A stretch of DNA of 64,000 bases from assembly GCA_019055375.1 (NCBI GenBank), contig JAHQIW010003636.1:248001-312000 (forward strand). Reading direction: 5' to 3'. Positions 1-64,000 of this stretch are shown piece by piece. The notes below the pieces were generated by a model. It was not told the origin of the DNA. It saw only the letters and a list, made by a program, of their open reading frames with translations, and ran no database searches. The translations under genes and the position numbers were made by a program. The first letter of the stretch is position 1, and each line of letters begins with the position of its first letter. Source of the DNA: Parelaphostrongylus tenuis (Eukaryota > Nematoda > Chromadorea > Rhabditida > Metastrongylidae).

Positions 1-25
1 TCTAACCACTAAGCCACATGCGCTG
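1..25 (-). repeat. tRNA-derived SINE, 5' end only, cut by window edge
   Basis: Read on the minus strand this is the 5' end of the SINE family described at 33838-34112: the A-box segment GTGGCTTAGTGGTTAGA preceded by GCGCAT. It matches the start of the copy at 41768. The B box and body would lie to the left of the window. Confidence 0.6.
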
Positions 26-700
26 TTATAAAGATTCTATGAAAATAAAACGCACTATTGCATTTTTCGGGACTGAACTGTGAGATAATTGTTAAAACTT
101 AGAAAGGCATCATCTTTCGATTAATTTTTAAATTTGTTTATTCATCAATGCCACGCTATTAAGCATGTTGCATCAAACGCACTGCTTCATTCATTTGATT
201 TTTTGTCTCGTAATTGCCACTGTCCTTCGCTTAAAAGTCCAGTTTTCAACTTTTCGCAATCTTATTTTCTTGATGGATTGTGATAAACTGGGTGCTGATT
301 AGGTGACTTTTCTTGTCATAGTGATGGTTGTCAAATGAAGCGTTCTAAGTTATATATGACACATAGTGGCAGACCCTCAATTCTCAAAAGTAACTTTTTG
401 CAGAGATGCTCGATAGAAACCTACCAACTGCGCAAGAATGGGAATTTTGCCTGTCTTGGGGCTCGATTTAACCAGCAGCTATACATTACTCTTTATGTTT
501 TATCGCCACGATATTTGTACACCTTTCATGAACATTCTCATATACTAGATCTATTACGATGAGTGCAGCAAGAATCTCGGATAAGTGATGGCAGAGCAGA
601 AGCGCCTACAGTGTAATGTGTAGTGCACGCACTCCCGAAAGGGGTGAAATGCTGGTTCGATTACCGTCTGACGTTCAAATTTTCGCATATCATTTAACGT
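26..700. other. no gene seen
   Basis: One 75-codon ORF (335-562) has no recognisable domain or splice context. I see no repeat family that recurs elsewhere in the window. Confidence 0.5.
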
Positions 701-1064
701 TATTGGATATATATTATATGATATATATTATATATTATATATATTATGCATTATGTATTATATAATTATATATATAATATTATAATATTATATATAATAT
801 TATAATATTAAGCTTTTAGAGCTTTTATATAATATTATGTATTATATATATATTGAATATATATATATATATATACATTAATATTACGTTATTATACGTT
901 ATACGTTATTACGTTTTACTACCACGTTATTGGATATATATATGATATATATATTCTATATTATATATATCATATAATTATATATTATATATATTATATA
1001 TAGAATATATATATATATATCAATATTACGTTATTACGTTATTATACGTTATTACGTTTCCTTA

Positions 1065-1109
<45 letters not shown>

Positions 1110-1110
1110 T
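701..1110. repeat. AT-rich low-complexity block
   Basis: About 400 bp made almost entirely of TA, TATA and TAATAT runs, with recurring spacers of the type ATTACGTTATTATACGTTATTACGTT that repeat three times. It ends in a pure (TA)n run at 1074-1106. This is a degenerate microsatellite; the ACGTTATT spacer suggests a higher-order tandem unit. Confidence 0.85.
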
Positions 1111-2479
1111 TAAATAAAGAGAATTTTGATTCTCGTTTGTTCACACAGACCTTTTCGCTTCAAATGTGCAACCAGGACGCAGTGATATCTGCTGGACAAC
1201 GAATGAATTTTCACTTACGTGATTCGAAACTTATTGCACTTGCAAATAACGCAGGTAGTGCTGATAAAACATTTTATTTGACTCTCGAAAACACTCATAA
1301 CTACAATAATGGTGTCGTTAACGGAATCGTTTTTCTACTTAGACGATGGAACGTTAAACGCATTCATAATCGGAATAATCAGTCGAGTTGATGACGGCTG
1401 AATTGCAGATAGTGGAGTATGGGTACGGAGGTCTACAAAAAAAAATGCTACAGGCAAGAGCAGACATTACAAATTTTAGAGAAGAAATATTCAGAACTCA
1501 CGTAGTGGCAGACTTCTTCAATGAACATTTTTGGCCAATGGAGCAATTATTCGCTGTTTCGCACTGATGCCGTCTTTTGATCATAAGTAGTGTGTAGCTG
1601 AAAGACAACTAATATGGTGAAACCGTTCGCTCAAGACACCTTCGAGATGTTTTCATTTGTTTGAGAGTTGTTCAATAGAAAGCATTAAATTTCTTGAAGA
1701 ACTCTTACGGTCCAAGGAAGTTTTTCGTGTAATTCTTGATATAATCACAACGATATTGCATGTCACTACTGCTGCTCCAGAGGATTAGGCCATCAACGCC
1801 AACATCGGATGATTGCTTGATGGTACTACATGAATCCGACTGGAACCAAAGGAGGAATTTTGAAAAGCTATAAGTGTTTTCCAAGTAGCCTCATTACTTC
1901 AAAGACTTTTCATTGATGTTCTCTACACTAAAGACTCTTTATTGTCTAGAAAAACCTCTTTCAAACCTGAAAATGGTGCACAAAATAGAAGAAATGTTTG
2001 AAAACAAACACTGTTGTAAAACGAGTCGTTCTCTTTAACAGGGTCGTACTCGAATTTGGAGTATGGGAAGATGGATAATTGCGGCTTGTACTTATGGGCC
2101 ACTCGAAGAGATTCCGTAAGAATCGCCTGACACTTAAAACGATAGTGCGATAAAATTGTACTTTTGATAGTAATGCTTGAGAAGACGCAAGCTCTAGCAT
2201 GCTATTAAGTGGTTATTTTTATTGATATATCTATAGCTGAATAGTCACCCGATGACTTATTTCCACCTGTGTCATCAGTATCCCCTTTATTCGCCTAGTG
2301 ACGCAGGCGGACACCAGTAAATCAACTTGCGATTTGACCTCTTTAAGTGAAAGAGCACCCCAATGGGTGTTACCCGCTTCAGGGATTTAGCACCATGTCT
2401 TCTTTCTAGGGATTAGTAAATGACTCTTAACACGGCTAAGTTGCTTCCTCGCTGAATGTTTGAAATGTGAAAGAATTAC
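1111..2479. other. no gene seen; one 84-codon ORF
   Basis: The ORF at 1137-1391 (+) is the only one of note. Its composition is protein-like but it matches no family I recognise and has no clear splice sites. The rest holds nothing I can support. Confidence 0.4.
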
Positions 2480-2745
2480 CTTTTATGGACTTTTTTCTAA
2501 AACCTCGTTTTTGAAATTCGATATAATCTGGAAGACTTTTTCAGCTTTTTCGTGGTTATTATGTCAGTGGCTTGAACAATCTCGCTCTCCTCATCAAAGC
2601 CACACGCCCAACTCTACGTAGTAGGGAAGAGAAACACAGAAGGCTAAGGTCTCTCCTCTACCATGTAAGGTTAGCTAGTGAGGCGTGTGGCTCCGATGTG
2701 GCGGGTGAGAGTGCCGAAATGTATGTAAGCCACTGAGACAGTAAA
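2480..2745. repeat. dispersed repeat with inverted arms (family Q)
   Basis: The left arm (about 2570-2625, GTCAGTGGCTT ... AAAGCCACACGCC) recurs inverted at about 2680-2740 (GGCGTGTGGCT ... AAGCCACTGAGAC). A second, related copy lies at 27960-28330, sharing the CCTCGTTT, ATCTCGCTC and CACACGCC-type blocks. No coding capacity is seen. It is probably a non-autonomous foldback element. Confidence 0.55.
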
Positions 2746-3915
2746 CCTCGAAAAGTTAAGAAGTCATTCAGAGTATGTCGAGAGATTCATTGACAGATTA
2801 TGTTCAACGAACACACACTATGTGTCAGCATCACATAGCTCTTAAGAACATATTGTGTAGAACGACGTAAAAGATTCCACGTTCTAGATAAAAAGCGGAA
2901 CTTCCGATTTCCCCTTTGCACAAAACGTATAACATCCAGAATCGCTGTTTCGAAAGAGTGTTTGTTAATGTGAATATTTCTCCATCTTGTTCTTACGGAA
3001 AAGCCAGGTTTCCGACACATACGTAAAAGTGGAAAATTTTTTTCCGCTTTGAGGTGGACGCGGAGGTGCGTGTTAATAGATCTCCTGCAAATCCTCAATA
3101 CCTTGAATGATTTTAAATTCCCCCATTTCCATTTGCTCACTCTTTGGTGAAGTCATTCACCTTGGTCCCGTTCAAGATTATATGAATGGAGCTTTTCCAA
3201 GACATTCTCCCGTTCAATTTGAAGATGCAACAGAGGTTATCAAAATTGGCCAACTATCGCAACTAATCAACGAAAAGTTCGTATTTGAATACTGTCATGA
3301 GCTAATTGGATTAGCCAGCCACTTGTGGTCGACATACACCTATCCTTTCTCATCTGGACTTACTTGAACTTTTAGCTCAAGCGGTCATATAGTTTCCCAT
3401 GAACTTACTACAAACTATCTCATTGCTTTCCCATGAACCCTCCTTTGACACAATAGCATTACTTTCGAATGAATTTTTACTACAAGTCGTTTTATCACTT
3501 TCGCATCGTATTGTGCACTTGTAGCTTTTTGAGCTCTATCTATTCTTTCTCATGCGCGCTAATCATGTGTGTTCACCCTTCAGTACAACTTTATCCGGTA
3601 GAACCTTCGTCATCGTTCCGTATATAAGCCTTACGGCACTATACACCTTAGGTACTTCCATAGTTCCAATGTTTCAGTTATCCATCCAACCTCTCGTACC
3701 TTTCCACTCAATTACTCATCATCAGATTGCTATTGTATTGCTATAAATGCTATAAACAGTTATAACCTTAGCACGAGTTGTTCACTGCGCTTATGTGAAA
3801 AGACACGCGTGGCAAACTAGTACAAAGTCGAGGATTTTACTTCAAGTTAGTAAGTATTGTGTGATATCGTTTTCTAAGGATTTCCGCCTCTTGAAATCGC
3901 GATAAACGAGTTTCT
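2746..3915. other. no recognised gene
   Basis: Two ORFs overlap on opposite strands: 2787-3140 (-), 117 codons, and 3107-3367 (+), 86 codons. The second has protein-like composition, but I recognise no domain in either. They cannot both be real in full. Confidence 0.4.
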
Positions 3916-3916
3916 G

Positions 3917-4675
3917 CTAACTTGTATGAGAAACATTGAAGAAACAATCGGTTGCCAATTCGCAAGCACTTATCGACGGTTCATTCTCCAAGGCAGCAAT
4001 CACATCTTCGTTGTTCAACTTTTTTGGACGTCCTGAACAAGGCTTGTCTTCGAGGTTATGATCTCCGGTATTAGGGCGCTGAAACCAGCGCCCAATAGCA
4101 GAGTTGCTTGTTTGCCTTCCCTTCGACTTCGTTGATTTCATCGACTCCAGCTCTCGTGAAAGACCCTTTTGCCCACTATTGACGCAATAAAACGCGAACT
4201 TCAATTGTATCGTTGAACATGGCGGATGTTTGTGAAAAGTGAACATAGAAACGAATAATATCCAGGTTTTTAGCGGAGAAATCCCACAGAAGGAACTGGA
4301 ATATTCCTATGATTTACATGTGATGACGCAGTGGGTAGAGGTGCTTTGCGTCGCACAAAAGGTCGCTAGTTCGGTCTCGCGCTCATGGCTCGACAAATCA
4401 ACCTTTCGTCCGGGTTCGGTGAATTGGCGACCGGACTGGTCGCAGATTTCTGTGGGAGGATAAGCAGCATTGACTTGATACACAGTGACCACTGTAGAGG
4501 TCAGATATGCATTCAGTCACCTCGAAAAAAGTTAAAATTAAAAGACACATGCATGGTGCATCTTTCAGGGTTTTATCAACGATCAACGTCGAGAGCTTTG
4601 TCCTCTTAGCTCTATGCATAGGAAATGTGCCAGTTAAAGTGCCCCAGAACTTTCTTTCCTACCGTAGTATATTTT
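3917..4675 (-). mobile_element. mariner-family transposon relic, N-terminal part
   Basis: The minus ORF 3917-4246 (109 codons) encodes the DNA-binding end of a mariner transposase. A paired-type HTH stretch is followed by a linker with LEDKPCSGRPKK, the family's usual LEDKPRSGRP motif, then the second HTH region (NNEDVIAALE ... ELATDCFFNVSHT). The DD34D catalytic domain is missing after about residue 105. A likely 5' terminal repeat lies at 4649-4672 (CCAGAACTTTCTTTCCTACC on the plus strand), nearly the same as the end of the element at 19857-19886. A SINE (4315-4612) sits between this repeat and the ORF. No right-hand terminal repeat was found. The family assignment is firm; the exact boundaries are not. 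Confidence 0.8.
4315..4612 (+). repeat. tRNA-derived SINE inserted in mariner
   Basis: Same family as 33838-34112. A-box region at 4317-4340 (GTGGGTAGAGG), B box at 4368-4378 (AGTTCGGTCTC), then the shared body (GGATAAGCAGCATTGACT, CAGATATGCATTCAGTCACC) and tail ending near GAGCTTTGTCC. It splits the 5' untranslated part of the mariner relic from its terminal repeat, so it is the younger insertion. I could not identify target-site duplications with confidence. Confidence 0.75.
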
Positions 4676-4804
4676 TCAATTGAGAGCAAATCAGAAACAA
4701 CTCCGTTTCTCATTAACATTTCTTTGTAACATTTGGAGGCTAACTGATTTTTCTAAGAAGGTTGTCGAAGTCGGCTAGTGGTCACTTCTCCCGGCTGAAT
4801 GATA

Positions 4805-5760
4805 ATATTTTGGTTGCAAAATTTCTACATGACTAATAAAACGTTTTATCAAAGGGAAAAACTTTTCTTAATTCGATAAGACTGAGAAAACTGTATTCTG
4901 TACTCCCACAATGGTCGGATATTGGAGCACGAATGACTATAATGTTGGCTGTGTGAAAGCTGTTGTTGCAGGTATCGTAATTACAGAAATGAAATCCATG
5001 AAGATGATGATGAAGTAGGGTTAGCGCTAACGGTTCACCAGTTAATTTGCCATGCACACATTTAATGGCAATTTGCTGCACCCGAATGGATAGAAAACGT
5101 GATCATCTTAGAACAATAACGGATCCAACGACCACTTATAAACGTCTTGCAGCAAATAATATTCACTTACTATTCCACACAACACACCTGAACGTATGGG
5201 GAACGTCTTTCGGGCAGATCCCAATCTCCTAGGTAAATTGATGGAAACAGAACGTCAGTTTCATTATAGATGTATTCCATTCTAAACGATAAACACTCAT
5301 CACTTTACCTAGTTTTGTTTTAGGCTGTCAACCGACATGACACGCTCGAATCGATGCTACTTTCAACTTGGCACATTTTTGGCTGGAGTAGAAGCTTCGA
5401 GTGCGCAGCACAGCTCTTTAAAAAAAATAACAAGACGTTCCCGAACAATAGCGGCGGAAACTGCGAGTACTCGCGTTACACTTATAAGCACGCGTTGATT
5501 TTGCCAGTTAGTTTGAGGAAAATATGGAAAATCTCACTTGTCGTTAAAGTTTTGGTATTTTTGGGAACAATTATGGCTACCATTGTTGCCGGCATCGTAA
5601 TTACAGAAAGGAAATCCATAAAGACCCCAACTTGCATTTGGTCGCTCCTGTTTGGCTGTTCGCAGTGTTTGAACGATGAATTCCCTACAAGTAGATTCAT
5701 GAGATTTGAATTCCAGTTAGGCTGATGTTCTTTGATAGGTAAACTTACGGTTCTCAACAC
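4805..5760. repeat. short duplicated segment, two copies
   Basis: About 50 bp around 4960-5010 and 5580-5630 share the block ATCGTAATTACAGAAA.GAAATCCAT.AAGA preceded by a GTTGTTGC.GG stretch. The flanking similarity is weak. ORFs run across both on either strand, but I recognise no protein. Confidence 0.35.
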
Positions 5761-6005
5761 AATAATATGCACAATGCTAGATGTGTGAAAATATTTTACC
5801 TTCTCCTAACACTGGAAAGACCAAATTGTGTGCAGTTAGGTTTGCCGAGTACTTCCATAACTCTGCCCAAGTCAGAACATCACATTTATTCTTAGGAAAA
5901 GAAGTAATAGTTTATATTCAAGTGTTTTTTTGAGACCTCGCTCATAACAATATAATTTGTTGATAAATTTTGAGTATTTCACCACTCTGCTGTGGCACTT
6001 CTCAA

Positions 6006-6048
6006 GTGCTAGACAAGTGTTTAGGCCTTTCAGCCTCATCAGTAGCAC
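6006..6048 (-). ncRNA. hammerhead ribozyme motif, one core change
   Basis: Minus strand. Stem I is GTGCTA/TAGCAC, a perfect 6 bp. The core CTGATGA is intact. Stem II is GGCT-GAAA-GGCC with a GNRA-type loop. The self-complementary stem III ACACTTGT is followed by C at the cleavage position (GUC). The only core defect is TAAAC where GAAAC is expected (G12 changed to U), which should strongly reduce activity. Confidence 0.7.
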
Positions 6049-6349
6049 CGTGCCTTTCGTTTTCGCCAATCCCTTGCAAGCGGATATACCCCTACACATG
6101 AAGGAATCGACAACAAAGAGTTACACTACTCTCTCAAGGTGGAAATATCATTTCACATTGCAGAGAACATATTATTATTTGTGTAGTTACAAGGTCACCC
6201 GATATTGCAGTGATTAGCAGTCGATTCTCATGGGTGGTAAATTTGTTATCACCCTTATATTCAACTGTTTTTGAGACGTCGCTCACAACAATATAATTTG
6301 ATACCTTATTTCGAGCCTTTCCGCTATCGCGAAGAAACTTTGAATGCTT

Positions 6350-6386
6350 TGCTGGACAAAGACTTTCCACTAAACTATCAGTAATC
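6350..6386 (-). ncRNA. decayed hammerhead motif
   Basis: It occupies the position, one period away, that matches the 6006 motif. CTGATAG stands in place of CTGATGA and GTC-CAGC at the cleavage end; GAAAC is lost. It is called by position and partial identity only. Confidence 0.4.
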
Positions 6387-6489
6387 ATTCGAAAAGTTTA
6401 ATTTTGAAGAGTTCAGGAATTTATTATTTTCTTTTTGGAGGAACTTTTGACAGCGGTGTAGGCTTCAGGATAAACTGGTGTTTTAGACG

Positions 6490-6930
6490 AATCACGTACC
6501 ATCGCGCGTATTTTTGTAATTAATTTAGAAATTGTTCCTCCGTTCCGCAGAGATTTCTAAGTTTGTTACATTGAAATTGTAGAAGAAACTAAGTTCTACA
6601 GTTTTAGTCCTTTGACTTTTTGTTTTCATGACATATCGCCAAATAAACTCGCTACTAAGCCTAAACCCAAGCTTAGCAGCTCAACTAGAAACAAGAAAAG
6701 TATATGAACGCGTAAAGAAAATCTTCACGCATCAGTGTCACATGTTATATATAGATTTTTTGTTAATGCCAAGAAAAATTCAAAATTGAACAACAAAAGC
6801 CGTGTTTCACATGAACAAAATTTTGTTTCGAGTTCTACAGCGCTCTGAGAAAGCTGTTCTGAAAAAAGTCTATTCTGAATTGTCCGAGATTTGAGCTATC
6901 GATTGATTGATTGCTGACAAACTAGTGAAA
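6490..6930. repeat. AT-rich dispersed repeat (family U)
   Basis: Shares order and short blocks (AATAAACTCGCT, ACAGCGCTCTGAGAAAGC, GAGATTTGAGCTATCGA) with 9160-9550, and more weakly with 57480-57980. No coding potential. Boundaries are approximate. Confidence 0.4.
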
Positions 6931-8267
6931 GTGTTTGTCCAGCAAAAATTATTCCTCAAAAAAACCCCGCCCGATAACTGTATGAACTCAAAAAAACTTA
7001 TATTTGATGTAAATTTACATCTTTGCTCATAAGCTTTTTTTGATTCTAAAAGACCAACTCCACTGAGTTACGTGAGTCCAAAATGTTTCTATCACAGACC
7101 AAATTTCAAGATTTTAAGAATATATCTGATGCGGCACACAATTCAGCGTCATGTTTTTGATTCCAATGTGAGGATGTCGATATCTAACTCAAAATCTTCA
7201 TCGTTATGTCTCCATGTTGTGCGATCCTAATGGAGTATTGTGTTTATTTCCGAGTTTATCGTTTGAGTGTTCTTATGCAAGATTATGTCACTAAAATACG
7301 CAGTCGTTACCCCTTTTGCAATTGTTTTCGTCATCGCAAACTATACAAGAAAGGCGCACAGTGATCGAACTCAATACATTCACGATTTCTATCATAAAGG
7401 GCAAATTACGTAAATTTTGTCCTCTGGATAGACAGCTATCTATAAGAATGGCTACGCCCTATCAGACGACACGATGCTTGTGAAAAGTGTCAGACAATTA
7501 TATAATCTCTGCCATACTGCTGTTTTTGGACAATTTAATTTGAACGTTCATGAGTGGAATTTAGTTTTTACCCGGTCATCCTCAGTGATAATCATACACT
7601 GCGACAGTTTCTCCCGCAACTCGAAAGAGTTTGATCCTCTTTCTCTCGCGGGCAGAACAACAAACTGTAAGTGCGCGCAAAAAAAAACGTTCAACATCTC
7701 AAGGAATCTCCATCTAAATGGATTAAAATTAGCTTAAAAATTTTATATAGAAATACCTTGAACTAACTGCTATAAATTACTAAGCTAATTGAAAAATTAC
7801 ATGTTGTTGTAAACAAGCAAATATTGTATCAAGAACCTGCTGACTGCTCATTAAGAAAATTCATGTAATGTTTGGTGGAGAGCGTAATCTAAGTCGATTT
7901 TGTGAGCTGAGTCTGTAGAATAGTTAGGAATTCTTCAGAGGAGTGTTAGGACATGGGACATCTTTTTATCAGAAAAATGTCTAAAAAGAAAAAAGCTATA
8001 ATTTACTTTGCGGCAGCGTTGAATTCGACTTCGGCTTGTCGTTGCACTTCCGTATCATTTAGTGCTGGATTATTTTTTCGAACCCGATCAATTGATGCAT
8101 TTATGCAGACCTAAAATTTAAGAGCAAATTTGTTGCTTATAACGACTCGTTTTTTATATAAAGAGAAAGTTGAAGCTGAAGAAGGACTGAAGTGAAAGCG
8201 ACGGTTGACACGCTTCTTTCAATCATCACTTGACGTCACCAGGATTGTGCACATCACGTCTTCACAT
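6931..8267. other. no gene seen
   Basis: AT-rich sequence without a recurring repeat that I can identify. An 87-codon ORF at 7474-7737 (+) shows no family features. Confidence 0.45.
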
Positions 8268-8573
8268 TCAGTTACTCAGTAGTACATTGATGAGTTTTTT
8301 GATTTCGTACGGCCCGTCATCACATTTCAATGTGCAAAACTCTGGCTTAGAATTCGCTTTTTCGTGCTCATTGTTCCAGAGGACTTCAAGCACTTCGCTC
8401 TTTGTTGGCCGCTCTTTCAAAAATCTGTAAACTTCATGAACGTCGAAAAACATTGGTCGGGCAAATTTTGCAATTTCGAAGGAAGATGAGTTAAGACGTT
8501 TCAGATGGCGGTCGTCAAGTGATTGGAGAGTGCCGGGAGAGTGTTGCGCCATCACCTTGCTTCCTGGTAGCAT
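8268..8573 (-). CDS. hypothetical ORF, 101 codons
   Basis: This minus-strand ORF has unusually protein-like composition for this window: charged and amphipathic, with segments such as LDDRHLKRLNSSSFEIAKFA and HEVYRFLKERPTKSEVLEVL. A stop codon lies a few codons upstream of the first ATG and the ORF ends with its own TGA, so it could be a single-exon small gene or a last exon. I do not recognise the family and see no signal peptide or membrane segment. It may equally be a remnant of a transposon protein. Confidence 0.3.
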   Translation of the reverse strand: MLPGSKVMAQHSPGTLQSLDDRHLKRLNSSSFEIAKFARPMFFDVHEVYRFLKERPTKSEVLEVLWNNEHEKANSKPEFCTLKCDDGPYEIKKLINVLLSN

Positions 8574-9155
8574 ACACCATTAGCCACAGGCACTGCTCTC
8601 CCACATTGATGAATAGAAGCGCTTAAACTGTATGAGTTGCCTCCAATTTCTTAGCAAGTCACTGCATAAAGTAAATATTTAACTCACCACAAGTGGAACC
8701 GAATTCACAGCACTTTTCCCAAGGTAGATACAAGGCCGAACTATGGCTTTATGCAGGTTATCACTAGCAATGCATGTTCTCATCGTAAAAAATAGATGGC
8801 TTCCCCGATGTCGCATTGCCACGTAAAGCGGTGGAATTGAATTTTTGGCAAATAGCGCAATAGAGGTGATTTAGCATTTCCAATAGGATATTTTAGGTCT
8901 TCCCATAGTTCTTGGCACCACAGCAGTAAACAGCAAATTTAATAATGCACATGAATAATCACTGGTAGTCATTCGATATCCCTAATATCTACAATTTCTA
9001 TGTTCTCTATATTAAGTTTATGCCTCTCGAAACGGTCAATATAGAGAGCTGTTAGAGCCAAAAGTAGCTAGCACGTTGCTTCAACTTTATAGCGGTTTAT
9101 CTGGCAGTGTATAGGAAAAAATGTACATAGAGAACGATAGAGCAAAGTCTTCTCT
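8574..9155. other. no gene seen
   Basis: No ORF of note and no recurring repeat recognised. Confidence 0.45.
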
Positions 9156-9159
9156 GCAG

Positions 9160-9550
9160 TTATCATGCAAGAAAACTCAGAAATTTATGCGGAAATAGGG
9201 CAGATTTTTGGATAAGTGACGCTGTGCTTAAGGATTTAAGATACCGCCTCGAAAAAGCGCGTTTTTTCGGGAGCCATGCGATTTTTTGTGCTTATTTGGG
9301 AAATTTTCCCTTCCTAAAAAAAATTCCAAGTTTCTTGTGTAAGAATTGTAGAGGAGACTTTGTTCTATCGTTCTTTAGATATAAAATTTTTTTATTCCAC
9401 ATTTCCAAATAAACCCGCTTTGAAGTTCAAGCGACAAGATAACTACTTCAAACGCGAAACATGATTTTCTTTTTGCTTCAATGGCGCTCTATATAGATCA
9501 CTTCAAAACCAGTCTTGAAATCAAAATTTTCGAGATAGGAGCTATCAAAT
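9160..9550. repeat. AT-rich dispersed repeat (family U)
   Basis: Second copy of the type at 6490-6930: TTCCAAATAAACCCGCTTTGAAG, CAATGGCGCTCTATATAGATC and GAGATAGGAGCTATCAAATGA occur in the same order. Non-coding. Confidence 0.4.
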
Positions 9551-10849
9551 GACTACCAGAAATCTATGTATAACATTAAATTTGGTGTTTATTGCTCTAG
9601 TGCCAAAACTTATAGGACGACCTAATACTTTAGAGAATATCGTCACCACGATCTGGCGCCGCACGCCGGTGGCTTGGAACTTTTTAATTTGGATTTCTTA
9701 CAAGAGGAAAAAATATCCCACCTGGCTAGAGACGATCTTTCTCCATTTTTGATTACATCGGTCACGTATCGGTGTTGCAAATGTTTACCTGCTCACTAGT
9801 TTACAAAACTTTGTTTTGCAACAAACGGTTCAAAAAATTTTGTAGTCGTCTAATTCGCTAATATTGGTTGTTTTCATAGAAACCAACAGACACCAACCTC
9901 CTTGCTGTTTTTTTCGTGTTGTTCAAAAAGTGGACGCCATTCTTCAATATCTATAACGGCGAGGCCACTAAAATTTTTATTCGGTATCAACTTCGTTGTT
10001 TTTCTTGACTTCCTCAAGATGAGCTGTCAAAGAGCAATTCTGAAAATCTTTTCCGTTAGTAACAAATCAGCATGAAAAGGCAGAAAAGGAAGGACAGGAA
10101 ATCAGACAGAAAAAGTGGAGAATTGGCAAAAATTAGAAGAATCGCATTACATTCCAGTGTGGTGATACCTGAGGCAAACCGCCGTTGACAGGCCAACTTT
10201 CGTTGTGTTTTTTGAAATATGGATACAGACCGAAATTATGTTCATAGAATACAACCACATTTTCTCCATTGAGAGAGTAGTCTGCAAGAGGAAATTTGTA
10301 AAAACGAATTTTCTTCAATCTATTCTTCCCGCGGACATCAACATATCTTTGTCATGTCAAGCATGTCGTTCCCCATAATTGAGCGTATGTTAACTCTTAC
10401 TTGCATTGGCTGTTATTCCATACGTCTCAAGGGAGAGGTTTACATTCTTCTTGATGCACTGATCTGTAGGAACATTCCAATAAACCTAAACGCATTTTTA
10501 TTTCAGTCTGAAGAAATTAATGCTGTGTCACTGAATTTTTCTAACCATTCATTTCTAATATGTTAATGAGTTGCAATCGATGAGTCACGATCTTGTTTGG
10601 CATTCGGCTTTATAGCTCATGAATTTCTAAACGTTTTCATGTGCTCTACTCCAAGTTTAAACATACCCAGAGGTTTCTTATGCCTTCGTTGTATTGTACT
10701 GATCTACACTTTTCAGATTTATAAGCACTTTAATGACTGAATTCCTTTTTTATTTTTTCCTTAATTTTTCTTTTTTATTTTGTTTTATTTTTACATATAT
10801 TTCAATCTTTATCCTAATGATTCGTGGTGTTGTACACTGGATTTAGAAT
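9551..10849. other. no gene seen
   Basis: Contains a T-rich tract at 10740-10800 and several short ORFs without features. A phrase at 9580-9610 (GGTGTTTATTGCTCTAGTGCC) recurs at about 61014-61035, so part of it is likely an old repeat. Confidence 0.4.
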
Positions 10850-10953
10850 ATTTTGTAGAGCTGGCTTATTATATGTTCAGTACAGACACCATTTCAGTTA
10901 TATTCTGACAACATATTTCAAGCCTTTCATGAGGTCTGTTATGACACATATAC

Positions 10954-10998
10954 TGTCGAAGACATGTGTTTCGACATTACAGCCTTGTCAGTTGAACA
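10954..10998 (-). ncRNA. hammerhead ribozyme motif, core mutated
   Basis: Minus strand: stem I TGTTCAA/TTCGACA (mostly paired), core CTGACAA (G8 lost; CTGACGA expected), stem II GGCTGTAATGTC, then GAAAC, stem III ACACATGT and C at the cleavage position. Confidence 0.55.
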
Positions 10999-11240
10999 GT
11001 GCCTTACGGTTCAGTCAGTTCCGCAGAGAGTTATCTCCTACATAGAAGAAGCGACGCTGAAATTTGCTGTTAGGTGATAAAGTCACCCAACGGACTGTCT
11101 TGTACAGTCGATTGCTCGTAGTTGGTGAAACGTATATTTCCATACCTTTCTTTTCGACAGTTTGTAAGACCTTCCTTGAAACAACGTAATCTGGTAACAT
11201 ATTTCGAGCCTTTCATGAGGTCTGTTATAATGCCTATAAA

Positions 11241-11281
11241 ATGCAAGACACTGTTTCGGCATTACAGCCACGTCAGAGGCG
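11241..11281 (-). ncRNA. hammerhead ribozyme motif, core mutated
   Basis: Minus strand: CTGACGT (last core A changed to U), stem II GGC-TGTAAT-GCC intact, GAAAC intact, cleavage GTC. The 3' strand of stem I (TTGCAT) is kept but the 5' strand has diverged. Confidence 0.5.
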
Positions 11282-11326
11282 AATGAGGAACATCTTCCGG
11301 CGTAACTGACTGAACCTACAGGTATC

Positions 11327-11368
11327 GTGCAACTGACGTGGCTGTATGCCGAAACACCTGTCTTGCAC
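11327..11368 (+). ncRNA. hammerhead ribozyme motif with perfect stem I
   Basis: Plus strand: stem I GTGCAA/TTGCAC (6 of 6 bp), core CTGACGT (A9 changed to U), stem II GGC-TGTAT-GCC, GAAAC intact, cleavage GTC. Stem I differs at several positions from GCCCGA/TCGGGC in the other subfamily yet still pairs fully. Confidence 0.65.
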
Positions 11369-11440
11369 TGTATAAGAGCCACATCAGATCTCATGAAATG
11401 CTTCAAATATGTCTTAAAATTACGTTGTTTTGAGCGAGGT

Positions 11441-11690
11441 TACAAAAACAGTTGCAATAAAAGTTCTAAAATAATCACACTATCATTGTCTCACGGTGAT
11501 CTCTTTTGTTTTAGAATAATCAACATCACAACGCGACTCTATAATGATCATGGACTAACTAAGATAATGAGCTTAAAGCGCTTTCAAAAGGTCTTATGAG
11601 ATTTTCAGAGGTATGAAGACTAAGCGAGAAAAGTCAACTCTGCCCAAATTGTTGATGAGAAATGGAAAAGTGCGATGTTGCCCCATAGCT
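11441..11690. other. no gene seen
   Basis: Short interval between the retrozyme-like array and the candidate exon. Nothing recognised. Confidence 0.4.
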
Positions 11691-11696
11691 ATTTAC

Positions 11697-11925
11697 GAGC
11701 CTGGTCATCTTCATGAACGGTCGTTTGGTAGCAAGGGACAAATGGCGGAAGTACTGGAAGGAGTACGAGATGCAGATTTAGATCATCAGTAATAGATATG
11801 ATGTGTGAAGGCAAGTGCCGCCCATATGTGTGTATTCCCTCCTGATCTTCGGTCAAGATAACCGACCATGATGTAGATGGAAAAAAGTTGAAAGTCGTTT
11901 CGACTACTGGAGCGCTCCAAATTTC
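11697..11925 (-). CDS. candidate coding exon, unidentified
   Basis: Read on the minus strand, a good acceptor (GCTCTCACAG) opens a frame that runs about 76 codons to a plausible donor (GTAAAT). The peptide is protein-like, with SWSVILTEDQEGIHTYG followed by an aliphatic stretch (LNLHLVLLPVLPPFVPCY). The ILT-D/E-x-x-G-x-x-TYG pattern faintly recalls the start of DENN-type Rab exchange-factor domains, but I would not name it on that basis. No neighbouring exon was found. Confidence 0.25.
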
Positions 11926-11929
11926 CTGT

Positions 11930-13539
11930 GAGAGCACGACAATACGTTTATGTGGCCATTCTCAGCTCCTACACAAAGCCATACAAGCTACTCAAAACAA
12001 TCCTTCAGAAAATGCAGCGAAGAATAATGAGTTCAAAGATAAGTTTGTGATCTTTGGTGTATCGCTCGCCCGGACAGCGCTCACAACGTAACTTGTGTGG
12101 ATGCGTAACTGAAAAGTGTGGAAACATCACCGATCCGTCTTTTGTCACCGATATAAGACCACAAACCAGTTGTCAAATGTGAGTTTTCAAATAGAGAACC
12201 TTACCGCCTTACCTTAAATGAATTTGGCAGTGGACTTGCATTTAGAAACAAAGTCAGAAACACAGTAATGAGAGAGACATTCATATTCATCAAAGTTTCT
12301 GGAAAGAAAATATTTAGAAATTTAGGTAAGAAAAATGGCAGCGAATTATTCAGAATGTTTGTATCAAAGGAAAGCAGGAAAGCTACTAACAGGGTAAAAC
12401 AATAAATGACCTTGAATGGCGCTGTACGTATGAAAGGAACTGTCTGAAATATACAAGAATAACATAATGTAATTTATGCTCAAATGGAACTACTATTTTG
12501 AGATAATTGTAATCATAAAACGATGAAACCAATGAGATATTTTTGATCCATCAGAGCTTGAATGCTTAGCAGCGATCCAGAGACTCTGAAATAGAGTTGG
12601 ACGTCGGTTAGGACCTTACTTATCTAGCCTACAAAACAGCATCGTTCTGTCAGTGGCTGGACACCTTCTAATTATTCAGTGAAATAATGATAAATTGTTA
12701 ATTGGGTGATTCGCACTAAAAAGAGGCTGAAAAGTAGTAGATGGACGCATCAAATTAAAGTCACAAGGATAATTAAGTTCGGTATTTCACGAGTAGGTTG
12801 AATAATCATATCTTGAAGAGATGTCAAGGTCTAGCAGACAGAGAAAAAGCCGTGATCATGTCAAGACCACTTGTGGGGCTTGTTACTTCTGATACATCAA
12901 TCACGCCAAAAAAAAGCAACTTTAATAACTTTTAGGCTCAGTGCGGCCTTTTCAGGTGAGCCATTGCCATCGGCAACGAGACGCAACAGGAGAAAAGCAA
13001 ACACTCTTTGTTGCCTATTTTCTTCCACATACAATCAAAACTTGTACCTTCATCCCTTATCATAGCTGATCTCTGAATATCGGCTATAGGCCTACAAATT
13101 TTCTTAGCATTAGTTTCAATAGTTTTTTAAACACGCAGTTTATTAGGCAGTAAATGCAAGCAGATTTGTCAAATTGATAGTTATTCTCCTCTATAAAAGT
13201 ATGCATATTTATTTTTGTGCGTGCCGGTGTCTTCACCCAGATGTACCTAGCAGTCTGTGTTTCAGCTAGCTGAGATTTTGCAGTGAAAAAGCTACGTAAG
13301 ATGGCAAACTGATGTTGCTTCTACAGTGATTTGTTCAACTTTGAAAGTGCATAGAAACTTAATTGCGGTCACTCCTAGCTCAAAAAGCCGCTCGATCAAG
13401 AACCCTTTGGAGTTGAAAGCCAAAAACGCAAAATTAAGAGCCTTATTTGATCAGCACAAAAAGAAGTTTGTAATCAGATAGAATGATTACGAACTAACTA
13501 CTATAATCTTAAGAGCATTGTTAGGTTGCCTGGATCTAG
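11930..13539. other. no gene seen
   Basis: No ORF above 70 codons with family features and no repeat that recurs clearly in the window. Confidence 0.45.
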
Positions 13540-13825
13540 GGCTGAAAACAACGATCCATGCTCGAAATGCACACATTGTCACTTGGACGCTTTCTCATTC
13601 ACTGTTTTAATTACGCTGAACAGCATGAGAAGGCCTTTCAAAAGGAAGTTAGAGCTACGAGAAAAACCATCTCTTGTAAAACGTCACGATAAAGGAAATA
13701 GTGGTGTTGGCTTCATTGTTCTTGTAGGAATGATTTTGACCACAAGCACCGATTCTCTTTTCCCTAAGCTTATGAAACGAGTCAAACGTATACGAATATA
13801 TAGATGTAGTCGAATGAAGAGTTAA
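13540..13825 (+). mobile_element. possible relic of a non-LTR endonuclease domain
   Basis: The 99-codon frame contains GNSGVGFIVLVGMI, which resembles the GGVGxLV segment of the APE-type endonuclease of RTE elements. A displaced TIHARNAH upstream recalls their CTYNARTL start. The similarity is short and the frame has drifted, so this is tentative. Confidence 0.3.
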
Positions 13826-13829
13826 ACAG

Positions 13830-15105
13830 ATTTCATAGCCTCGCTTGAGCCCCTACTCGCTAAGCCTTATCAAGCCAATGGCTCGGCACTTTATATTTTA
13901 TTTACCGTACCAACCTCCATCACTTCTATCTATTTTTCTGATGTGTTAATGCAGATTTGTGAAGTGGAACGCTGCCATATCGGCCTGTCTGACAATGCCA
14001 TAGTTAATCTTCTTTCACCACCAACGAAGGTTCTGATAATAACAAAGGCGATTTGGAAGCAGATTTCTCCATTATAATTCTTCGAACAATAGCCAAAGGT
14101 AATTGGCCGGTATAGTCCGCTCTTGTGGAAAAATTGAACGCCTACGAATTTTTTGCTCTTCACGGATTAGTTTCTGATGCCTTTTTTCACTCAGCAAAAC
14201 GATGTCTTCAAATGTTCTCTCGATATCTACTTTGACGGCAAAGTCAGAATGCTAAAGGAAATATTTTTTAAGCCAGAGGGAGGAAATTAAAAAGAGATAA
14301 AACCTACAAGACCATCAGGGTTCTGATAGCGTTGGTATGGACACCCTGTTAAGATCACTCATGTGGTCGTATGAGTTTACGATAGAACTGAAATCTCTAA
14401 TTAAATTAGGCAAACTTCTTCTTACATCTGCTACGATTAGTAGCATCACAATAATCTGCAAGGAATTGACTCAGCTTGCATCAAATTTGTCAAATTTCTT
14501 GCAATAATATGCATAATGCACTTTCGAAATAAGAGATCTAATCATTACCAAAAATCATATCAATGCCTACAATCCTATACAACAAACAACAGTATCAGGG
14601 TTTATATAATTTCCAGAGGGAATATTTCTTAAAATATCATCAGCTAGCATATTTTACTGCAAAGGTGGATCCACCATATTTTGCCAACTTGATACAAAAC
14701 AGCCAACTCAACTCACTGTCATGGTGTTAGCCCTTGATTGTTCGGAAAGAACAAATGCGTAGATCTAAGTGTTGAAATGATTTGATATGGCAAAACAAAC
14801 ATGTAACAAATCTACACCGCTAATCAATTGCTTCGAAATCCAGTTGCGGCTTTCAACAGAATTTTTCCGTAAAACGTGAATTAATTTGAAATATATGGTA
14901 CACTGAAATAAACTGCGCAGATAAGAAATCACTCACGGTCGCATAAGGGAGAGCAATGCCCACTGATAGCAGCTCCACCATAAGGCATATAATGCTACAA
15001 TGGACCTCGAAAATCACTTCCGCGGAGCTACATCAAAGTTTATCAGGAAGGTGAGCTCAACAGCAAATAATCTTGAGGTGTCAACCAACATAGTATAGAT
15101 CTGTT
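13830..15105. other. no gene seen
   Basis: Nothing recognised. The interval contains a few degenerate AT-rich runs and short ORFs only. Confidence 0.45.
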
Positions 15106-15109
15106 CATT

Positions 15110-15660
15110 ATTGACAGCCCGGAAGGCGTGTTTCGACCTTACAGTTTCGTTAGTCGGGCAGAACCCGTCGTCTTTCAATCTTTTCATAGCCAGTCCTCTC
15201 GGGAACCTGCTTTCCCTGCTGAAAGGTATCGAGGAGGAACGCTTTACACTGTATGTCAAGTGAGATTATCACCGAACTTATAGTGTTGTACACTCGATTG
15301 TTCTTTGGGTGGTGTTTTCATGATATTGCACCTTCATTTCGAGTGTTTTCTTAGAACTACGCTCAAATTTCGATAAATCCGTTCATTATTATTTGAGCCA
15401 ACATGTCCTGTGGTCTGGGTATATAAACAACATGGTATACGTGGAGTACCGAAACAGTGACCATGTTCAACGTCAAATTCCGCCGCGATAAAGAATGTTA
15501 ATAACACTGAATTAGTGGGAAGAAAAATGCTATAATTATGGGAGAAGAGAATAAAAGTATTTGATAATTATTACTGAGCCAACATTCCATGTAGTCTGTC
15601 ATACGTGTACAGCCCGATACCAAAAAGAGCCGCGAAGAACAATCGAGTGAAGAACACTGC
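15110..15660 (-). repeat. retrozyme-like repeat copies
   Basis: Read on the minus strand, 15117-15420 is a nearly full unit. It starts with GAGCCAACATG-type sequence (as complement at about 15398-15408), continues through the GAGTGTTTTCTTAGAAC, TATAGTGTTGTACACTCGATTG and GAAAGGTATCGAGGAGGAACG blocks, and ends in a decayed hammerhead. A further partial copy is at 15570-15660. The same blocks recur at 16118-16355, 45690-46610, 48570-49025 and 63610-63840. Confidence 0.65.
15117..15159 (-). ncRNA. hammerhead ribozyme motif, decayed
   Basis: Minus strand: GCCCGA, then CTAACGA (G5 changed), stem II AACTGTAAGGTC, GAAACAC intact; cleavage end changed to CTTC, 3' stem I CCGGGC. Confidence 0.55.
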
Positions 15661-15699
15661 TGATCTAATAATTTATTTCACTTCAGGGCAGTGCATCGT

Positions 15700-15905
15700 T
15701 CCTCAACACGTTCATGTGCTTTTCGTGCTTCCAGCTAAGTAATAGTTGAATTGCGCGGCCGGTCTGGAGCAGAACTTGATTTTAAATTTTTTTCAGCCTT
15801 CTAAAAGGACCTTTTTGAAAAGCGGCATGTATAGCTCTAGTTTGAGATATAAACTTGCGAATGATTACTAACGCTGTTTATGAAAACTTGTCCAGCGTGA
15901 GGGAT
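15700..15905. repeat. single arm of TIR family V
   Basis: Contains GTGCTTTTCGTGCTTCCAGCTAAGTAATAG and GAATTGCGCGGCCGGTCTGG followed by the family V terminal arm (CTTTTTGAAAAGCGGC ... GAATGATTACTAACGCTG). It matches 57200-57410 closely. Non-coding. Confidence 0.6.
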
Positions 15906-16117
15906 AGGCTTGAAAATCTGTGCTACCATGCGGGAAAGATCTAGAACAAAGCCTGTTCCATGATTCCATGGAGAGCACAACGCCTTAAAAAAAGAGAAAT
16001 TTGTCAAAAGTTATCGATGAACCGGCAACACACGCAGTACACAGCATCATTTTCAGAGATTACTAACTTCTTGAACTGCTGACTTTCGGATAGTGTATGA
16101 AACAAATTAGGACATAT

Positions 16118-16355
16118 CTCATAATTATTATTTGAGCCAACATGTCATGTGGTCTGGTAATGGGCTCTTGTACAGCCCGATACAAGTGTTCGACCTTGAA
16201 GTCTCGTCAATCGGGCAGAACCCTTTGTCTTCAAGACTTTTAGCTAATCCTTTCGGGAGCTCTACTCTCCCTACAGAAAGGTAGCAAAGACGAACTGCAA
16301 GTCAAGTGAAACTATCATCGAATTTGCAGTGTTTTACACGCGATTACTCCTTGCT
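16118..16355 (-). repeat. retrozyme-like repeat, partial copy
   Basis: Minus-strand copy spanning the end of one unit (16217-16350), a hammerhead (16175-16216) and the start of the next unit (16118-16174, GAGCCAACATGTCATGTGG on the plus strand). Confidence 0.7.
16175..16216 (-). ncRNA. hammerhead ribozyme motif, two core changes
   Basis: Minus strand: stem I GCCCGA/TCGGGC perfect; core TTGACGA (C3 changed); stem II GACTTCAAGGTC pairs; GAAAC shortened to GAAC. Confidence 0.6.
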
Positions 16356-16379
16356 AGCTAAGCTGAAGCTATGACACTT

Positions 16380-16640
16380 TTAACACTTTATTGATCCGTC
16401 TTCATAGTGCCTTTTTTCACTGTGCAAATCCCTGTACTTCCAGCATTCAACTCCTTCAATCATTTTTTTCTTGAAAGTCTTAGAAACTGGTTGAGCGAGT
16501 CTCTTTGTAATCTCGAGAATAGCCTTGCTGTAACTTTGCACAAGGCGCTGTTGTTGAATATCGGAGAGAGTTGGAAGGTGGAGCTTGGCTTCACGTGCGC
16601 TGCGACGAGCATCACAACCACTCGCCCACGAAGTTTCCAA
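16380..16640 (-). CDS. 86-codon ORF in a small dispersed repeat (family X)
   Basis: This ORF (central part YSKAILEITKRLAQPVSK, end GVECWKYRDLHSEKRHYED) is intact and basic. Diverged DNA copies lie at 28745-28990 and 25085-25275 on the plus strand. The phrase 'AILxI...QPV' is conserved in translation in all three but the other two are frameshifted. Its spread next to RTE and PLE fragments suggests part of a transposon protein, possibly a C-terminus. I do not recognise the family. A second ORF on the opposite strand is a shadow. Confidence 0.4.
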   Translation of the reverse strand: METSWASGCDARRSAREAKLHLPTLSDIQQQRLVQSYSKAILEITKRLAQPVSKTFKKKMIEGVECWKYRDLHSEKRHYEDGSIKC

Positions 16641-17392
16641 AAAAATAAAGCTCTCTCAAAGCTAAAAGATTCATATTGTGATATCCTTTTTAGGAATCGT
16701 TGGAATTGTTTTGAATACCGACTACAGCGTAACCTCATCATAAACGAGCGCCTTTTCTTCATATATGAAAGTGATCCACGGACTTCCCTCTTTGAAGGAT
16801 CCTCGCCCGATTAGTCGCGAGGGCACGTGGCGCGTCCCCAGGTGGTGGATAAGAGAATAAACACAAACCGAAAGCGACCTTGTGCTTCCTAGAGGCGCAG
16901 GTGGATTCATGGGATGCGCTCCCTGCTTCTACAGCGCTGACTTGACAAAACTACTTCTATGAATCAGGTCGGCCTAAAGCCTGCAATCAAGCGGTTGGAA
17001 AGTACATGGGAGGCGGTTAGGAGTCGCCTCCAACAAATAAGCTCCTCCCGCTCCTCCGAGAGAGACTGGCAAGCTACTCGTGTGTACTCAGCCCCCACGT
17101 TTAGAGCCTGACAAGCTATACGTTGGGTTTCAAAATGCCAAAAACAGTAACGAATATGGGCCTCATTCCCCTGACCCCGAAAGAGCCCTTGGTACGGCAG
17201 CGCCAGGTAGGACGAGTACGGAGAGGCTGCTAAAATCTCAGAACCAAACTAAGCTGCCAAGATTGCAACGGACCAAAATGAAAATGTGTACTACAATGCA
17301 AGAACCCTTGCTCACGAACCCTACGTAGAAGTTCTATTGATTTGAGCAAGATTTAAGCAATATGGTACGACGTCATTCATGAGACCGGAGAA

Positions 17393-17815
17393 TTGTTCCT
17401 TGAAACACGCGATAGCAGAGGTGTCGGCGGCGTTGGCGTCCTCGTTAAATCGAATTTGACAGTGAACATCGATTTGTTTGAACAACTAACAACCCGCATC
17501 GGACGATTACGGTTGGAACGATGTCGTTCTATGTCCGCTTTGACCATCTTCGTTGTTTACGCACCAACATCAAGCTATAATGAAGACGAAATCGAAGCGT
17601 TCTATATGGACCTCGAAAAACTCTTCAGAGAAGATCATACATTTTTCAAGGTCATTGTCGGAGATTTCAATGCAAAAATTGGACCTAGAAGAACGTCTGA
17701 AGAGCGTCACATAGGGACTTACGGACCTAGAAGAACGTCTGAAGAGCGTCACATAGGGACTTACGGACCTAGAAGAACTTCTGAAGAGCGTCACATAGGG
17801 ACTAGAATGGAATGA
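17393..17815 (+). pseudogene. RTE endonuclease domain, open 140-codon segment
   Basis: This is the longest open part of the RTE copy. It holds the APE-like core: VGGVGVLV near residue 12, the VVYAPTSS strand near residue 54 and the GDFNAKIGPRR motif with the catalytic Asp-Asn near residue 90. The segment after GDFNAKI is abnormal: a 14-residue unit (GPRRTSEERHIGTY) is present three times in a row instead of once. The frame then runs into a stop; the following part (WNEQGE.LSEFIMTT) continues in another frame. It is therefore a broken gene. Confidence 0.85.
17681..17806 (+). repeat. in-frame 42-bp tandem triplication
   Basis: Three units of 42 bp start at 17681, 17723 and 17765. Units 1 and 2 are identical as read; unit 3 differs at a few bases (ACTTCTG for ACGTCTG, and its end). 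The length is a multiple of three, so the endonuclease frame is kept through the array. Confidence 0.95.
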
Positions 17816-18929
17816 ACAGGGTGAGATGCTATCTGAATTTATCATGACGACCCAAACCATCCATGATAACTCGCAATTCCAAAAGCCTCTTTCTCAACGA
17901 TGAACGTGGGAGTCTCCCAATGGAGATTACCATGACGACATCTTAGTAAATCAAAGGTTTTGCCTGAACGATGTCGCTGTCGTTCCTAAGTTCTACAGGG
18001 GATCGGACCATCGCCTCCTTCGCGCAACGTTCCGTTTTTCGCGGAGGGGAGAAAAAGCCGCTAATTTCAAACAACGAAGCCCCAAAACTTCCATAAATTG
18101 GGATGTATTCAAATCTTTAGTCGGCTCTCGGGAAGATACCGTTGTTGACAACATCGACCAAGAACACGATCGGCTCGTTGAATATCTTCACGTCAGTGCT
18201 ATGAATGCCAAGAGCTCTAAGGTCAGGAAAAGACGCTTGTCTCCGCAGACACTCGAGCTGATAAGTCAACGTGGAATCTCATAAGCTACAGGCAACCGGA
18301 ATTTCACGTCCGAACTTGCGAAACGCTGCAGAGAAGCGATTAAAGAAGACCTCAAAGAGAGACGAGCAGCAGTCATGGCAAAAGCTGTAGAAGCTGGGAA
18401 AAGCATTAGCAGAGGTCCAGGCTTCGCCAACTATAAGACCAAGATGATTGCACTCCAATAACCTGATGGGACACTTACACTTCCACAAGGGCTATGGAGA
18501 AAATCATTCACCAGTACTACTCAGATCTCTCCGCTAGCCATGTCCTCATACCGTCATATGATTTAAAAGAGGATGAAAATGTCGTTCCCGGCCCTCCCTT
18601 CCGAAATCCAATATGCTATATCATCAATGAAGAACAGAACAACTCCCGGTCCAGACAGGATTAGACCAAAACACCTGAAGAACCGCCACTTCTCAACAAC
18701 ACCCTGGCTCGGTTCTTCACTCGCTGCCTGTCAGAATGTAAAGTTCCCATTGAATGGGAAACCAGCAAGACCGTATTGCTGTTCAAAAAGGGGGATCTTC
18801 ACGGCATAGGCAATTTTGGCCCAATCTGCTTGCTGTCTGCTGTCTATAAACTCTTCACCCGAGTCATCCTAAACAGAATTGACACCGGACGAAAGACAGC
18901 CATGCTAGCAAGTGACAAAAAAAACGTCT

Positions 18930-19480
18930 CGAAATTCGCAGATTTATAACAAAATCATGCTAAAAGTACAGGGAGAATACTGTAGCGAAATTGTTCATTG
19001 CTGGGCAATTCAATCAAAACGACACGGAAGTCTCAAAACACGAAACAGCTGTAAACAAAATAGCTTATTCACCTTCATTGAAGGCTTGTAAAAATCATAA
19101 ACAGGGTGTATGATAATACAGCGCTGGCGGTGCCTTTGATTTGTCATTCGCGAAATAGCTGCAACAAAATTTCACTACATTCCAAGTCGGAGACTTTTCG
19201 CAAACACTTTGGAAATGAATAAAACTTACTGCTTCGAACACTATGTCGTTTATCATTAGGATGAGATCTCCACAGTGAAAGTATGGTTTCTCGAAATATC
19301 TCCTACTACTGTTGGAAATAAACTTCTGGGACACTTCAATAAACATGGGATAACTCCCATGCATATAATGGAAATATCACATTCTGATGTGTGATTTTCC
19401 CGCTATGGGCCTAGATTCATTCGTCTTTACTTTTACTTTGTTACAAGCCTCCGCCCTGTCTAACGACATAATCGCAGATC
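18930..19480. other. no gene seen
   Basis: No recognised repeat or ORF, apart from an 89-codon minus ORF (19095-19364) without features. Confidence 0.4.
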
Positions 19481-19886
19481 GTGTTTTATTGTGTCATCAT
19501 TGGAGAAGGTCTTTCACATCGAGCTACAGTCGATGAAATCAACGAAGTTGAAAGGGAAGGCACAACAAGCAAATCACTGATGAATGATCGTTTCAACGGT
19601 TTAATTTCGGAGATCGTGACCTCAAAGAGAAACCTCGCTCAGGACGTCCAACAAAGTTTTAGTTGTTCAATGAAGCTGAAGATGCATGTAAAGAGCTCTT
19701 CAGATCGAAGTCGAAGGAATTATTAACTTCGAACAAAACTGGAACTTGGTGGATCGACGGAAAATAGTCGCAGAAAACGATTGTCTTTATGTTCAAGATT
19801 AGCTATTATTTCTTTTGCTTGGAATTCTTACATGAAATTCCGTTTTGTACAAGTGCTCCAGAACTTTCTTTCCAACCCAATAACTT
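19481..19886 (+). mobile_element. mariner relic with internal deletion
   Basis: The start matches the mariner at 3917-4246 (YCV..GEGLS, then FQRFNFGDRDLKEKPRSGRPTK). It passes directly, within a few codons and a frameshift, into the transposase C-terminus (ACKELFRSKSKEF..., then NWNLVDRRKIVAEND). The catalytic DD34D region is therefore deleted. The 3' terminal repeat is CCAGAACTTTCTTTCCAACCCAATA at about 19857-19881, matching the repeat near 4649. The 5' terminal repeat was not found. Confidence 0.75.
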
Positions 19887-19889
19887 TTT

Positions 19890-22260
19890 TGAAGATGCAG
19901 CTTCACTAGAGAGCTCTCTGTAATTAAGAACTAGGCCACCGTATGCTCTGCAGCGATTCAGTGAAAATGAGGACTTGTAATACTATTATCCAAGTGGGAA
20001 AATGTTGGAATGGCATTACATTTTGTTAGTTTTTTCTCTGTAATACAGCAATATCTGCCTTGAAGCGCTGTTGTGGGTAGACATCTCCAGTTCTTCAAAC
20101 CTCGAAAACTGACTGAGTCGTATAGATCTCTTAGTGCAGTGAAGAAATCTGCGAACTTTCTAAACGACTTTTCAGACACATTACAGAAATGGAGAGGCCA
20201 CTAAAGAGATTGTAACCACTACACAAAGAAATGAGATTTCGCCATATGAAATGTACAATAACGAATTTTGTTTTGCCTTAACATCGTGCGGAAATTGCGG
20301 AAGGACAGCGTTCTATAAACATCTACCTTGAAACGTTTGCAAAGATGAACAGGGTGACGTCTGCTTAGCATTATATAGCCTGCGTTCTCAAACATCGTCC
20401 ACTGTGCTTTCCAGTTTCTATACATTGGCGATTACAAAGAAGTAAATTATTTTCCTATCTCACTGCAGCATTTGATGCCTTCAGGCAGCTGTTTGGTCTA
20501 AGATCAAATCCTGACACGATTTTCCGTTAATATCCTCACATTTATGGATTTTTGGTAAAATCTAATTACACGCCTATCTCTCAACCATACTACGGAAATT
20601 CTATAGATCTACTCAATCTGGCTATCACTTGACCACTCCGTTAAAACTATAATTTATGAGCGTGCTAAATGTGAGAGGTTTACGAGAACGTCAATTTCAC
20701 AAACGCAGTTTTTGCTTGAAAATTTGTTATCGAGAGAGTTTTGCAATGAGAATTGCACTTCGTTTTGTCAATCGATACCTTCTTCGGAAGAATTTTTCTC
20801 AGAATTGCAGTTGTGATTCAGGTGTCTTGGCGATTGTCGCAGCATTAGAAATAAGAAGGGAGCCGAATTCAAGCCGTGCATCTCAAGAAATTGGCGCATT
20901 CACTAAAATTTTTCTTCAACTTGTCGTTCCAATGCAGTCCATTTTCATTCAAGATTTGACAGAGATATTCTCATCTCGATAATTGATTTTGTGAGCATCG
21001 CATTAGCACAATGTTTCACGAACTACGCTTTTAAAGATTTTGTTCCGAATTAAGCGAGTTAAAGATCCTTTGAAGCACTTGAATAAACCAGAAAAAATCA
21101 AAGATCAGTCAAGGCGACATCATCCTCGTATAGGTGCCGAATGCCGAATCTAGTATCTCATGGATGATTTGACACAAAAGATGTAGACATCAGTCGTTGA
21201 GTCTATAATACTCACTCTATTTTAGGAACATGGTTATTTTTACAAACAAGGCAGGACCTTCGAGCGCTCCATTTATGATTTCGTTGCTAATCTCAATCTC
21301 AACCGAGTTCGGATGTGGAGTGATTCCTGGAGGTCAAAGTATTAAATAGGAATTATTAGAAGCTACAGATATTCCAATCCACTCTAGTCAGAATGAGCAT
21401 GCCTAGCACTCCATCATTGCTTAATTGTTGTCGCATGATTGAGCTAACACAAGGAGTTTATAAATGAACTGTAATGGGCTAACGTTTTGGAATCTTCGCC
21501 TTCGCGGAGCCTATGACTAAATTCGGTCCACTGTCGTTCGCCCTCGTTGTGGTCTTCGTCTTCGTTGTTGTGCACGTCCAATTTTCTTCAGAGAAACATC
21601 GCTCGAATGTAGAATCTCACTTAGCGATGTTATCGTACACAAGATGACTGCCATACAAGTTGCCAGCGTTAGTTATTGGTTGATAGTGTTTTAAATGACA
21701 ACATGCGAAGACTTGACAACGTGAAATGTTGTCCGAGCCTTTTCAAAGTCTATGGCATGCAATTATATAGATATTCATCTTCAATCTATTGTTCAAAAAT
21801 ATCACTTGAGAGCATCGATATATTTTGAAATATTGCCGAAATGTACATTAACCAGTTACATACTAAACCTTGGAAAGGCTTGAATCAATTCTCAGTATAG
21901 ATCAATGTTTTCAATCGAGATTTCTAAAACAGTCAAATGAGAGACATTATTTTTAAGAACAGTTCTATATCAATGGACATTCTCGAGAGAGGCTTCCCAT
22001 TCGGACGGTGCTCCACCGAAAAATTCAACTTGGACGACAACGAAAACGAATAATTGTGGACGATCGACTCGAGTTTGTGGCTCCGAAGAAACGAAGACGT
22101 CGAAATATTGGCCGAATAAAGTTTACTTTATAAACATGTGGTATTAGCTAAATTATAAAAGAAAGCGTTATTGAATGGTAATGACGAGGCGGGCCAGTTT
22201 TCGAAGTACTCAATAACTTAATTTACAATAATTCACTACAAAAACGATGAAATTTCGTTG
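19890..22260. other. no recognised gene
   Basis: Contains a 108-codon ORF at 20656-20982 (+) with no family features. The interval 20990-22140 looks like decayed repeat sequence, but I could not assign it. Confidence 0.4.
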
Positions 22261-22263
22261 CAG

Positions 22264-22415
22264 CGAGCACTAGGAAATTCACTGCCAGCGGGCCCAGCAA
22301 CTTACCTGTTATCGCGGTTTACACTGATAGTAAGGCAACCTCTATCCTAATCCCTGGTATTGAAACTAGCGAGGGTGCTGTTCAGGCATTTGTACAACGT
22401 TTTGCAATGCAAACA
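22264..22415 (+). CDS. candidate internal exon, unidentified
   Basis: A strong acceptor (AATTTCGTTGCAG, ending 22263) and a strong donor (GTAAGTTC from 22416) enclose one open frame of 50 codons: STRKFTASGPSNLPVIAVYT near the start and EGAVQAFVQRFAMQT at the end. The composition suits a real protein, but I recognise no domain and found no partner exon. Confidence 0.35.
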
Positions 22416-22419
22416 GTAA

Positions 22420-23315
22420 GTTCACAGCTTAAGGATTTCATTCTTTTCGTGAATTCTGAGAAGACGTGAGAGATGAGCAGCATTGTAGGATGCCGATTCG
22501 CACCTGACTAAGATGACGATATGTGCCTGTAACGCGCATGGCTCATACATACAAATCCTCTACCCTCCCCGAAAAAAGGATAAAGTTTTCCGGCGTTGAT
22601 CCAATTATCGAGGGATGTTTTGGTGCATCCGTTCCAATTTTTTCCTCCTCATCTGAGGTGATTACCAATGCAGAATATTGCGTTTGAATGGATATGCCGC
22701 CTTTACAGCCCACTCGCGCTAGCCTACTATCTATATATTCCAGACTCGCTATCTTCCAAGGTATATCTGTACGAACATTGACGGAGTCCGAAGAGTGGGA
22801 AAGCTTGGTGAACTTTAAGCACGGAATCAAACCATCGATTTATAAATTGATTCAATCACGTGCGCCTCACGGCACCTTAACCACTGAGCTCATATGCGTT
22901 CTTTCACTATAGAGGAAACTGACAGTGCAAGCAAGAAAGGATAAGGTGCGACGTCTTTGGTTCCGTTGAGACCAGAAGGACGCTGTCCTCTTTACGCTAT
23001 CTATGACAACGGTAAGATATTTATTTAGAACATGCGATCGTGGAGGTACTGTCGGCGTCATTGCGTGTTTTTTTCGTCAAAACGAGCTTGAGCCTAGCTA
23101 TCGACAGACCCTCACAACTCCGATCGAAGGACTACGTTGAAACAAACATGGACAGATAAATCTGATCACCTCAGTTTCAAGCACTCGTTATCAATCCTTA
23201 ATAAGACGAAATTGAGCATTCTGTCGAGATCAGAAAAGTCCTTCACAGAAAGCTTGAGATCTTTCAAAATTTTCAGAGGAGAAAGGTTGTGAAGCTTTCA
23301 GAATATCATAGCTCA
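22420..23315. other. no recognised gene
   Basis: A 95-codon minus ORF (22543-22830) and a 74-codon plus ORF overlap here. The minus one (ending SDEEEKIGTDAPKHPSII...) is protein-like, but without splice support or known family. Confidence 0.35.
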
Positions 23316-23316
23316 A

Positions 23317-25035
23317 AAAATGAACTTAGAAGATTGCCTGAAGAACATCGCACTGGAATCCGAGGATTAGAATGGAACGAGAAGAGTGTGAGAGGCTGTC
23401 TGAACTTATCATGACAACAAAAATATTCATGCATCCCTAGGTTATTCTTAATTTCAGAATCCTCACACCCAGCCGTGGACATGGGAGTCACTCAACGGAC
23501 AGTGCCATAACGAAATCGACCAGATCTTGGCGAATCAAATGTTCTGCCTGACCGATGTCGCCGCTGTTCCTATAACCTAGGCGAATCAGACCATCGTCTT
23601 CTTCGCGCTGCAGCCCAAATTTTGCTTCTAAAAGAGATGCCACTATGTTCAAAAAATTGAATCCCAGATTTTCCATGAGCTAAGACTTTTTCAAAATATT
23701 AACCCAAGTCTGGGATGATACCGTCGGTTACAACATCGGCAAGCAATATGACAGGTCCATCTAGCATCCTCACGTTATTGCCATGCAAGCTGCGTGTTCA
23801 AAAGTCATCAAAAAAGGTTGGCCTCCAGAAGTGCTTGAGGTAATGCGGCAACGCTGCATCGCACGTGCCGTAGGCGCTGCTAATTCGCCTTGAAACTTGT
23901 AGAACAGAAAATGCAAACAACACAAAACTTGCAGAAAAACGAAAGAAAATTTTAAAGGGCGATGAGCAGCAGTTGTGGCGGAATCTGCAAAAGCTTGGAA
24001 GGACATACGCAAATGCTATTGAAGTTTTGCAAATTAAAGACAAATATGATTGCACTCCGACGCCGTGACACAACAATCTCAGCTTTCAGAATGGGATGGT
24101 GAAAACTATTCAAGACTGCTACTCAGATACTTCCAACAGCCAAGTCCTCTTTCTGTCATATGAAGTAGAAGAGAGTGGAACTCTCATTGCGCCAGTCCAT
24201 CTAGCCAAAATTAATCTCTGCCATCCTCCAAAAAGACATGCGAGCACTAAAATAGGAGCATATGAGAGTGAAAGTCGACGGTATCTTAGGTTCGTTGATG
24301 ACATCGTTCCCATGACACCAAGTATGAGCTAGGCGAGAAGAATGTTCGCAGATTTCGACAGCGCCAGTAGAAAGAATGGTCACCGACAAAAGCTTCCACA
24401 AACGACAATTATGTGGAACAAATTTATCTTGAATGTCTCATTCTTTATAAGCAAAAAGGAAATGTCTTTGAACGCTGCAGATGTCTTTCAAGTCAGAAAG
24501 TCAATGTGATGAACAATATGGACTCCCAATATGAGCAGATTGAAGCAAGTACCTATGGTTGGGTACTTTTGAGGATCATCGAAGATATAATGAAGAGAAC
24601 AAAGAACACCCGACAAAATGGCCATCTTTCCACTCGGTAATCAACTATGTCCTCACACACGTCAGAAACCTCATCGCTACATATGCAGGACGAAGGATTA
24701 CTTAGCGTTAGTATAAACACACCCGAATGGTTGATGCCGGTAGTATACCGTTTCGCATAAATAAAAAAGAAAGATCCGATATGCTAGTATATGTCAACGA
24801 TCGAAAATCAAAGGCGTCATTTTGCACTCCACACTGTGAAGAATAGGTGGGCCGAACACGTAATGCGCTTCAACGAAACACTACGAGCGAGAGCTGTTGC
24901 TGATTTGATTTGTCAAGACGTCATACGCACCACAATAAGACCACCAATCCAAGTTCAAGAAAAGTCTAGAGAAAGGGTAAAATACTTGACGATTTTTTTC
25001 AGAAAGAAGGACCCACTGCACTACTCGTACACGTT
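23317..25035 (+). mobile_element. RTE-type retrotransposon, internally deleted
   Basis: Frame-broken but in order: end of the endonuclease (LEWNEKS, then WSHPAVDMGV-type and SDHRLLRA), the connector, and a jump near 24080-24270 that removes most of the RT. Then comes the RT box C as RYLRFVDDIVPMTPSMS near 24290 and the C-terminal part (STIENQRRH, RWAEHVMRFNE, ARAVADLI) up to about 25030. Both aspartates of the xxDD box remain (FVDD), but the element cannot be active because the upstream RT blocks are missing. Confidence 0.85.
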
Positions 25036-25084
25036 ATAGAAATAAATAAATGTTTCACTGGTGCTCGCTTGATTGCTTTCAATG

Positions 25085-25275
25085 TACAGCTTTGTGGTTA
25101 TAAACGAGTATCACGAGATTGGGGTTGTGACGGTGTGGCTGGATTTTCTCCAGCTAACACTCCGACAATCAATGATGAGTGCTGTACGGAATGCCTCAGC
25201 CTGGCTATTCTCAAAACGACAAGGCCACACGACCAACATTCTACGATGTTCATGAAGAAGATAAAATCTCTCAGC
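25085..25275 (+). repeat. family X repeat copy, decayed
   Basis: Aligns with 28760-28940 and the complement of 16400-16640 (CCTCAGCCTGGCTATTCTCAAAACGACAAGG, CAACATTCTACGATGTTCATGAAGAAG). Frameshifted. Confidence 0.55.
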
Positions 25276-25334
25276 AAGATATGAATACGGTGAGACTACC
25301 AGAATCCTCACAGTAAAGAAAAAAGGTGGGATGG

Positions 25335-26515
25335 ATCAAATAGAGCAACGGTATATAGGTGATTGCTTCATTGCCCGTTCCACGCAAGAGTAAATGGACA
25401 AATGTTTTGAAATCTTGAACTGACAGTCAGAGCATATAAAATTTACGCGAGAAAGTCCAAACGGGAGCTGGCTTTCATTCTTAAACATCCAAGTAAGCTT
25501 CTGGATAGTGGATATAGTATAAAATTGTATCGAAAACCAATAACAAAAACATTTCAATTAATCGCCTTCTTCACATCCTTCACACATGAAAAAATCGCTG
25601 ATTAAAAGCATGTTCGTACGGCTAAAAATGTGTGCACAGGAGAAGAGGAAAGAAACGAATCATTAGACTTGGCACGAAAAATTGCCATTTCCAACGGCTA
25701 CAAAACATTTGCCACTCGGAAATATTCAACAAGTGGAATAGGCCCCAAAAGAACAATACTCCACACCTGAATAGTTCCCTTCAAACTGGAATTTATATCA
25801 AACGAAATCAGCAGCGCGGTTAAAAGGCGCCTAAAAAGATGTGGTCTTGCAAATTCCGTGTAGTTATCGAAATCCCACCTCCCCCCTACGTCATCAGCTG
25901 ATCCGCAATAGGCTTTGTGATCGATTGTGCAACACCGAAAATTATATAATGTGCGCTAACGGAAAGGAGGGGGATTGTATGAGATCGGGCGCAAGTAAGA
26001 CAGGTGGGGAAGAATACATAGGCGAAACGGGTAGACCACTTTTCATCCGCATAGAAGAACATATAGATAGCAATCAATAGATAAAACCAAATTTTTGGGT
26101 TTATATAGGGCACAAAAACACAACAACAAAGATTTTTATGTGACTGTCACGATCATAGCGCAGGAATAGAAAACATCCAAGCGCAAAACTCTTGAGGCAT
26201 TTTGGATAAACGCCAAAAACTCCGAAATGAGCAGAAAGGATGAATGCGTCACGATTACACGAAATCTTGCGCTCTTTTCCCATTTGATCTTTTAACCTGA
26301 CCTAGGCAGCACATGAATTAGATCCTCCGAGTCATTCAAACAGACTAATACTATATACGCGCAGGCTCTGAAAGAGGCGGGTCGCCGACAGTCAGTCAAA
26401 CAACTACGATTACTTTGCCAACATCGCGTCAGATAATCAAGATAAGTTTTCTCGATTTTCATATATCAATTAATTATGCTGAGGTTATAGAAAGTCGAAC
26501 TTTTGGAAAGTTTTT
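25335..26515 (+). mobile_element. Penelope-like element (PLE), 3' part, decayed
   Basis: Reading with frameshifts, this is the 3' part of a PLE protein. The RT catalytic box appears as RYIGDCF (25349-25369; the first of the two box aspartates is Gly). The RT palm/thumb follows (HIKFTRE.PNGSWLSFLNIQ, then DSGYSIKLYRKPITK), then ESLDLARKIAISNGYKTF, the Cys-rich linker (RNRLCDRLCNTENYIMC) and the GIY-YIG endonuclease (GGEEYIGETGRPLFIRIEEH, then LEAFWINAKNSEMSRKDECV). The GIY half of the motif is deleted here. A decayed hammerhead lies at 26364-26396 in the 3' untranslated part, and the end (to about 26515) matches the outer flank of the inverted pair at 32.9 kb. PLEs move by target-primed reverse transcription. 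Confidence 0.85.
26364..26396 (+). ncRNA. PLE-type hammerhead motif, decayed
   Basis: GGCT, then CTGAAAGA (one base inserted in the core), stem II GGCGGGTCGCC intact, but GACAGTC where GAAACGTC stands in the copies at 32965 and 33717. Expected inactive. Confidence 0.55.
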
Positions 26516-26519
26516 CTGA

Positions 26520-27955
26520 TGAAGAACGAGTACATCAGGTCTCAAAAGGAGCTATTTAAAAGATCTTTCCCATCCTCATGTCACTTTTTGTTTTTGCTGA
26601 ACCATAATGTAAATTGCCTAACTTTTATTTATGTCCTATCCTGTCTCCATGGTAGGATACGATGTGACATAAACTGAAGGGATGTCAAGATATCTTATAT
26701 TCTAGCAAAAGTGGGAACTGATTGTGGCTTCAAGCAGCGATTATCTGAGAACCCACATGTTAGCCACTATGCCAAGACGATGTTATTACTTCGGAGTTCT
26801 TTCGACCTGTTTAAACCGCATCGTTGCCGAGAAATCACCCTTTAACAACTCTACATGCTCATGTGAAAAGAAAAATAAGTACCTGTAAAGGTAGATCAAA
26901 CCTTATTACGCTACCGTGCCGCCTCAATAGTGAAAACAACAGGCCATTATCAGGTCTCTTATCTAGTAGTTTATTACATTCATACCACGCGATATGTCAG
27001 TCATAAACATCTTGAACACACTTCAACAGAAACCAGGAAGGAAATGGCATTCTAAGCCAATTATGTCTCGCAGTTCTTAAGTGGGCCTTAAGCTGGATAA
27101 AGTCGGCCAAGAGATCGTTTTATTTAGAATACTTTTTTAGGTCATCCAGTAGTGACCGCTTATAATCATGATAGCTGAGAAATGAAGTACTTCATGTAAG
27201 GTTTACAAGCCATATTTATTTTATAAAACACCCTAATTAAGAGTTTCGCGTATGGAGCAATACACTTTATTCTTCTTGGTTATCAGTGGCCGGAGGAGCA
27301 TGAGACTCGGTGTTTTGTCGAATTAATTTACATGTGACGGAAAAGTCAAGGAAGAGTTGCATTAGTGTAGACGAATTCAGGGTCACTATAAATTGAATAG
27401 AAGTGTATAGCCTTTTGACGATAGCCTTCCATCGGACACAACTAGTGTGTTTATGAAAGCCTTTTGCCGTTACCCTTAAGCCACCTATAACGAAGCTCTG
27501 TCGTTTATTATCAGAAACCGCTACTATATACTGTTCTGTAATAATACAGTTCAAAGCAATTGTTCTGATATCTAGTTACGTGTTCGAAACAGATTACGTC
27601 ATCGGATTCTCCTTCTTGTTTAGCTCATGCACATCGGCTCATCAGATGTCTTGAAATTTTCCTTTAACTAAAACAAGTTCGCTGTAGGAACTTTATTGGT
27701 ACATAGTAACTCATCACCTTCAATTTGGCAAAACAATACTATGAGTTCAAATTCGGTACCACGTAATTCGAAACACAGTGCGACTAGGCCACTTGAGTTA
27801 ACAAGATTTCTCGCGATTTCACTATGACATTTGAAATCACACCTTCATGATTATTTTCCTTGATTCTTGTAGGAGAATTCAGGGAAATATAGTCCACGTT
27901 ATAGAACGACGATAATTCGAAGAATTCAGATGAATTACTGTTAGTCATTAGGTGA
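26520..27955. other. no recognised gene
   Basis: A 95-codon minus ORF (27267-27554; contains SFVIGGLRVTAKGFHKHTSC) is protein-like but unidentified. Nothing else is supported. Confidence 0.4.
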
Positions 27956-27959
27956 CTTC

Positions 27960-28330
27960 ACTGTCATCGATTTGTTCAAAGTTGACAGATACTCATCGAA
28001 ATATTTGATTGCCTTTCGACCGTTTTCAAACCTCGTTTCTGAGGTTCGTTATATTGCAAAACTTTTAGCCTTTTCAAGGTTTGCTATGTTAGTGGTTTAC
28101 GTACGTTTCAGCAATCTCGCTCGCCCTGTCAAAGCTACACGCCTCACCAGCTATCTCTACATATTAGAGAAGGGAAGACGCAGAATGACAAAACCTGGAA
28201 AAATGAAATCTTTCCTGAGTCTCCCACAGGCGAAGACACGCAACTGTCATTGATTATTTATTTTGGCTCTCTAATCGACTGTTTTTGTGACTTGGTTTTT
28301 GAACTGCGATATATCCCGCAAAACTTTCAG
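27960..28330. repeat. dispersed repeat (family Q), second copy
   Basis: Shares CCTCGTTTCTGAGGTTCG, TTAGTGGTTTACGTAC, ATCTCGCTCGCCCTGTCAAAG and ACACGCCTCACCAG-type blocks with 2480-2745. Non-coding. Confidence 0.5.
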
Positions 28331-28740
28331 AATATTTTTTTCTGATCAAAATCTATGCCGTCCACTCTATAGGCTGCAGTCATGGAGTGATGCTCCAAAA
28401 TATTAACTCTTATCGGACGGATTAAGAGGACTGGTGCACCTCCAAAACAACTCTGGCTAATTTGAATTTCAGGGGCATAATGCCTTTTTTCAATAGAATA
28501 TTACCGACGAGACTTTTTTATAAATAAATTAAGTAAAGCTATGGCTAATGCTTCTTGAAGGCTCGCATTTCCTTACGCGAACCACATCGCTGCAGAATGG
28601 AGTATGCTTCTAGCGTTGATAGAAGTTTTTCTCTTTTATTCATACTTTTACAGTCAATACACAGAGCATTAATTATTGACTTCAGTATCAAGCTTGATAT
28701 GTGGGAAAGACTTCTGTAGTACGTGTTTCTAGCATGTGCA
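28331..28740. other. no gene seen
   Basis: Nothing recognised. Confidence 0.4.
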
Positions 28741-28744
28741 AAGA

Positions 28745-28990
28745 TTACAGGGGTGCCATGGCCGAGTGCTTGTGATGCTTGTCACGATGCGCTTGGGACC
28801 TAGCTTTATCCACGACATTCTCCGGCAGTCAACAACATCGCTTATGAAACGCCACAGCTAGGCTATTCTAAAGATTGCAAGAAGTCCCGCTCAACCAGTA
28901 TTCTACGCCGTTCAAGAAGGAGGTAAATAAAAGAATTGAGTGCTAGAAGTACTGAATCCGCACGGTGTATAAAACAATGTGATGACGGAT
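28745..28990 (+). repeat. family X repeat copy, decayed
   Basis: About two-thirds identical by eye to the complement of 16380-16640 over its whole length (GGCCGAGTGCTTGTGATGCT at the start, GCTATTCTAAAGATTGCAAG in the middle, GTGCTAGAAGTACTGAA at the end). The reading frame is broken. Confidence 0.6.
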
Positions 28991-29119
28991 CAAATGAATG
29001 CTAAAAGTAAAAGATAGCGCCTTCTTTTTGAAGTGCGTTATTTCTGTTGTGAAGCGGTTTTTTTTTGGTATCAGATAGCATAATTTTGATTTAATGGGCA
29101 GTTTATCCCTAAATAAAGA

Positions 29120-29575
29120 TCACTTAGAGTTATCGAACGCGCAGTCGAAAGGTCGATGCTGGGATTATCCCGTATCTCGCAAATGAGAGAAAAGATCCAA
29201 AGTTCCGACACTACGTCAACGATCGAAAATCAGAGAAGCCGTCCTACACGCCAAGATATCAAAAATAAGGTGGGCTGGACACGTGATGCGCTTCAACGAC
29301 AACTGATGGACAAGAGCCGTTACCGACTGGATTCTTCAGGACATCAAGAGCACTAAAGGAAGACCACTGACCGGCCGGTCCGATTTCTTCACGAAAGCGA
29401 TAGAAGAAAGATATGATGCTCAGCGAATCCCTAGATCGAGGAGGACCCACTGGGCTACTCTTGCACGCGATAGGGAAAAATGGAAGAGTTGCTGGTACCC
29501 GCTCGAGTCACTCGACGATCAAGGGGACAACAGGTGACAGGTGATCACAGGTGATCACAGGTGATTATCCCTAAA
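29120..29575 (+). mobile_element. RTE 3' end, 5' truncated
   Basis: Begins abruptly in the C-terminal region (VIERAVE.SMLGLSRISQMRE), runs through IENQRSRPTRQDI, GWTRDALQRQ and the terminal WATLARDR.KW part in several frames. It ends in the element's 3' tail, a short tandem of GGTGATCACA units (29537-29570). 5' truncation is the usual result of target-primed reverse transcription. Confidence 0.85.
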
Positions 29576-29579
29576 AAAG

Positions 29580-30580
29580 ATGAAGTATAACTAAAGAGAC
29601 TTTATAAACGTTTTGGCAAGGGAAATGCCCAGTTGTCTCCAGATTCTAACTAATTATCAAAATTCAGTAGTACTAAATACCGACTTTCCTTAAACTTCGG
29701 CTTTAGAAATTAATGATTAATCTTTTGGTGAATAAGCGAAAGCACGAAACTGATTTAAAAAAAAAATATTGTTTTTTCCAGCTGATGTTTCAACGAGTCC
29801 GTCTCCTTCAAAGCCGATCAATTCAAGTCGATTCTGTGGAATGCATCGCGTACAGTACCATTGCTGACAAACATTTCATTGTTTCGCAATTGCTTTGGTG
29901 TGCCTCAACCGAAAATAGTCTTATTGAAGTCTCTCCTATCAGTTACCACTATCTGCCGAAGATTGAACTCTCTTCAATGACAATAAACATTCGGATTTCA
30001 TTACATAATGACCACACTGGAGCGCTCCTCTTAAGGAATTCGTTCAGCTCCCTGCAGAAAATGGCCGCTGTCTGCAAACGTTAAAAACTGTCTTGTTCGC
30101 ATATTGGCCTAGCAGGTCTACCATAACTGTGGACTTTCTCCTCACGTCTTAGTGGATTTATCAATGAGATTGCTCATGAACCGATAAACATGGGGTGACC
30201 CATTCACTTCTAAAGACAGTAAATATCCACAGGTATCGACACTTATCGGTGGTGATATGACTGACTGAGATTCTACCACTATTTTGATATATAATCAACG
30301 AGGATCAAGCTGTAGTGAGAGCCTCAAAGCCTGCTGACTGATTTATGTATACGAGCACCTCATGAGGAATTATTTCCACCTAGACGTACTCTGCGCCTTT
30401 TCCAATCGCGAAGTGTTGCGTTGTGATTTCCGCCGCAACCTGTTTGATGTGAACACAGAAAGTTGTCTCTATGCAAAAAGTTCATCGGAACTATTGGAAA
30501 TGCTACAATGAATAAGAAGGACCGTATTAGAAAACAAAACATTCGACAGTTTTCATTGATTAACTGCCATATGATAACAT
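29580..30580. other. no recognised gene; one 123-codon ORF
   Basis: The ORF at 29713-30084 (+) is preceded by TTTTTTCCAG at 29781, so its later part (FQRVRLLQSRSIQVDSVE ...) could be an exon. I do not recognise the protein and see no partner exon. Confidence 0.35.
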
Positions 30581-30595
30581 ACTATGGTACTTACA

Positions 30596-30641
30596 CAGTG
30601 TAAGACACGTGTTTCGGCATTACAGCCTAGCCAATTGTACG
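30596..30641 (-). ncRNA. hammerhead motif, decayed
   Basis: Minus strand: TTGGCTA stands where CTGACGA is expected; stem II GGC-TGTAAT-GCC, GAAACACGTGT and the cleavage GTC are intact. Stem I no longer pairs well. Confidence 0.5.
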
Positions 30642-31029
30642 GTGAATTTCGGTTTAGTCAGTTTATTATCAAAAAAATTTATTCTCAGCTGAAAAAGTAG
30701 AAAAAGTACTCAATATTTCTTTTTTCTTTCGTGCTGCTCTTCGAGGAAAATTTTCCACGCTTAAAAACCGTTGTACCATGGTTATCACTTAGAAGCAAAA
30801 CAAAGGTGACGAAGATAAGCCTGTATAGCACAAAAAAGTAACCTAGCAGTACTGTATGCCCATTTCAAGAATAACGCATTATCTCTTCGAAAAAAAGTGT
30901 AGATGAGCGAACATGGTATTCTGTATGCAACTGGAATAGCTTTGAAAAACAACAGTACTGTTCGTGAATTCATCTCTGTACTTTTGGAAACTGAGCCATG
31001 CACTTGGTCTGCTATGTGCACTTATACAG

Positions 31030-31076
31030 TGTAATAATACACGTGTTTCGGCCTTGCATCCTCGTCAGCTGAACGG
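31030..31076 (-). ncRNA. hammerhead motif with intact catalytic core
   Basis: Minus strand: CTGACGA, GAAAC and cleavage GTA all intact; stem II GGAT-GCAA-GGCC has two outer pairs and a GNRA-type loop but a mismatch inside. Stem I is weak (only the pairs next to the core form). Confidence 0.55.
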
Positions 31077-31226
31077 TGCTTTTTGTCTGAGGCAATCCCT
31101 TTTGTTGGAGAGGCCTCTTACATAGGGGAACCGCAGACGTAAATTTACACACGCTGTCAAGAGATAAACATCACCAAACGGGCAGTATTATACGCTCGAT
31201 TACACTTGGCTGGTAATCGTGAAATG

Positions 31227-31269
31227 AAAGAACTGACAAGGCTGCAAGAACAAGACTCAGGTATTGCAC
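31227..31269 (+). ncRNA. hammerhead motif, decayed
   Basis: Plus strand, inverted relative to the previous one: CTGACAA, GGCTGCAAGAAC, AAGACTC, then GTA and TTGCAC. Core and stem II are broken. Confidence 0.4.
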
Positions 31270-31440
31270 TGTATAAGTGCCCGTACCAGATCATATGCAC
31301 TGCTCAAAATTAATTAGCAGGCATATTGAAGTCTTAGCGTGGTTTTGAGAAAACACTCAAAGCGAATGGTATAAAAATTCAACTGTATGAGTTAACATCA
31401 CACTGGTAAACCTACTCAATGTACCTTAATTAGGCACATA

Positions 31441-32860
31441 TAAAAGAAGGATGACCGAAGCAGGGCGATTATTCACAGTTGACATTTAGAGGTCGTCAGC
31501 AGAAACTTGAAGAGCTATTAGATATAGAACAGCAAATAAATTGAGTAGCGATTACCCAGCAATATTTATAAATGTGAAAATTTCATTTACCACAAGTGAA
31601 AGCACTCTTCTTCTTTGGATTACAAACAACTGTACAATTTCTGCTGCTTATCTGTCAGTATCATTTCGCAGAGCAGTATCCCCCATGTTTCGCCTTCAAA
31701 AAAAAACTGCGGCTTGATCAATTCCTGTTTCTATTGATTCACTTTTATCATAACAATCATCATTCAACATTACAATTCATTCGTTCCTAGCCAGATTAGC
31801 TAATCAAAGAGCGCTCAAATTAAATGGCCTACTCTTACGTGAATTAAGCAACACAATTGTTGGAAGATCAAAAATTAAGTGGAGAAAACTAACCTCATTA
31901 AGTCGATGCAATACGAATAAGACAGTCGAAGGATTACGAATTGGGTTTAGTTCAAGATTTAGTTGTATTTCTTACGTAGTGAAAACGTTTTCGTAAAAAT
32001 ACGGTATCTCATTCAGTGACACCAGATTACTAATAAAATCTGGAACATCTACTCAACGTCGCCTGTGGTTCGATCAATGACGAAACCTTCAAAGCCCCAC
32101 TGGTCGATGGTTTTTCGCAGTAATGTAGTTACCTTCTAGTTTATGGATAGCTTCCTTCGTTCTCGTACAACGTTCATACTGAGCATTACGATTGCTATTC
32201 GAGTCAGTACCTTTTTCTTATAGAATAAAATCATAATGTCAAACTTTTATTTGTCATCCACTCTTTGCTAATGGAAAGTGAGAGGTAAAAGACACCTTAA
32301 GACTGATGAGAATACAATCAAAACTTGGAACATTACTTGGATTTCGAACCCGCGTTCACTTCCTCTAGGAGCTGAAACATTAACCACTGAAGCATCGAGT
32401 TCCTTAATCTGTCTTGTTCTCGGCCGTGTTCAATGGCGTATGTTGATGCGTTATTGTAATGTCTTCCTCTGACTGTGGTTTTTTACGATAGTTTGTGTCT
32501 TGAGTATGTATGTAAGGGAAGCGGCGAAGACGAACCGGATCGGGTCCACCGTGCTACTCCAATAGTCTTATCACTAATCGTTTGATTACGAAGGTACTGT
32601 TATTTATACGCTTTTTGGCATCACGAGAAACATCTGCTTTGGATAATTCGGTGATTTTACGAAACCTGAATGCTAAATAATGAAGAAGATAAAAGAAGCA
32701 TGAGATAGTTTACTTCTATTTTTCAGTGAATGTGTTGAATCCCGACATAGAATGTTAGTCGATGTATATGACCTCTACTAAAAGCAAAGCTTACACAATA
32801 AAGCATGAAATGCATATATTGGGTCTCTCGGTAATAATTGTTTAATTAGAACAATTCAAA
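31441..32860. other. no gene seen
   Basis: No recognised repeat and no ORF with family features. Confidence 0.45.
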
Positions 32861-32964
32861 AGTTCGACTTTTTATAAACCTCGCATAAATTAATTGTCAT
32901 ATGAAAAGCGAGAAACTTATCTTGATTAGCTGACGCGAGGTTGGTAAATTAGTCGTAGAAGTTC

Positions 32965-32999
32965 GGCTGACGTTTCGGCGACCCGCCTTCTTCAGAGCC
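32965..32999 (-). ncRNA. PLE hammerhead ribozyme, core intact
   Basis: Minus strand: stem I GGCT/AGCC, core CTGAAGA, one extra A, stem II GGCG-GGT-CGCC, GAA, self-complementary ACGT as a minimal stem III, and C at the cleavage position. Such short-stem-III hammerheads are thought to work as dimers. Confidence 0.75.
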
Positions 33000-33716
33000 T
33001 GGGCGTATGTCGTATTAGACTATTTGAATGATTTGAATGGTCTTATTTATATGCTGCCTAGGTCAAGTTAGAAGATCAAATGAAGAAAGGGCGCGAGATC
33101 TCGTGTGATGGTGACGCACTCGTCCTTCCGATTTATTTCGGGATTATGGGCGTTTATCCAAAATGCCTCAAGAGTCTTGCGCGTTGATGTTTTGATTCCT
33201 GCGCTAGGATTGTGACAGTCACATCAAAATCGTTGTTGTTGTGTTTTTGTGCCCTATGTAAACTAAAGGTTTGGCTTTATCTATTTTAGATTTACTATCT
33301 AGATGTTCTTTCATGCGGATCGGGCACAATTTATTTACTAACATGTAAAACATGCGGGGAAGAATATATAGGCGAAAAGGGTAGACCACTTTTCATCCGC
33401 ATAAAAGAACATTTAGATAGTAAATCTAAAATAGATAAAGCCAAACCTTTAGGTTTACATAGGGCACAAAAACACAACAACAACGATTTTGATGTGACTA
33501 TCACAATCCTGGCGCAGGAATCAAAAACATCAACGCGCAGACTCTTGAGGCATTTTGGATAAACGCCCATAATCCCGAAATGAATCGGAAGGACGAGTGC
33601 GTCACCATCACACGAGATCTCGCGCCCTTTCTTCATTTGATCTTCTAACTTGACCTAGGCAGCATATAAATAAGACCATTCAAATCATTCAAATAGTCTA
33701 ATACGACATACGCCCA

Positions 33717-33751
33717 GGCTCTGAAGAAGGCGGGTCGCCGAAACGTCAGCC
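33717..33751 (+). ncRNA. PLE hammerhead ribozyme, core intact
   Basis: Plus strand, same sequence as 32965-32999: GGCT at 33717-33720, CTGAAGA 33721-33727, stem II 33729-33739, GAA 33740-33742, ACGT 33743-33746, cleavage C 33747, AGCC 33748-33751. Confidence 0.78.
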
Positions 33752-33837
33752 GAACTTCTACGACTAATTTACCAACCTCGCGTCAGCTAATCAAGATAAG
33801 TTGTCTCGATGTTTGATAAGAATATCTTACGGTTGTG

Positions 33838-34112
33838 CTGCATGTGGTCAGAGGTGCTCTGGTCGCACACGAGGTCAGTGGTTCGATCTCACGTCCATAG
33901 CTCACCAAGCTATCCATCCCTCCGGGATCGGTAAATTGGTATCAGACTGATCTCAGTTTTCTCTGGGAGGATGAACAGCATTGATTCGGTTCAGTGGGAG
34001 TCACTGTAAAGGCCAGATATGCATTCAATCACCTCAAACGAAGTTGAAAATTGAAGACGATGCACAGCGCATCCCTCAGGATTGATCAGCGTCATGAGTT
34101 TTTATCCTTGTT
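33838..34112 (+). repeat. tRNA-derived SINE, best-preserved promoter
   Basis: The head is tRNA-like: A-box region GCATGTGGTCAGAGG at 33841 and a B box GGTTCGATCTC at 33880-33890, about 35 bp apart, as in RNA polymerase III internal promoters. A shared non-tRNA body follows (GGGAGGATGAACAGCATTGA, GCCAGATATGCATTCAATCACC) and then a tail with GCATCCCTCAGG-ATTGATCA ... TTTATCC. At least eight copies in the window agree in this order. It directly abuts the PLE pair. Confidence 0.85.
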
Positions 34113-34114
34113 TC

Positions 34115-37005
34115 CTTTATCCCACGATTATCTTCATATTGTCATGATATCTCAATGCTGTTTGATGAAGAGGTCAATATTTTGATATTTTAGTTCTATT
34201 TAGAGGAAAAGGACTTGTTGGGCTGAAAAAGTTCACAAAGCTGTGCTACAACATATAACTTTCGGATAGGAGTTAGTGAAGGTAAATACGAGAATTTTTT
34301 TCACTGCTGCGCTTGGAAGAAAGAGTTTCGAAAATTACAGTCATCAATAAAACAATGGCAAGCGAAAACAAAAGTAAAACAAGCATTCATTTGTCTTCTT
34401 TCATCGACTTTATGACTGTGAATCGACAATGTCTTAGCAATCAGACGTTCAAACTTAACCTTTTTGCGACCAGATACGTTCATCTCGATATGTATACTAT
34501 TGAACGTTTGGTGCTTATTTTGCCACTCAGAGCCTTTTTGCCATACTTTACATAACCAGTCGATAGTCTGTCGAACAGTGATTTTTGTTCTGGTTTCGGT
34601 CCATGTGTAACATTCTCAATGCCCTTTAGTTGCAAAAATCCATTTTCAGGCAAAATAATGGAATCGATGGAAATAGAAAACATGAAAGACACACAGTAAT
34701 ACACTTCAACTATGTTAGGCCATGCAGAAAGCTAATAACACCCTGGGGTTGGTATGGGAGGAACTTTTTTCTGTCACATACAAAAAGTGTTCAAGAACAT
34801 GGAACTCACACAAATGAACATAGCGGGTTCGCAAGAGTAAGGGAGCCACCGAGAATACGTGAAATCACCGACTAATAGCACGATTATCTTAAGAAACTTG
34901 TGTATCGTGCCTTCTGTAAGGGCTCATACTAATTTCGATGCGTGTCCACATTGCGCTTCAATAACAAGCGGCCCGATGGACTTGATAGCTAAAGTAGCCA
35001 CGATCTCAGAACAAAAATCAGAATTTTGAGACCACAGCTTGACAACATTCCTGAAACTTTACGATGGAAAAAGGTAAGCAATGGAAACATCCAGTCCTAG
35101 GATTATGCCAGTTCAACATTCCTATATTCAATGATTGATAAATGAAATCTACATGACAATGCTTCAAATTGTCTCTGTCGTATGCTCAGCTAACCACAAG
35201 CGGCTGCAAATTCTGAATAGCGTGCACCGAATAGTCGTGAAAGTAAAACCGCCACGTCATCCACTTTACAGCCGTGATTCATACCAGTGGCACAATTAAA
35301 TGAAAGCGAATGCCGCTTCAAGCTCAATTTCTGTTCTTCTCCTAAACATCGCTCTTTTATTCACATCTCGCAAGACTTAATTGGCGCCTCATTGTGAGAC
35401 GATTGTGATCCGGGTGACTTTGCGCTGAAGGTGATGGATCTGTCCGATAGCAGGCGGAGCATCCGGGGCGTGGTCAAATAGTGACGTTATCTGAAGCAGA
35501 CAACTGGGCCTCGCATAAAAGACCTTGCTTCGTGTTAACACTACCACGTGGTTACGATGCCCTAGGTCTTCCCCAGTCTACCCTTCCACCCAAACCATCC
35601 CATCCAACCATCACGCGAAATTACGTAGTATTACACTAACTGCGGTAACTGCGAAAGTGTCAATCAAGTGCCCACGTGGCCGGGGAGAACTGCAATAGCC
35701 ACGTCCTTTCATCAAACTCAAGCGCCAAAATAGCCCAAACTCACAGGGTTCGGATTGTCTCGATGTGTCTGGTCTACAGTCACAATACGTGGCACTTGAG
35801 GACCGACGTGAGTGGAGCTTCACTCATAGGCAACCTACGCTGAAAAAATCAGTTTTGAATTAGAAAGTGTCAGTCACATGAGTTTAGCTCTGCTCCCTTA
35901 GTGTTGAGTAGAACAAGGCATGGAAAAGGTCGTAATAGTGTTGTTCTCTTCCTTCTTGACATTTTCGAAGGCGATCACCTTCTCAAATTGTGAAGGACCC
36001 TAGAAACTGTCCAGAGCCTTGGTCTTCTTTTTACAGTGAGCGATGTATCAGAATATAACTGGAGTAGAGGAGGAGCGCGATTAATTGTTAACAGGTAGTA
36101 GCCCTATCTATGACCACCTAACTTGCTGCTAATCATTAATAAACTATCTTAACATCGACTAAATACCTTGCAATTACCTGTACCATTTGCTACCACCACA
36201 TACTTCGTTACACTTTTGAAATGATTACAACTGGCCTCCCATATAATGTGTCTATTGACGTATCATCCCAATGGACTTAGTACTCTAGCGAGGTGCTCTT
36301 TGCTAAGCCAATGTAATCATGTTGGCCTTTCTCAAGCTAATGTAAACACTCAATTAGTTCAGAGTAGCTAGTAACCAAAGAACAGCAGTTATAATCCTTC
36401 ATCATCTATTTACTTAATAATTTTTTTATCTTCTATCAACAGCTTCTCAAATTATCACTATATATCGCTCCGTAGTAAAGTCGTTATATTCGAAGCTTAA
36501 TCGATTACCTGAATCCTTTAGATTTACGACTTCAGTACTGGTCATAAGTTCAAGGAAATCATCTCTGTCAATGTTTACATTGCGCTGCACTTATCCCAAT
36601 TCATCTGAATTCAAAATAATCAGAGATGTCGACTACAGCTTCGAATTAAATACGGTTCAATGCCTACATTCAGAGCTCAAAGATCATTTCAGTTAACGTG
36701 TGATTGCAGATCTCACCGATAGGGTTAAAACTTGGTTGAGAGAAAGGGCAAATCGAGGACGACTTCGGTAGTTTATTGTAACAAGGTGTGAACTCCCGAG
36801 AAACGTAATAATGTCTGTCAAGCGTTCAAATCACACCTGAGTGGTCTGGGGCTTTGCTTGTATCTCAACTTTTTGTGGTTGTAATGTGACAAATATCGCG
36901 ACTACTTTAAAAACAACTATTCCACACAGCAAATTGTAAGACCTACTTTCCTCAAGCCTTAGCATGGTTGATGAAAAGGTTCTTTGTGGTTATGAGAGGA
37001 CAAAT
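34115..37005. other. long interval without a recognised gene
   Basis: Several 60-80-codon ORFs occur (for example 34480-34704 minus and 34630-34875 plus), none with family features. A slightly GC-richer part lies at 35380-35830. At 35935-36000 the peptide LFLLDIFEGDHLLK resembles part of the kinase fragment at 41.7 kb, but this is too short to call. Confidence 0.45.
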
Positions 37006-37009
37006 GAAA

Positions 37010-37345
37010 AGCCGATCTCATTTGCTTGAGAGGAGTTTTTCATAGGAGTGTTAGCAAACATTCGAAAGCTGAGGCTTCAGGCTAAAGCCCTACGTCGCCA
37101 GTTTCCGAAAAAGAGTTTTTTTGACATTGTTACAGCGACAAGTTCCCTGCGTAGCAGACGCACATATCTCTCTCATTTCTGATTCCAACACTGTGCTTAT
37201 GTCCTGAAAAGACGTTTTGTGTGGCTTTTACAGCGTTATATAAGGGTGTTTTGAAAAACCGGCGATGTGGGGTTGTAATCTGAAATTGCAGCGTTCGAAT
37301 AGTTACTATTATTTCTATGAAAGTTCCTTCAGCTAATGAGATCAA
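37010..37345. repeat. TIR family V, inverted pair of arms
   Basis: Left arm 37014-37130 (GCCGATCTCATTTGCT ... CATAGGAGTGTTAGCAAAC) and right arm 37222-37345 (GGGTGTTTTGAAAAACCGGCG ... GAATGAGATC-type) are inverted relative to each other. Other pairs are at 55258-56075 and 56700-57410, and single arms at 15700, 54480 and 62340. No coding capacity. Confidence 0.6.
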
Positions 37346-37564
37346 TCTTTCATTTGTTTCCCTTATAACCACCAAGTAGAGGGACCCGCTGGAAGCGGTT
37401 AAATAGAAAAAAAGAACTTTAGTTGATTATCTTTTTACAAAATGACCTTTTCATGGAGACTATCTACCTTATGTAGGTTTTATTTCAACTTTTTCCACAC
37501 AACGGCTGCGAACTATCGAAAACAAAACTTCTAAGATAAGTAAGAATTTGGCGCAAATCTAGAA

Positions 37565-38130
37565 GAGAGCTCGTGTGCCAGTGAGACCTCACATGATCGA
37601 TGGTTTGACCCCGCGCTCAAGGCTCTCCGAACCTTCCATCACTCCGGTGGGTCGGTGAATTCTCACAGACTTGTCTAGGAGGATTCTAACACTGACTTGG
37701 TAGATCGGCAGGCCACCGCGAGTCGTTTCAAAAAGATAAAAGCCCTCAGCGTTGGTCAATCCCTGAGGGATGCGCCATGCATTCGTCCTCAATTTTTGCA
37801 ACTTCGTTAGAGGTGATTGAAGGGATATATCTAGCCTTTACAGTGACTCTTCGTTGCCTCCCGCTGTATCGAGTCAGTGCTGTTTATCCTCCCAGAAAAG
37901 TCTGAGGATCCACTCTGGTACCAATTTACCGACCCCGGGGGAATTGATGGCTTGGTGAGCCATGGGCGTGAGATCAAACCATTGAACTCGTGCGTGACCC
38001 ACCTGCGCCACGGCCTTGCGACGTCCAGATATGCATTCAGTCACATCGAGCACGACACTACAAGTGGAGTCGAATGCATGATGCATCTCCGAGGGATCGA
38101 TCGACGCCTAAAGCTTTATCCTTTTGCTTT
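37565..38130 (+). repeat. tRNA-derived SINE split by a second SINE
   Basis: The 5' half is at 37565-37733: degenerate B box GGTTTGACCCC at about 37602, and GGCCACCGCGAGTCGTTT at the break. The 3' half resumes at 38023 with GTCCAGATATGCATTCAGTC and runs to the tail GCTTTATCCTTTT near 38125. The two halves are exactly the parts that are adjacent in intact copies. Confidence 0.8.
37734..38022 (-). repeat. tRNA-derived SINE inserted in another SINE
   Basis: A full-length minus-strand copy: tail AAAGCCCTCAGCG...GATGCGCCATGCATTC on the left, B box GGTTTGATCTC (complement at 37970-37980) and A-box region at 37990-38020. It interrupts the plus-strand copy 37565-38130. Large plus-strand ORFs across it are shadows. 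Confidence 0.8.
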
Positions 38131-38159
38131 TTCAAGACCCAAAAGAAATAGTACCAACC

Positions 38160-38450
38160 TCGTCAAAAGGGCAGTTCTTGGACGCCTCTCCCCCCCCCCT
38201 CCCCCGACAACGAGATTCAAAATCCGCTCCTTTTTTCGCTTCCGCGCACGCGCTTCCTTGCCGGCCACGAGACTTCCCGCGCGATCGCCCCTTCATATCA
38301 CATTCGTCCCGACGGCGGCTGGTCACGTTCGCGCGTTCGTCTTCGACGTTTCCTACCGCCTCCGTTTAGTACTGCGGCGTAGATCACGCGGGTACTTCTT
38401 GACCTACTTCGCACGCCGTCCCGAACGGGTCACAAGTATATAAGGCTCTG
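38160..38450 (+). promoter_or_regulatory. GC-rich island with TATA box
   Basis: After a poly-C tract (38189-38208) the sequence is markedly GC-rich with many CG dinucleotides (CGCGCGATCG, GTTCGCGCGTTCG) up to 38436. A consensus TATA box TATATAAG follows at 38437-38444, and then CTCTGCCGCTGCTTGAAAG and a pyrimidine-rich leader. It looks like a core promoter on the plus strand, but I find no coding exon downstream, so it may belong to a lost gene or a mobile element. Confidence 0.35.
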
Positions 38451-38730
38451 CCGCTGCTTGAAAGAGCTTCAGCCACTTTGTTTTCGCTCTTAATTTCTTT
38501 CTATTTCTCCACATTTACTTCTAGTCTCCTCCTGTCTTCATTTCTCATTGATACAAGCTATCAGACAGCAAGTCGCAGGATCTATTATCGATTGACTTCG
38601 ACATAGATCAGAAAATTCCATGTTTTTCTTGCACCTAATATGGGATGAGGAGACATTTCACGGACTTTTCCGTTTATGTTGACTATTTTGTCATGCATTT
38701 GAGTTTTTGTTTGTATTACCGCTTAGACTG

Positions 38731-38954
38731 GCTTCTTGCAGTTATTTTGATATATAACACTTATACATTTGTTTTGAGATGGAATTGTCCCGAGAGCAAA
38801 AACGATTATTGATGCTACACGACTATCACTTGAGTTTAAGTGCTGCTGTGGGACGCAACGATACTCGCGCGGCATCAACAGTCGTTTTCCTCTCGGGACA
38901 ATTCCATCTTAGAATAAATGTAAAGTGTTTTATATTAAAATAACTGCAATAAGC
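38731..38954. repeat. foldback element, arms about 84 bp
   Basis: Left arm 38731-38815 (GCTTCTTGCAGTTATTTTG ... GAATTGTCCCGAGAGCAA) is repeated inverted at 38872-38954 (CCTCTCGGGACAATTCCATC ... TAACTGCAATAAGC). About 56 bp of loop separate them. The inner 40 bp of the arms are almost perfect. No ORF. Confidence 0.85.
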
Positions 38955-38959
38955 TGCTC

Positions 38960-39635
38960 TAAACGATAGCGAAAGCAAGAACTTAAACGCACGAAAAGTA
39001 ACACAAGAACGAAGAAGTCCGGAAAATTTCTTGCCAACTCATCAACATCGTGCTGGCTGAAAAACAAAACACACAATTATCAACCAGCCGTCAGATAAAT
39101 ATATCATTTCACACGAAAAGTTCTCTTTTGGCGAATGCGAACGGATGAGTGATCCGTAGCAATGTGCCAACTTTCGGTAAGTTGTAGGTAATGACTGTCC
39201 TCTCGAAAGCTTTCGTCCTAACGAATGGAAACCTTTCTGAAGCCCTTGAGCAGTTGCAGAATTTCCAAAGATGAAATTTCCATCGTGGAGATCAAAGGAA
39301 CATTGTTTGAAGTGGGACTGCCACCACTGGGATCTGCTTCTTACACCATTCTGAAGCTGTTGATGTCTATCACAGTTTCCTTTCTGTACAGGGATCGCTC
39401 TGTCATTCTGAGGTGAATCTCAGTCACAATACAACAAACAATAAAACTGACAGTTTGCCTCCTTTGATGAAGAATTCTGGAAACGTGTTGTAGCTTTGTT
39501 ATCTCAGTGTTCTAGAGAAAATCACGCCACCCGATTAGCACTTGACTTGCCCGCGAGAAGAGAGGAGTTGGTTGATTTCCACACAATAAATAGTCTGCTA
39601 CGAATGATTCCACTGATTTCTGACTGAGCTACTTC
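38960..39635. other. no gene seen
   Basis: A 63-codon ORF at 39225-39416 has no features. No repeat recognised. Confidence 0.4.
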
Positions 39636-39639
39636 ATCT

Positions 39640-39895
39640 TAACGGTTCACTTCCGCGGACCCTAATTGGCATGTCCGCCAACGTCGGAACGACTCTACCT
39701 TCCTCTGCCCCAATTGGTCGCCGACTGCAGTACTGCTTTTCATTGAAGGACCCAGTCCAAAACCTAGCTGCGGGTCTTGCAACGGAAAGCAGTACTGTGG
39801 TCGACGTACTCATCGGAACAGAGGAGGCGTAGTCGTTCCCACGCTAGCAAACACGCCCAGTTAGTGTCCGCGGATGTCAACCGGTTACCCGTTTG
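39640..39895. repeat. GC-rich palindromic repeat (family W)
   Basis: Ends are inverted (GGTTCACTTCCGCGGAC at 39644 and GTCCGCGGATGTCAACCGG at about 39867). The inner arms pair around GCAGTACTGCTTTTC / GAAAGCAGTACTG. A second copy with the same order is at 54645-54900. A minus ORF of 115 codons overlapping it is not supported. Confidence 0.7.
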
Positions 39896-39942
39896 GGGAC
39901 CACGTAGCGCGCCAGTCACGTCGCGCTTCAGCGCAAGATAAG

Positions 39943-39985
39943 CAGGCAGCATCTGCGCGTGCGGTGGACCTGCAGATGCTGCCTG
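39943..39985. other. perfect 14-bp hairpin
   Basis: CAGGCAGCATCTGC (39943-39956) and GCAGATGCTGCCTG (39972-39985) form a perfect stem with a 15-nt loop. It is short for a microRNA precursor, and lies just outside the family W repeat. Confidence 0.7.
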
Positions 39986-39999
39986 TCTGCGACTGCCGC

Positions 40000-40755
40000 G
40001 CGAGCGATCAGCGCGATGTCGCCTGCTATCTGCCGCGGTCTCCAATAGGTTAAGCAAACGATTTTTTACAGGAAACGTTATAGAATATGTTTTTTGTGGT
40101 CTCATGTTCAAGGATTTAGTCAGTATAAGGAGTCTACAAGTAACCAGAATCAGTCTGTGGGAAGGGGATATAGTTTCTGCATAAAGTTGTTGTCAAGTGA
40201 CGATTTGCAACGAATTGTAAAAACAAATGTGCGATAGTTTCTTGGTGCTGGCGTCATCCAGTTGACCCTTGCCCAAGATTTTCCCAGTTAATATGGAGAT
40301 AATAATGAAGTTGCTTCTCTACACCAAGCTATTCGGACGGTCTTTACATCAAACGACTCTAGCAGTCTCCATGAGATCACTATGATCACCCAGTACTGCA
40401 ATCGACATCATCGATCGGAGATATTTGAGCCCTCATGGATCAGAGCAGTGTGCTTGTGCTTAACGATGAGGTTGGATTTTTTTTTCGCTGGATTTCTTCT
40501 GCACTTTTGGTATAGACTGGAATTAGATTCTGGAAAAGTCTTATCAAATCAAACTCCTGGTTTCTAAAATTCACATCTTTAGACTCAGGAACAAGGTCAA
40601 CGATCTCGGAAATCTAGGCATCAAGGCACTACGTTTCCTTGTCACACTCATGCAATAACCGAGGACTACGTTGTCTCTCATGAAGTACACACTCCTGTGT
40701 TCTCTTATGTCACTCGGTTTCGTAGGTTTTGGAGCGATTTAACTGACCACTGAAC
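40000..40755. other. no gene seen
   Basis: Nothing recognised before the kinase exon. Upstream exons of that gene, if any, were not identified. Confidence 0.4.
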
Positions 40756-40761
40756 TTTAAG

Positions 40762-41728
40762 ATAATTGGAATCGGTGAATCTGGCAAAGTGATGGCTTGC
40801 TATAGTAAAGACAAAAACGAGAAGTTTGCTCTAAAAGTGCTACGAGCTGGACCGAAAGCTCGCCGGGAAGTTGGACTTCACTATCTTACGAAGTGGGTGA
40901 TAATCTGCGAAACATCCAGAATTGCTTACTGTGACAACTGGTAGTGACATAGGCAGTCCAACCTTGTTCAAAGTAATTTCTGGAAAATAATGATTGGTTG
41001 TTTTCAAAGCTAAGCTTGTTAACCTTCATCGGTAGAGTAAGCATCAAAGCCTCAGAAATGGAGAGGCTTGGTCTAGTCCCGCTCAAGGGTCGAAGTCTTG
41101 CATATCACTCAAATTCTTCAACATTGATTCCATTACCTAGGCATGCCAAGAGATTCAAGCTTGCAAGTTAGCCGTAAACATCAGTGTGGTGGCGAGCGTG
41201 CCTTTAGATCGGGAGGAATTGCTGTCCTAGAAACAGACCAATCAAGATTGATAAGATGTTCCCGAATTCCAGCGTAATAACAGTTTTCTTAGTAGATTAG
41301 GTAAACACAACATATCTCAGGGCACCTTCTGAATTTAAATACGCAGTCGTCTTTGTACATCTTGGCTTATTCATATTTATAACAAATCCACAAGATTAGG
41401 TTAACATCTTCGATGCTTTGTTACGGATGACTCCGATGATTACGTGGTTTGCTGATGAGAGGTGATAGGTTGAGTTCTTCATGACACTCAGTTGTCAAGG
41501 AATTTGTCTGTGTCATTGAAATGGGCTTAAAATGTTCTAGGTGTGCTGAATTACTCCACCACAATAGTGGATTGATTTAGTGCGCATGAGAATGTTGTGA
41601 CAATCCTGTACATCTACGAGAACACATTCGACAGTGTGAATTGTCTTTTATGGTCGTTGAATTCCTTGAAGGCGGTGATCTTCTTAGCCAATTTGAACAG
41701 CAGGACAGTAAGCCGTATTCGGAGAAAG
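40762..41728 (+). pseudogene. MAPKAPK-family protein kinase fragment, two exons, frameshifted
   Basis: Exon 1 (40762-40892) encodes the kinase glycine loop IIGIGESGKV, the ATP-binding lysine in KFALKVL and the family signature PKARREVGLHYLT. The donor is GTGGGT after ACGAA and the acceptor TTGATTTAG ends at 41580. Joining gives an in-phase Asn and AHENVVTILYIYENTFDSVN. Exon 2 (41581-41728) continues, after a one-base deletion near 41648, with MVVEFLEGGDLLSQFEQQ and a good donor GTAAGT. This matches the N-lobe of MAPKAP kinases 2/3 (worm MAK type), which phosphorylate targets downstream of p38. Just upstream, DLTDH precedes the lobe out of frame and before a stop. No later exons (HRD, DFG) are visible. 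It keeps its intron, so it is not a processed copy; it is either a decayed duplicate or a real gene with assembly indels. Confidence 0.75.
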
Positions 41729-41767
41729 GTAAGTTTGCTTGTAATTATGACTGGTAATTGGTAATTA

Positions 41768-42045
41768 GAGCGCATGTGGAACAGTGGTTAGAGGTACTCT
41801 GCGTCGCACACATGGTCGATGGTTAGATCTCGCGCTCATCACTCACCTAACCATCCATCCTCCAGGGTCAGCATATTTTTAGTAGGCCGGTAGCAGATTT
41901 GTTTGGGAAGATGAGCAGCACTGGCTCTAGTATAGCGAGAGGACACCGTGAGTCATTGTAAAGGCCAGATATGCATTCAGTCACCTCAAACAGACCCAAA
42001 AATGGAAAAGTAATACTCGGCGCCTCCCTTAGGGTTTTCAATGCT
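41768..42045 (+). repeat. tRNA-derived SINE downstream of kinase exon
   Basis: Head GCGCATGTGGAACAGTGG with A-box region, B box GGTTAGATCTC at 41821-41831, body GGGAAGATGAGCAGCACTGG and GCCAGATATGCATTCAGTCACC, tail CGCCTCCCTTAGGG. It starts 40 bp after the kinase donor site, inside what would be its next intron. Confidence 0.85.
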
Positions 42046-42329
42046 TGAAAGCCATTCGATGGTCCAGATCGTAAGAATTTGAGTAGGTGTAATTTTGTCT
42101 TTAAAAGGCCTTTTTATTGCGCTGAGAGAGTATAAATAGTTTTTCATTCCTCGTTTCAAAGACTTCTCGTTGGCCAAAGCTTTTCCTTTAAAGTATTCGT
42201 AATAAGTCAATAGGCTAAATCTTGGGATTTCATTTATCTATTTGTTTTGAATATCCATCTCACATCACGCTGTAACAGCCGAAAGAATGTTGGGCTTCGC
42301 AAAGCTGAAAAAAAAGCATTGAGTGTGAA

Positions 42330-42920
42330 ACCTGATTCTCTTTTGGTTTTTATAAAGTCTAAGAAGTCCGTTCCAAAACAATGTTAGAAATCTTAAGATT
42401 CGATCTGTTGTTTGGCTTTTGAAAATATAGAAGAGGAGCCAACGAGAAATCTTTGAATGGAAACAAATTATTAATTCAGGTCAATAACAAGGCCTTTTTC
42501 AAAGCGAGCTACACCATTCAAGTCCTTCTGATTCAAGCTATCGATTGATCATTCAAGTATTAGAAACGTTCAAAAAGTACTTTTCCCAATGGATCGGAGT
42601 GAAGAAAGTACACTTAGAGTGATCCATTTTATGCAAAACCCAATCTTCTTTGGCTGTACAGCGTAATGCCAAGTCTATAAAAAAAAACCAAATAAATCAT
42701 TAAAAATTTTTAATATTTGATCTATCGATTGTTAACAAAATTCCGAAGGAAAAGCTTTGGTTTGCAAGAAATCTTTCAATAACAAACAAAATATTCTTGT
42801 TCTTTGAGCGCAATATGAAGGCTTTTTTTAAAGACGAGAGATACCATTCAAACCTTTTTAATTGTGTTGTCGAAGCATTGCTTGAGTATTGAAAAAGACC
42901 AAAAAATACGTTTCTTACAT
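42330..42920. repeat. AT-rich repeat in two diverged direct copies
   Basis: About 42360-42590 and 42690-42915 share TTCCRAA....., TTTGATCTATCGATTG and AAGGC.TTTTT.AAAG.CGAG..A CACCATTCAA-type blocks in the same order. Non-coding. Confidence 0.4.
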
Positions 42921-42929
42921 GTCGAAATG

Positions 42930-45685
42930 GCTTTTAGCTAATGGAAATGTACCATTAATACTTAGTGAAACATGCAAATGAAATTAAAGTTATGACCCAA
43001 AGCTTGTTATTTAGATGTTAAATTGTTGTAGTTAGAAGAGATGGAGCTAAGCCAAAGGTAGTAATGATTGGTCCTAAATTATGTTTCCTACTGAGATATG
43101 AGAAAGAATACTTGTTCAGATAAATAAGTGTGTGTGTAAAGAAGATTTTGTCGTGCTGAGTATCGAAGAGTAATCTCAGGAGACGAAAACTAATTGGATT
43201 CAGATCTATATTTGGCAACATGGTATAGTTTAGAATAGGTAGGAAAAATGTTTGAGAAATCTTGTCGTCACTCGATACTAAATGCTGGATAAGGTATGCA
43301 GAAAAAGCACAAAATTACGCTACACACATTAGTCTTCCATATTGTGCCAATAATGACGCCACTTCACTTGTTTTGACGTGTGTATAGAAAGTGCTGACTA
43401 TTATGAACATATTTTCTTTAGCACCGTCAACATGACAACACAAAGGACGAACTAAGCGATGCGATAACTTCAAAAGTGGCGACATTATCTACTTCAAGCA
43501 TCCCAATAATCTACCAAAAAGTGCCATAAATTGCTGGTACAATGACGCGTTCATGTTTATCCATGTTGTATGCAGCATAAAAGAATCTATACTTTCGTAC
43601 TCATTCTGGGTTGGTTGGTTATTTTGTTAGGAAAATTGATCATTGATGATTTTTATTAGCAGTCTACAAGCAACCGAGCACTTCATCAATTGCAGACATG
43701 GCTATCATCTTGATTCCACATGTATGGATGCGATCATGACCTCAGAAGCTGACTGGAACAGCGAATATTTAGATGATTTTACAAGTCAAAACACTTGGTA
43801 TGTGTGCCTTCGCTCATTGATTTTGTTCAAACATTATGGTATTACGCTTCAATGAAAATGGTTTCGACTTACCGTAAGCTTCATAGTTTGTCCACAATAC
43901 ACCGTTATCTGAGTAAATCCAGAGGTAAACATCTACTGTGGTATTTCTTGGAAGTTTTTTCCTAGGATAAGATGATAATAATCAGCGTAACATTGTCACA
44001 GTGGTCAGGTGACAGAGTTTATAATGAGTAATATGCATCATAGAGTTTTCTTGACAATGTGAGTAAAGAAATTTCTGGAAATAATTAGGATCGCAAGATC
44101 CAGTAACTGTGATATTTGTGGGTTTCACTTCTCCGCGTGAGTAATGTAAAAATACTGCACTAACCAAATTCCTAACATGAGGCATTTATGAATTCCTATC
44201 CAGAATTAAACTATCATGAAGAGCGGTTAGTATGTTAAAGCTGTTCAGCGCTAAATGCGACTAAAATCCAGATTTGATTTTTTTTTGCTTGTCTAATGAA
44301 GGTGCTAAGTGCGTTGTGGACATCCTGATTTCTAGGCTCTAAGGCAGGTGAAACCTCCGAAGCGTCAACTGTCGGAATAAACTGTTTGCTAAAACCTCGT
44401 GCTTGGTTCAAGAAGGAAGAACAAGTGTTGCTGAAAAAGCCGATGTTTCTACGTAATCGCCTTTGCGAAGTAAAAGTGACGCGTTAAATGTTAATCTAAG
44501 AAGAACTATCTAAGACCAATTATCGGTAACGTCGACGCTAATCGATAAATATAGGTTTCTTGCTGAGCAAGCACGCGGTTCTGAACAAAGAAGTCTATTC
44601 ATTATAATGCTATAGAACGGAAATGACCAACGTTGGCTGGAGCCTTCATTAGACCTTGTAAGAGTCAAACTGTGAGAAACAGCGTCCTTTGCAATCCATG
44701 AACGTCTACATATTTTGCACTTATAGATTTATCATCATGGATTGGAGCAGATCATCACCGCTCTTTACAGAGATAAGCGCCAACCTTTGATCGGCAATTT
44801 ACCACTTTATGAAATATGAGTTACTAATAGAAAACTACATCAATTCTCAGGTTTCTGATCGAGTTACATCTTGACATTTGACAGACCTTCACAAGCTCTT
44901 ACCGAGTGGCATCACACAGCAAAAACCCTATAGGGGTCAATCACTTTTTAACCTAAAGACGTTCCACACCCAACTGCATTTTTTCTGTTTTCGAAAAATG
45001 ACTGTATAGAAGTGCTGTGTACGACATTTATTGAATTATCCTATAATTCTCTTGCATTTCAACACATTTGCTGATTAAATAGTCTATCATTGTAAACACG
45101 TCAATCAGTCAGGAGAATTCATCAAGATCAGTAATATATAACCATCTATGAGCAAAAAATAATGCCTTTCCTTCAAAAAAGATGGAGGTGGCAATCAAAG
45201 AAGTCGGTGAGATCACTAATTTGCTGGTTGTAGTCTTTATATTTATCCTCTCGCAGGAGCCGCTTCATAGGTTCATAGGAGTTGAGGAGGCGATCAATGA
45301 AGCAACAAGGTTATACAGTGGTGTGCGTGCATGTGTAGAGATGACCAGCTCTGTTTCTTATAATTACAGCGAGTCGATAATAATGTAATGTCGAGCGTTA
45401 TCCTAAAAGGAGCGACATCGAGTTGTTTCGAACACTTTTTCACATTGTTGGTGAGAATAGCCAGAGCTTCCGTAGAAATTGCACTGATTGTCTTCTTGTT
45501 TCCCACCAAAGCAGCACACCAGGACACTTCTGAAGAACTGAGAGCTTAATCATGCGAGCATGGAGCACAATCATGCGAGTATAGATCTTGTGTTTAGGTC
45601 GAGAGAGCAAGTCTTCCTTTCCAACCGGCAGTGGGCGTGACGCGTGTTGTTCTCATAGAACGCCTAGGGGGCGCTCAGCCCCTAT
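42930..45685. other. no resolved gene; several exon-like pieces
   Basis: Plus strand 43656-43799 is open between TTTTTATTAG and GTATGTG (ATEHFINCRHGYHLDSTC inside). On the minus strand, 44171-44014 (TNITVTGSCDPNYFQKFL) and 43961-43873 (NTTVDVYLWIYSDNGVLW) have fair splice sites, the second with a perfect GTAAGT donor. The two minus pieces do not join in phase with the sites I can see, and the strands conflict, so no gene is called. At 45182-45400 a plus ORF with acceptor CTCTCGCAG is likewise unconfirmed. Confidence 0.35.
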
Positions 45686-45851
45686 ACTAAGAGTCGGCGA
45701 ATGTTTACAGTGAATGTCAAGCGGAATTATCACTGAACATAATTTTCGTTTCGAGTGTTTTCTTAAAGCCACAGCTCAAATTTCAGTATGCCTGGCAAAC
45801 ATTTTTGAGCCACGCATGTCAGTGGTCTGTCAAAGAGGGCTGACTTATAGA

Positions 45852-45893
45852 GCCCCATACACGTGTTTCGATCTTGGGATCTCGTCAGTCGGC
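45852..45893 (-). ncRNA. hammerhead motif, core intact
   Basis: Minus strand: core CTGACGA, stem II GATC-CCAA-GATC perfect, GAAAC, stem III ACACGTGT, cleavage GTA: all intact. Stem I (GCCGA / TGGGGC) has lost one base on the 5' side and pairs imperfectly. Confidence 0.65.
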
Positions 45894-46259
45894 AGTTACC
45901 CTTTCTCGCCTTTTGCCAATCCTGTGTGGGTGCCGCAGTCCCCACACTAAGAGTTAAAGCCAACGAACATTTTACACTCTATGTCCAGTGAAATTATCAC
46001 CGAACACAGACCTCTGACATGCGTGGCTCAAAAATGATTACCAGGCATATTGAAATTTGAGCAGTGATCTCAAGAAAACACTCGAAACGAAAATCATGAT
46101 GCGTTGAATATAGTAGCCACAAGAAATCGAGTGTACAACACTCTGTGCTCGGTGATAATTTCACTGGACCACGGAGTCTGAAACGTTCGTCGTCACTAAC
46201 TCTTAGTGTGGGGACTGGAGCACCCACGCAGGATTGGCAAAAGACGAGAAAGGGTAACT

Positions 46260-46301
46260 GCCGAATGACGAGATCGCAAGATCGAAACACATCTATAGGG
46301 C
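46260..46301 (+). ncRNA. hammerhead motif, one core change
   Basis: Plus strand: GCCGA, core ATGACGA (C3 changed), stem II GATC-GCAA-GATC perfect with GNRA loop, GAAAC intact, ACACATCT then A, TAGGGC. Confidence 0.6.
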
Positions 46302-46497
46302 TCTATAAGTCAGCCCTCTTTGACAGGCCACTGAAATGCGTGGCTCAGAAATGATTACCAGACATATCACTGAACATTCATCACTGAAATTATCACTGAA
46401 CATTATGCTTGACATACAGTGTGAGATGTTCGTCGTCGCCCTCTCTTAGTATAGGGGCTGAGCGCCCCGAGACGATTGGCTAAGGAGGAAGGGTACC

Positions 46498-46541
46498 GCC
46501 CGACTGATGAGACCGTCAGTACTGAAGCACTTGTATACTGC
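46498..46541 (+). ncRNA. hammerhead motif, stem II broken
   Basis: Plus strand: GCCCGA and CTGATGA intact, then GACCGTCAGTACTGAAGC where GACCGTAAGGTCGAAAC is expected; cleavage end GTA followed by TACTGC. Confidence 0.5.
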
Positions 46542-46610
46542 TCTATAAGTAAGGCCATTTAACAGACCACATGCTATGCTGGCTCAAATAATAATTACGT
46601 GACGAAGAGA

Positions 46611-48065
46611 GGTTTATACGCAGTACATTACTAGAATATGCAATGGCCAGTATATCCTTTAGCTAATGTGAAATCAAAATACTTTATAAACCAACACAGT
46701 TGCCAATTAAGTGCGTCGCCGCATTATAAGACTTCGATTTTGAGGACAAAATAGATTTTCACACATAGACTGTAAGTGAAACTTCAAGTGTGCTGGACTA
46801 ATGATATAACGGAAGCCTACTTTGCGTACTAGTTTTCCTTAATTAAACCAATCCTTCTTGCGCAAAGTCCTTTGTGATCTATAAGTTCGCGATTCTTCGT
46901 TACGTGAATAAACCCCAAATTATTCGAAATGAACGAATCGCTGCTACAAAAACAGTTATGGTAAGAGTTATCGATGATCTGACATAGCATGCACTGTGCA
47001 ACATCTTTTTTGGTAAACTAATAATTGTTTTCCGATTTCCAGTCACTATCATATTTTTTAATATTGTCTAGTATAAAATATATCAAATGGTAGGTTTATA
47101 TCAGTATATCCTTTGTACAAACTATTACTGTCGACAGAAGAATATCACTGTAATTGCTTAGTAAAAGAAAGTTTTTTTTATCTAGATAAGCGTTATATTC
47201 GCAGGAAAAGCATACGAATGTGTGAAGAATCTCATGAGGTATCGAAAGATCACAGATAACCCTAGATTCACTTTACAAACCGGTGAAAAAATCTAACAAA
47301 TGACAAAATCGCACACTGGCAGTGATTTACACTGCGCTTGGAGATTGAAGCTGGTGGACTTGAAAGGCTTAACCAATGTTTTTACTCACTTAGTCAGAAT
47401 TACTTTCAACATTTTCAACCCTTTTCCAAGCCTAAGTTCTGTGCATAGCGCTTGCCTAGTCATTTCATGAGAATTTCTGAGGGAATGAAAAATATCTGCT
47501 GTGAAGAATTTCATTATTTCAAAACGCACTTCGCAAACGCAACGAAAGATAGAACTTCGGAATCTGAAGCCAAAAAATACATAGGACGTCGGAAAGCGAC
47601 TTGCATCCGAACCTACCTAGGAATGACCTTGCTTGAGTTACATTTCCAGCTAAACCACTGGCGCTTCCGGATAAGCCTTTTCAATTTCTACCTGTGAAAT
47701 CTAACACATAATCACAAATATACAAAGCCATAAGTATGAATGATTTATGTTGGTTCAATCTAAAGAAATTCTCCCTACTCACTAATAATCGAGAATTCGA
47801 AGCAAATAGTGTCATCGCACCATCAACCGAGCTCTCTCCATTTGGAAGTCGATTTTCAACAAGACGTCTGAACTCGACTCAAGTATTTAGAATCGTAGTA
47901 GCAAGAAAATCCATTTTAGAGTTGTAGCAGAAATAAGTCCAAATCTGTAACCTATGTAAAAGCGCGTTTGCGTTAACTTTCATGCGTAAAATGGATGATT
48001 GCGTCAATTAATGCGAAATGGGTCGAATCAATCCGTTGTTCCTAAATTATCAGAGTAATTCAATT
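46611..48065. other. no recognised gene
   Basis: ORFs at 47452-47697 and 47736-47927 (+) are protein-like but have no recognisable domain or clear splice structure. Confidence 0.4.
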
Positions 48066-48067
48066 TT

Positions 48068-48500
48068 ATAGGGTTGGGGAAGAAGTTTTCAAGAAAATGC
48101 TTATAAAACGTTTATTATGCACCTATTATACTCGAACAAAGACAAAGCTAATAGTCAAAGTTCAACCCTTCAACTTCAAGCACTTCCTGCCACTTCTCCG
48201 ACTGAAGATCGATTCCACGAGCCATATTCCGAATTCTTGCTGTTGAACAAATTAATGACCGAATTGTGCAATTGAATATCAGTAGCAAACATTTGTCGTG
48301 CAACCAGTGCTCCATCAAACGAAACTTCTCTCACCTTCGTCAAACTTTTTAAACCACCTGTGCACAGCACTTTGCCAACTGTGTCTTCGCCCCATGTCAG
48401 ACTGATGCGTTCATTTGCTCACTCGTTGCATTTGATTCGTGCACTATCAACAATAAGAAATGAAGAGAGTAAGACTCTTCATGGCCACTTATTGTGGCTT
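48068..48500 (-). mobile_element. mariner relic, HTH joined to C-terminus
   Basis: Read on the minus strand with frame changes: GEDTVGK, then SAVHRWFKKFDEGERSF (the second HTH of the mariner paired domain), directly followed by FATDIQL..SVINLFNSKNSE and MARGIDLQSEKWQEVLEVEG (the transposase C-terminus) and a stop. The whole catalytic domain is missing. The terminal repeat on the left is AGGGTTGGGGAAGAAGTTTTC (48070-48090), differing from the other mariners here, so this is a separate subfamily. Confidence 0.8.
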
Positions 48501-48677
48501 TCTTGCTTCCTAGCATCGCCTTTAGCAGAAGCGTACATAATTTTCGTTCGAAGAATAATGGTACAATTATGCCTTTATTCCGAGTGTTTTATCAAGACCA
48601 CGTTCAAATTTCAATAGATCTCTCCATTATTATTTGAGCCAACATGTCATGTGGGTCCGGTAATGGGCTCTTATACA

Positions 48678-48720
48678 GCCAGATACACTTGATTCGACCT
48701 TACGGTCTCGTCACTCTGGC
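48678..48720 (-). ncRNA. hammerhead motif with compensatory stem I
   Basis: Minus strand: stem I GCCAGA/TCTGGC, perfect 6 bp and a paired change from GCCCGA/TCGGGC. Core GTGACGA (C3 changed); stem II GACC-GTAA-GGTC perfect; GAATC for GAAAC; cleavage GTA. Confidence 0.65.
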
Positions 48721-48921
48721 AAAACTCGTCATCTTTCAATTTTTTTGTGGCTAATCCTCTCAGGAGCCTCCTTTCTTTACAGAGAGGTATCAAAGACGAA
48801 CGATCTACACTGTGAAGTTTACTATCTACACAGGTGAAAATATCACTGAACTTACAGTGTTTTACACACGATTGCTCTTTTGTTGGTATTTCTATTGTGT
48901 TATACCTTTTTTCAAGATTCT

Positions 48922-48964
48922 GCCAGACTGACGAGACTGTAAGGTCGAAACACGTGTATCGGGC
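48922..48964 (+). ncRNA. hammerhead ribozyme, all catalytic residues present
   Basis: Plus strand: stem I GCCAGA/TCGGGC (one A-G mismatch), CTGACGA, stem II GACT-GTAA-GGTC (one U-G pair, GNRA loop), GAAAC, self-complementary stem III ACACGTGT, cleavage GTA. It is the copy in this family most likely to self-cleave. Confidence 0.8.
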
Positions 48965-49183
48965 TGTACGAGAGCCCATTACCAGACCACATGAAATATT
49001 GGCTCAAGTGATAATGAAGAGATGCCAGGACCGACTATCTATTAACCTCGGCATAGTTTGAATAAATGAATATCTTCTTCTGTTTAGCCGCTCGGAGTTG
49101 TTATTGGTATTATTTTTTGAATATCAGTGAAGCATATAACAGTACAGTTAATAATTCAGCATTAATATTACGACAGTCGTGAT

Positions 49184-49220
49184 GGCTTACATTTCGGCAA
49201 GGTTCGGAATCTTCAGAGCC
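49184..49220 (-). ncRNA. isolated PLE-type hammerhead motif
   Basis: Minus strand: stem I GGCT/AGCC, core CTGAAGA, GAA then ATGT and A at the cleavage position. Stem II (TTCCGAACCTTGCC) no longer pairs. No PLE coding sequence lies beside it. Confidence 0.6.
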
Positions 49221-49364
49221 GCTTTGATGTTTGGTTCTTTCAATTATTCATTGAAAACCTGCCACTTGGAGTCTGTGCTTAAGTGAGACTGATAATGAAG
49301 AGATCTATTGAAATGTTACAATTGCTTATACAAAATAAAAAAGTGGTTTAGTTTGTTGATCCAC

Positions 49365-49960
49365 CGGTGCTCCATTCCGAAATCCGGCATGCTATCTTGT
49401 CACTGAACAGCGAAACATTACTTCAAACAAGGTAAGACCAGCCGCCTAGATAATCATCCGCCAGCTTTCATCAAGGCACTGACTTGGCTTTCATTCGCTG
49501 TGTCAGAATGCAAGGACCTCACTCAACGGAAAACAAGCAAAATCGTATTATAGTTTAAAAAGGGAGATCTTGACGACATAGACAATCACGGCTCAAACTG
49601 CTTGTGTACGCCGTCAATAAACTCGTCATTCGAGTCATCCTATACAGGTTTGACAGAACACAGGGCGAAGTAAAGCCACGAACAATTAGGATTTTGAAAA
49701 AGAGTATTATAGACCACATTCATATGATCCATCATAGGACTCGTTGAACTTTCACAAAAGCACAAGACACCGCTCGTCGCATTTTCATCGATATGAAGAA
49801 AGTCTCGGACTTAGTAGAAACAGAGGCACTCATAACGTCACTACATTACAATACTTTGTGAGCTGAAAGAGAATTTCACAACAAAATCATTATCGTTCTG
49901 TAAAAATATTTACTATCTCTCGGCGCAAAATTAGGGATTTAACAAAGCGATACTTCGCCA
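49365..49960 (+). mobile_element. RTE fragment, RT region
   Basis: Frame-broken RT blocks in order: PPVLHSEIRHAILSLNSE, then RMQGPHSTENKQ..., VNKLVIRVILYRFDRTQGE, IIDHIHMIHH, and FIDMKKVSDLVETEALI (equivalent to the family's FIDLKKAFDSVE box A, whose Asp is kept). Both ends are truncated. Confidence 0.75.
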
Positions 49961-49969
49961 AACTCATCT

Positions 49970-51685
49970 GCTGTTGCACAAAGTGGAGCATTACTGGTGC
50001 CCCTGATAATGTTCAATATTTGTGGGTGATGGGTTACACTAAGGTCGATAAGTCTGGTGTAAACTACCGCTTAATGCTCATCTTCCTTTCTTAGATGATT
50101 TCGCCATTACAGCTCATCTCCTAGGTAAATTATTCAGCCCTTTTTCGAAACGTGGAGGTTTCGTAGGGCACTTCTTTTATTGGCCAACTGAGTCTGTGCA
50201 GATACGCGGCTTCAGAACGAAAGACACGAAGTACTACACAAGTGGACAATCCATCCAATGTACGCCTCATGTTAAAATTTCATTACTGTGGCTGATAACT
50301 ATAAAGAGTGAAAGAAATCCTCAATGACGACATAGGTGGAAGGCGGAGCAAAGTGTTGAAATTGGCTGTGCCCTAATGAAGACAGGTATATTACTCGCTA
50401 TCATTTAGTACAAGAAATTACTAATGTCGCCAATTACCTAGTGGTTTACTGTAAAAATAATGGCATTTCAGTTCCTAAGTTTTGTCCCATAAAGTATAGT
50501 GGGAATCGAAGTCAAGATTTCAACGTTCGCTAAGTTAAGGTAATGCAGAGCGAAGACGTAGAACCCAAGGTTTTTTCTTGACCGTTTCCCATCTGATCAT
50601 AGAACCATAACATCAAAATTTTTCAAATTTAGGATATCTTCTCAAATGTTACACATATTTTATTTTGAGAATGATGTAGTATACAGTGTGTTAATAGGTG
50701 ATGGTTTGTAGATTTTGTAGAGTAAAAGAAAACTAGTGTTCAACTTTGTTCTGATTTTTCGACTGTATATTGCATAGAAGAAGAAGTGCTTTTGAGAATT
50801 GTAGTTTCTAGAAGAGGCTGCGATTGACAGCTGCATCATCGTCGGTAGCACGGTGACGGGGATTTGCCCAAAGGCAGAGCAAGCGAACATGATGAACTGT
50901 GATAAGGCCGCAACGGCTATCAACGGCAAACACTTGATCCTCTGAGAAACTCTCACGGTTTGGACGGGTTCCTTATTTGTACAACTTCGTTTTATAAAGA
51001 AAAAATTCTATGTAGACTACGAACATCATGATGGCTAATTGGTCGAGGTCGATGTGGCAAAATGTTGTGAACAGAGCGCTTCGAATCTTAAGATCGGGTC
51101 CGTTTGGTTTGCATTTGTACACGGTAACGGTCACTGTCAGCTGAAATTGAAAGTGAAATGTGATGTTACTGAGACGAACATTTTTATCTCATCGGTGTTC
51201 ATTGTGGCAGTACACCATCATAAACTGGCAACCATATGGGTGTTGAACAATCAGTGTGGAGCAGTGAATTATACTGAAATGCACAATGTGATGAATTTGT
51301 GCCTACTACTTTACTTGGAAAGTAACTGTGAAGTCCCCGCATGCGTTTTAACATGCTGAATATCTGCTGTAAAATAAACAATATCATAAGTTATTATAAG
51401 GGAGCTGAAAATGATTTGGCAGCAGCGTTGTTCTGAAGTTCTAGCTGAAAATTCACTCATTCGCCTGTCAAAAGGTGACCAAATCACATGTTCAGGCATT
51501 CACATTTTGGGTGTCAGTGTCAATGAATGTGCTCGCTTTTATAGATGTTACTCACATAAACAATTGAAGCTGGTGAGTGGAAACAAAGATGAAAGCATTT
51601 AATCATGTAAATTGGCGATTTGCTTGAAGTGCTGCCCGTTATCTCAAGAAAAATCTCCAAAATGATACATAAGATTGTCGTCGTT
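49970..51685. other. no recognised gene
   Basis: Minus 50660-50956 opens after TTTCTCAG with a hydrophobic stretch (LPLIAVAALSQFIMFACSAF), possibly a membrane exon. Plus 51039-51359 is a 106-codon ORF without features. Neither is confirmed. Confidence 0.35.
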
Positions 51686-51689
51686 CTAC

Positions 51690-53815
51690 ACGGGATCAAA
51701 CCGCGGCCTCCATCCCGCAACGTTTCCTTTTTCGCGTAAAGGAGAGAAAGCCGCTAAATTCAAACAACGAAGGCTCAGGTCTATCATAAACTGGGATGTA
51801 TTGAAAGTCGGCTCTTGGGAAGATACTGTTTTCAACAACTTCGACGAAGAATACAGCAATCTAGTTGAATATCTTCGCGCTAGCGCTGAGAAAGGCGAGA
51901 GCTCCAGGTCATGAAGAGACGCTTGTCTTTGCAGACACTCAAGCTGATACGTAAACGTGGAATTGCACGAGTTACAGGCAACCAAAACCTTACGTCCGAT
52001 TTCGCGAAACGATGCAGAGAAGCGATAAAAGAAGATCTTGAAAAGAGATGAGCTGCAGCAGTTATGAGAGAAGGTGCAGAGCGTGGGATGAGCATTCGCA
52101 AAGCCCAGGCTCTGTCATTCATAAGACCAAGTTAATGGAACTACGATGTCCTGACGGGACACTTACAGCCTCCGGAAAGGTAATGGAGAAAATCATCCAC
52201 TAGTACTACTCGGATTTCCTTGCTAGCCATGTACTCTTACCGTCATATTAATTGAAAGAGGATGAATATGTCGTTTCACCGGTTCTCCCTTCCGAAATCT
52301 GACATACTATATCGTTGGTGAGAAATAGAACAGCACCTGGTCCAGACAGGTTTCGACTAAAACACCTGAACAACCTGCCGCCAGTTTTATCAACACATTG
52401 GCTCAGCTCTTCACTCGCTACCTGTCAGAGTGCAAGGTTCCCATTTAATGGAAAACCAGCAAGACCGTGTTGTTGTTTAAAAAGGAGACCCTCACGACAT
52501 AGACAATTATCGTCCAATCTGCTTGGTGTCCGCTGTCTTTGAACTCTTCACTTAAGTCGTCCTGAACAGGATTGAGAGATCACTGAACCATGGATAGCCA
52601 TGCGAACAAGCAAAGTTCCGGAAAGATTTTTGTATCGCTGACCACATCCAGACGATCACAAGACTCATTGAAGTTTTCGCTACCGCTCTGTCTCACTTTC
52701 AAGAATTTGAAAAAAGCCTTCGATTCAGTGGAAAAAGCAGTTATAGAAGGCTCTGAACAACCAAGACGCCCCTACTCGGTACATAAGGATCCTTCTTGAG
52801 CTATATAGATATTTCACGGCCAAAATATCGCCATCCTACAACAATTTTACAATCGGCGTAAGAAGAGAGGTTCGACAAGAACATAATTTTCTCCGAAATT
52901 ATTCACTGCTACTCTCCAAAACGTCATGCAAACATCAAAATGAAACGATATGGGAGTGAAAATTGACGGTCTACAATAAAGCAATCTTTGCTTCGCTGTT
53001 GATACCGTCCTCATAACACCAAGCATCAGGCAAATGGATCAAATGTTAACCGATTTGGACAACGTCTGTGGAAAGATAGTTCTTCAACTAAATCTAACGA
53101 AAGCGATGTTCACGAGGAACGGATGGGTCTTGAATGCCCCACTCACGCTCAACGGAACGACAATTCCCGAATGCTCCAATTACGTCTATCTAAGTCGTGA
53201 AATCAGCATGATTAACGACCTAGCTCCAAAGTTGAGCAGGAGGAAACGAGCGGCTTGGGGAACGTTTAAGAGCATCGAAGATGTAGTGAAGAGGACTAAG
53301 AACATCCGACTCCGTGCCGACCTTTTCGACTCGACGATTATCCTTGCCCTAACATATGCAGCAGAAACCTGGTCGTTACGTAAGGAGGATGTAAGATCAC
53401 TTGGCGTTATTGAACGCGCGGTGGAAAGGCCGATGCTGAGAGTATACCGTATCTCGCAAATGAGAGAAAGGATCCGAAGTTCCGACCTACGTCAACGATC
53501 AAAAATCAGAGACGCCGTTCGCCAGGATATCGAAAATAAAGTGGGCCGGACACGTGATGCGTTTCAACGACAACCGATGGACGAGAGCCGTTACCGACTG
53601 GATTCCTCGGGACATCAAGCGCTCTATAGGAAGACCAGCGACCCGCTAGTCCGATTTCTTCACGAAAACTATAGAAGAAAGATATGATGCTCAGCGAATC
53701 CCTAGAGCGAGGAGGACCCACTACTCTTGCACGAGATAGGGAATAATGGAAGTGTTGCTGGTACCTGCTCGAGTCACTCGACGGTCAACGGGGCGACAGG
53801 TGATACAGATAATGA
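51690..53815 (+). mobile_element. RTE-type retrotransposon, 5' truncated, 3' end complete
   Basis: It starts inside the endonuclease end (KFYTGSNRGLHPATFPFSRK) and continues through the connector (IINWDVLKVGS) and RT (VRNRTAPGPDRFRLKHLNNL at 52315, LTFKNLKKAFDSVEKAV at about 52705). The catalytic box reads FAVDTVLITPSI near 52995: the first Asp of FADD is Val. An open C-terminal part follows (53034-53687) and a GC-rich 3' end with ACAGGTGATACAG (53799 onward). Several frameshifts precede the catalytic box. Confidence 0.9.
53034..53687 (+). pseudogene. RTE C-terminal segment, open 217 codons
   Basis: The longest open frame in the window. It starts just after the RT catalytic box and covers the end of the palm (LQLNLTKAMFTRNGWV), the thumb-like region (NYVYLSREISMINDL, KRAAWGTFKSIEDVVKRTKN), the LTYAAETWSLRK stretch, and the conserved C-terminal region (VIERAVERPMLRV, RERIRSSDLRQRSKIRDAV). 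It then shifts frame before the last conserved block (ESRYRLDSSGHQ where the family has a tryptophan-rich sequence). There is no start codon context of its own; it is part of the broken RTE. Confidence 0.85.
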
Positions 53816-53823
53816 GAGTTATA

Positions 53824-54382
53824 TTAGGCTGGTGCGAAAGTAATAGCGTTTATGCCTTATCTAAATGCATCCTTTGATATTGGAATGAATTTATAAATAA
53901 ACGTAATTAGTTTACACATCATTTTTATGTGCATTACTCGCTTTATAATATGCCCTTAATGACGAATTGTTCGCTGTTTATTTTGTATTTATTCAAGCCT
54001 ATGGGAAGAATGTTAATCAAAAAGCATGTTCGAGTGATTTCCTTGTTCAAGTCCAGAATGAACCGTATAGCAGGAGGGCTAACTCGCAATATCAGCAACT
54101 CATTTGGCCCAGGAACTACTAACGACACACAGTAGCATTAGAGTCTTAATAAGTTTTGTAAAGGAGGCAAGAGCCTTGAAGGTGAGGAAAGTAGTGGCCG
54201 GCCATTGTAAATCACCAAACGTCATTGGAATAGCATTTTCGATGTCTGTTCTCATAAGACTACACTAGTTCCTGCAGAGGAACTTAACGTCAACCACTCT
54301 ATCATTCTCAGCATTTGAAGCGAATTGCAATAGAACTGTTTCAGCTCGCTCTAAAACCGCAATTAATTTTGCATCAACTTAA
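53824..54382 (+). mobile_element. mariner with both terminal repeats, internally deleted
   Basis: Left terminal repeat TTAGGCTGGTGCGAAAGTAA at 53824, right repeat ending TTTTGCATCAACTTAA at 54382, with TA on both outer sides (53822-53823 and 54383-54384), the mariner target duplication. This is the cecropia/irritans-type end. Inside are decayed HTH pieces: FGPGTTNDTQ, KGGKSLEGEESSGRP, and AEELNVNHSIILS. The catalytic region is absent; total length is 559 bp. It landed 10 bp after the RTE 3' end. Confidence 0.9.
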
Positions 54383-54479
54383 TAGATAGTGGACGTTGGG
54401 CACTGCAACACCCAGGAGCAAGGAAAAGCGGTTTCTTTTATTGAGAAATATGCGCGTCTTAAGGTAGTTTTATTTTTGA

Positions 54480-54610
54480 TTTCACAGCGTTCTAAAAGAG
54501 TGTTTTGAAAAACAGGCGACTCGGAGCTGTAGTCAGAAATCTCAGCTTTCGAATGGTTATTAATGCTCCTATGAAAGTCCCTGCCCAGCGAATGGTCAGT
54601 TTTTTAATTG
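54480..54610. repeat. TIR family V, single arm
   Basis: AGCGTTCTAAAAGAGTGTTTTGAAAAAC ... CGAATGGTTATTAATGCTCCTATGAAAG aligns with 37222-37345 and 55955-56072. Confidence 0.6.
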
Positions 54611-54644
54611 CTCCCTTATAGCCCAAAAGAACCAAAAATCTGAA

Positions 54645-54900
54645 GAGGTTAACTTCTGCGGACCCACAATGGCGGGCACGCATAGCGTAGGAACGACTCC
54701 ACCCCCTCTACCCCGATTTGTTGCCGACCCCTGCACTATTTTTCGTTGCTGGATCACGCGCGAATTAGTCCAAAACTTAGCGGCGGGTCTTACAACGAAA
54801 AACAGTACTTCAGTGGACGACTAATCAAGGCATAGGAGGTGGAGTCGTTTCCACGCTGGTAGACACGCCTAGCGTGGGCCCGCTGAACTCAACCGGTTAA
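54645..54900. repeat. GC-rich palindromic repeat (family W), second copy
   Basis: Same order as 39640-39895: CTTCTGCGGACCC, GTAGGAACGACTCC, then the inner inverted pair TTTTTCGTTGC / CAACGAAAAACAG, GGAGTCGTTTCCACGCT, and the end GAACTCAACCGGTTAA. Confidence 0.7.
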
Positions 54901-55255
54901 GGATGTTAAGCTGGGAGAGAAGCTCGTCGTCCTCGTCGGAATTTTTGATCACTGTATTCAAGGCAATGAGTTCTCTAAGTTCTGATTCCACTAGCAGGTC
55001 CACTCGGGACTCTCTTCACTGCATAGCAGTTCTGAGTGATACACAAAAGTGTATGCAGCACAGTACGTGTTGAACACGCTGTGAACGCCGTTGGGTTATC
55101 CACCTTTCATAGCCGATCTCGTCAAAGTGTTCCATGATGGCTGGCGGTAATCGCTAATTCGCTCTTTGATCTTCGCCTAGTTGGCATCGTATGTCCCGTT
55201 GTTGCCCGAAAAGTGTGCCTCCACCGTAACCGTAGCGGGCACTTATATGTTAGGG
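54901..55255. other. no gene seen
   Basis: Nothing recognised. Confidence 0.4.
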
Positions 55256-55257
55256 GG

Positions 55258-56075
55258 GACAAATTTTAAGCCGATCTCATTCGCTGTGCAAGAACTTTTC
55301 ATAGGAGTGTTAGTGATCATTAGAAAGTTTGAATCTCTGGCTATAACTCAATGGTGCCGGTTTTTTAAGACACCCTCCTATAACGCTGTAGCATTCAGAA
55401 TAAAATTTTGTTTTTCACTCGCATTTCGCCCTCATTTTTATCACGAGTATAAATCGGTGGAGGCACGATAAGCGTATCAGCGTGAAGGAGATTCTCCGTA
55501 GTATAAAATCATGCGGTTCAATCTAGAGTTTCTGTTGATGCGGTGAAAAAATCCCTAATAAACTAACAGCAGTTGCCGCCGTTTTAATGCATAAAGTGGT
55601 AGATCACTTTCGAGCTACGCGGTAGATGAGGCGATTACTTTAATAGCAAGTCGCTGTGGCTTCCGTTCGCAATCTACTCAGCTATGGACCTTTTCGGTGA
55701 CTTTGTTTACCGAGCAACTCACAAAGCGGAGCAGGGGAGAGGCAATCGGTTGCGTTTGAAATATTATTTGTTCAATTAAAGATTCTTTCACGCATCAACA
55801 GACCCTTCAGATAAAAACGTAGATTTTGATAGTACGGAAAATACTCTAGAAGCTGATGTGCTTTTCATGCTTCCAGCGATTCATACCCTTGATAAAAACG
55901 AAGGTGAAAGGTGAGTGTGAAACAAATTTCTATTCTGGATGGTGTATTGTTATAAAAGGGTGTTTTGAAAAACCGGCAACGTAGTGTTGTAGCCGAAGAT
56001 TTAGGCTTTCTATTAGGTACTAACACTCTCATGAAAAGCTCCTATCCACTAAATGAGATCGGCTTAAAATTCGTC
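55258..56075. repeat. TIR family V element, about 815 bp
   Basis: Left arm 55263-55400 (AAGCCGATCTCATTCGCTG ... ACACCCTCCTATAACGCTG) and inverted right arm 55955-56072 (AAAGGGTGTTTTGAAAAACC ... AATGAGATCGGCTT) match over about 120 bp. The interior is non-coding. It is a non-autonomous TIR element; the autonomous partner is not in the window. Confidence 0.7.
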
Positions 56076-56479
56076 GCCGCCTAACATATAAGTACGCCGT
56101 AGTATTTCGAGGCTGATATCACCTAGGGAAGGAGACCTTGAGAGCCACTACGAATAAGTCAGCGAGAAACCGCGCTCCAATATCAATCCTACCAAATCGC
56201 ATCGCACCTTGACGGGGTTTGAATTTATCTTGTTCTGGGAAGAATTGCAGGTCGTCGTTGGCCTCGGAGAAGGGGGGGGGCTGGTAGATCGTTCCGTGAT
56301 CTTTTGTACTCAAGGTCCCACCCGCACCCACCATCACTAGCCACTCGGCCATCCTCCGCCCAAGTTACAAGTACATTCGACGATCTACATTAGTATATAT
56401 CTTACGTCATTTGATCGTCGTTTTCAATCGATATGGACTTACCGTTTTCTTGAGCCGATAAAATCCAGAAAGTTCCAGG

Positions 56480-59400
56480 ATGAGGACGAGCCTGGGTGAG
56501 TTACGGAAGTCACTTGATGGCAAGCCGTACCTGATCTCGTCATTTCGATATAAGAATCTTGTCATATTCTCCGACGGTTCTCTCCAATTCGTTTACGGTT
56601 TCGTCAACAATAATGGTGTCGCTGAATATACACGATCGATAGTAAGTCTTCTAATCGATTCTATTTTTCGCTACTTGCCCACTACAAGGCGGCAAATAAA
56701 TATTCGACCCCATTCGCTGGACGAGAACTTTTTACAGGAATGTTAGTGGTCATTCGAAAGCTTAAATCTTTGGCTAGCGCGGTACGTGGCCGGTTTTCAA
56801 AAAGACCTTTTTTTGACGTTGTTACAGGAGGAAAACCTAAGTATTTCACACGTGCAATTTTCTCGTAAGGTAGAGCTTTTTCTTAAGACTATTCGTGCTT
56901 GCTTGATAGCGCGAGATCCAAGGATTCCAACGTTGTGCTCGTTTTCTGTAAAGAGCGTTTTCCTGCAGTGTAGAAGGGAAAATAAGGAATTTCGCGCGTT
57001 CGGCTTGCTTGCTTACCGGCTGATTCATAGTCCCGGGGGCGCCTGGTGGCCACAGATTCGATGCGGCGGCAGGCCGCGATCGATCGATTGGCGGGTGCTT
57101 TGGGGAAGTGCGATTTTTGTCATTCAATTGGGAATTTTTTCACCGCTTCGAAAAATATTTCAGATCAAGCTTTTGATTTTGATACTAGAAGGTTTTCTTT
57201 ACATGATCATGTGCTTTTCGTGATTCCAGCGAAGTAATAGTCGAATTGCGCAGCCGATGTGAAATTATAATTTTATTTTGAATTTCACAGCGTTGTAAAA
57301 ACGTCCTTCGAAAAACAGACCATATATCGCGCTAGCTATAGATTTAGGCTTTCGAATGATTACTAACACTCCTATGAAGATTTCTTGTTCAGCGAATGAC
57401 GTCGAATATTCAACTGTCGCTTTATAATGAACGATAAACTATTTTTCTGCTATCGATTCCATTAATTTTCATTTCTCACTACTAATCCAACTTTTTATTA
57501 TTAAGCCTTTGCTGGCGGCATTTGATAGGTTTTTGCAAGCGTCGCGCGATCTTGGGTTATTTAGTAAGGATATTTTCCTGTTTCTCAGGAAGGACATCCT
57601 ATAGCTTTTTGTATTGGCCCGATATTGCTTGGTTTTCTATACAGGCTCATATACTTTTTGTGCATATATCTGTTATGTGCGGAAGAAACTTAGAATGTAA
57701 AACCTAATATTTTTTTAGCTGCCATAGCACACGGTGAAGTCCCTCTCAGACACGAAATTTGGCTTTGAAGTCGCCGAGATTTATGCTATCGAATGAGCAC
57801 TGGCGTAGTTCAATAAAAAGCCATCCACAGACCCTAGTCATTGAAACAACAACAATCCGAATGTTAAACTGTTTTATTCTTGCTGTTTGAGCGCTCTAAG
57901 AAGCCCTTCTCAGGAACTAATCGTAGTGTTGAAATGGCCAAGATTTAAGCTTCCGCCAGATTATTAGAATTATAGGAAAGAAAGCTCTGATCGGTGAAAA
58001 AAGATCTAAGAAAAGTTGAGGATCAGAATAATCCTCGCGGTTCGCAAGGGGTTAATTTTATAAATTTGCATCCGATTGCATTCAAAGCCTCCCAAATGGC
58101 TCAAAAAAAAATTGACCGCCTCGTCCTGGCTGGGTGGTGTTGGTGTCGTACTGCGAAGTACAGCTTGGCGTTCAACTCCCCAGCAGAGCCACCCACTCAA
58201 GCTGAGAAGGAGTTTTCACTTGAAAAAGCCAGCTAAGAGTAAACCGTGTCAGGAATGACAGTTGTCTTGGTAGCTAGTAGTCGCAAGCTGGTAATCTCCC
58301 GGTCATCTACGAGAGCCATGGTTTGCTCTAATGTGTTGGCGACCTGAGGGAACCCCAGCTAGGTTTAGATCGGGACTCCAGAGAACGAAACAAATAAACC
58401 AGAACAGTTTTCCTCTGCTGAATCTGCACTGTCAGCAAAGACGGCCCGTTCAAAGCATTGACGAAACATTACGATAACAGTTAATAACTGTTAAACCTTT
58501 GAAATTAGTTCTAATTCTTTCTTTTTCGTTCTCTTTTTTTTGATTTTCTTTCTTCTTCATTATTCTCTTCTCTTTATTCTCTTCTCTCTCTCTCTGTTTT
58601 ATTTCTTTCTTTTCATTCAGCTTCATTTTTCTCGATTTGAAATTCAAATACTACAGAAAGTCTGTCTTTCACCACGTATTCCGACCGATGTTAACATCAC
58701 CTTTATGTCTGCCATACACGATGGATCGTTGGTTGTGCTCTCCGGCCAGAATTCGCTCTTTATCGTCCGCGTTTCTGCAGACCTATGGGCCTCTAGGGCT
58801 GACAGTCGTATACCGCTCAGTCAGTACTATTGTGGGTGAGTTCGTCTCAGTTCATTCCCTCTAATATTTCGCTCTCTGCCTTTGATATCGCGTTACAGCA
58901 GCTATTCCAGAATCGAAGAGGTTCACCGAACCATTTTCGAATCTCCACGGGCACCAAAGGTGTTACGAGTTCGATGGTTACATTCTAAGTCGAACTATTT
59001 TTGTGCACAGCTGCTTGCTGTTCTCTTCGATGATAATCGTATAAGGTAACCTACATGTATACATTATAATATTGAAGATAGAGCACGTGTGACACACTAG
59101 TTAGATGAACACTGCGGTGCACACGTCGGTGGTTCACTCCACGCTTAAGACTGACTCACCAAGCCTTCCATCCCCGAGGTCCGGCGGTGAATACCACCAG
59201 ACTTATCTGGAGGATACAGCACTGACTAAATTCAACAGTAGCCACCACAAGTCATTGGTAGGGCCAGATATGTATACAGTCGCTTCTAGCAATGCTTTTG
59301 ATGTCGAAACGCGTGGTGCATCCCTCAGGGATTAGTCAACACTAAGGGCTTCATTTTTTGTAATGTCGAATTTCATGGTTTATTTGCTTTGAACGAAGTT

Positions 59401-62400
59401 CCGCTGCTTCTCGTTATAGTATAAATCTCATCAAGTATAAAACAAAATCTATACAAGTAAATCTTATAAATATGTATCTATAAGTGTTAATAAAGTCGAG
59501 GAATGTTTACAACTTTTTCATAGAATCTATCAAGCTGATAATGTATGCGATGTGCCGTCTATGGTAATCGACTACAATTCATTCATGTGTGCTGCTGGTC
59601 GTCCTCGTGAAGCATACGGATCGAACAGCTATGGCTTCCACAAGTGTATAAGTGGGTAATTCTCCATTGAGATTTTCGACAAGTATATAGCAATAGGAAA
59701 TAAGAAAGTGGACATTGCCACAATTAATTTGAAAAAGGTCCGATTTTGAGGAAAACCATTAGTAGGTTTCAGTGTGGTGATGTGTGTGTGAGGTGATCTT
59801 TGTGATCAAAGAACCACTTGGTTCGGTTTGTTCACCATTCCATTCCTCAGAAATAGGGCCTTCCTTATCTATCCGATCATTCAGCATTTTCGATGAGCAG
59901 ATGTGCGAGGTGTTTAATAATAAAATTAATTGAATACAACTCGGGATAGTGAAGTAACTGATGTCTCCTTGGCATCGCCTTCTTGAGAGCCTGGAAAGGT
60001 AAAATTGGTTCGCATTCTAAGCAAATACTTCTATTACCTGAAGGATCAAAAGCTATCGGCGTCGATCAATCTGACGGATGAGCCATGCATTCGTCTTTAG
60101 ATTTAAATTCGTTTGAGGTGACTGAATGCATATCTGGCCTTTACAATGACTCGCGGTGGCCTCTCGCTCTATCGAGTCAGTACTGCTTATCCTCCGAGAC
60201 AGGTCAGGGACCAGTTTGGCACCGATTTACCGACCCCGGAGGTGTGGATGGCTTGGTGAGCCATGGGTGCGAGATTGAACCATTGACCTCCTGTGCGACT
60301 CAGGGCACCTCTAACCATTGCTCATGCACCCCTTCTTTACATGCAGGAAAATATTTGACTTGGTAGAATGCGGGTCAATTTAACCTACTCAGACCTGAAG
60401 AAGGGCGCTACCACTAAAATGACAGCCATTATTTTACTGTACTGAGTTGTACCCAATGAATTTTGCTATTAGTTCGTTCTATAAGATTTAATTCTCAACG
60501 GTAAACATCAAATACATAAGCCAAAAGTAAGTAAAACTGCATGATCATATTGTGATCCAGTTGTGCATTTTCTTACTAACATTTTGGCTTGCAAATTGCC
60601 TAAACTTGCTTCAATGGTGCTGGATTGAGAATAAATTCGCTTTTTACTCATAAAACGAATGGTGCCCAGGTTAAATGCTAGTGAAGCGGCGCGCAGGTTT
60701 GATGGCGCTTGGGGCGATGATACGATTGAAGAGAAGACGGCTAGGAAGTGGTTCGCTTACAGAGCTGGAGGGAACAATCTGCAGGATTATTCGCGCTGGG
60801 GTCGTCTACAGGAAGCTCCATTATTCCTGCGCGCCGCTTCTCCAGCACTTTCCCCTGCGCGCCATTTGTGAATGAATAGCAAGCAAATTTGTTCCCAAGA
60901 TAGTTCCATTTCGAAGCAAGTACAGATAAGTTGAAACCAAAATGTTCGCAAGAACTGCGCAGTTGAATGATACCAGAATCGTGCAATTTTGTTTACTCTG
61001 GTTTATAAGTTTTGGAGTTTATTGCTCAAGTGCCAAGACTACATGAGCATACCGCACCTCATATGAAAACCTCACATCTGCTCATCTAGAAAAGAAAGGA
61101 GAAAAACACTGAATCATTCTTTTTTATGTTGAGTTCAGTAGATAGTGGCCCTGGGTATTCGTTAAGTGTTCGCTCACATTTCTGCATTCTTTCTTTTTTT
61201 CGTTTCTTTCTTCGTGAAGAGAGAAATTTTTCAGCGTCATTTGATTGTATCATCCTGCGCGACGAAAGTCCAACTATCATTGCAATCGATTCAGAGGGTG
61301 AGATGTATTCAACAACTGTAAATACCAGCAGTAAGTATTGATTCTATGTACTTCAAAGATTTCACTAATTTTTCCAGTATTTCCAATCAACGGAAATTCT
61401 CTAATTAACCGCTTTTTTAGTTAGCCGGTGATATGATGTTATAATTATATATCCAATAGGTTGAGTGTTTATGCAGAACTTTCAACCTCAGCGGGACGAA
61501 ACCGCATTTCACTCTGTCCGCAGACGTTTGCTGTACAATAGTTCGGTATATCCCAATATCTGTCATCGCAGCCTGAATCAAAGCCGATATGTACTTCTCT
61601 GACCAGACTGTTACTTCCTGGTTGCTAACGGGTTCGATAACTTGTGTCACAGAAAGAGTAATAGCAGAACAGGGACCCACATTAGTGCAATCGGTTGCGA
61701 GCGTTCCCCAGAAAGGTTGAATTGTGCGTTCGATTCATTCTGAGGTTGCAAGTTTTCCATATCGTTCAACATCATTGAATCATTCAATATTTGACAATTG
61801 ACGAAGAATTCTCGATCAGGTAACACCGCTTTCACCCTGGACGCGCCCGCTAATCCTCCATCATGTTTGCCATGCGATCCTACTGATATTCGAATCGTGG
61901 ATCATCCTATGAATGACGTCAGGTTTTGTGAGTCGTTGTGTTCTCGGATCCTTCCCACAACATCTTTATTTTTTACAGCTGTTTCTCAGTTTTTGCCATA
62001 CTATCAAGCAGATAGTGTGATGTAGCTTTATGGTGGCAGTTTCCTGATGAGCAGTCAGGCCATAGGTATATACTGTTTTTTATCTCTATTTTCATCATTT
62101 TCTCGCGAGTTTCTCTGTTTAGCTTATTTCTTCACGGCAACTGCAACTATCCAAAAGTACCAGTTGGAATTTATGTGCCTCTGACTTTGAATTTACTGTT
62201 CTTGTTGCAAGCGACACAGCTGTACTACACATAGACTTGTCACCTTGGCTCCATAAGTATTTCATGATGCCTCGATACAAGGTTAGGAATTCTTGTACGT
62301 TAATACTCTTTTAACCTTTTGGAATTGCTTGTATTCAAAAAGGTACATGATTTTTTTGGAGGACTTTTCACTGGAAAAGGAAATTTTTTTCTTAGTCCTT

Positions 62401-62927
62401 TTAGTGATTGTTTCTAAAGCTTAAATCTCCATGATTTCAGCAATGTGATTGGTTTTCTTTAAAAGCCTTTGTTTTAATGTGTTCTGGAAGCGAAAGATAA
62501 TGATACGATTAACACTCGGTTTGCTTGATTGCCGGCTTAGTTCTGTGGATGCTTTTGGCTGGCCTCTTGGTAGTCATTTCGATAGCTCATGCCTCGACGA
62601 TTTCGAAGCAATGTTTGGTTTTTGAAAAGGGCTCCATATAGCGCTGTAAAGAGCGAAGAGACAAGATTACGTCTCATCCTCGGAGTTTTCTTCGTAATCA
62701 TGAATCCTACAAAAGTATATGTAAATGTGTATGTAGATATATATATATATATAGTGTGCAATGTATATATATATTCAATACGTGTGCATCCATGTACATA
62801 TGTGCACTGTGTATGAATACACATATAAGTATATACGTATATATATATATATATATATATGTATGCATATATACATATGAATTTATGCATATATATACAT
62901 ATGTATATATAAATATATATATGATCA

Positions 62928-62984
<57 letters not shown>

Positions 62985-63594
62985 CACAAGCATGTGATCG
63001 TACAGAGAAAATTTGAGGTATCGCGTAGCACAAAAACTCAAAGGTTTTTTCTAAAATAGAGGAAAAATGTAATTAAATATTGAACATTGCGCACCGCTTG
63101 GGAATCACGCTGCGCGATCGATCAGTGCCGTTCACAGAGGGTTAAAATGCTAACCTGTCTACATTACATCATTCGTTTGTTTAGTTCGGAAAAAGGCAGC
63201 ACTCCAACTTCGGAAGACTCGATAGTTCGTGAATTGATGTCGCTGTCGGACTATGGAGCTGATGGATTCTCTGCCTCTTGTTCTTCTGCTCAGGATCGAG
63301 TGTTAGGGTTAATATGCAGATCAACGAATCCTCGGGAAACAACAACTATGTTCATTGCCTGTAGCTCAAAGCCTCCTTTATTAACTACATTTCTGAAGTA
63401 CGAGTTTTTTTTAGAATCCTTTTTTTTTGCATTATCTTTTTTTACGTGTATTCCTATATTTATAGACTGCAAATGCATGACCCTCAATGGACTACCCGTG
63501 GCGCGTCGGAGATTACAGAAGATATCAGGCCATCGTTGAATGAGAAGGTTCTAGATAGTATACTATCTAATAGGAAGAATCTACCTCCTGTAAG
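56480..63594 (+). CDS. NUP88: NUP88-like nucleoporin, multi-exon, continues past window
   Basis: Homologue of NUP88, a component of the cytoplasmic face of the nuclear pore that works with NUP214 in export. Exons read: 56480-56641 (start [23 protein letters not shown]), 58657-58835 ([20 protein letters not shown]), 58899-59045 ([22 protein letters not shown]), 59524-59655 ([12 protein letters not shown] ... [10 protein letters not shown]), 61134-61165 (short, inferred), 61235-61330 ([20 protein letters not shown]), 62164-62281 ([20 protein letters not shown]), 63185-63397 ([17 protein letters not shown]) and 63466-63594 ([19 protein letters not shown]). Phases agree for exons 1-6 and for the last pair; exons are unresolved between 61331-62163 and 62282-63184. 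The order follows the NUP88 beta-propeller; the C-terminal coiled coil would lie beyond the window. Introns hold two SINEs, a mariner piece and TIR repeats. C. elegans has a NUP88 relative (I believe npp-24). Confidence 0.82.
56700..57410. repeat. TIR family V element in NUP88-like intron 1
   Basis: Left arm 56705-56830 (GACGAGAACTTTTTACAGG ... GGCCGGTTTTCAAAAAGACC), inverted right arm 57290-57405 (AGCGTTGTAAAAACGTCCTTCG ... AACACTCCTATGAAGA). The interior includes GTGCTTTTCGTGATTCCAGCG as at 15705. A 145-codon ORF inside (56786-57223) is not supported. Confidence 0.65.
57480..57980. repeat. AT-rich dispersed repeat (family U) in intron 1
   Basis: GAGCGCTCTAAGAAGCCCTTCT and CGAGATTTATGCTATCGAATGA blocks resemble 6490-6930 and 9160-9550. 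Boundaries uncertain. Confidence 0.35.
58110..58410 (+). repeat. possible second tRNA-derived SINE
   Basis: TGGCTGGGTGG at about 58128 resembles an A box and GCGTTCAACTCC at about 58169 a B box, 40 bp apart. The unit ends in ACGAAACAAATAAA near 58400. Only one copy is in the window, so this rests on the promoter-like boxes alone. Confidence 0.3.
59082..59350 (+). repeat. tRNA-derived SINE in NUP88-like intron
   Basis: B box GGTTCACTCC at 59131-59140, body GGAGGATACAGCACTGACT and GCCAGATATGTATACAGTCGC, tail GCATCCCTCAGGGATTAGTC ... AAGGGCTTCATTTT. Lies in the intron between exons ending 59045 and starting 59524, same strand as the gene. Confidence 0.8.
60047..60332 (-). repeat. tRNA-derived SINE in NUP88-like intron, antisense
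   Basis: Complement carries GGTGCATGAGCAATGGTTAGAGG (A-box region), GGTTCAATCTC (B box, 60271-60281 complement), GGCCACCGCGAGTCATTG, and the tail. Well preserved. A 93-codon plus ORF across it is a shadow. Confidence 0.85.
60655..60860 (+). mobile_element. mariner HTH relic in NUP88-like intron
   Basis: The frame reads [20 protein letters not shown] then [20 protein letters not shown], the paired-type DNA-binding start of a mariner transposase (typical pattern AARxI..xxGEDTxxExTARxWF..F). The linker SGRP motif is already lost and no catalytic domain follows. Terminal repeats were not identified. Confidence 0.65.
61379..62163. other. unresolved part of the NUP88-like gene
   Basis: One or more exons should lie here. 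A candidate is around 61815-61920, with [20 protein letters not shown]. Long minus ORFs (61417-61680; 61647-61835, the latter ending in [11 protein letters not shown]) overlap on the other strand and may be chance. Confidence 0.3.
62340..62640. repeat. TIR family V, diverged arm
   Basis: TTAGTGATTGTTTCTAAAGCTTAAATCTCC followed by TTGGTTTTCTTTAAAAGCC resembles the arm at 56745-56820 in the same orientation. Decayed. Confidence 0.4.
62735..62980. repeat. (TA)n-rich microsatellite with ATGCATA/ACATATG interruptions
   Basis: Alternating purine-pyrimidine sequence (TATATA, GTATACGTATA, CATATATACATATG) ending in about 60 bp of pure (TA)n at 62931-62979. Long ORFs rich in Tyr-Ile on both strands are artefacts of the repeat. 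Confidence 0.9.
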
Positions 63595-63609
63595 GTGAGT
63601 AACTCTTGT

Positions 63610-63840
63610 CTCTTTCCTTCGAGTGCTTTATTAAGACCACGCTCAAATTTCAATAAATCCTTTCATTATTATTTGAGCCAACTTGTCATGTGATCTGGTA
63701 AGGGTTCTTGTACAGCCCGATACACGTGTTTCTTCTTTACAGACTCGTCAGTCGGGCAGACGAAACACGTGTATCGGGCTGTACAAGAGCCCTTACCAGA
63801 CCATATGACAAGTTGGCTCAAGTAATGATGAAAGAATTAA
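63610..63840. repeat. retrozyme-like repeat, near-perfect foldback
   Basis: The arm 63665-63731 (ATTATTTGAGCCAACTTGTC ... GATACACGTGTTTC) is repeated inverted at 63761-63828 (GAAACACGTGTATCGGGC ... GACAAGTTGGCTCAAGTAAT) around a spacer of about 29 bp. It lies in the intron after the last NUP88-like exon seen here. Confidence 0.85.
63715..63757 (-). ncRNA. hammerhead motif, core intact, stem II weakened
   Basis: Minus strand: stem I GCCCGA/TCGGGC perfect; CTGACGA; stem II GTCT-GTAA-AGAA with its first pair lost; GAAAC; stem III ACACGTGT; cleavage GTA. Confidence 0.7.
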
Positions 63841-64000
63841 CTCTTGTCCCTTTGTTTTAAGTGCCAAGGCTTGCTTAAAATTTGACCATAGCGCATTATA
63901 GGTAATTTCGTTTGTAGTGCAAGATCATTTTGGCGTTACATTTGAGGCTTAGTGCACAGTCACGAAATTCTTTCTCATCTGTGAAGCTTGAATGGTACTC

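What the first reader, a model, noticed from the sequence alone, without database searches (positions are those of the whole stretch)
5880..63840. A non-coding repeat family with about sixteen hammerhead ribozymes: retrozyme-like elements in a nematode
Copies at 5.9-6.4, 10.9-11.4, 15.1-15.7, 16.1-16.4, 30.6-31.4, 45.7-46.6, 48.6-49.0 and 63.6-63.8 kb all carry the order stem I, CUGANGA, stem II, GAAAC, self-complementary stem III, GUH, stem I. Seen directly: the motif recurs at the same place in each repeat unit and the units have no ORF of their own. Known: small retrozymes with type I hammerheads exist in plants and several invertebrate phyla and replicate via circular RNA. Inferred: this is such a family in a strongylid nematode, possibly undescribed there.
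Basis: partly seen in the sequence, partly recalled or inferred. Interest (0 to 1): 0.92.

Follow-up and report, generated by a model that had tools for sequence, protein, structure and literature searches.

The report
Ribozyme retrotransposons in a strongylid nematode
This roundworm genome holds thousands of short non-coding elements that carry a self-cutting hammerhead RNA, and the scars they leave on insertion match those of a larger "Penelope-like" retrotransposon in the same genome, which points to the machine that copies them.

Summary
A covariance model built without window sequence finds the same 16 sites (15 at E<=0.0024, one at 0.026); one is half a ribozyme and 4 of 16 keep an exact core. 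The core pattern occurs 9,698 times genome-wide, its reversal 0 times; stem II, left free by that pattern, covaries. Young copies elsewhere pass Rfam's type I hammerhead cut-off; the decayed window copies do not.

Units of 290-321 nt, non-coding and mostly strongly self-paired, fit metazoan non-LTR retrozymes. SL1 matches make the host a nematode; its retroelement protein relatives point to a strongylid.

New here: insertions are mostly head-to-head pairs, many with 10-17 bp target-site duplications, usually with one arm ending about 63 nt and the other about 114 nt past the ribozyme cut. Five Penelope-like elements examined (RT, GIY-YIG, minimal hammerhead) show the same: head-to-head, ends at +60..66 and +101..110, exact 12-bp duplications in 4 of 5. 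I infer that Penelope machinery moves the retrozymes. Self-cleavage, circular RNA and the enzyme's action on this RNA were not tested.

The parts
5985..6058 (-). hammerhead region, core changed at one pattern position; more unit sequence at 6218-6321 (-)
   Evidence: R2 E 1.1e-10; core; unit match
10901..11473 (.). retrozyme insertion: two hammerheads on the minus strand (10934-11007, 11224-11294; 290 nt apart) facing away from one on the plus strand (11317-11389)
   Evidence: R1 and R2; unit map. The 11222-11294 site is the weakest, R2 E 0.026
15104..15443 (-). retrozyme copy with hammerhead at 15104-15169, core changed
   Evidence: R2 E 1.2e-8; unit map
16103..16353 (-). retrozyme copy with hammerhead at 16154-16226 (core changed at two pattern positions); 3' end at unit position 63-76
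   Evidence: R2 E 3.7e-22
30578..31382 (.). composite of retrozyme pieces: hammerheads 30578-30650 (-), 31008-31084 (-, core exact) and 31216-31290 (+, R2 E 0.0024)
32897..33821 (.). Penelope-like remnant, head-to-head palindrome with the minimal hammerhead CTGAAGA..GCC-GAAAC-GTC at 32995 (-) and 33721 (+)
   Evidence: 91.8% inverted self-match; motif; no duplication found (score 7)
45738..46598 (.). retrozyme insertion: hammerhead 45829-45904 (-, core exact) facing away from 46249-46324 (+) and 46488-46565 (+); outer ends at unit positions 120 and 63
48566..49023 (.). retrozyme insertion, head-to-head: hammerheads 48657-48730 (-) and 48912-48985 (+, core exact); outer ends at unit positions 115 and 63; no clear duplication
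63616..63837 (.). retrozyme insertion, head-to-head: hammerhead 63694-63767 (-, core exact) and half hammerhead from GAAAC at about 63761 (+); outer ends at unit positions 109 and 64
63600..63615 (+). left copy of target-site duplication TAACTCTTGTCTCTTT
   Evidence: sequence; score 12
63838..63853 (+). right copy of target-site duplication TAACTCTTGTCCCTTT (one mismatch)
   Evidence: sequence; score 12

Best explanation
A large family of metazoan-type retrozymes: non-autonomous, non-coding retrotransposons of about 290-321 nt whose RNA carries a type I hammerhead, moved by the genome's Penelope-like elements (PLEs). Likely cycle: (1) transcripts are cut by the hammerhead (inferred from core and covarying stems; activity not tested); (2) the unit is closed into a self-paired circle (inferred; only the strong predicted pairing is shown); (3) a PLE RT/GIY-YIG protein takes this RNA, cuts both target strands and starts reverse transcription at two internal sites about 63 and about 114 nt past the cleavage site, one on each target strand (inferred from the insertion ends); (4) the two cDNAs meet head to head and repair leaves 10-17 bp duplications. 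Shown: the ends, the head-to-head joint and the duplications. Inferred: that the PLE enzyme makes them, from the same signature in the genome's own PLEs.
For: Ribozyme: 16 window sites by a model without window rows; 9,698 core matches against 0 for the reversed pattern; stem II, unconstrained by that pattern, paired in 92.5% of cells over the 100 listed, shuffled mean 75.5%, maximum 80.2% of 2000; 86.3% of 962 cells paired in 51 distinct copies against 25-54% when slid; RF00163 over its cut-off at 7 sites in 3 of 8 loci. Architecture: neighbouring hammerheads under 600 bp are 11 head-to-head, 4 same-strand, 1 tail-to-tail in one 100-place listing and 16, 8, 0 in another. Ends: of 117 arm 3' ends 46 fall at 45-80 (median 63) and 52 at 95-135 (median 114), 19 elsewhere; of 38 head-to-head elements 24 have one end in each class, 4 have both in one class, 10 have an unclassified end. 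Duplications: 17 of 65 elements score >=10 against 0.05 expected, 14 of the 17 within 10 nt of both mapped ends; 15 of 20 young loci. Partner: GIY-YIG over cut-off in all 150 scored of 1723 candidates; neighbours within 5 kb 20 head-to-head, 2 same-strand, 0 tail-to-tail; RVT_1 plus C-terminal GIY-YIG in 893-aa frames; 5 of 5 fetched pairs have one arm ending at +60..66 and the other at +101..110. Published PLE behaviour agrees: two internal RT starts and both strands extended (PMC11167929, text parts 1-2 of 4), tail on one of the inverted pLTRs, head-to-head most frequent (PMC3846280, passages).
Against: No RNA or enzyme data. No BLAST similarity between unit and PLE elements (the one match is a retrozyme beside L079's PLE). 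Arm lengths show no peak at one unit (7 of 86 within 15 nt of unit length, 9 and 9 in the bands beside it), so a circular template is not supported by them. Partner arms are often not each other's best match (10 of 50, median rank 11 of 49). The end classes were drawn after seeing the ends. In the slid control one shift (-2) has 12 pairs with changes on both sides against 9 for the structure, so that single measure does not discriminate. Folding single hammerheads does not return the hammerhead.
Confidence: 0.8

Rival explanations
1. They are internally deleted, decayed pieces of Penelope-like elements (pLTR derivatives) rather than a separate retrozyme family.
For: Same head-to-head layout, end spacing and duplications; weak similarity of the stretch from hammerhead to second end, in register for 9 of 12 comparisons with two complete PLE 3' regions.
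Against: No BLAST similarity of unit and PLE; the hammerheads differ (here stem III plus loop and a long stem I; in the PLEs no stem III); tandem units of 314-323 nt with no PLE coding sequence found in them; similarity with two partial PLE 3' regions is no better than antisense.
Confidence: 0.1
2. SINE-like elements moved by a LINE (RTE-like) through twin priming, which also gives inverted 5' parts.
For: LINE fragments lie in the window (weak endonuclease match at 17393-17815, below cut-off); target-site duplications of 10-17 bp suit target-primed reverse transcription.
Against: Twin priming (recalled) leaves one fixed 3' end and one random internal start; here both outer ends are in fixed classes in 28 of 38 elements, and in 24 of those 28 the two classes differ, as in the five PLEs. 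No LINE 3' end was compared.
Confidence: 0.06
3. A foldback DNA transposon or MITE whose inverted repeats happen to contain a hammerhead-like sequence.
For: Palindromic layout; many outer ends share AAAGG-like sequence.
Against: Duplications vary from 10 to 17 bp; inner ends scatter over the unit; single-orientation and tandem copies occur (27 single-orientation elements); stems covary.
Confidence: 0.02

Closest known systems
Metazoan non-LTR retrozymes (PMC7229834, text parts 1-3 of 6; PMC7761336, passages)
   Same: Type I hammerhead with a 2-bp stem III and tetraloop, units of about 170-400 nt, low GC, no ORF, strong predicted self-pairing, duplications longer than in plants, co-occurrence with PLEs.
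   Different: Described there as head-to-tail tandem repeats; here head-to-head pairs prevail with two fixed outer ends. Host is a nematode, not among the animal groups named in the parts seen. Circular RNA shown there, not here.
Penelope-like elements with minimal hammerheads (PMC11167929, parts 1-2 of 4; PMC3846280, passages)
   Same: Head-to-head insertions, two alternative 3' ends some 40-50 nt apart (30-40 bp tail in the papers), hammerhead shortly upstream, duplications of about 8-12 bp.
   Different: PLEs code for RT and GIY-YIG and have a hammerhead without stem III; these units code for nothing and have a full type I hammerhead.
Plant LTR retrozymes (as described in PMC7229834 and PMC7761336)
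   Same: Non-coding, hammerhead-bearing, non-autonomous.
   Different: Type III hammerhead, about 600-1000 bp, LTR, PBS and PPT, 4-bp duplications, Ty3-Gypsy-like ends.

Membership tests
Metazoan non-LTR retrozyme | Type I hammerhead with conserved core and stems | tested here: met
   RF00163 over cut-off at 7 sites in 3 of 8 loci. Window copies stay below Rfam cut-offs.
Metazoan non-LTR retrozyme | Repeat unit of about 170-400 nt, low GC, without ORF | tested here: met
   Units 290-321 nt, GC 0.41-0.46. No window ORF of 110 aa or more overlaps the listed insertions apart from none found there; shorter frames not analysed.
Metazoan non-LTR retrozyme | Highly self-paired circle (prediction) | tested here: met
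   Circular fold z -4.1 to -5.1 in 4 of 5 units; the window unit -1.8.
Metazoan non-LTR retrozyme | Tandem head-to-tail copies | tested here: inconclusive
   Present (4 of 16 and 8 of 24 neighbour pairs; a 2.7-unit array in L094) but fewer than head-to-head pairs.
Metazoan non-LTR retrozyme | Self-cleavage and circular RNA | not testable with these tools
   No RNA data or bench assay.
Penelope-like element | RT plus GIY-YIG coding capacity | tested here: not met
   The 290-321 nt units are too short to code for it; the PLEs of this genome do code for it.
Penelope-type insertion (works like) | Head-to-head copies, two alternative 3' ends, tail on one arm, duplications | tested here: met
   Retrozymes. 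PLEs of the genome: (5 of 20 head-to-head pairs fetched).
DNA transposon or MITE | Constant duplication length and fixed structure between inverted repeats | tested here: not met
   10-17 bp; scattered inner ends; single and tandem copies.

The most novel reading that the evidence does not exclude
Animal retrozymes live off Penelope-like elements: their RNA copies the hammerhead-to-tail geometry of Penelope RNA, so that a two-sided Penelope complex starts one cDNA at each of two sites, one per target strand, and installs a head-to-head pair. That would say which enzyme spreads animal retrozymes, so far proposed from their presence in the same genomes, and give Penelope's two-site start a natural record of thousands of events.
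Probability: 0.6. Interest if true: 0.85.

Novelty: new variant of a known kind. Interest (0 to 1): 0.74.

Why it matters
The review seen names autonomous PLEs/Terminons as 'likely candidates' to mobilise animal retrozymes because both kinds occur in the genomes analysed (PMC7761336, passages). Here the insertion scars themselves match: head-to-head joint, two alternating ends at nearly the same distances from the hammerhead cut, duplications of similar length. That turns an open question into a test with a purified protein and a 320-nt RNA. It also adds a nematode host: 'nematod' does not occur in the main texts of PMC7229834, PMC7761336, PMC3846280 and PMC3088659. The 9,698 exact cores are of the order reported for mussel (about 5000) and coral (over 6000) in PMC7229834, though counted differently.

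Tried and rejected
One lap of a circle: in loci chosen by similarity to the 48.6-kb copy many arms looked like exactly one lap. In the set not chosen that way the peak is absent (7 of 86 classified arms within 15 nt of unit length, 9 and 9 in the neighbouring bands), so I dropped it as evidence for a circular template.

Same template for both arms: 10 of 50 arms rank their partner first against 1 expected, but the median rank is 11 of 49. Not used.

Single-hammerhead folding gave other folds, z 0.16, -1.70, -0.85 and -0.55. Consensus folding of 21 long arms gave a covariation term of 0.01 and 3 of 34 pairs with both sides changed; the linear alignment breaks the circle. Neither supports the structure.

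PLE-retrozyme sequence homology: single comparisons reach shuffle fractions of 0.04-0.32 and one of 0.90. Over the full circle 9 of 12 comparisons with two complete PLE 3' regions fall in register and registers 6-8 rank 1-3 of 316, but units and PLEs are each related among themselves, and for two partial PLE 3' regions (12 comparisons) antisense scores are about as high. Left as a hint.

Rfam microRNA matches at 33270-33445 and 62.7-63.0 kb look like a palindrome and TA repeats.

Papers. Searches: 'hammerhead ribozyme, retrozyme, nematode' 1 paper (human ribozymes; listing only); 'hammerhead ribozyme, nematode, genome, retrotransposon' 16, listing only; with 'Ancylostoma' 3, listing only; 'Penelope-like, head-to-head, inverted, hammerhead' 0; 'Penelope, nematode, hookworm, retrotransposon' 3, listing only; 'retrozyme, head-to-head' 0. 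Seen: PMC7229834 text parts 1-3 of 6 and a term search; PMC11167929 parts 1-2 of 4; PMC3846280 and PMC7761336 passages; PMC3088659 term search only. Two earlier PLE-hammerhead papers, PMC4209133 and PMC5785218, are not held, were not seen and may mention nematodes.

Rows dropped. A1 took 48 of the 56 full hits (left out: L011 and L030 twice each as duplicates; truncated L018:2779, L021:1539, L023:1932, L031) plus 4 decayed window copies. One search covered 54 of 64 loci then held. leave out ten loci as duplicates or the window's own; one search leaves out six duplicates. The two listings share three head-to-head pairs (C3 once, C23 twice). Each is the first 100 of 9,698 and of 1,334 places. 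L082-L095 were picked for having two or more hits; L096-L101 are six consecutive single places. The five PLE pairs were picked from 20 because they were pairs.

Confidence moved to 0.8 for these.
Full report
Host. The window is G000:C2366:248001-312000, part of a 481.5-Mb genome in 5105 contigs. Twenty exact copies of the spliced-leader 26-mer (recalled) against none for its reversal make it a nematode. The strongest named relatives of its Penelope-like protein are from Ancylostoma, Necator, Haemonchus, Nippostrongylus, Heligmosomoides and Angiostrongylus; weaker ones include Caenorhabditis and Gnathostoma. A strongylid is very likely.

Ribozymes. Rfam at its cut-offs finds nothing in the window; RF00008 appears twice below cut-off. 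Reading the copies gives: stem Ib GGGUUCU, stem Ia GCCCGA, CUGACGA, stem II GACU-GUAA-GGUC, GAA, stem III AC-ACGU-GU, A, cut, UCGGGC, bulge UGUACA, AGAGCCC. In 52 aligned copies (51 distinct) 86.3% of 962 cells pair, against 25-54% when partners are slid by 1-3 columns; cells changed on both sides are 26 against 8-22 slid and 6.8 shuffled; pairs with such changes are 9 of 19 against 5.5 shuffled (20 of 500 shuffles reach 9), but one slide has 12. The more independent test is the genome pattern CTGANGA-N12-GAAACACGTGT: 9,698 matches, reversed pattern 0. Its twelve free letters form the four expected pairs in 92.5% of cells over the 100 listed, against a shuffled mean of 75.5% and maximum of 80.2% in 2000; the second pair is A-U in 39, U-A in 37 and G-C in 14. 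A model without window rows returns the 16 sites. A young subfamily (1,334 exact 39-mers, reversed 0) passes RF00163 at 34.9 bits against 34: 7 sites in L051, L082, L094; L009 is just below at 32.8; L004, L027, L077 and L081, also given, list none at E<=0.1. In the window 4 of 16 copies keep an exact core.

Unit. Same-strand neighbours lie 290 nt apart in the window tandem and 314-323 nt in most others, 337 in one. Five real units folded as circles have -68 to -95 kcal/mol; four lie below all 100 dinucleotide shuffles (z -4.1 to -5.1), the window unit does not (z -1.8) (which reached its time limit after printing these).

Architecture. Neighbouring hammerheads under 600 bp: 11 head-to-head, 4 same-strand, 1 tail-to-tail in the first 100 of 9,698 places; 16, 8, 0 in the first 100 of 1,334 young places; three pairs are in both. 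In 54 loci plus window, limit 500 bp, part of them chosen by similarity to a head-to-head copy: 39, 9, 3. Of 117 mapped 3' ends of arms, 46 lie at unit positions 45-80 (median 63), 52 at 95-135 (median 114) and 19 elsewhere, while 5' ends scatter. Among 38 head-to-head elements from pattern-chosen loci, the young set and the window, 24 have one end in each class, 2 both in the first, 2 both in the second, 10 at least one unclassified end; 24 of 28 classified has a one-sided binomial of 9e-5 against one half, with class limits drawn after seeing the ends. In the similarity-chosen set 16 of 18 have one end in each class and 2 an unclassified end. Duplications: 17 of 65 elements score >=10 where mismatched flanks predict 0.05; 14 of these 17 lie within 10 nt of both mapped ends. 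In the young loci it is 13 of 14 and 2 of 6.

Partner. GIY-YIG is over its cut-off in all 150 scored places (1723 candidates) with frames up to 902 aa. [quoted passage not shown] Neighbouring GIY-YIG hits within 5 kb are 20 head-to-head, 2 same-strand, 0 tail-to-tail. Five of the 20 pairs were fetched: inverted arms 98.4-99.8% identical, each arm with CTGAAGA-AGGCGAACTGCC-GAAAC-GTC, one arm ending at +60..66 and the other at +101..110 after the cut; four have an exact 12-bp duplication, the fifth 11 of 12, no better than its control. This is the published pattern: two adjacent internal RT starts and both target strands extended (PMC11167929, parts 1-2), a tail on one of the inverted pLTRs and head-to-head most frequent (PMC3846280, passages). 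The retrozymes carry the same pattern at nearly the same distances without BLAST similarity to the PLE; a faint in-register resemblance of the stretch between hammerhead and second end remains a hint.

What follows. Shown: covarying type I hammerheads in a multicopy non-coding unit; head-to-head insertions with two end classes and duplications; the same scars in five PLEs of the genome. Inferred: cleavage, circularisation, use of the PLE enzyme. Not supported when tested: a one-lap signature of a circular template. New, as far as the searches named reach (two key papers not held): a nematode host, and an insertion signature that ties animal retrozymes to Penelope-like elements.

Noticed in passing
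window 32897-33821 and 25992-26505: Head-to-head palindrome with two minimal Penelope-type hammerheads; a second stretch at 25992-26505 is 83% similar to it.
   Followed up: partly
L001 minus strand near 1140, L006 minus strand near 2675: A further hammerhead-like class with a longer, GC-rich stem II and CCGGTGTA or CGTGTGTA in stem III, unlike the family studied.
   Followed up: no
window 17393-17815: LINE-endonuclease-like ORF (Exo_endo_phos_2, E 0.0012, below cut-off) whose end holds a 42-bp tandem repeat, 2.9 copies at 17681-17803, in frame.
   Followed up: partly
window 38651-39031, 39643-39883, 60516-61006: Other imperfect palindromes (74%, 71%, 67% inverted self-match) with no hammerhead found by model R2.
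   Followed up: no
L090 (G000:C217:47100-48000): A young head-to-head retrozyme in which both arms end in the second class and no duplication is found: an exception to the one-end-each pattern.
   Followed up: no
L085 (G000:C57:56250-57900): A young insertion whose plus arm ends at unit position 18, outside both end classes, yet has a 10-bp duplication.
   Followed up: no
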